Source: a virus
Length of the DNA: 25,320 nt
IMG/VR virus record: IMGVR_UViG_3300046517_001950
Coordinates: 1-25,320 of that record
Direction: 5' to 3' (one strand)
The stretch's first letter is position 1; every line of letters begins with the position of its first letter. Below the pieces are notes generated by a model. The model was not told the origin of the DNA. It did not search any database and saw nothing but the letters and a program-made list of their open reading frames with translations. Positions 1 to 25,320 of the stretch are shown here, one piece after another. Both the position numbers and the translations under genes were made by a program.

Positions 1-39
1 CAGCGAGTAGATCCAGTCCGACCCTCCAAACGAGATCAT
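1..39 (-). CDS. Start of a gene running off the left edge (partial)
   Basis: An ATG at 39-37 opens a frame with 13 codons (MISFGGSDWIYSL) before the window ends. It lies 6 nt after the stop of the two-helix membrane protein, and an AGGAAG motif about 10 nt upstream could serve as ribosome binding site. The position after a possible holin would fit a lysis gene, but 13 residues do not allow a family call. That idea is only inference from gene order. Confidence 0.4.
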   Translation of the reverse strand, partial: MISFGGSDWIYSL

Positions 40-45
40 AGGTGT

Positions 46-222
46 TCACTTCCTAGGTCGCGTGACGATGGCCAGTCCGATCAAGACAGGGAGCCACAAG
101 ATCGCCATGGCCAGAGTCCGAGACCACGACCGAAACGAGCGAGGCCGGAAGACTCGGCCGAGCAGCACCGCAATAGAGAGAGCCACTGCCAGGTAGGCCA
201 CGATGACGAGAGCACGGATCAT
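46..222 (-). CDS. 58-aa protein with two membrane helices, holin candidate
   Basis: The ORF starts at an ATG overlapping the stop of the upstream 192-aa gene by four bases (ATGA), the coupling used throughout this genome. The 58-aa product has two hydrophobic stretches, about residues 4-22 and 38-53, joined by a short Arg-rich loop (RVFRPRSF), and ends in a basic RPRK tail. Small size, two helices and a charged C-terminus fit class II holins, which make pores in the inner membrane for lysis, but no motif proves this. It lies downstream of the tail genes, a common place for lysis cassettes. It could instead be any small phage membrane protein. Existence is well supported by the overlap and hydrophobic pattern; function is inference. 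Confidence 0.6.
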   Translation of the reverse strand: MIRALVIVAYLAVALSIAVLLGRVFRPRSFRSWSRTLAMAILWLPVLIGLAIVTRPRK

Positions 223-797
223 TTCCCCACCCCTCGCCGACTCGCTCGGATCTCGACCTCATCGTAGAATTCAACGCCCGGGATTGCTTCGAGCCCCCCA
301 GCCCGGAGGTGGGCATTGATCTTGGCCGGATCCGGCGAACACCACTGGCGGCCCACCATGGCCTCGTCGACGATGCGCCATTTGCGGACCATCACTTTGG
401 AGAGGCCCTCCGCCTCAGCGATGGGCGGCGCTTCGATGACCGGTAAACCGGCCTTAGCTTGCGCCTCTCGCCCCGCCACGATCGCGCGATCGTACGTGGC
501 CAGCTTCCCTTTCAGGGATGTTTCGACGCTGGCCAACATGTCGAGAGGCTTGTCGAAGTAGCTCCGAAGGTTTCGCAGGGCATCGGCGAAAGGCCCGCAC
601 ACCTGTTTCTTTTCCGCTTCGATCTTGGCCGCCTCGGCTTTGACCGATAGCAGGAAACGCCGGGCGAGATCAAAGCTTCCGGGATCCTTGACCTCGATCG
701 ATGTCGAAATCTTGGCCGTCCGGTCGGCCACGTCGATATGCGGCCGAGTGAGTGCAGCCCCCTTTTCACTGGCCAGTTTGGCGATCTCGGAGCTCAT
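219..797 (-). CDS. Coiled-coil phage protein, unknown function
   Basis: The 192-aa product has a charged helical N-terminal two-thirds (about residues 35-115, rich in Ala, Glu and Lys, likely coiled coil). A compact C-terminal part contains a V-D-E-A...P-D-x-x-K-I-N and A-I-P-G-V pattern near residues 140-180. That C-terminal pattern resembles small phage proteins often found near recombination genes, but I cannot name the family with confidence. It overlaps the stop of the upstream 105-aa gene by ATGA and itself overlaps the next membrane protein by ATGA, so it is surely translated as part of the tail-side operon. Finding a recombination-type protein between tail and lysis-like genes would be unusual, so a structural or chaperone role is also possible. 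Confidence 0.7.
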   Translation of the reverse strand: MSSEIAKLASEKGAALTRPHIDVADRTAKISTSIEVKDPGSFDLARRFLLSVKAEAAKIEAEKKQVCGPFADALRNLRSYFDKPLDMLASVETSLKGKLATYDRAIVAGREAQAKAGLPVIEAPPIAEAEGLSKVMVRKWRIVDEAMVGRQWCSPDPAKINAHLRAGGLEAIPGVEFYDEVEIRASRRGVGK

Positions 798-1111
798 GAT
801 TGGGGGACTTGAGTCGACGGCTGATCAGTGAGGAGCACAGTGGCGGTAATCGTGCCGGAGGTGTACTCGTCGATCGTGACGCGGAGGTGCTCCGCGGCGG
901 GGACTTGAACGAATGCCCCAGCATCGATCACAGTGTTGACGCGCACCCAATTGGAGCCGTCAATGCTCGCATCTATGCCAACCGTAGCATCGAAAGAGGC
1001 CGGCCCGACTTGGACCCAAAGATCTTTATTCGGCTGGCCAACATGCGATGCTACGTGCCATTCGGTGCCGGATCCGGAATTGTTCACATTTAGAGAGGCT
1101 GTTCGTGACAT
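794..1111 (-). CDS. Small phage structural protein, probably tail-associated
   Basis: The 105-aa product is rich in Ser, Thr and Val with alternating hydrophobic residues, suggesting an all-beta fold. The stretch with IDGSNWVRV followed by FVQVPAAEHLRVTIDEY resembles the beta-sandwich decoration or tail proteins of many phages that report a value and its uncertainty-like repeat. This is a family impression, not a motif match. A GAGG ribosome site sits five bases before the ATG. It follows the 207-aa tail protein by 7 nt and overlaps the next gene by four bases. A role in the tail or fibre complex is inferred from neighbours. Confidence 0.65.
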   Translation of the reverse strand: MSRTASLNVNNSGSGTEWHVASHVGQPNKDLWVQVGPASFDATVGIDASIDGSNWVRVNTVIDAGAFVQVPAAEHLRVTIDEYTSGTITATVLLTDQPSTQVPQS

Positions 1112-1118
1112 GAGGACC

Positions 1119-1742
1119 TCACGTAGTAGAGGAATCGACCAAGAGATTCATTGCTGCGAGAGCAGTGAGAAGGGATGCGAGCGCGGCCGTCGAAGCGCGA
1201 GATCCTGTGATAGTTGGTTTCGTGGTGCGATTCCCTCCGAAAAACCCCACAGTTCCGCCGGAGCCACCAAGCGTCACAGCCGGAACGTTCAGGAATAGGA
1301 TCGACGCTACACCGATCCCGATATCCACGAAACCGCTTCCAGTCTCATGCACTACGAATATATCCCCGAGGCCTGCATTTACAGTGAAAGGCCTGGCCAC
1401 TCCCGACACTTCAGCCCCGAGTTTGATCGTCACACCCCCGGCTGCATGTGTACCGTCGGTGTGACCAGGCTGGCTTTGAATGATTAGATCAGCGCCCGCT
1501 CCGGAAGCATGACGCGTTTGAGAGATGCTCGGAGAGGCATCTCCGGCTGGAAAAAGGATCCCACTGATCCCAAGTGTGGCCGTCGAATCAATCGAGAGCG
1601 TTCGATTCGCCGAAAGATCTCCGCCGCCAGAGAGTGGAGTAGTCGTGGCGATTGTGCGCGATCCCGGTACGGCTATCGGGGAAGCGGAAGCCGAAGATGC
1701 TGGGATGACGAGCGGAGCCAAACCATTCGCAAGAGCAATCAT
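1119..1742 (-). CDS. Tail fibre or tail tip protein, Gly/Ala/Ser-rich
   Basis: The 207-aa product carries the motif PLSGGGDLSANRTLSI near residues 36-51, common in phage tail fibres. It ends with T-x-P-T-x-T-G-S-R...A-A-L-A-S-L-L-T-A-L-A, near residues 172-197, a C-terminal segment typical of fibres and attachment proteins. The middle is Gly-rich and beta-prone. Its ATG overlaps the stop of the 743-aa fibre by four bases, so the two are translationally coupled and probably act in the same host-recognition structure. There are no enzymatic motifs. The call is strong for a tail protein and weak for its exact position on the particle. Confidence 0.75.
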   Translation of the reverse strand: MIALANGLAPLVIPASSASASPIAVPGSRTIATTTPLSGGGDLSANRTLSIDSTATLGISGILFPAGDASPSISQTRHASGAGADLIIQSQPGHTDGTHAAGGVTIKLGAEVSGVARPFTVNAGLGDIFVVHETGSGFVDIGIGVASILFLNVPAVTLGGSGGTVGFFGGNRTTKPTITGSRASTAALASLLTALAAMNLLVDSSTT

Positions 1743-3970
1743 GACGTGATTCCTTTATTGTGGAGGATCAGCTCCAACGCGTTGATTTTGGCCAAGAGTG
1801 AAGCGTGAATATCGTTTAGGCCTGATTGTGAAAACGACGAACCTACGTCGCCGATCGTGGAGCTTGGAGCTCCGGTTGTAGAGTCTGTCAATTGGCCAGC
1901 GCGCGTGGCTTGGGCAATCGTAACGCCGTGCATACCTTGGTTACCTACAACAGAAATCGTTGCGGCCTTGATTGTGACAGCGTTTTGCGAATGAGTCTCA
2001 CCGTACACCGGAGCTGCATCGAAGATCGGAGTCGAGTGGAATTCGAAATTCCCACTCTCATAGGCTCCGGAGATTGATCCGACCCCAGCCACAACTTTGA
2101 CTGTTACGGAAAAGAAATTTCCGATAACCGAAAGATCGAATGTGCTTACTCCAGTGGAATCGAAAAAGGTGTCGCTGGAGATGAAATTGTTCGCAAAGAC
2201 CAAGCCGACCGGGGCGCCTACAGCGTACCGGCCGAAATAGGTCTTATTGGATGCCTTGATCCCAACAGCCTCGATGTAGTTGGCCGAACAATTCAAGCCC
2301 TCGATTCCACAAATCGTGAGGAAATGATCCTGATTCGGGAATTGGCAACCGTCGGTGATAGTGTGAGCCGCGCCACCGTCGTCGACGATACCTAGCGCGC
2401 CCCCTTGGAAGTTACACCCCGTAAAGAAAATATCGTTGGTGAAACCCCCGCCAACTCCAGTCTGTAGGTGATCGTCGCCATTCACGAGCCACACATTTGC
2501 AGCCCCCGTAGCCAGAGTCACGAATTCGCAATCGGCGACGTGCACGATCTCCGATTGATCGAGGATCAGGCAGATGTGAGCGAAACAGATTCTTACTCGC
2601 GTCAAATAGATTTGGCTACCAGCCACGTCGCAATAGCCGCTTGAAGCCTCCAATACCTCCCACGTATGTCCGCCGTCAGAGATGACAGTGCCGACCACAA
2701 GAGACCAACGGTAGATCGGGGAAGAGTGTTGATCTCCAAATCCGTAACTCGTATTAGAGAAGGCTGCAAAAAGGCCTGTACTCCCGAGCGCGACCGGGGA
2801 GGTGCTTAGGAATGGTCGAGAGGCATCATAGGTAGAGCCTCCGTCGGTTGACCAAGCAAATTCTCCAATCGAGTCCCCTGGGGTGCCAGCGGTCGTAATC
2901 TGGACGTCAACACCGACATAGGTGGCGACCGGTGTACCAGTGATCGTAACAACGCCTCCCGGGCCTGAAACACGAGTAAGCACGCCGAAAGGCTCATGCG
3001 CGCCGGTCGGACTTGAATTCGTGAGGCACTTTAGAAGCACGTTCGATCGCGGATTCGCCGGGGTAACAACAGCGCCAACCGAGAAAGTGTGTGACGCTTG
3101 CCAGTGGTCCCGTGCGTTCCCCGCAACGTCTACGATCGTCATATCCTCGATATGGATTTGAACGTTCGTCGAGGAATTAACCGGACTCGTAGATTTGAGG
3201 ATTCGCGTTGGATCGGCCGCCGCGATCATCCGAAGGGTGGTGGCGGTCTTGCCTGCGCCGCGTAGCGTAACCCCTGGCAATACAACAATCGAGGCGTTGA
3301 TCCCGACAACACCAGGGGGCAGTAGAACCGAGGCTCCGCCCGGAGCAGCGATTTCGGTTGCATGTGCAAAAGCGTTTGCCGCGACGATAGCTGCATTGAT
3401 TGCCACGACGTTGGCCGCTGCTTTGGTTGCATCGTCTCCAGTGCCCTCGACACAACCGAACCAACGCACATCGAGCGGGCCAGAGTAGATGCGCCGCCAT
3501 CGGCCGGAGGGTGCGCTAGGGAACGAGCTGGCCAGAATGGTCCCACCGTCATCCGGCGTGGTGTCGCCTGGCACCCACACGTGCATCCCTCCGGAGCCGT
3601 CAGTAGCGGCCACGAGGCAAGCCCCGACCGAAGGATCGATCGTGCTTTTCAGGTGGGCTTTCGTGTCGGCCGTGGCCGAAACCGAACCCCCAGGAACGCC
3701 AATCGGAACGACGATCGTAGGGGCGACTTTCCAGCCCCCAGCGCGGTAGATTGTGAAATTCTGAGTGCCTCCGGAGATCGTCTCGGCAACGCTCTTTTGC
3801 AAATAGAAGGGCGAGAAAACAGCGCCGTCCCAGATGTATTCCGTTCCGCCATCGGCGTAATTGATGCCGAGCAGGAAGGGAGCTCCGATGTCTTGAACCT
3901 GAAACGCAATCGGATCGGTTGGCCGAAGGGCGGATCCGGGGGTAGGTGTTTGGCCGACGATGGTAGGCAT
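1739..3970 (-). CDS. Tail fibre/tailspike with right-handed beta-helix
   Basis: The 743-aa protein has an N-terminal region (about 1-170) rich in beta strands. A pectate-lyase-3-like segment follows, beginning near WFGCVEGTGDDATKA and running through LLPPGV and LRGAGKTATTLRM (about residues 170-260), a signature of phage tailspikes with a beta-helix. Hydrophobic beta-rungs continue to about residue 680. A short helical C-terminus, near SQSGLNDIHASLLAKINALE, could trimerise as a coiled coil. Such proteins bind or cleave host surface polysaccharide. Start: ATG eight bases after the upstream HTH gene, with an AGGATAGG ribosome site. It lies on the replication strand, opposite to the head genes. 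Catalytic residues cannot be picked out by eye. Confidence 0.85.
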   Translation of the reverse strand: MPTIVGQTPTPGSALRPTDPIAFQVQDIGAPFLLGINYADGGTEYIWDGAVFSPFYLQKSVAETISGGTQNFTIYRAGGWKVAPTIVVPIGVPGGSVSATADTKAHLKSTIDPSVGACLVAATDGSGGMHVWVPGDTTPDDGGTILASSFPSAPSGRWRRIYSGPLDVRWFGCVEGTGDDATKAAANVVAINAAIVAANAFAHATEIAAPGGASVLLPPGVVGINASIVVLPGVTLRGAGKTATTLRMIAAADPTRILKSTSPVNSSTNVQIHIEDMTIVDVAGNARDHWQASHTFSVGAVVTPANPRSNVLLKCLTNSSPTGAHEPFGVLTRVSGPGGVVTITGTPVATYVGVDVQITTAGTPGDSIGEFAWSTDGGSTYDASRPFLSTSPVALGSTGLFAAFSNTSYGFGDQHSSPIYRWSLVVGTVISDGGHTWEVLEASSGYCDVAGSQIYLTRVRICFAHICLILDQSEIVHVADCEFVTLATGAANVWLVNGDDHLQTGVGGGFTNDIFFTGCNFQGGALGIVDDGGAAHTITDGCQFPNQDHFLTICGIEGLNCSANYIEAVGIKASNKTYFGRYAVGAPVGLVFANNFISSDTFFDSTGVSTFDLSVIGNFFSVTVKVVAGVGSISGAYESGNFEFHSTPIFDAAPVYGETHSQNAVTIKAATISVVGNQGMHGVTIAQATRAGQLTDSTTGAPSSTIGDVGSSFSQSGLNDIHASLLAKINALELILHNKGITS

Positions 3971-3978
3971 GGCCTATC

Positions 3979-4203
3979 CTAGCTGGATCCGCGCGCTGCA
4001 TCCACCGAGGATTTCAGCGCGGGATACTTGGCCAGCCAGCGGGCCAGCGTCCGGGCTGGCACCCCGAGAAGCCTCGCCGCTCGCTCGACTGATCCGCCCT
4101 GCTCGATGGCTAGCGTGACGTTGGCGATGGCCTCGGCCGATTCGCCGGCCAAGTCCCTTTGGAGCACGTAGCGCGTCCCTGGACCGGTCTTGGGCTTACC
4201 CAT
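3979..4203 (-). CDS. Fis-like helix-turn-helix DNA-binding protein
   Basis: The 74-aa product has one clear helix-turn-helix, SVERAARLLGVPARTLARWL at about residues 38-57, of the Fis/transposase-like type. A short basic N-terminus precedes it (GKPKTGPGTRY). It starts inside the stop of the 38-aa membrane peptide (eight-base overlap), so it shares that gene's operator-controlled leaderless promoter at 4319-4347. It therefore probably regulates phage genes and is a candidate for binding the repeated palindrome. A small-terminase-like DNA-recognition role is possible, but its place beside tail fibres argues for regulation. Family assignment is good; target is unknown. Confidence 0.75.
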   Translation of the reverse strand: MGKPKTGPGTRYVLQRDLAGESAEAIANVTLAIEQGGSVERAARLLGVPARTLARWLAKYPALKSSVDAARGSS

Positions 4204-4312
4204 GGCGACGACGAAAAAGGCGCGAGGTGAAAATCAGCCCTACCGCGAGCGCGATGAGCCAGGCGAGAGCGCGGAGCAGGTACCAACCGACGATGAGGTG
4301 TACGGATGCCAT
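4196..4312 (-). CDS. 38-aa membrane peptide from a leaderless promoter
   Basis: The ATG at 4312 lies exactly six bases after the -10 box of the operator promoter at 4319-4347, so the predicted mRNA starts at the A of the start codon. The peptide is a single membrane helix (residues about 5-29, with WYLLRALAWLIALAVGLIF at its core) followed by a basic tail (SRLFRRRHG). Its stop overlaps the start of the HTH gene by eight bases, indicating coupling. Function is unknown. A toxin-like peptide, a holin-like protein or a leader peptide coupling translation to the HTH gene are all possible. The promoter geometry makes a real gene likely. Confidence 0.65.
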   Translation of the reverse strand: MASVHLIVGWYLLRALAWLIALAVGLIFTSRLFRRRHG

Positions 4313-4318
4313 GGCTAG

Positions 4319-4347
4319 AGGGTAGCTAGCGCCATGGCACTTGTCAA
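4319..4347 (-). promoter_or_regulatory. Operator-promoter copy 1 (leaderless type)
   Basis: Read on the minus strand: -35 TTGACA (4347-4342), operator AGTGCCATGGCGCT (one position off the consensus), AGC, -10 TACCCT (4324-4319), six bases, then the ATG of the 38-aa gene. The spacer is 17 bp and the palindrome fills it. The TGA stop of the RuvC-like gene (4346-4344) is part of the -35 box. Confidence 0.85.
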
Positions 4348-4802
4348 GCTCCGAGCGAGATCATGCCTCTCCGAGCACGACCGAGAGCGAAGAGACCGAG
4401 GCCGATCGCATCCCAAACGTCATGAGAAGCGCCATGGTGAATCCGAGCGAGCTCGCCAGCGCCAAGGATCATCCGAATGCGTTCTTGGCAGAGATGCTTA
4501 TCAATCTGACCCTTCCACTCGTCCGGGCGGATCCATTGGAGGCTTTTGCATCCGTGCAATTGGCCAGCAACGATACCGGCTCGAATGGCCAGCGTGATCA
4601 AATCGTTAACTGGGCCTTTCCGCATGCCTGGCCGGTCGCATGGTCGTTCGATCACAACGTCTTGAAGCAACGGCCTAATGGATCCTATCTCCCGTAAACT
4701 CTCCCCCCTGTCTGGATTAAAAAAGCCACAGTAAACTAGTTCTTTGCTCACATTCTCGAAATAGGCCCACCCTGTAGACAGGCCCGGATCTATGGCAATC
4801 AT
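4344..4802 (-). CDS. RuvC-like Holliday junction resolvase
   Basis: The 152-aa product begins MIAIDPGLSTGWAYF, the RNase H-fold first strand with catalytic Asp5. The second acidic residue is Glu52 in VVIERP, and the last acidic cluster is Asp128/Asp131 in HDVWDAIGLGL. This spacing matches RuvC-type resolvases of phages, which cut branched DNA before packaging or during recombination. The segment WIRPDEWKG (90-98) is also typical. The ATG at 4802 is chosen because it overlaps the upstream stop as ATGA and because the fold starts there; longer in-frame reading upstream has no homology-like features. The gene ends inside the -35 box of the next promoter. Confidence 0.88.
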   Translation of the reverse strand: MIAIDPGLSTGWAYFENVSKELVYCGFFNPDRGESLREIGSIRPLLQDVVIERPCDRPGMRKGPVNDLITLAIRAGIVAGQLHGCKSLQWIRPDEWKGQIDKHLCQERIRMILGAGELARIHHGASHDVWDAIGLGLFALGRARRGMISLGA

Positions 4803-5077
4803 GAGTAATCTCCGACCATGAGGCAAGCCAAAGAAAACGCCACCCACTGACCAGCGACAAGCAAAGCAATCGCTCCGTTTCGGATGATCACTCCGCTGGC
4901 TCGATCGCGAGCCACGCGTGGGCTTTGCGTTCTCCTCTGTCTTGGCCCGATGCGCCGAGGGATGGCTTTCCGGTAGCACGTTCGACATTTGGCTGGCCTG
5001 CCGGCTCGCCTCGCTACGGCCCACGTCGTCATAGCACTTTCGCTGATTTGCGCTCCACAACCTTCTGAACACTCCAC
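4799..5077 (-). CDS. Small protein with putative zinc ribbon and hydrophobic helix
   Basis: The 92-aa reading from GTG at 5077 has CSEGC at residues 3-7 and CRTC at 32-35, a plausible four-cysteine zinc ribbon. A basic linker follows, then a hydrophobic segment (about 68-88). The stop overlaps the start of the RuvC-like gene by ATGA, which shows the frame is used. Start choice is open: an ATG at 5032 overlaps the stop of the preceding gene by ATGA, the usual arrangement here, but would drop the first two cysteines. The paired cysteines favour the longer form. Function is unknown; its position in the recombination cluster may mean a DNA-linked role. Confidence 0.55.
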   Translation of the reverse strand: MECSEGCGAQISESAMTTWAVARRAGRPAKCRTCYRKAIPRRIGPRQRRTQSPRVARDRASGVIIRNGAIALLVAGQWVAFSLACLMVGDYS

Positions 5078-5307
5078 GCCTCTACCTCTCGCTTTCGTTT
5101 TTCTCTAGAATCTCTAAGCCAGGCCGCGTTTGGACTTGTGAATCGAGCTTGTCTTTTTCTTGCATTCTCTCGCCTCTTTTGTGGAGGGACTGAATGCGGA
5201 AAATATCTTGGCCAAGGCATTTGGATCTTCGGCATCTCCCCGAGGCTTTGAGCCTCTTCGAAGATGGCGAGAATGTCTTCCCTCAAATCAAGTTCGTTCC
5301 AACTCAC
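5029..5307 (-). CDS. Small basic protein downstream of DNA polymerase, unknown
   Basis: From the GTG at 5307, whose GTGA overlaps the polymerase stop, the product is 92 aa. An acidic helix (NELDLREDILAIFEEA) is followed by a very basic second half (QKRRENARKRQARF, REKRKREVEAW). Such a charge split suggests a nucleic-acid or protein-binding adaptor, but no family is recognised. The reading frame is open further upstream to a TTG at 5367. I prefer GTG 5307 because of the four-base overlap. The end overlaps the zinc-ribbon gene by 4 or 49 nt depending on that gene's start. Confidence 0.55.
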   Translation of the reverse strand: MSWNELDLREDILAIFEEAQSLGEMPKIQMPWPRYFPHSVPPQKRRENARKRQARFTSPNAAWLRDSREKRKREVEAWSVQKVVERKSAKVL

Positions 5308-7223
5308 TGTGACCACACTACCAGTCTCCCTGATGCGTCCCGTTTCGATTTTGCTGCTTTGCTCCAAACCGTTGAGACGGTCGGAGGGGCTTTGATTCGC
5401 ACATCAGGGAGCCAGGGTTTCGCCGCCGAGATCATCGTCTCGGAGAGGGCTTCCGCCGCTTCGGGGGCTCGATCGGCTGGAGCTTCTAAGACGTATTCAT
5501 CGTGGCCAAAGAGAACCATCCGACAGCCGAATAGCGGATTGTCCCATCCGCGGATGTGACAACGCTCCGTTACTTGCCAGCCAGCGGCTTTGGCGATGTC
5601 CGCCCCTGGCCCTTGAAACATTGTGTTACAAGCTTGCGTGAAGCGTAGGCCACCCCGGACTCTATTGCTCCGGAGTTGGGTTATCCGGCCCGCTCCGCCT
5701 TCTGTCAGGGCTCCGATGTATTCAAAAAAGAGCCGGGCTTCCGGAAGCGTCCGAAGCCAAGTGGCCTTGAGTGCGCGCGCCTCCGGCTCTGAGATCGGGA
5801 CGCGGTAGTTTCCCCATGCGAAGAGGACCAGCGCGGCCGCCCCGAGGCCTCCGGGGAAACCGAAATTCGCCACCTTGCCCGTCTGTCTGGCCCGATACAC
5901 TCGACCGGTTGGATCCGCTTCAAGCTCTGCCTTGGCTTGTTCGTAAGAGATCCCTACCAGCGTGCGAGCCACCTCCAAATGGGCGTCTTGGCCAGCGTTT
6001 AGGATTTCGGCCAAACGGCTTTGGCGAAATAGATCGATGCAGGTTTGCGCGAAGGTGCAGAGCTCCAAACCGGAGAAATCCGCCGAAATGAAGAGGAAGC
6101 CTGGCCTTGGTTGGAAGCACTCACGAATCCCGAACTTCGGACCTTTCTCAGGCCCGTATTGCTGAACCTTGAAATTCTGGACGTTCGGTTGAAAACTGGT
6201 AGCTCGGCCCGAGTCGGCCAAGCCGTAGCGACAGTGCATAATCCCGTGCCGAAGTAGCTTCACATCCTTATTGAGGACCGTGGCCAGGGAGGTGTATTTG
6301 CCAAAGGAAAAGAGCACCGGGTCTTGGGAGAGCTCGCAGTGCTCCTCGGCTAGAGAGGGTTGGCCCTCGGGGTGCGTCTCACTGGGATCGGTGCGTGGCC
6401 AGCCCGGAGGCGTTCGAGCCATGGCCAGCTTGACGGAGCGTTTCCACTCGGGGGCCTGAAACCAGAGCGGCCGGCCCTGGCCCTCAAAATCCCTAGCCAG
6501 TTTGGCATTGTCCGGAACGAGCAATCCCTCTGATTTGAGCCGATCCCGGTGCTCTGAAATCTCGGCTTGGATGAACGTCTCAAGAGCATCCACCTTTTGG
6601 GGATTGGCCAAGAGACCCCAACCGGCGCAAAGGGCCAGCCAAAACGAAGCCCTGCTTTGCCTGAATTGGTCCGGAAGGCCTTCGGGAGGTGCGTCTCTTT
6701 CTTGCGCTTGGAAAAGAGCCTCCGTCGACGAAACGTCGTCCAAAGCGTATTGGCGCGCCTCGTGGGGCCACTGCTCCACCGGAACGTCTCGGAGCTCTCC
6801 GTAGCGCAAGCGCCAGGTGTCTTCGCCTTTGGCCATGGTGAGGCCTAGGCGACGCTTGGCGCATCCGGCAAGGCTGTAGGGGCCTGGCTCACCCTTCCGG
6901 GGTTTCTTCGCTGAGATCCTCTGGTGATTCCCGTTGGCGATTTCGATGAGCTGATCCCGGGCTTGGGTGCACGTTACGCGGTCTTCGCGATACGCGGCGA
7001 AAACCGAAGGCGTGAGGTCCGGCCACTCGGCGCAAATCACGCCCATGTCGAAAGCCACATTGTGGCCAACAATGCAGGCTTGACCGAGGATCCATTCGAC
7101 GGCCGGCCGAGCATCGCACCATCGCCAAATCCGGCCGGCGGCTTGGACGCACACTAGCCGAGGGAATTGCGCCCCTGGCCCGATTAGGTGCGTTTCTGTG
7201 TCGAAGGTTGTGGGAGTAGCCAT
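5304..7223 (-). CDS. Family A DNA polymerase with 3'-5' exonuclease
   Basis: The 639-aa product starts MATPTTFDTETHL, giving the exonuclease I motif (Asp8, Glu10). Exo II is NVAFD (Asn55, Asp59) and exo III is YALDD (Tyr159, Asp163). The polymerase part has motif A ISADFSGLEL near residue 380, motif B with RQTGKVANFGFPGGLG near 443-457, and motif C GHDEYVLEAP near 571. Thus both proofreading and polymerase sites look intact. There is no 5'-3' exonuclease domain, as usual in phage replicative enzymes of this family. Start ATG 7223 is chosen because the exonuclease fold begins there; it overlaps the DUF7768-like gene by 40 nt. It should copy phage DNA with the primase and helicase encoded upstream. 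Confidence 0.93.
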   Translation of the reverse strand: MATPTTFDTETHLIGPGAQFPRLVCVQAAGRIWRWCDARPAVEWILGQACIVGHNVAFDMGVICAEWPDLTPSVFAAYREDRVTCTQARDQLIEIANGNHQRISAKKPRKGEPGPYSLAGCAKRRLGLTMAKGEDTWRLRYGELRDVPVEQWPHEARQYALDDVSSTEALFQAQERDAPPEGLPDQFRQSRASFWLALCAGWGLLANPQKVDALETFIQAEISEHRDRLKSEGLLVPDNAKLARDFEGQGRPLWFQAPEWKRSVKLAMARTPPGWPRTDPSETHPEGQPSLAEEHCELSQDPVLFSFGKYTSLATVLNKDVKLLRHGIMHCRYGLADSGRATSFQPNVQNFKVQQYGPEKGPKFGIRECFQPRPGFLFISADFSGLELCTFAQTCIDLFRQSRLAEILNAGQDAHLEVARTLVGISYEQAKAELEADPTGRVYRARQTGKVANFGFPGGLGAAALVLFAWGNYRVPISEPEARALKATWLRTLPEARLFFEYIGALTEGGAGRITQLRSNRVRGGLRFTQACNTMFQGPGADIAKAAGWQVTERCHIRGWDNPLFGCRMVLFGHDEYVLEAPADRAPEAAEALSETMISAAKPWLPDVRIKAPPTVSTVWSKAAKSKRDASGRLVVWSQ

Positions 7224-7570
7224 AATGTTGTCTTTGCAGTCCGGTACTCGTCCCAAGCCTTGCCCAGCGAGCGCCACTCGATCTCCCGGCCGAGGGCCTT
7301 AGCCTCGTCGATGCCCTGAACCATACCCTTGGACACTCCGAGATCGTAATAGACGATCGTCGCTCCGGCCGCTCGCCCCCAGAGCAAACCAGCATCGATC
7401 CCTAGCTTGCGCTGAACGGGATCGGAGTCGGCCAGGCACTGGGGGTAAAGCAGGTGTGATGCCCAGGGAGCTTCGTTTCGATCCAAGCAATCGCGCATCG
7501 CATGCTGAGCGTATCGAATGGCGATCCTAAGGCCGCCCATGAGAGGACTTTCGATGATGACCCGTCGCAT
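7184..7570 (-). CDS. DUF7768-like protein (nucleoside deoxyribosyltransferase-like fold)
   Basis: The 128-aa product matches a recurring phage/bacterial pattern: MRRVIIESP at the start, RYAQHAMRDCL, EAPWASHLLYPQ, DPVQRKLGIDAG, YYDLGVSKGM and AKALGREIEW. I know this pattern as the DUF7768 group, which is related in fold to nucleoside 2-deoxyribosyltransferase-like proteins; no activity is assured. ATG 7570 has an excellent GGAGGA ribosome site directly upstream, which decides the start against longer reading. It lies just 11 bases after the tRNA-like structure and overlaps the DNA polymerase start by 40 nt. A role in nucleotide metabolism or signalling is possible and is inference. Confidence 0.78.
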   Translation of the reverse strand: MRRVIIESPLMGGLRIAIRYAQHAMRDCLDRNEAPWASHLLYPQCLADSDPVQRKLGIDAGLLWGRAAGATIVYYDLGVSKGMVQGIDEAKALGREIEWRSLGKAWDEYRTAKTTLWLLPQPSTQKRT

Positions 7571-7580
7571 GATTCCTCCG

Positions 7581-7655
7581 GCCAAAGCCCCCGATTCGAA
7601 CGGGGCCGAGACTTGCTTACTGGGCAAGGGCTTCCAAGGCTTTACATCGCTCTGG
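7581..7655 (-). tRNA. tRNA-like structure 1 (75 nt, weak D-arm)
   Basis: Acceptor strands CCAGAGC and GCTTTGG pair over seven positions with one G-T wobble. An anticodon-like arm CTTGC/GCAAG has five pairs and the seven-base loop CCAGTAA. The T-arm is perfect: CCCCG, loop TTCGAAT, CGGGG. Length is normal for a tRNA. The oddities are that the D-stem can form only about two pairs, position 33 is C instead of U, and no CCA is encoded. The central loop triplet would be AGT (Thr). This may be a fast-evolving, decayed or non-decoding tRNA-like element. Confidence 0.5.
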
Positions 7656-7660
7656 CATAG

Positions 7661-7720
7661 CGGGATGACGCCGAATCGAACGGCGCTCACCCAAACCGAA
7701 ACCAGCCCGGTTTGCATCCC
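7661..7720 (-). tRNA. tRNA-like structure 2 (60 nt, lacks a full body)
   Basis: GGGATGC pairs with TCATCCC for six of seven positions, and next to it is a perfect T-arm, CGCCG, loop TTCGATT, CGGCG. Only 28 bases join acceptor and T-stem, against about 41 in normal tRNAs, and they fold as a single hairpin (CAAACCG/CGGTTTG with a nine-base loop). So a D-arm is missing. It precedes structure 1 by five bases in transcription order. It could be a deletion-decayed tRNA, a tRNA mimic or a processing signal. Confidence 0.38.
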
Positions 7721-7867
7721 TACTCCGTTAGGATTGCGGCCCAAGTGGAGCGACCTACCCATCTCTCGGATGCTGCTTTATTTCCCCCAGAGGGCTGCTA
7801 CGCATTCATGCCCGAGAGCAAATGTCTACAGGGTTGTAGCCTTTCCGGATTCAGCCCGGAGAGTTTT
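7721..7867 (-). ncRNA. Non-coding stretch with hairpins before the tRNA-like pair
   Basis: No convincing gene covers this part of the interval between the stop at 7868 and the start at 7570. On the minus strand it shows TCCGG/CCGGA with a seven-base loop (7860-7844), CTACA/TGTAG with a four-base loop (7839-7826), and a distant CTCTCGG/CCGAGAG pairing (7818-7812 with 7769-7763). It may hold further decayed tRNA-like units or one larger structured RNA. I cannot assign it to a known RNA class. Confidence 0.3.
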
Positions 7868-8623
7868 TTACCGCCGCCCGGCGTTCGGGTCCCAGCCCCC
7901 TCCAACCGGAGGTGCCCAAGGATTCGCCGGAGCTTGGCCCGTCGGGGGGTGGACCGGATAGGCGGGTTGATAGCCTCCCGGCGGACCGGCCGGAGGCGGC
8001 GCTTGCGGGGGGTACGCCTGCGGCGCTCCGTAGCCTTGCGTTCCTGGGGGCGGGGGTTGGCCATACCCCGGCGGAGCGACCGGAGCCGGCGCAGTGGGAT
8101 ACGGGACCGGATTCGGCGCGCTTGCCAAGCGTCGGAGGATCTCAGCGCCCTGGTCCGCGCCTTGGAGGCTCGGGGCCGGACTCCAGAAATACGTTGTGTA
8201 GAAAGGCACCTTCGCGCCAGGCTTCGACGGTTTCGCGTCCGTCCGGATGAACACCCTCAGACCCATCAAGATGTTTCGTTGGTCGATCGCTGCTTTGGAG
8301 ATCGGATTCATTTGCTGAACGAACGCCGGATCCGCTGCATCGTGTCGCTGGCCAGAAACACCGATCATCAGGGCTTTGATTTGGCCATGGGCAATCGGAA
8401 GATCCTTCATGTCTTGATACCACGTACGCATTTCCCCCGGGGGATGGTTCGGGAGATTCGAGCTTAGGAGCTTGAATTCGCAAATGAACGCGTCGCCCTT
8501 TCGCAATGTGTGCTTGTAGACGCATCGTTGAATCTCGGCCTCGCCTTGGAAATGCGGCTCCAAGAAAACTCCGCGCTCAGTAAAGACAGCATTTTCGATT
8601 CCGCCAAACGGGTCATTATTCAT
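7868..8623 (-). CDS. Unknown replication-cluster protein with Pro/Gly-rich tail
   Basis: The 251-aa product has a folded N-terminal part (about 1-170) with RKGDAFICEFKLLSSN, RTWYQDMKD and AHGQIKALMIGVSG. A long low-complexity tail follows from about residue 180, built of Pro, Gly, Gln, Tyr and Ala. It starts inside the helicase stop (eight-base overlap), so it is made together with the helicase. Such architecture recalls single-stranded DNA-binding proteins, whose tails are disordered. However, there is no acidic tip at the C-terminus and I do not recognise an OB fold, so this is only a suggestion. No catalytic motif is visible. Confidence 0.7.
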   Translation of the reverse strand: MNNDPFGGIENAVFTERGVFLEPHFQGEAEIQRCVYKHTLRKGDAFICEFKLLSSNLPNHPPGEMRTWYQDMKDLPIAHGQIKALMIGVSGQRHDAADPAFVQQMNPISKAAIDQRNILMGLRVFIRTDAKPSKPGAKVPFYTTYFWSPAPSLQGADQGAEILRRLASAPNPVPYPTAPAPVAPPGYGQPPPPGTQGYGAPQAYPPQAPPPAGPPGGYQPAYPVHPPTGQAPANPWAPPVGGGWDPNAGRR

Positions 8624-10328
8624 AATATTCCTCCAAATTCAGATTGAGAAAATCAGCGATCAAAAGCTTAGGATTCTGATTCAAACTATCGCGCATATAC
8701 CTCGAATCGTCAACGGCTTTTTTCATCGATCCATAGTGCTCTGGGCACGAAATCACGACCGTCGATTCCACTGTATCAGCCAGTTGGCCAGGCCGGTGTG
8801 TGCGGCCGAGGGATTGCTCCCATGATAGGCCGTTCGACACTGGCGAGACGTAGTAGTTTTTGCCCCACCGATCTTGGAGGTTTCGTCCGGCTTGGTTGCT
8901 GGCCAAGGACAGGATGATTGACCGTCCGCCTGGATCCGCTTCGATGCTTTTGCGTGTGCGCCAGTCGAGCCCTTCGGCGCCGTAGAACGGAAGGCTGGTT
9001 AGGCTAGCCAAGGCCTCTCCGAAAGCCACGTGCTCCACCCAAATGAGCATTGGATCGGATTCGCGGATGCGCTTGGCCACGTGGTGAACGAGGAACGGAT
9101 CGAGCCAAACCGGAGTGCTGCATGGTTCGAAGGTCGGTTTGATTGCGCGCCACGCTGTCAGAGCTGGGAGCGCCTCCGGATAGAGGCCTCGATCGATCGC
9201 GTTGGCCACGGTCTTTGGCGAATCCAAACCCCTCCGATTGTCCGAGAGGATCTCCCGGCAGTGGGCCATCCAAGTGGCCCTAGCCATGAGCCACTCGGCC
9301 GGGGCCGGCGGCTTCCAACGTCGGAAGAATCCGCTGGCCATCTCTCGGGTGTGCCTCCAGAGCGTCAGGGCATCCGCGAAAGCTTCGCCGTTCGGCGTGG
9401 TCCAGCTGTCGCGCATTTTGTTGAGAGCTTCCTCTAGGGGCCTAGGAAGCACTACGAAATCCGCCTCGATCGAAAGCGAGGCCCCGGTTTCCTCGGCGTC
9501 GCCCGAAGAGATGACGCCGGGTGTTTCGGTGAGGCGGCGCGCATAGGCCCGACGTAGACCATCGGGAGGCCTGGCCCGGTGCTCTTCGTCATTGCAGAGA
9601 TTCATGAGGACTCCAGGGTTGCGCCGCACCTCCGCCCCGTCGCGCTGGTCCAACACGTCCGCCCATTCTTCGAGCTCCGAATATTTGAGAGGTAACGGAG
9701 CTTTCTCCCGGAGCGCCCATTGGAGCAAATGCCAATAGTCTTTGACGGAGCGCTTCGTGATAGTGCCGGACATGCACACGAAGCGCGTACCGGGACTTTC
9801 ATGCATATAGCGAGAGACGCGTTTGGTTACGGCTGCTTTCCTGTTTTTCAGCTTGTGGCATTCGTCGGCCACGATGAGATCAGGCCGCCAGCTCTGGAGA
9901 AGCTTGTCGCTCTGAGGCCTCCCTAGGAGCTCATACGAGAGGAACCGAACATGGTTCGGGATCCGAAAATGCGACATGAGCTTGCGTTGGTCGCGGCGTG
10001 TCTTGTCTGCCAACGCGGCCGGAATGAGGAGCAGCGGCCGTTCCGATCGCACAATGAGGGGCGCGAGCAGTGAGATGATAGTTTTCCCGTGGCCTACCGC
10101 GAGCGGCGCGAATAAGCCGTAGTTGTGGTGCAATTCGAAAAGAGCGGCGGCCTGGATCGGCTTGAGGTGCATCTCGGCGCTCGGGAGCCGGACCAACCGA
10201 TCCATCGTATTTTTCACCCCCGCTAAGTCCTCGTCCGACCAAACGCGGCGTGGCAAGCCAGCTACTCTCCAAAATTCTGGAGTGGCCTGAATGCCACGCG
10301 TATCTGTTTGGCCGAAGAGCACTGTCAC
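8616..10328 (-). CDS. SNF2-like superfamily 2 DNA helicase
   Basis: The 570-aa protein shows the SF2 motifs in order: Walker A VGHGKT (78-83), Walker B DECH (155-158), motif III SGT (187-189), a late QAGRNLQD stretch near 485, and motif VI with QSLGRTHRPGQ (505-515), including arginine fingers. This pattern is that of SNF2-type helicases common in phage replication clusters, which move on or unwind double-stranded DNA. Start: GTG 10328 overlaps the nuclease stop by four bases (GTGA); a second GTG at 10322 has a GGAG at better distance, so the first two residues are uncertain. Its end is coupled to the unknown tail-rich protein. Confidence 0.9.
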   Translation of the reverse strand: MTVLFGQTDTRGIQATPEFWRVAGLPRRVWSDEDLAGVKNTMDRLVRLPSAEMHLKPIQAAALFELHHNYGLFAPLAVGHGKTIISLLAPLIVRSERPLLLIPAALADKTRRDQRKLMSHFRIPNHVRFLSYELLGRPQSDKLLQSWRPDLIVADECHKLKNRKAAVTKRVSRYMHESPGTRFVCMSGTITKRSVKDYWHLLQWALREKAPLPLKYSELEEWADVLDQRDGAEVRRNPGVLMNLCNDEEHRARPPDGLRRAYARRLTETPGVISSGDAEETGASLSIEADFVVLPRPLEEALNKMRDSWTTPNGEAFADALTLWRHTREMASGFFRRWKPPAPAEWLMARATWMAHCREILSDNRRGLDSPKTVANAIDRGLYPEALPALTAWRAIKPTFEPCSTPVWLDPFLVHHVAKRIRESDPMLIWVEHVAFGEALASLTSLPFYGAEGLDWRTRKSIEADPGGRSIILSLASNQAGRNLQDRWGKNYYVSPVSNGLSWEQSLGRTHRPGQLADTVESTVVISCPEHYGSMKKAVDDSRYMRDSLNQNPKLLIADFLNLNLEEYYE

Positions 10329-11515
10329 TCCGTTTCGAACAAGTCGCCCATGGCCATCGCGAAATCAGTGGCCGCTTTGATCAAGCGAGCTTTCGCGTCG
10401 GGATTGGGCTTTCGGCCACGCTTAGCCGGAGCAGCGACAGCTTGAACCGGTGCGACCGGTGCGACCGGTGCGGGAGGCGCGACCGGAGCGGCCGGCATCG
10501 GAGGCGGAGGCGCATACGCCGGTGCGGCTGGCGGCACTGGCGGAGGCGGCGCTTGTACCACCCACTGGCCAGGCGGAGAGAAAACATATCCGTTCTTCAC
10601 TGTCCCGTAGGGTGGCGCTCCTGGCGGAGGTGGAGGGGCCTGCGCGGCCGGGGGTTGCCACGGTGGGTTCACGCCTGGCCCCGGAGGCGCTTGGCCCGAC
10701 GTGTGGAGGCCGGCCGCTTGCGCCTCCATTTCGGCCAATAGTTCCGCGTGAGTCTTGGCCCCTTCGAGATAGTTACCTTGTGTCATGAGAGATCCTAGCC
10801 TTTCAGCGTCCGAGAGATTGCAGATTGAGGAGAAATCGCATTCTCGCCCGAAAGCGAAACATGCGGAAGCGGTTGGTTCAAGGTCCAGGGCTCTTGGCCT
10901 CCGGGTCTTCGGTAGTGTCATGATACTAGAGATTTCGCGTTTGGCCACGGTAATCTGAGCCAAAGCCGGCGCAATGTCATCACGGGTCACGTTTACAAAA
11001 ATCGGGAGGCGCTTGTAGGGCTTGACCGTCCGGTAATAGATCCAGCGCAAGCCGGCTTTAGGCTGGCCAGTGAGGGCCATCGCGGCGTCAGCATAGGAAG
11101 CGGCTTGGATGTCGCTCCGGATGGTGAGAATGTCTTTGGCGTGTCCGAAGCCCTTCGTCGTTTTGTGGTCCCAAACGATCGGCATGCCGAAGGGGTCGAT
11201 CGAACTGATGTCCAGGAAACCGTGCATCCCGTTGTGACGGAAATGCGTCTCGACCCTCCGACTCGGATCGGTCGGCCAGAGATCCGCGCCAGCCAAGGCG
11301 ATTTGGCCGGACTCTCGGGTGAGGTCTAGGGGTTTCCCGAATTCCAGGAACGCTTCGATCTGGGCATGCACCTCCAAGCCGAGGGCTTGGCTCTCCGTCG
11401 TTTGGCTCCGAAATCCTTCGAGCTTGGCGAAGCCCCAAAGACGTTTGCAGCGCGCCCAGCTCGAAACAGCCGAGGCGCTGATTTCCGTATCGGGGCAATC
11501 GCAATCTCGGCCCAT
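10325..11515 (-). CDS. Cas4/RecB-type PD-(D/E)XK nuclease with Fe-S cluster and proline-rich tail
   Basis: The 396-aa protein has Cys23 in a WARCKRLW segment, a His50 in GLEVHAQIEAFL, and the nuclease core Asp102 (HGFLD) and Asp116-x-Lys118 (VWDHKTT). A cysteine set Cys219, Cys226 and Cys232 (ACFAFGRECDFSSIC) follows. Together these are the four-cysteine iron-sulfur nuclease layout of Cas4/AddB-like enzymes, which process DNA ends. After about residue 275 comes a disordered Pro/Ala-rich tail and a basic KRGRKPNPDAKARL segment that may bind DNA. ATG 11515 is preferred: it lies just after the upstream stop and has a GAGG site, whereas the longer reading from 11581 would overlap that gene by 62 nt. 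It overlaps the helicase by GTGA. Confidence 0.88.
   Translation of the reverse strand: MGRDCDCPDTEISASAVSSWARCKRLWGFAKLEGFRSQTTESQALGLEVHAQIEAFLEFGKPLDLTRESGQIALAGADLWPTDPSRRVETHFRHNGMHGFLDISSIDPFGMPIVWDHKTTKGFGHAKDILTIRSDIQAASYADAAMALTGQPKAGLRWIYYRTVKPYKRLPIFVNVTRDDIAPALAQITVAKREISSIMTLPKTRRPRALDLEPTASACFAFGRECDFSSICNLSDAERLGSLMTQGNYLEGAKTHAELLAEMEAQAAGLHTSGQAPPGPGVNPPWQPPAAQAPPPPPGAPPYGTVKNGYVFSPPGQWVVQAPPPPVPPAAPAYAPPPPMPAAPVAPPAPVAPVAPVQAVAAPAKRGRKPNPDAKARLIKAATDFAMAMGDLFETE
10446..10472. repeat. Three tandem copies of a 9-bp unit in the nuclease tail
   Basis: The unit accggtgcg is repeated three times without change. On the coding (minus) strand it gives an Ala-Pro-Val repeat in the proline-rich tail of the Cas4-like nuclease. 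Tail length could vary by slippage. Confidence 0.8.
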
Positions 11516-11519
11516 CGCG

Positions 11520-11852
11520 CTATGCCTCGCATGTCCCGGGTTCTCCCGGCGTGTCGCCCCACCGATCTTCCGGCCACACAATCATACCCCCGCAGACCAC
11601 AACAGCATCGCCACCCCGGCACTCGGCGAATCCAACGCATCGATCTTTCGTGCCTTCCTGCAACTCGAGCCAGCTGCCGTCTACGCCAACAACGAGCGTT
11701 CGATAGCCCGCAGGCCCCTCGCTGCTCGCGCCGCGATCCATTGTCGCGATTGTGACGAGCAGGCGCATTGCAATTGACGCTAGCATCTTCGAATCTCCAC
11801 GCTCTGCGTATGAGCGAATCGCCGAAGCGATCTTGGTTGTCTCAACGGTCAT
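11520..11852 (-). CDS. Small unknown protein between ParB-like and nuclease genes
   Basis: The 110-aa product has an N-terminal helix (TKIASAIRSYAERGDSKMLA) and a second part with beta-like strands (YRTLVVGVDGSWLELQEG, GDAVVVCGGMIVW). I recognise no family. It overlaps the end of the ParB-like gene by 11 nt and ends five bases before the start of the nuclease, so it is part of that operon. Codon use looks like its neighbours. No signal peptide or membrane segment is clear, although the segment LASIAMRLLVTIATM is mildly hydrophobic. Confidence 0.6.
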   Translation of the reverse strand: MTVETTKIASAIRSYAERGDSKMLASIAMRLLVTIATMDRGASSEGPAGYRTLVVGVDGSWLELQEGTKDRCVGFAECRGGDAVVVCGGMIVWPEDRWGDTPGEPGTCEA

Positions 11853-12699
11853 ATGCCGGAGCTTTCTCCGACTCCCAAGCCCTCCGGACCTTCGTGGCGA
11901 TCTTCACGAGGGTTTCGGAGCCCTGTACCTCTTTCAGACCCTTGGCCGTCCGATCTTCTCCGAGCAGGAAGGCCAAGATAGCGATAGCGAAATCACACAC
12001 CTCGTCCGCTTCGTCCCCTTCGGCCGGAGTAAGATCCTCGTACAACTGGCGAATGGCTTTCACTGGAAGCTGGACGCGTTCCTTCGGCGCGCGCCGCACT
12101 CCACTGGCCACTCGGCCCTTTCGCACTCGCTTGACTACCTCTGTCGCTACGGCTTTCCCCTCGTCGATGGCTTGGAGCTCCTCCGCCGGGGCCTTGAGAA
12201 GGGTGAACCACGTGGCCAGGGTGGCGCTTGTGATGCCCATGATTTTCGCGATGGTCGCGTCGCTCTTGCCACGCAATCGAAGCACTTGGGCCTTGCGCGC
12301 TCGTTCGAGGGTGGAGCGCTCTTTGTAGTGTTCATTCGCCACGCTCATGGCCACGACTACGTCTCGGCTTTTGTTGAAGACGACCGGTACCGTAAGAAGC
12401 GCGTGTTTCGACTCGCCCGCCTTCCGGAGTCGTTTGTTGGCCTCCAAAACGGCGGCGTGTCGACGTCGGCCATCGATGATGATGATGATGCTGTTTTGGT
12501 TTGGCCCTCGCCTCTCCACGCAAATCGGCTTGTCGTGCAGATAGCCGATCTCAGGATCCATCATCGCCTGAACCAAGCCCTCATCCGGAGGCGCATTCAC
12601 CTCCGGATCGAAAAGCGGGTCCTTCGGATCGGTGATGCGCAGGAGATCCTCTGGCGCGTAATAGAAGACGTTTCCCTTGCTCTGTTCTTTCGCGTTCAT
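11842..12699 (-). CDS. ParB-like DNA-binding protein
   Basis: The 285-aa protein has a ParB-type N-terminal domain, with GRRRHAA at residues 77-83 (the CTP/NTP-binding arginine box of this superfamily). It continues with a SVANEHYKERSTLERARKAQ helix (119-138) and a helix-turn-helix SDATIAKIMGITSATLATWF (146-165), followed by an acidic C-terminal domain. ParB proteins bind palindromic sites for partition or, as in KorB, repress many promoters. No ParA is present in the window, so regulation is as likely as partition. Its own promoter holds the repeated palindrome. Unlike the other such genes it has a 12-nt leader with an AAAGGGG ribosome site. Confidence 0.85.
   Translation of the reverse strand: MNAKEQSKGNVFYYAPEDLLRITDPKDPLFDPEVNAPPDEGLVQAMMDPEIGYLHDKPICVERRGPNQNSIIIIIDGRRRHAAVLEANKRLRKAGESKHALLTVPVVFNKSRDVVVAMSVANEHYKERSTLERARKAQVLRLRGKSDATIAKIMGITSATLATWFTLLKAPAEELQAIDEGKAVATEVVKRVRKGRVASGVRRAPKERVQLPVKAIRQLYEDLTPAEGDEADEVCDFAIAILAFLLGEDRTAKGLKEVQGSETLVKIATKVRRAWESEKAPAYDR
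12475..12489. repeat. Five GAT triplets in the ParB-like gene
   Basis: Five perfect GAT units on the plus strand encode five isoleucines on the minus strand (residues 71-75), directly before the DGRRRH box. Loss or gain of a unit would keep frame but alter the strand leading into the nucleotide-binding site. Confidence 0.8.
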
Positions 12700-12717
12700 T
12701 TTGCCCCTTTGGCTTCA

Positions 12718-12746
12718 ACAGTAGTGAGTGCCATGGCACTTGTCAA
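12718..12746 (-). promoter_or_regulatory. Operator-promoter copy 2 (ParB-like gene)
   Basis: Minus strand: -35 TTGACA (12746-12741), perfect palindrome AGTGCCATGGCACT (12740-12727), CAC, -10 TACTGT (12723-12718). Expected start is near 12711, giving a leader of about 12 nt with AAAGGGG before the ATG at 12699. It is the one well-formed copy not predicted to be leaderless. The TGA of the primase (12745-12743) lies in the -35 box. Confidence 0.85.
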
Positions 12747-15049
12747 GTGGAAATATTTGCTTGAGGCCACGGGCCTTGGATGACGCGCCCACCTTGAGGC
12801 GGGAGCTCCGCCGGCCGGATGCGTAGGCCAGTCCACCCACGTGCCCCTGATACTTTGCAATCCCGAAAGCCCTTGGCTTTCAGGGCATGGCCGAGGGCTT
12901 TTTGGCTTGTCTTGCTGCGTTCTCCGTTGGTCAAAGCCCAAGCTACGAACCGAGCGTATAGATCACCCGAACGCGTTTCGAAATCAACCCCTACTTCGCA
13001 TTCGTCGGCCAAGAAACCCTCGATCATGTCGCTGTCTTTTCGGTATTCGGACGTAGCCTCTCGCACAGCTCGGGGCTCGCCAAGGCCATACCGGATCCAT
13101 TGCTGGCAGCCCTCGATGGCCCAATTGAGGACCCCAGGGAGCTCCCCGAGCAAGTGTTCGGCGAGTCGATGATCTTTCTCGTTCTCGGGGATCGTCACGG
13201 TGAACGGGATGAGCTTCAGTCTTCGCCAAATCCCCTCATCCGTGCCGCCCACTTGAGGCTTGTGGTTCCCCGCGATCCAAAGCTTGTGCGTCGGTTTCCA
13301 CTCTACGAAGTCTCGCCTCATGTACCTGGCTTTGATGGTGTCCGCGCTGGCCAAGTCTTTGATCCGTGTCTCATCCCAAGAGGCTTTCTGATCCACCTCG
13401 GAGCACCAAGCCATGCGAGCGCCAAAGAGAGACATCGTTTCGGTGGGATGTTTCGATCCACTTACGAGGGTAAGGAAATCCGGCGGGGCTTTCGTGGCGT
13501 AATCTCCGAGCAAAGCTGAAATCGTGGTGAGGAAAACGCTCTTTCCGTTCGCACCCTCGCCATACAGGAAGGCCAAGGCATGCTCCCGGATGTGTCCCGT
13601 GAGGCTGTAGCCGACCCACCGTTGGAGAAACGCGCGCACTTCCGGATCCGGTACAACGCGCCTCAGAAACCAGTCCCATCTCGGCGCTTGGGCGGTAGGC
13701 TCGTAGGAAACCGGAGCGAGCTTGGTTAGGAGATCTTCTCGGTTGTGAGGCTTGAAACCGTTTGTCTCGAGATTGAGCGTGCCGTTGGCCAGATTGAGCA
13801 ACCAGCTATTGCGGTCGAAATCCTCCGCCTTCCGCATGATCTTGCGATTCGATTTGGCCAAATCGGGGATCGCATCGATATGGGATTTCCCCTGGGATTT
13901 CTTGGCCCACGCTTCGAGCTTCTCTTTGATCTCTGGCTTGTCGCAGAGCTTGGCTTCCTCGAAAAGCTTCTTTACCAGCTCTTGGGTGTAGGCTTTTTGG
14001 ATGTCTGTTTCATCTCTGCAAAAACGTTTTTCGTCCCATGCCATCCAACCGAGATTCACCGTGTATTTCATGGTCTCGGCATAGCCAGCCACGAATCGGA
14101 TCGCATTCCCTAGGTCCGTCGTTCGAGCGACATCTGGCGTGAGGAGATAGCCAAGGGGAACGCGCTCGCTGGCCCAAGCGTCGCTGATCTTGTGTTCGAG
14201 CTCCGCATAACTCCAAGTAGGCCTGCATTTGGAATCCGACCATTCAACCATGATGTCCAGGGCTGTTTCGGTGGAGAGCTGGAAGCCGCGCACGAGATCC
14301 AGGGCTAGCCTGAACGTGGCTTCGTGGCCTCCCTCGCCCGCCACGGCCCCGGGCTTGTCTCGAGCGTGCAGGCGTGCGGCCGCTGCGATCATTGGATCGT
14401 TGGACCCTAAGCCCGAAGGCATGTATGCGCCTCGCTCGATGGGTTTGGCCAAGTGGAGTAGCCAGTCCGGTGCGGGCGGAGGCGGATATCTTAGGACCCA
14501 TTGATAGCCCTCGCTGGGCGGCGCTTTGACGTAGCCTCCGTCCGCCTTGATATCCAAGCCAGGGTATCGCTGGCCACCGATCCGGCTCACGAGATACGAA
14601 GGATCCGATGGGTCGAGCTTGGGCGTTCCGGGCTGGCCAACACCCCGAGGGTGTGAGAAATAGATATGCCAGCCCCCCGAGCGCGTGCGGACGAGCGGCA
14701 CGGGGCCAAGAGCCCGCAAGACCGCCAGCATGGGATCCGCCTCGACCGGGAGATTGAGGAGAGCCGCTAGCGTCGCTGCTCCGTTCTTCCCCGTGGCCGG
14801 TCGGATGTCGAGATCCACCACGACGTATCCGCTCCGGATGCCCGTCAGGATCCCCGTGTCTTGGCCAAGGGAGACCTCGGCGTGATCGCCGGTCGTACGG
14901 TGCTCCCAGTAAACGGCCGGGATCTTCGTGGCCCGATCGATGGGAATCAGGGTCACTTGCGCCGCCCGAAAATTCGAGATAGGTTTGCCATGGTTGTTCT
15001 GGACGGCGCTCCTCTTGGTCGGGTGAGCGCCGTCACTCTTTTGTCTCAC
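12743..15049 (-). CDS. Primase-helicase: Prim-Pol domain plus SF3/D5-type helicase
   Basis: The 768-aa protein begins with a primase-polymerase domain: GILTGIRSG, then the metal-binding DLD (79-81) and RTRSGGWHIYF (122-131, His128). A D5-like middle region follows, and an SF3 helicase: Walker A GEGANGKS near residue 497, Walker B AWCSEVDQ, and sensor KLWIAGNHKP. This P4 alpha/D5-like fusion both primes and unwinds DNA at phage origins. The GTG start at 15049 fits because its GTGA overlaps the stop of a possible 32-aa ORF; no strong ribosome site is seen. An inverted-repeat-rich region directly upstream could be its origin. The stop codon is inside the next promoter's -35 box. Confidence 0.9.
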   Translation of the reverse strand: MRQKSDGAHPTKRSAVQNNHGKPISNFRAAQVTLIPIDRATKIPAVYWEHRTTGDHAEVSLGQDTGILTGIRSGYVVVDLDIRPATGKNGAATLAALLNLPVEADPMLAVLRALGPVPLVRTRSGGWHIYFSHPRGVGQPGTPKLDPSDPSYLVSRIGGQRYPGLDIKADGGYVKAPPSEGYQWVLRYPPPPAPDWLLHLAKPIERGAYMPSGLGSNDPMIAAAARLHARDKPGAVAGEGGHEATFRLALDLVRGFQLSTETALDIMVEWSDSKCRPTWSYAELEHKISDAWASERVPLGYLLTPDVARTTDLGNAIRFVAGYAETMKYTVNLGWMAWDEKRFCRDETDIQKAYTQELVKKLFEEAKLCDKPEIKEKLEAWAKKSQGKSHIDAIPDLAKSNRKIMRKAEDFDRNSWLLNLANGTLNLETNGFKPHNREDLLTKLAPVSYEPTAQAPRWDWFLRRVVPDPEVRAFLQRWVGYSLTGHIREHALAFLYGEGANGKSVFLTTISALLGDYATKAPPDFLTLVSGSKHPTETMSLFGARMAWCSEVDQKASWDETRIKDLASADTIKARYMRRDFVEWKPTHKLWIAGNHKPQVGGTDEGIWRRLKLIPFTVTIPENEKDHRLAEHLLGELPGVLNWAIEGCQQWIRYGLGEPRAVREATSEYRKDSDMIEGFLADECEVGVDFETRSGDLYARFVAWALTNGERSKTSQKALGHALKAKGFRDCKVSGARGWTGLRIRPAELPPQGGRVIQGPWPQANIST

Positions 15050-15144
15050 GGAAAACCTGGCCAGTCAAGCACACCTCGGCGCGAAATGCCCTGAGGCATT
15101 CGTGCATTTAGCCAGGAAAACGTCGGAAAAGTGCTCATCGTCAT
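15046..15144 (-). CDS. Possible 32-aa leader ORF before the primase
   Basis: An ATG at 15144 (or 15138) opens a 32-codon frame whose TGA overlaps the primase GTG as GTGA, the same coupling used by genes nearby. The peptide has no recognisable features. The ribosome site is weak (CGGAAA). It may be a leader that couples translation to the primase, or chance. Confidence 0.3.
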   Translation of the reverse strand: MTMSTFPTFSWLNARMPQGISRRGVLDWPGFP

Positions 15145-15319
15145 TTTCCGTTAGCACTGTAATCGGTAACGCGAGGCGTTAACTACATAATTGCTTCTGT
15201 ATCCTACCTTGCCATACAGAATTGCTGGACAGAAGGGCCAGATAAGCCTTATTTAAATGAAATTCCCTGATTACCGGCATACTTTGAGTGCCATGACACT
15301 AATAGCGTTATAGGGGGTA
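15050..15319. other. Divergent control region with several inverted repeats, possible origin
   Basis: This 270-bp AT-richer interval separates the minus-strand replication operon from the plus-strand packaging genes. It holds AATGCC/GGCATT (15085-15100), CGGAAAA/TTTTCCG (15124-15150) interleaved with AGTGCT/AGCACT (15130-15158), TAACGC/GCGTTA (15167-15181) and an eight-base TTCTGTAT/ATACAGAA (15195-15221). The operator palindrome lies at 15287-15300. Its place beside a primase-helicase suits an origin or a divergent promoter hub. No clear minus-strand promoter could be chosen. Confidence 0.5.
15284..15313 (+). promoter_or_regulatory. Operator-promoter copy 3, divergent in layout
   Basis: The operator AGTGCCATGACACT (15287-15300) is present, but the promoter boxes are shifted. 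A weak -35 TTGAGT (15284-15289) overlaps the operator, and TTATAG (15308-15313) follows an 18-bp spacer. Six bases then lead to an ATG at 15320, as at the leaderless copies. The shift means regulation may differ; the site could also act on the minus-strand operon. Confidence 0.5.
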
Positions 15320-15461
15320 ATGCCGGATTTTAATATATTAAATGCTGATACGTCCGATGCGTCCTGGCACGAAGCCTGCAAGCAAATCCCCATCTGTCCA
15401 GGCCAGGATCCGCCTCCGCCGGAGGTGCGTCATAAAACCCTCTTGGCCAAACCGCCCTGGC

Positions 15462-15932
15462 ATGCACTACAATGCACGTGTGGCGAAATGGCCCTGGGAT
15501 CAGCACGATGCCGAGTCCGACGAGGATTATCGGGCGTTCTGCCTTTGGCGCGATGGGAACCGCGTGGCCGGCCCGCCTTTCCGGGCTCTGCTCTGGCCGG
15601 AGCGAGCCAAGGCCTACGACTCGTGGCGAGGACCCCTTGGCCCTCAAATAGAATTGGCCGAGGAAGTCCGACAGACGGCGCTACGTATCACCCTGGCCCA
15701 TCTTCGCGAAAGCGAGCGTACGGGCATCCTAGAGATACCGTTGGCCCAAGCGGCGAAACTGGCCCTAGCGGCCGGCGCTCAGAAGGACCGACGAGAGTAC
15801 GCACTCTCGGAGAGCGAGCTCCGGAGGATCTACGCGCCTCAGACTCTCGAGACTCCGCCGGGCCTGGCCACGATGAACGACGAGGAGCTCTGGCAACTCC
15901 GAACGCTCCAAGATAAAGCCCAGGGGCGTTGA
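15462..15932 (+). CDS. Small-terminase-like phage protein
   Basis: The 156-aa product has AKWPWDQHDAESDEDYRAF near its start and FRALLWPERAKAYDSWRG soon after, a pattern of phage proteins usually found ahead of terminase large subunit genes. It then has long helices (LAEEVRQTALRITLAHLRE, LAQAAKLALAAGAQKDRREY). It probably recognises phage DNA for packaging. The start is unclear: ATG 15462 has no ribosome site, and the promoter upstream points to an ATG at 15320 that is in another frame. A one-base indel or frameshift between 15320 and about 15480 would join them. The stop TGA (15930-15932) lies within the -35 box of the following promoter. Confidence 0.65.
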   Translation: MHYNARVAKWPWDQHDAESDEDYRAFCLWRDGNRVAGPPFRALLWPERAKAYDSWRGPLGPQIELAEEVRQTALRITLAHLRESERTGILEIPLAQAAKLALAAGAQKDRREYALSESELRRIYAPQTLETPPGLATMNDEELWQLRTLQDKAQGR

Positions 15933-15957
15933 CAAGTGCCATGGCACTCGCTAGGCT
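15929..15957 (+). promoter_or_regulatory. Operator-promoter copy 4 (leaderless type)
   Basis: -35 TTGACA (15929-15934), perfect palindrome AGTGCCATGGCACT (15935-15948), CGC, -10 TAGGCT (15952-15957), then CTGGCG and the ATG of the 72-aa regulator at 15964. This is the best match to the consensus. Confidence 0.9.
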
Positions 15958-15963
15958 CTGGCG

Positions 15964-16182
15964 ATGGCCATTGAACCGGAAGAAGACAGGATTATGCCAG
16001 GCGATCTCATAACCCTCACCATAGTTTGCCGAGATTACGGAGGGCGTGACGGTATGCCGCTCAGCTCACTGCGATCGGCCATTAAAGCCGGCCGTTTGCG
16101 CTCATACAAACCGCTTCGTCGCGTGCTCGTTTCGCGTCGAGATGTCGAGCAGTGGATACGCGCATCTCTAAGAGTAGTCTAA
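15964..16182 (+). CDS. Excisionase/MerR-like small winged-HTH protein
   Basis: The 72-aa product ends with LSSLRSAIKAGRLRSYKPL followed by VSRRDVEQWI, the pattern of helix-turn-helix 17 (AlpA/excisionase-like) DNA-binding domains, about residues 33-67. The ATG lies exactly six bases after a -10 box, so the message is predicted to be leaderless. Being under the operator promoter, it may be a regulator that answers to, or belongs to, the same circuit; it is a candidate binder of the palindrome. It could instead be a true excisionase, though no integrase is seen in the window. No ribosome site is visible, in line with leaderless translation. Confidence 0.75.
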   Translation: MAIEPEEDRIMPGDLITLTIVCRDYGGRDGMPLSSLRSAIKAGRLRSYKPLRRVLVSRRDVEQWIRASLRVV

Positions 16183-16206
16183 CTGTGTTCGAGCTCAGCG
16201 GGGGCG

Positions 16207-16235
16207 TTGACAAGTGTCATGTCACTCGTTAGACT
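16207..16235 (+). promoter_or_regulatory. Operator-promoter copy 5 (leaderless type)
   Basis: -35 TTGACA (16207-16212), operator AGTGTCATGTCACT (one mismatched pair), CGT, -10 TAGACT (16230-16235), CTGGCG, then ATG 16242. Flanks GGGGCG before and CTGGCG after are the same as at copy 4, so the two probably arose by recent duplication of the whole promoter block. Confidence 0.87.
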
Positions 16236-16241
16236 CTGGCG

Positions 16242-16565
16242 ATGGTCTCACGATTCGATCTAGGGCAAGTGATCGGGGCACTCGGAGGGGACGAGATCGC
16301 TCTCCAAGGTCCGTACGCTACGCGCATCACGTTTCGGTTTGCTTGCGGCGGAGCGAGGCACTTTCACACGAATGATCCGAATCCGATCGAGGTCGCCCGC
16401 GTGGCCATGGATCTGTTGCTAGAGCAAGGCCTCGCACTCCGGCGAGTCGAGATCGATTCGAAGGAACACGAACCGTTTTACCAAACGATTGAGGTCCCAT
16501 GTTTGACGCAAGATTCCGCGAGATCCTTGACGACAACCGACGCGCCCAAAAAGCGCGCAAAGTGA
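16242..16565 (+). CDS. 107-aa unknown protein, leaderless
   Basis: The start is fixed by promoter copy 5, six bases after the -10 box. The product has a beta-rich first half (VIGALGGDEIALQGPYATRITFRF), a helical segment (NPIEVARVAMDLLLEQGLALRRVEI) and a basic end (APKKRAK). No family is recognised. The next small gene overlaps its 3' end by 67 nt. It may belong to a group of small early or accessory proteins controlled by the operator. Confidence 0.7.
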   Translation: MVSRFDLGQVIGALGGDEIALQGPYATRITFRFACGGARHFHTNDPNPIEVARVAMDLLLEQGLALRRVEIDSKEHEPFYQTIEVPCLTQDSARSLTTTDAPKKRAK

Positions 16566-16726
16566 AAGCCGAGGCGGACCTGAAATGCGGGATCCACACC
16601 CCTGGAAGGATCATAGAGCCGTTTGGCTGGCTCCGCGTCGGGCCCCGCACCACGGCGCCCTTCAGGCTCTCCCGAATGCCGACCTGCTCTTATGCAGCTC
16701 TCTTACTTGGCAGACACCAAGCATAG
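16499..16726 (+). CDS. Possible 75-aa protein overlapping the previous gene
   Basis: An ATG at 16499 follows a GAGG site at good distance. The product starts with a charged helix (MFDARFREILDDNRRAQKAR) and then has a CGIHTPGRIIEPFGWLRVGP stretch. It overlaps the previous gene by 67 nt in a different frame, and ends 24 nt inside the convergent minus-strand gene. Another frame is also open here, so this is only moderately supported. Confidence 0.4.
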   Translation: MFDARFREILDDNRRAQKARKVKAEADLKCGIHTPGRIIEPFGWLRVGPRTTAPFRLSRMPTCSYAALLLGRHQA

Positions 16727-16900
16727 GACCCCCCCCTTGCCCCGGCGGATCGTCCGGCCGTCAGGAAGCTTGCCGTCGGGGTACTGGGCTAGCGCCTCAG
16801 CGAGAGCGGTTTGCCTGGCTTGGCGGAAGGCTTCGATCGTCACCTCGGCTCTGGCCAACATCGCACACGTTTCGTCTAGCTTTTGGATTGCAGGAGTCAT
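16703..16900 (-). CDS. 65-aa unknown protein on the minus strand
   Basis: From ATG 16900 the product is one long charged helix (LDETCAMLARAEVTIEAFRQ, QTALAEALAQYPDG) followed by a compact end with LPDGRTIRRGKGGVL. Minus-strand reading is favoured because the helix-plus-hairpin pattern looks protein-like and the opposite-strand alternatives look like noise. It is divergent from the glycosyltransferase-like gene with 40 bp between starts. A weak -10-like TACCTT lies six bases before the ATG. A reading from 16948 is possible, but has no better ribosome site. Function is unknown. Confidence 0.55.
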   Translation of the reverse strand: MTPAIQKLDETCAMLARAEVTIEAFRQARQTALAEALAQYPDGKLPDGRTIRRGKGGVLCLVSAK

Positions 16901-16940
16901 ATAAATAAGGTAATCTCGATTATCTGAAAGGCAAAGGGGA

Positions 16941-18005
16941 ATGATCACACTTGCAATGCTCGTCGGGCCGGGCCGGGGCCCTCAACTCCGTATTGCTCTG
17001 GGCTCTGCTTTCGCGTTCGTGGATCGGCATAGCTTTGTCGTTTGGGACGCCGAACAGAAAGAGCCTTACATCCGAGATTGTCTCGAAAAGTCAGGCCCGA
17101 CGCGAGGATATTACGGCTCGCGCTTCGACGAAGCCCGCAACATGGCCATTCGAGCTCCGGCCCTGGATGGCCAGGTCGGCGTCACGATCATGCTCGATAC
17201 GGACGAGATCCTCTTAGGGGATCCGGAACGGTGGGGGCATTTTAATTGGGAGTGGGATCAGCCTGGCTATTACCTGGTGGATTGCGGGGGCTATGGACAA
17301 GCCCGCGTCTTCGTCGGGCCGATCCAAGGGCACTGGCATGGTCGGACGCATGAGGCGTTCGTGGGCGGGAAATGCCTCGGCGATATCCCCTCTAAGATCC
17401 TTCGCATCGAAGAGCAAGCGCCCAAGACCCTCGCCGATTTCCAGGCGAAAGCAGAGCGCGATCTTCCGCTCCTAGAGGATCAGATTCGAGAGGAGCCTCT
17501 CGACGGCCGATGGCATTTCTATCTCGGAGAGACCTACACCTTGCTTGGCAAGAACGGCTTCGCCGTTCGAGCGTACGCCCGTTGCGCCGAGCTCCGCGAG
17601 ACCTCTCCGGTCTTGGCCGACCGAGAGCAAGGCGCTTGGGCTTGCTTCAAAGCGGCGCGCGCGATCATGTCCGAAGGATTCATCGAGGATGACTATCAAG
17701 AGGCCATCATGTGCTTGGCCCTTGGCATGATGATTTATCCAGGCATGCCGGAGCTCCCTTGGTTCGCGGCGTACCTGGCCCATCGGTGCGAGCGACCGAC
17801 GCGAGAGATCCAGGCCTTCGCCCGGATGGCTATCGCTATCGGAGCCGTCGAGGGTCGCATGAACACCGAGGAACGGATCGGCTTTCGGGAAACCGTGGCA
17901 TGGTTCGAAGGGCCTTATCAATTGATGGCCCTCTCTGGCGCGGATGGCTTCGCTGAAAGGGCCGAGGTAGCGGCGCGGATGCGTGCTAGATTCGAGGCGA
18001 AATGA
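16941..18005 (+). CDS. Glycosyltransferase-like protein with helical repeat tail
   Basis: The 354-aa product has RFDEARNMAI (61-70) and MLDTDEILLGDP (84-95). This SxARN...DxD arrangement is that of GT-A family 2-like glycosyltransferases, with Asp86/Asp88 to bind the metal and nucleotide sugar. After about residue 160 it has helical pairs such as WHFYLGETYTLLGKNGFAVRAYARC and QGAWACFKAARAI, resembling TPR repeats. An AGGGG site precedes the ATG. Its position just before terminase is unusual; it may glycosylate phage DNA, capsid or a host surface sugar. It overlaps the next gene by ATGA. Enzymatic class is well supported; target is unknown. Confidence 0.8.
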   Translation: MITLAMLVGPGRGPQLRIALGSAFAFVDRHSFVVWDAEQKEPYIRDCLEKSGPTRGYYGSRFDEARNMAIRAPALDGQVGVTIMLDTDEILLGDPERWGHFNWEWDQPGYYLVDCGGYGQARVFVGPIQGHWHGRTHEAFVGGKCLGDIPSKILRIEEQAPKTLADFQAKAERDLPLLEDQIREEPLDGRWHFYLGETYTLLGKNGFAVRAYARCAELRETSPVLADREQGAWACFKAARAIMSEGFIEDDYQEAIMCLALGMMIYPGMPELPWFAAYLAHRCERPTREIQAFARMAIAIGAVEGRMNTEERIGFRETVAWFEGPYQLMALSGADGFAERAEVAARMRARFEAK

Positions 18006-18211
18006 GCGATCCCATTCGAGAAGCACTTCTCAAGGCGTGCGATTTGCTGGACGATCTTTCGGTTGAAGATGTCGGAGCTTTGACGAAGGAATGGCGTAAG
18101 CTGGCCAGCGAACCGACGCCGCTAGAGGAACGCATCTCCGATCTTGAGGCCGCTGTATACCAGCTCCGCTCAAATGCACACCAGCCCGATCCCAAGCCTG
18201 GCAGAGACTGA
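18002..18211 (+). CDS. 69-aa helical protein before terminase
   Basis: It starts with an ATGA overlap on the glycosyltransferase-like gene. The product is acidic and mostly helical (IREALLKACDLLDDLSVEDV, PLEERISDLEAAVYQL), likely a short coiled coil. The 3' end overlaps the terminase large subunit by 38 nt. Small helical proteins at this place can be terminase partners, but no motif proves it. Confidence 0.7.
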   Translation: MSDPIREALLKACDLLDDLSVEDVGALTKEWRKLASEPTPLEERISDLEAAVYQLRSNAHQPDPKPGRD

Positions 18212-19619
18212 GCGGGAGCTCGGCCGAAGGTCGCTGTACAACTTCACTCGGCTTGCTTGGCCGAAGGTGGACGGGAATGCGTTCGTCGACGGTTGGGTCA
18301 TCCAAGCCGTTTGTGAAAAGCTGGAGGACGTCTCCAACGGCAGGGTCAAGCGGCTGGTTATCAATCTTCCGCCGGGCTTCTCCAAGACCACGCTAACGGG
18401 AGTCATGTGGCCAGCGTGGGACTGGATCACAAAGCCTTGGCGGAGGTGGAGCTATGTCTCTTACGACCATAGCTTGATGAATCGCTACTCAAGCAAGCTC
18501 ATCGATCTAGTGACGAGCCCTTGGTTCATCGAACGATGGGGAAAGCTCATACCGGTTTCGAATCCGGCGCAAACCGAATTCCGCACTAATAAGGACGGCG
18601 GGAGGTTCAATACCAGTTTCAAAGGCCGGGCGACTGGCCGACATTGTCACATCCAAGTCTTTGATGATCCACACAAGCCCCTCCACGCGATGGGCGGAGT
18701 GAGCCTCAGCTATGAAGAGACTTGGGACCTGATGGCCAACACCTTCGCGAGCCGCGCCGTCAATCCCGAGACGTTCTCTCGCGTGATCGTCATGCAACGC
18801 CTCCACCCCGAGGACGCTTCTGGCAAGGCACTCGCAGCAGGATGGTCGAGTCTTCGGTTCCCCATGCGCTTCGAGGCGGACAATAGAGATCCGTGCGACC
18901 GACGTACGGAGGACGGAGAGGTCCTGAATCCCAAGCGGATGTCGCCCGCCGCATGCGACTCTCTTGAAAAGGAGCTCGAACAAGTCGACGCGACCATTTG
19001 GCCCACCCAATACCAGCAACGGCCGACGAGCAAGGCTGGCCAGATCATCCAAGCCGAGTGGATCCTGGCCAACACCGTCGGCCCGGATGACGTGCGAAGC
19101 ATCATCGCGCAACGCGAGCAGAGCTGGGATCTCAGCTTCAAAGACGCTCAAACGTCGGATTTTATCGCTGGCCAATACTGGGGCGCTCGGAATGGGCATT
19201 TCTTTATGTTCGACGAGCCGGTGTTCGAGCTCGCATCGTTCCTCCAAACGCTCGCACGCATCCGAGCGAAGCGTGAGGAATGGCCCTGCTTCGCGTGTCT
19301 CGTGGAGGATAAAGCGAACGGACCAGCGATCATCAACGTCCTGAAATCCGAAGGCGCCTCGAACGTGGAGCCCATCACACCCGAGGGCTCCAAGAGCGAG
19401 CGCTTGCATGCCGTTTCGCCGCTGTTCAAGAAAGGGCGCGTTCACTTTTTGCGTGGCCCGTGGCTAGACCGGATGGTCAAGACCTTCTCGAAGTTCCCAG
19501 CCGTCCGCCGTGACGACGAAGTAGACGCATGCACACAAGCCCTACTCCACTTGAACGGTGGTAGCGCGATGATCCAGCAATTGACGGACATCGCTCGGCG
19601 TCTAGGCAGAGGAGCTTGA
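18174..19619 (+). CDS. terL: Terminase large subunit
   Basis: The 481-aa protein has an ATPase domain with Walker A PPGFSKT (66-72, a variant of PPRHGKS) and Walker B IQVFDDP (Asp164/Asp165). It also has a nuclease domain with Asp319 in SWDLSFKDA, LVEDKANG (Glu378, Asp379), and RRDDEVDACTQAL (Asp447, Asp448, Asp451). It drives DNA packaging into proheads and makes the cuts. ATG 18174 is preferred to the earlier in-frame TTG at 18144; no strong ribosome site is seen, and translation is probably coupled to the preceding 69-aa gene it overlaps. Its TGA stop is inside the -35 of the following promoter. Confidence 0.95.
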   Translation: MHTSPIPSLAETERELGRRSLYNFTRLAWPKVDGNAFVDGWVIQAVCEKLEDVSNGRVKRLVINLPPGFSKTTLTGVMWPAWDWITKPWRRWSYVSYDHSLMNRYSSKLIDLVTSPWFIERWGKLIPVSNPAQTEFRTNKDGGRFNTSFKGRATGRHCHIQVFDDPHKPLHAMGGVSLSYEETWDLMANTFASRAVNPETFSRVIVMQRLHPEDASGKALAAGWSSLRFPMRFEADNRDPCDRRTEDGEVLNPKRMSPAACDSLEKELEQVDATIWPTQYQQRPTSKAGQIIQAEWILANTVGPDDVRSIIAQREQSWDLSFKDAQTSDFIAGQYWGARNGHFFMFDEPVFELASFLQTLARIRAKREEWPCFACLVEDKANGPAIINVLKSEGASNVEPITPEGSKSERLHAVSPLFKKGRVHFLRGPWLDRMVKTFSKFPAVRRDDEVDACTQALLHLNGGSAMIQQLTDIARRLGRGA

Positions 19620-19644
19620 CAAGCGCCATGGCACTCGCTAGATT
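19616..19644 (+). promoter_or_regulatory. Operator-promoter copy 6 (leaderless type)
   Basis: -35 TTGACA (19616-19621), operator AGCGCCATGGCACT (one position off), CGC, -10 TAGATT (19639-19644), CGTGGG, ATG 19651. The terminase TGA stop (19617-19619) lies within the -35. It heads a chain of four mini-genes before the portal. Confidence 0.87.
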
Positions 19645-19650
19645 CGTGGG

Positions 19651-19875
19651 ATGACACCCAGAGAGATCGCACTCGTGGCGCACCTTGAGACCCTCATGGG
19701 GGACAGGGGAAATATCAAAATCTATCCGACGTGGATCCGTGTCGATATCAACCGAGGCATGAAGTTTTCATCATATACTTGGTCGCGTGGGCCGGAGATT
19801 GAGGAGTGTCCGGTCTCACCAGAGGGTCAAGTTGACCTTGTGATCGATAGAATCGAGAAGGGATTTAGGCTGTGA
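19651..19875 (+). CDS. 74-aa unknown protein, leaderless
   Basis: Start fixed by promoter copy 6. The product has a helix (IALVAHLETLMGD), strands (NIKIYPTWIRVDI, KFSSYTWSRG) and a final acidic helix. I recognise no family. Its TGA overlaps the next GTG as GTGA. It heads a small operator-controlled operon located between packaging and portal genes. Confidence 0.7.
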   Translation: MTPREIALVAHLETLMGDRGNIKIYPTWIRVDINRGMKFSSYTWSRGPEIEECPVSPEGQVDLVIDRIEKGFRL

Positions 19876-20174
19876 AAACCAAACCACCTAGCATTGCTGA
19901 GATCGCTCTGGAATATTCTGATGGTTGCCAAAAGCTTTTTCTCGAAAAGCTGGAGATCCTCATGGCCGAAATCCTGAAAGAGCGGCGCGAGACTCCGGCC
20001 GAGGCACGCAAGGCCGGCATCAAAGTACATTTCGCCAAGACCATGCAGCCCGGGGAGACGATCGCCATCGTGGCCCTTGGAGAAAGGGAGCTGGGGCGCG
20101 TTGAGGGTCGGATGGTCTCGACTCCAGGGCTCCGATACGACATCAAGGTCTACAAGAAAACGGAGGGGGGATGA
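19872..20174 (+). CDS. 100-aa unknown protein of the mini-gene operon
   Basis: It starts with GTG within the preceding stop. The first half is helical (LEYSDGCQKLFLEKLEILMAE) and the second half beta-like (KVHFAKTMQPGETIAIVALG, RYDIKVYKKTE). No family is recognised. It overlaps the next gene by ATGA, so it is translated in series with its neighbours. Confidence 0.7.
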   Translation: MKTKPPSIAEIALEYSDGCQKLFLEKLEILMAEILKERRETPAEARKAGIKVHFAKTMQPGETIAIVALGERELGRVEGRMVSTPGLRYDIKVYKKTEGG

Positions 20175-20359
20175 AGTGCGAAGAGATGTCTTGGATCAGT
20201 TTAGAGCAAGGAGATCCCAACGATCCGGACTGGGAGACGGAAGTAGTGCGTGGAGAAGACGCACTTTCGATCGCCCGTTATTTGAAGGAAACCAAACTGC
20301 CCTATGCGATGCGAATCTGCATCGTCGGTCACGTATGTTGGAACTGGAGAGAGCGATGA
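20171..20359 (+). CDS. 62-aa unknown acidic protein
   Basis: ATGA overlaps at both ends show this small frame is used. It is acidic in the first half (LEQGDPNDPDWETEVVRGED) with a helix DALSIARYLKE, and ends with IVGHVCWNWRER. No known family. Size, charge and place are typical for small phage accessory factors. Confidence 0.65.
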   Translation: MKCEEMSWISLEQGDPNDPDWETEVVRGEDALSIARYLKETKLPYAMRICIVGHVCWNWRER

Positions 20360-20565
20360 GCTTCATTGTCCGAGATGACGAAACGATTTCGATCTGGTCC
20401 GCCTTCGGATATTGCGAGGCCGCGAAGATCGATTTCGAAGCACCCTGGCCCTCGCAGTACGGTTTGGACCTCGGAGACTTCCTCTCGCACTTCTACGAAG
20501 ATCATGACGCGTGGGTGGTCGGATACTTTTCTGCCTTCGGTAGGTCCGACTGGTTCTTCGTCTAG
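20356..20565 (+). CDS. 69-aa unknown aromatic-rich acidic protein
   Basis: The ATG overlaps the preceding stop as ATGA. The product is rich in Asp, Trp, Phe and Tyr (ISIWSAFGYCEAAKI, DFLSHFYEDHDAWVVGYFSA), suggestive of a compact acidic protein, such as a DNA mimic or partner-binding factor. This is a guess from composition only. Fifteen bases separate it from the portal gene. Confidence 0.65.
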   Translation: MSFIVRDDETISIWSAFGYCEAAKIDFEAPWPSQYGLDLGDFLSHFYEDHDAWVVGYFSAFGRSDWFFV

Positions 20566-20579
20566 GCTTCCGCGCGCCC

Positions 20580-22190
20580 GTGTGGCACACTGCCACGGTG
20601 GACTCCAAGAAAATCGTACGGATCCCGCGACCGGCCCCGGGCTTCCGCCTCGACGGCTGGCTGAACGAGTTGACCGGTATCGGCACCTTTGGCCGCGACC
20701 GGGTGATGCACCACACGTTTGAGCGCGACGGCTGGCTACAGCCGCAAGAGTGCGCCGACCTGTTCAACCATGACGACATCTGTCATCGCGTGGCCTGCAT
20801 CTATCCAGAGGAAGCACTCCGTCGCGGATACAAGATCAAAGGCGCGGACTCGGAGCGTCTCACGACGAAACTAGATGCGCTCAATTTCCTCGAACGAGTG
20901 GAGGAAGGCGAAGCGTGGGGTCGGGCCTTCGGCGGAGCTGTCGGCGTATTGTTCATCAACGATGGCAAGACTCCGGACCAACCGGTTGACGCGAGCCAGC
21001 CGTACAACATCACAGCGATTGATCTGTACGACCGAAGGCGCGTTTGGCGTCGCTCGTTCTTCGAGAATCCGACCGATCCGTTGTATGCGCACGCAAAGAT
21101 TTTCGAAATCACGCCCATCTACGGCGGCGCTTTCTACGTGCACCGAGATCGCCTGCTCTTGTTCCGTGGCCGAAAGACGACGGACATCGAGAGAGAGGAG
21201 CTGATCGGTTGGGACGCCTCGATCTATCAAACGATCTTGAAGGTCATCCGGTCTTTCCAGAGCGGATACCAGAGCGTCGATAATATGCTCTCGGACGCGA
21301 GCCAAAGCGTGATCAAGATGAAAGGCTTGCTTGGGATGATCGGCATGGTCGGAGGCCAAAGCCTCTTGGCCACGCGCGCCAACTTGATCGATCTCACTCG
21401 GAGCGTGGCCCGTACCACCTTCCTGGACGCCGATGCCCAAGAGGAGATGACCAAGCTCGCAACGGTTTTCACTGGCATTCCGGACGTCTTGGATCGCCTC
21501 GGCCAACGTCTCGCAGCCGCATGGGGGATCCCGGTAACGAAGCTCCTAGGGATCAGCGCGGCCGGACTCAACGCCACCGGCGAGGGCGAAGCACGAAATT
21601 GGTACGATGAACTGGAGTCCTACCGAACGGCGAAAATCACGCCGCACTACAAGAAAATTCTCCGGATCCTCGCTCCGGAGCGGGGGAACGAGCCGGACTG
21701 GCCCTCGCTCTGGCAGCCAACGGACGAAGAGAAGGCCTCGGCTGGCCTCAAGCGAGCTCAGACCTATCAAATCTATTTGAACGAACAGGTGGTCACTCCG
21801 GCGCATGTCGCGGCCGCCGAATTTGGACCAGACGGCCCTCAAGATTTGATCGTGCTGCCGGAGGAAGTAGCTTTCCTTCGTGGCAAGCCGATGACCCAAC
21901 CGACCGGTCCGGACAAACCGGCCCCAGCGGCGGGAGCCGCGCCAACCGCTAAGCCCGACTCCGCCGGAATCATCCCAGCGATCCCCCGGGCCTTTGGCGA
22001 TCGTTTCGACGCGCCTTCGGTTTGGGGGGACATCCGGGAGGATCACATCGAGCGGCGAGGCTCCGATTATTTCGCCGTCTCGGAAGAAGGTAAGCCGCTT
22101 GGAGGCCCGTATCCGAGTCGGAAGAAAGCAGCGGAGCGCCTCCGAGAAGTAGAAGCGGCGAAAGCAGCCAAGGGCGCTTCGGAGCGGTGA
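20580..22190 (+). CDS. Portal protein (DUF1073-like)
   Basis: The 536-aa protein has ICHRVACIYPEEALRRGYKI, WGRAFGGAVGVLFIND, a strand with RDRLLLFRG, a helical stem with SVDNMLSDASQSVIKMKG, and GIPVTKLLGISAAGLNATGEGEARNWYD (about residues 318-345). This order is that of the DUF1073 portal family. The portal forms the ring where DNA enters the head. The C-terminal about 65 residues include a separate YFAVSEEGKPLGGPYPSRKKAAERL element seen at the ends of other phage proteins. The start is GTG 20580; a second in-frame GTG at 20598 is possible. It overlaps the Mu F-like gene by GTGA. Confidence 0.88.
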   Translation: MWHTATVDSKKIVRIPRPAPGFRLDGWLNELTGIGTFGRDRVMHHTFERDGWLQPQECADLFNHDDICHRVACIYPEEALRRGYKIKGADSERLTTKLDALNFLERVEEGEAWGRAFGGAVGVLFINDGKTPDQPVDASQPYNITAIDLYDRRRVWRRSFFENPTDPLYAHAKIFEITPIYGGAFYVHRDRLLLFRGRKTTDIEREELIGWDASIYQTILKVIRSFQSGYQSVDNMLSDASQSVIKMKGLLGMIGMVGGQSLLATRANLIDLTRSVARTTFLDADAQEEMTKLATVFTGIPDVLDRLGQRLAAAWGIPVTKLLGISAAGLNATGEGEARNWYDELESYRTAKITPHYKKILRILAPERGNEPDWPSLWQPTDEEKASAGLKRAQTYQIYLNEQVVTPAHVAAAEFGPDGPQDLIVLPEEVAFLRGKPMTQPTGPDKPAPAAGAAPTAKPDSAGIIPAIPRAFGDRFDAPSVWGDIREDHIERRGSDYFAVSEEGKPLGGPYPSRKKAAERLREVEAAKAAKGASER

Positions 22191-23011
22191 AGTTCCGTCC
22201 GGCCCCGCCCCTCGCCGCTGCTTCGACGCTCAGCTCCGCCTACCTGGCTTTGCTTGAGCGTCGCGCCGCGTGGATTCGAGCGCATGTGTTGGACCAGTGG
22301 CACACGAACGCGCGCGCCGTCGGGCCGAGACATCGGGTGCATCGGCTCGACGCAAGTCCTTGGATTGAGGCGAAGCTCCGACTCCTCATCGCGGAGCACG
22401 AAGGGGACGAGGGGGAGATCGCGCCGTCGATCGATCTCGTGGCCAGCGGCCTGATCCGAAAGAGCAAGAAAGATCTCCAAGCTCTCGTGCCCATCAAGCT
22501 CAAGGATCATCCTGGTACCGGCGAGGCGGAGGTAGGCGCTTTCCGCGAAGCGAATCTGGACAAGATCAGATCCCTGACCGAAGAGCAGACGGATGAGCTC
22601 CGAGACATCTTGGAGGAAGCGGCAGATGAGGGCTGGACCATCGACAAGATCCGGAGCTCCGTGGAGGATCGAATCGAGGTCTCGAAGTCCAAAGCCGAAT
22701 TCTTGGCGCGAGACCAAACCGCGAAGCTGAACGGACAACTCACTCGAGTGCGTCAGACGCAAGCGGGGATCTCGGAGTACGAATGGTCGACGTCGGGGGA
22801 CGAACGCGTTCGATCGTCGCACGATGAGCTGGACGGCACACGCCAGAGTTGGGACGATCCTCCCGTCACGAATGATGACGGAGATACGAACCACCCCGGC
22901 GAGGACTACCAGTGCAGATGCGTGGCGATCCCGGTCCTCCCGGACATCGGAGACTTGACCGATTCGGAAGAGCCGGAAGACGAGAGCGAGTCCGAAGACG
23001 AAGAGGGCTAG
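22187..23011 (+). CDS. Mu F/SPP1 gp7-like head morphogenesis protein
   Basis: The 274-aa protein ends with the typical minor head domain: ARDQTAKLNGQLTRVRQTQAG, YEWSTSGDERVRSSHDEL, then HPGEDYQCRCVAIPVLPD. The Cys-Arg-Cys and preceding His/Pro-Gly-Glu are hallmarks of Mu gpF-like proteins, which act in head assembly near the portal. An acidic tail (EEPEDESESEDEEG) follows. It begins with GTG inside the portal stop. Its TAG shares a CTAG with the TAG of the convergent 80-aa gene, so the two stop codons overlap. Confidence 0.9.
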   Translation: MKFRPAPPLAAASTLSSAYLALLERRAAWIRAHVLDQWHTNARAVGPRHRVHRLDASPWIEAKLRLLIAEHEGDEGEIAPSIDLVASGLIRKSKKDLQALVPIKLKDHPGTGEAEVGAFREANLDKIRSLTEEQTDELRDILEEAADEGWTIDKIRSSVEDRIEVSKSKAEFLARDQTAKLNGQLTRVRQTQAGISEYEWSTSGDERVRSSHDELDGTRQSWDDPPVTNDDGDTNHPGEDYQCRCVAIPVLPDIGDLTDSEEPEDESESEDEEG

Positions 23012-23250
23012 ACCACGCATTCCCGGAAGAAGTCTTTCGGAACGAGTCTAGCGCAACGCTCTCCGATACCGGGCATTTCTCTGACACTCTGCATGTCGGA
23101 AAAGGTCATTGCAGCGTCAGCTCCTATGAGGAACGTATCCGTAACCGTGTCGATGAAAGCACAAATGCTCGGATATTCGGCTTTTCCGATCTGATAGGCC
23201 TGTTCGGAAAGAGCGAAATAGTCTTTTGTCAAATCGAGGAATCGGATCAT
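23008..23250 (-). CDS. 80-aa unknown protein, last gene of the minus-strand operon
   Basis: ATG 23250 has a perfect AAGGAGG ribosome site and overlaps the lipoprotein stop by ATGA. The product is helical with aromatic residues (LTKDYFALSEQAYQIGKAEY, FIDTVTDTFLIGADAA). No family is recognised. Co-translation with the lipoprotein suggests a joint function, for example an immunity or partner protein in the cytoplasm. Confidence 0.68.
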   Translation of the reverse strand: MIRFLDLTKDYFALSEQAYQIGKAEYPSICAFIDTVTDTFLIGADAAMTFSDMQSVREMPGIGERCARLVPKDFFRECVV

Positions 23251-23540
23251 TTGGCCTCCTTCGGGCAGCAGAAATAATCCGGGGCGAGGTTGTGGAGCTC
23301 GCACTCGGGCGGCGCTTCGTTGTCTTGGCACACGATCGCGATCGGTCTGTCCGAGTGGCACGTGTTCTCTGGCTCGAAAGCCTTGCACTTCAAACCCGGC
23401 CGGGGCTCCGGAGCGCGCACCGAATGGCCTCGCATCTCAGGGGCCGGAGCAGCACCGCCTCCGCCACCATCGGCGGCCCGGCCCGGCTCCGAGACGGAGC
23501 AACCAAGAGCGAAGAGAGAGGCGATCATCACGAGACGCAT
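23247..23540 (-). CDS. Cysteine-rich lipoprotein
   Basis: From ATG 23540 (good GGAGG site) the product has a signal sequence, MRLVMIASLFALGC, with a lipobox-like ALGC and the lipid-bearing Cys14. A Gly/Ala/Pro-rich linker follows, and then a domain with six cysteines (KCK, TCH, VCQ, ECE, FCC) that may form disulfides outside the cytoplasm. Frame also opens at 23606, where ATGA overlaps the preceding gene, which would add 22 charged residues before the signal; the shorter start is favoured. Possible roles are a spanin-like lysis lipoprotein, surface exclusion of other phages or a change in host surface. It lies on the opposite strand to the head genes, as cargo genes do. Confidence 0.75.
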   Translation of the reverse strand: MRLVMIASLFALGCSVSEPGRAADGGGGGAAPAPEMRGHSVRAPEPRPGLKCKAFEPENTCHSDRPIAIVCQDNEAPPECELHNLAPDYFCCPKEAK

Positions 23541-23602
23541 CACTTGATCCTCCCGAATGGATCGCTCTCGATCGAAGTCTGAGACGGATAGGGCGGCGTG
23601 GC

Positions 23603-23806
23603 TCATGAGATCTCGCTCCTGACTCCTTCGCCATCAGTGATGAGCAGCATGCCGCGCTTGCGAAGCTCTGCCTTGATATCTGCGATCTCAACGTCCGAGC
23701 GTCCACCACGAGATCCGATATCGGAGTCGTCCCCGTCATCCCAGAAGTGGAGATAATCGCCAGCGTCGCAAGTGCGGGCCCATTCGATATCATTCGTCTT
23801 TCCCAT
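23603..23806 (-). CDS. 67-aa acidic protein, leaderless
   Basis: The ATG lies six bases after the -10 of promoter copy 7. The product is acidic (HFWDDGDDSDIG) with a helix SDVEIADIKAELRKRGMLLI near the end, a pattern sometimes seen in small DNA mimics or regulators; no family is known to me. Its TGA overlaps an ATG at 23606 by four bases, in frame with the lipoprotein. It heads the minus-strand three-gene operon. Confidence 0.7.
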   Translation of the reverse strand: MGKTNDIEWARTCDAGDYLHFWDDGDDSDIGSRGGRSDVEIADIKAELRKRGMLLITDGEGVRSEIS

Positions 23807-23812
23807 GAGACC

Positions 23813-23841
23813 AATCTACGGAGTGTCATGGCACTCGTCAA
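23813..23841 (-). promoter_or_regulatory. Operator-promoter copy 7 (leaderless type)
   Basis: Minus strand: -35 TTGACG (23841-23836), operator AGTGCCATGACACT (23835-23822), CCG, -10 TAGATT (23818-23813), GGTCTC, ATG 23806. It drives the lipoprotein operon against the direction of the head genes. Confidence 0.85.
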
Positions 23842-23849
23842 GGGCCTAG

Positions 23850-23877
23850 CGAAAATATTTTCGAATCCTTCGATTCG
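23850..23877. repeat. Two overlapping palindromes upstream of the prohead gene
   Basis: A perfect 14-bp palindrome CGAAAATATTTTCG (23850-23863) overlaps by two bases a CGAATC/GATTCG inverted repeat (23862-23877) with a four-base loop. They lie between the minus-strand operon promoter and the prohead gene, so may be a second regulator site or a hairpin. No T-run follows, so a terminator is not clear. Confidence 0.55.
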
Positions 23878-23922
23878 CCCGCCGCTGGCCTTGGCACACT
23901 CTGGCATGCTACGATTTGCCAC

Positions 23923-25308
23923 ATGGCAATCCCCGAGCTGAGGCGATACGACCACACGTCTCCCTTTACCAGTGTGGAGAAAACGCCCAGCGGCGGGCGA
24001 CGGATCGGGGCGAATCTCACCGGAGTAGGCGTTTTTCCGTACGAGTATCCCAACGGGACCGTGCGCGAGTACCGGCCGCCTAGCGAGGTTTTCAAGCCCG
24101 AATCAGTCGCGAGTCTCCTCGGAGCTCCCGTCACGAATCAGCACCCTCCAGAGATGGTTTCTCCGGAGAATCACGACAAATACGCCAAGGGCCACGTCCA
24201 AAGTGCGACTGCGTCAGAGCCCTACGTTTCGGGCTATGTCGACGTCAACACGGCTCCGGAGATCGCGCAAATCGACTCAGGCGATCTTAAGGAGATCAGT
24301 TGCGGATATTGGGCTCGCTACGAGCCTAGCCCGGGCGTTACGCCCGAAGGAGAGCCGTACGACGGAGTACAGCGGGATATTTACTACAACCATGCCGCAC
24401 TCTTGAAGCCTGGCCATGGCCGTCAGGGGCCAAATGTGGCACTTCGCACCGATGCGAGTGACAATGTGTTGCACGTTGGGCCGAGGGCTGATAGCACTAC
24501 ACCCATGGCAACCGAGGCGAAAAAGCACACGGTCAAAAAGGTTACGTACGACGCTGGCTCAGATCAGCACATTTCGGCCGTCGATGCTGTCCTCGGAGAG
24601 AACGAAGCGCTCACTGCGCAGATCGCAACGCTGAAAGCGAAGTGCGACGCGGCGGAGCTGGCGGCGAGCCCGAAAGCCATCGCCAAGAAATCGGCGGAGC
24701 GCGCGAAACTGATCTCGCGAGCGCGGCAGGCGATGGGCCTCCGAGCCGACACCATCGAGTCTCCGGTGAAGCGCCGTGAGGCCAAGCTGGCCGCCGCGCG
24801 ATACTTGGACGACGACGGCGAGGGCGACGCGGAGCCGGCTCCGGATGATGCGATCATCATCAAGGCTTTGCAGGCGCTGGAGCCCTCTTTCGATCCGAAA
24901 GGAATGAACCACGATCATCTCCTTGGCGCACTCAACGCGCTGTGCGCGTCGAGCGGCGCGGACGAGGCGGCCGAGGCGGCCGAGACGGATGCAGACGAGC
25001 AAGCTGTCGAGATGAATCCCGAGAGCGGCATGGTCGGCTCGGACGAGGGCGTTTCGGTGCCCGGCCAATTCCCGGACGGCGCGAGCGCAAGTCCGATGGG
25101 AGGCCAGCCCCCGAAACAGAAGTTCGGCAACTCCGGATACGACAGCCGTTTCGCGCCCCGAGGCCGGAATGATTCGGCCGGACGCCTCGCCGCGGATGCT
25201 GGCCAGCGTCGACGCGAGGACTCCGGCGGAGTCGATGATTTCCAAGCGCGCATCGATTCGGCGCGAGCGAAGCGCGACGTTGCTTGGCAGAACGGCTTGA
25301 AGCGCTGA
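23923..25308 (+). CDS. DUF2213-type prohead protease/scaffold protein
   Basis: The 461-aa protein has the DUF2213 pattern: YDHTSPF near the start, EVFKPESVASLLGAPVTNQHP (about 57-77), GYVDVNTAPEIAQIDSGD, LKEISCGYWARYE (about 121-133) and DIYYNHAALLKPGHGRQGP. The Ser and His in the last motifs are candidate catalytic residues of a capsid-maturation protease. The second half is a helical coiled-coil region with charged and Ala-rich runs, suited to a scaffold, and ends in a Gly/Asp/Arg-rich tail. It lies downstream of the Mu F-like gene with an antisense operon in between. No clear promoter was found just upstream; a TACGAT seven bases before the ATG has no matching -35. Confidence 0.85.
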   Translation: MAIPELRRYDHTSPFTSVEKTPSGGRRIGANLTGVGVFPYEYPNGTVREYRPPSEVFKPESVASLLGAPVTNQHPPEMVSPENHDKYAKGHVQSATASEPYVSGYVDVNTAPEIAQIDSGDLKEISCGYWARYEPSPGVTPEGEPYDGVQRDIYYNHAALLKPGHGRQGPNVALRTDASDNVLHVGPRADSTTPMATEAKKHTVKKVTYDAGSDQHISAVDAVLGENEALTAQIATLKAKCDAAELAASPKAIAKKSAERAKLISRARQAMGLRADTIESPVKRREAKLAAARYLDDDGEGDAEPAPDDAIIIKALQALEPSFDPKGMNHDHLLGALNALCASSGADEAAEAAETDADEQAVEMNPESGMVGSDEGVSVPGQFPDGASASPMGGQPPKQKFGNSGYDSRFAPRGRNDSAGRLAADAGQRRREDSGGVDDFQARIDSARAKRDVAWQNGLKR

Positions 25309-25320
25309 TCCGAATCAGCC

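Follow-up and report, generated by a model that had tools for sequence, protein, structure and literature searches.

Dispersed palindromic operators in promoter spacers as a probable regulatory system of an uncultured phage

A 14-bp palindrome, AGTGCCATGGCACT, occurs at seven places in a 25,320-nt stretch of viral DNA (the whole stretch analysed, here called the window), and six of the copies lie between the -35 and -10 elements of predicted promoters. These palindromes are likely to be the dispersed operators of one fast-diverging, lineage-specific regulator encoded by the phage, which would bind them as a symmetric dimer. The regulator probably acts as a repressor, to judge from where the sites lie.

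Allowing up to two mismatches, copies start at 4328, 12727, 15287, 15935, 16213, 19622 and 23822; their mismatches to AGTGCCATGGCACT, in rising order, number 0, 0, 1, 1, 1, 1 and 2. Matches in the window at up to one, two and three mismatches number 6, 7 and 8, and dinucleotide shuffles give means of 0.0, 0.06 (maximum 1) and 0.82 (maximum 3). The eighth match, with three mismatches, lies at 10914 inside a Cas4-like gene and is no more than chance would give. The same inverted repeat thus stands at several distant places over a span of 19.5 kb, and is used on both strands. An unbiased search for dyads (6+6, gaps of 0-10) also returned this palindrome as the top family of the window, with 6 members versus 3-4 in shuffled sequence.

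Ten positions of the palindrome are invariant (A1, G2, G4, C6, A7, T8, G9, C11, C13 and T14). Variation is confined to 3/12 and 5/10, which are two symmetric pairs (P = 0.021). Because the variation is itself palindromic, it points to a symmetric dimer as the binder, rather than to copying alone.

Six of the seven copies directly follow TTGACA or TTGACG and are followed by three bases and then TANNNT, so that the spacing is 17 bp. No such composite (TTGACA, palindrome, 3 nt, TANNNT) appeared in 200 Markov-shuffled trials. The preliminary description of this DNA had reported the seven coordinates, this arrangement and the use of both strands, and all of these are borne out. The assignment of the six sites to promoters is made from sequence. 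The window's TTGAC-N16-18-TANNNT promoters are only these six, so every unit with a promoter of this class carries the operator.

Three further properties had been overlooked: the leaderless starts, the stop codon inside the -35 and the position of the sites at the heads of core units. In five of the six promoters the gap from the -10 to the ATG is exactly 6 nt. Since only these 6 nt separate the two, the mRNAs should be leaderless, with the start codon predicted at about +1. The string TANNNT-N6-ATG occurs 8 times in the window; 5 occurrences are at operator sites, and the other 3 are as many as shuffled sequence gives on average (3.0). Within TTGACA, the TGA serves as the stop codon of the upstream gene in four of the six promoters, and the resulting stop-promoter-operator-start modules measure about 36 bp. 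The ParB promoter differs in having an 18-nt leader with an SD-like sequence, AAAGGGG. The sites and the genes behind them are as follows.

3979 to 4203, minus strand: 74-aa HTH protein, above the Pfam cut-off for HTH_23 and HTH_8/Fis; second gene behind the 4328 operator and a candidate regulator.
4196 to 4312, minus strand: 38-aa hydrophobic ORF, predicted to start without a leader, whose end runs into the beginning of the Fis/HTH_23-like gene.
4319 to 4347, minus strand: predicted promoter/operator; -35 TTGACA at 4347-4342, palindrome AGTGCCATGGCGCT at 4341-4328, -10 TACCCT at 4324-4319; ruvC ends with the TGA at 4346-4344; 6 nt, then ATG at 4312, predicted leaderless.
4344 to 11852, minus strand: replication block read leftward from the ParB promoter, with a 110-aa ORF, a Cas4-like exonuclease, a helicase, a 251-aa protein (matching an ORF of the relative G017), a DUF7768 protein, a DNA polymerase and a RuvC-like protein.
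11842 to 12699, minus strand: ParB-like protein of 285 aa (phrog_1033), whose predicted fold matches ParB/Noc/KorB; candidate binder.
12718 to 12746, minus strand: predicted promoter/operator of the ParB-replication block; TTGACA, perfect palindrome at 12740-12727, -10 TACTGT; the TGA in the -35 is the primase stop; 18-nt leader, ATG at 12699.
15287 to 15300, no strand assigned: seventh palindrome, AGTGCCATGACACT, between the primase (minus) and a 196-aa gene (plus).
15929 to 15957, plus strand: predicted promoter/operator; TTGACA, perfect palindrome at 15935-15948, TAGGCT, 6 nt, ATG at 15964, predicted leaderless; the TGA in the -35 is the stop of the 196-aa gene.
15964 to 16182, plus strand: 72-aa HTH_17 (excisionase-like) ORF with a predicted leaderless start; candidate regulator.
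16207 to 16235, plus strand: predicted promoter/operator; TTGACA, palindrome AGTGTCATGTCACT at 16213-16226, TAGACT, 6 nt, ATG at 16242, predicted leaderless.
16242 to 16565, plus strand: 107-aa ORF of no assigned function, with a predicted leaderless start.
19616 to 19644, plus strand: predicted promoter/operator; TTGACA, palindrome AGCGCCATGGCACT at 19622-19635, TAGATT, 6 nt, ATG at 19651, predicted leaderless; the TGA in the -35 is the terL stop.
19651 to 19875, plus strand: 74-aa ORF of no assigned function, with a predicted leaderless start; next come small, overlapping ORFs and the portal gene.
23603 to 23806, minus strand: 67-aa ORF with a predicted leaderless start; ORFs of 119 aa and 126 aa come after it.
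23813 to 23841, minus strand: predicted promoter/operator; TTGACG, palindrome AGTGCCATGACACT at 23835-23822, TAGATT, 6 nt, ATG at 23806, predicted leaderless.

For the 72-aa protein, structure prediction was too poor to use. The copy at 15287 has no TTGACA-17-TANNNT promoter around it and lies within the intergenic region 15049-15320; its position outside such a promoter counts against the operator model.

A bound dimer would cover the spacer between -35 and -10 and so exclude RNA polymerase. Most transcription units could then be silenced or timed together, including the replication block, the post-ruvC unit and the units of small genes next to terL and the head genes. Such control may serve lysogenic silencing or early/late timing. 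The earlier proposal of one repressor over a set of accessory genes is supported as to a single dispersed operator family in a position typical of repression. "Accessory" is too narrow a word for the genes, because core units also lie behind the sites: the leftward block that includes the Cas4-like exonuclease, helicase, DNA polymerase and RuvC starts at the ParB promoter, another site heads the post-ruvC unit, and others head genes beside terL.

Searches with the primase, ParB, terminase, portal and small ORFs gave only distant relatives or none. Syntenic relatives were reached via the helicase gene, and five of them (G016-G020, genomes of 42-47 kb) were compared. The preliminary description had tied its case to conservation in related phages. 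The AGTGCCATGGCACT family is absent from all five, although the design recurs: G016 has a private dyad, GATAGCGTGCTATC, in promoter-like spacers at unit heads equivalent to those of the window. In G016, GATAGCNNGCTATCAC is found without mismatch at 28141 (minus), 37361 (plus) and 41062 (plus) and with two mismatches at 29525 (plus) and 32958 (plus), against a shuffle mean of 0.1. Four of the five sites show a TTGNNN-N18-TATCAC geometry. Downstream of the sites lie the primase gene, the Cas4 and pol operons, a gene oriented as in the terL arm and, after ruvC, a leaderless gene. Between the window and G016, the HTH-type proteins encoded after ruvC do not align. A 6+6 dyad search found no comparable family in G017, G018 or G020; G017 carries instead a pair of promoter modules that are nearly identical and non-palindromic. 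No tyrosine integrase was found in G016-G020, and neither PF00589 nor PF00239 in the 25-kb record, which is an incomplete genome lacking about 20 kb to judge from the lengths of the relatives, or in G016-G018. G019 has a resolvase-family gene. No immunity repressor or integrase was seen in the incomplete 25-kb record, and a tRNA scan was empty.

A more specific form of the operator model, possible but doubtful, makes the ParB-like protein (11842-12699) the binder. It would be an orphan of the ParB/KorB/Noc type that represses its own and other promoters through scattered 14-bp parS-like palindromes, and perhaps also partitions a plasmid-like prophage. The promoter of its gene holds a perfect palindrome, its predicted fold matches Noc, ParB and KorB, sites of the ParB family are contiguous palindromes of 14-16 bp, and the syntenic relatives that lack the palindrome also lack this protein. 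In phage N15, scattered palindromes reportedly serve as dispersed centromeres bound by ParB (SopB). N15 resembles the window in combining a ParB-family protein of its own with scattered palindromes, and differs in that the window's sites are in promoter spacers and no ParA was found in its record. PF13614 is absent from this partial genome, and the relatives gave no ParA either. Other evidence against a ParB binder is that G016 lacks a ParB yet has an analogous dyad system, and that phages with ParB homologues show no comparable families of repeated spacer palindromes. RK2 also provides a single regulator with scattered sites and an element-encoded ParB-family protein. However, the KorB-type comparison made in the preliminary description fails on position: KorB OB sites lie upstream of the -35, at a distance of 4-10 bp or more from the promoter, with sliding-clamp action, and KorA sites overlap the -10 (PMC11790492), whereas the window's operator is inside the promoter, between -35 and -10.

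It is unlikely that the dyad is instead a positive element, at which a phage regulator, bound to the spacer, would switch the promoters on in the manner of MerR. MerR-type activators do use spacer dyads, and every TTGAC-class promoter in the window carries one. MerR-type promoters have long spacers of 19-20 bp, however, whereas the promoters here combine an optimal 17-bp spacing with a consensus -35. The strong -35 and optimal spacing suggest that no activator would be needed.

Phages can use host operators, and the sites might belong to a host regulon that the phage has joined, but searches beyond the relatives make this rather improbable. The leaderless composite gave one match over 84,980 species genomes, which was rejected because it belongs to a dispersed repeat with about ten copies in a deltaproteobacterial MAG. 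The TTGACNAGNGNCATGNCNCTNNNTANNNT composite was found in no other IMG/VR record. A relaxed composite scan found single sites in unrelated phages, including one homologous group with TTGACATGTGACATGTCACGTGCTATAAT; these were rejected as dispersed systems, each record having one exact site and no second. None of 126 other loci examined had a repeated spacer palindrome, which favours the operator model, whereas the absence of the palindrome family itself from every other record searched weighs against that model.

The copies at 15935 and 16213 are, judging by 91% identity over 45 bp (15923-15967 versus 16201-16245), a recent duplicate, which leaves about five independent promoters and weighs against the operator model. 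That all copies descend from a recently duplicated promoter cassette, with the palindrome as a passenger, is nevertheless very improbable: the others share functional elements only and differ in their flanks, variation is restricted to symmetric pairs, and at 15287 an orphan palindrome is kept although no such promoter surrounds it.

Operators dispersed through a phage genome are already known. In the Streptomyces phage phiC31, conserved inverted repeats (CIRs) stand at promoters genome-wide, presumably allowing a single repressor to silence many units. The window is similar in having one inverted repeat at distant places and, by sequence, at promoters (six of seven); it differs in the repeat's sequence, and phiC31 is temperate with a known repressor. 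To our knowledge, a strict spacer position and leaderless starts have not been described for the CIRs. Cluster A (L5-type) mycobacteriophages carry many copies of one repressor site genome-wide (PMC9283540, PMC6550527). These stoperators are asymmetric 13-bp sites oriented with transcription, bound by a monomer and also placed between genes to stop elongation, whereas the window's site is palindromic and lies in promoter spacers. Cluster K mycobacteriophages have short repeated elements next to the start codons of scattered genes, some of them with inverted repeats; SAS is asymmetric, and ESAS consists of 17-bp repeats with variable spacers and no fixed promoter register reported (PMC3203893). 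The window's element is not an asymmetric GGGATAGGAGCCC-like motif at start codons of the SAS kind, being different in sequence and palindromic. The very compact form seen here is apparently undescribed in the literature found.

A single DNA-binding protein could thus probably switch a large part of the genome simultaneously. More tentatively, a family of phages may be run by miniature leaderless modules, each about 36 bp long and placed at the head of a unit. Every lineage would then have a private operator together with a fast-evolving regulator to match it, and this regulator might be an orphan protein of the ParB type that switches transcription across the whole genome. The co-regulated units and RNA start points of an uncultured phage are predicted here from its DNA alone. 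Two syntenic relatives, each with private operators, form a natural pair for work on the divergence of phage regulatory specificity, and the system also bears on the question of promoter switching by an orphan ParB.

The 14-bp palindrome AGTGCCATGGCACT occurs seven times in the window at up to two mismatches, against 0.06 matches expected from dinucleotide shuffles (at most one per trial in 100 trials). Its family ranks first in an unbiased search of the window for recurring dyads, and a mismatch scan places all seven copies exactly where the preliminary description had put them. Two sites form a recent duplicate (15923-15967 and 16201-16245, 91% identical). Across the seven sites only positions 3, 5, 10 and 12 vary, which make two symmetric pairs (chance probability 0.021). 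Because the variable positions pair symmetrically, the sequences support a palindrome read by a dimeric protein at both half-sites over a passively copied cassette.

Six of the seven palindromes have TTGACA or TTGACG directly 5' and, after three bases on the 3' side, TANNNT; TTGAC-N16-18-TANNNT is matched nowhere else in the window. In five modules, six bases separate the -10 hexamer from the ATG of an ORF 38 to 107 codons long. TANNNT-N6-ATG occurs eight times in the window, five times at modules; outside them it occurs three times, which is also the average in shuffles (3.0). Transcription usually starts about seven bases past the -10 hexamer. Given the six-base gap and this standard geometry, the mRNAs of the five modules should start at or adjoining the ATG, without a Shine-Dalgarno leader. 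Shine-Dalgarno-like sequences are frequent before other genes of the window, for instance 7868-8623 and 16941-18005. The ParB promoter is the sole module with a leader, of 18 nt and containing AAAGGGG.

In four of the six modules, the preceding gene (the 196-aa gene, terL, ruvC or primase) terminates at the TGA within TTGACA. Three of these are also leaderless and thus complete intergenic units, with 31 bases from stop to start.

A 65-aa ORF at 16703-16900 (minus strand) has TACCTT six bases 5' of its ATG and TTGCCT 16 bases farther upstream, possibly a leaderless promoter without operator.

By its gene content, the 25,320-base record belongs to a tailed phage. Terminase, portal, head morphogenesis protein and head protease lie on the right, and DNA polymerase, helicase, Cas4-like exonuclease, RuvC-like protein and primase on the left. 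The RuvC-like label is the authors' reading of the protein and its counterparts in relatives; no family match was found in Pfam or PHROG. The layout is as follows.

Site 12727: heads ParB, then a tandem 110-aa ORF, Cas4-like exonuclease, helicase, polymerase and RuvC
Site 4328: heads the unit after ruvC (38-aa hydrophobic ORF, 74-aa HTH protein, large protein with a weak pectate-lyase-like match)
Sites 15935, 16213, 19622, 23822: head small ORFs adjoining packaging and head genes
Site 15287: in the gap between primase and the 196-aa gene, which diverge; no TTGAC-type promoter
7184-7762, minus strand: DUF7768 domain protein (E 9e-26), within the replication block

Gene direction and overlaps suggest that ParB to RuvC form one operon. 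Control of accessory genes, as first proposed, is too narrow, since the sites also head the replication block and the post-ruvC unit. The intergenic stretch 15049-15320, which contains the orphan palindrome, is by eye A+T-richer than the remaining window and is a possible origin or control region.

Searches found no close relatives of the window phage; a helicase search led to the syntenic phages G016-G020. Neither the palindrome family nor the ParB-like protein occurs in these whole records; the loose consensus of the palindrome has no more than one stray one-mismatch match per record. G016 has its own dyad, GATAGCNNGCTATCAC: three copies are exact and two degenerate, where shuffles give 0.1 on average.

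G016 (record behind L129), 28141 (minus), 29525, 32958, 37361, 41062 (plus): GATAGCNNGCTATCAC copies in promoter-like spacers at unit heads
G017 (record behind L130), 32647 and 31489 (both minus): two promoter modules, nearly identical and not palindromic (CTCTAAGGNNTGGGTTACC), both followed by the same CCAACCACGGAG ahead of the start codon

One G016 dyad each stands before primase, the Cas4 and pol operons, a gene oriented like the terL arm, and a 75-aa gene directly after ruvC; this last gene is predicted to be leaderless (-10-like hexamer, six bases, ATG). Four of the five copies show TTGNNN-N18-TATCAC geometry; these promoters are less certain because TATCAC makes a poorer -10 than TANNNT. 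The 75-aa protein has a weak LacI-type HTH match, and the post-ruvC small proteins of the two phages do not align. A recurring-dyad search found no comparable family in G017, G018 or G020. Place and geometry recur between G016 and the window with private sequences, much as phage regulatory systems diversify in specificity.

Seven unrelated phages (L022, L024, L025, L026, L027, L029, L032) share a promoter, TTGACATGTGACATGTCACGTGCTATAAT (TATACT in L026), with a palindrome in the same register as in the window modules; it occurs once per record and is leadered. In a deltaproteobacterial MAG (L033, L037-L046), a repeat some 57 bp long, with GTGACATGACAC at its end, is present in about ten copies and may mark the terminus of a transposable element.

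Candidate binders of the palindrome are the ParB-like protein, the 74-aa HTH_23/Fis-like protein, the 72-aa HTH_17 protein, or a product of the missing genome part. The predicted fold of the ParB-like protein (285 aa, 11842-12699, minus strand) matches Noc, ParB and KorB. Its being the binder is nonetheless rather doubtful: KorB binds upstream of the promoter (PMC11790492), ParA was not found in the window record, and G016 has its own dyad system without ParB. Binding by a host protein is unlikely, since a scan of 84,980 species genomes with the composite as a strict pattern found next to nothing.

Repression via the palindromes, with use in lysogeny or timing, is inferred; a search for two integrase families (PF00589, PF00239) found neither in the window record or in G016-G018. 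In phiC31, dispersed operators called CIRs control the phage genome. Operators are also dispersed in cluster A mycobacteriophages, where asymmetric stoperators control the genome (PMC9283540, PMC6550527), and in cluster K repeats are associated with gene starts (PMC3203893). In the open-access literature searched, no system was found that has a palindrome at a set position between -35 and -10 together with leaderless starts and nested stop codons. Dispersed phage operators are already known; as far as that literature goes, the combined form of this module is new.
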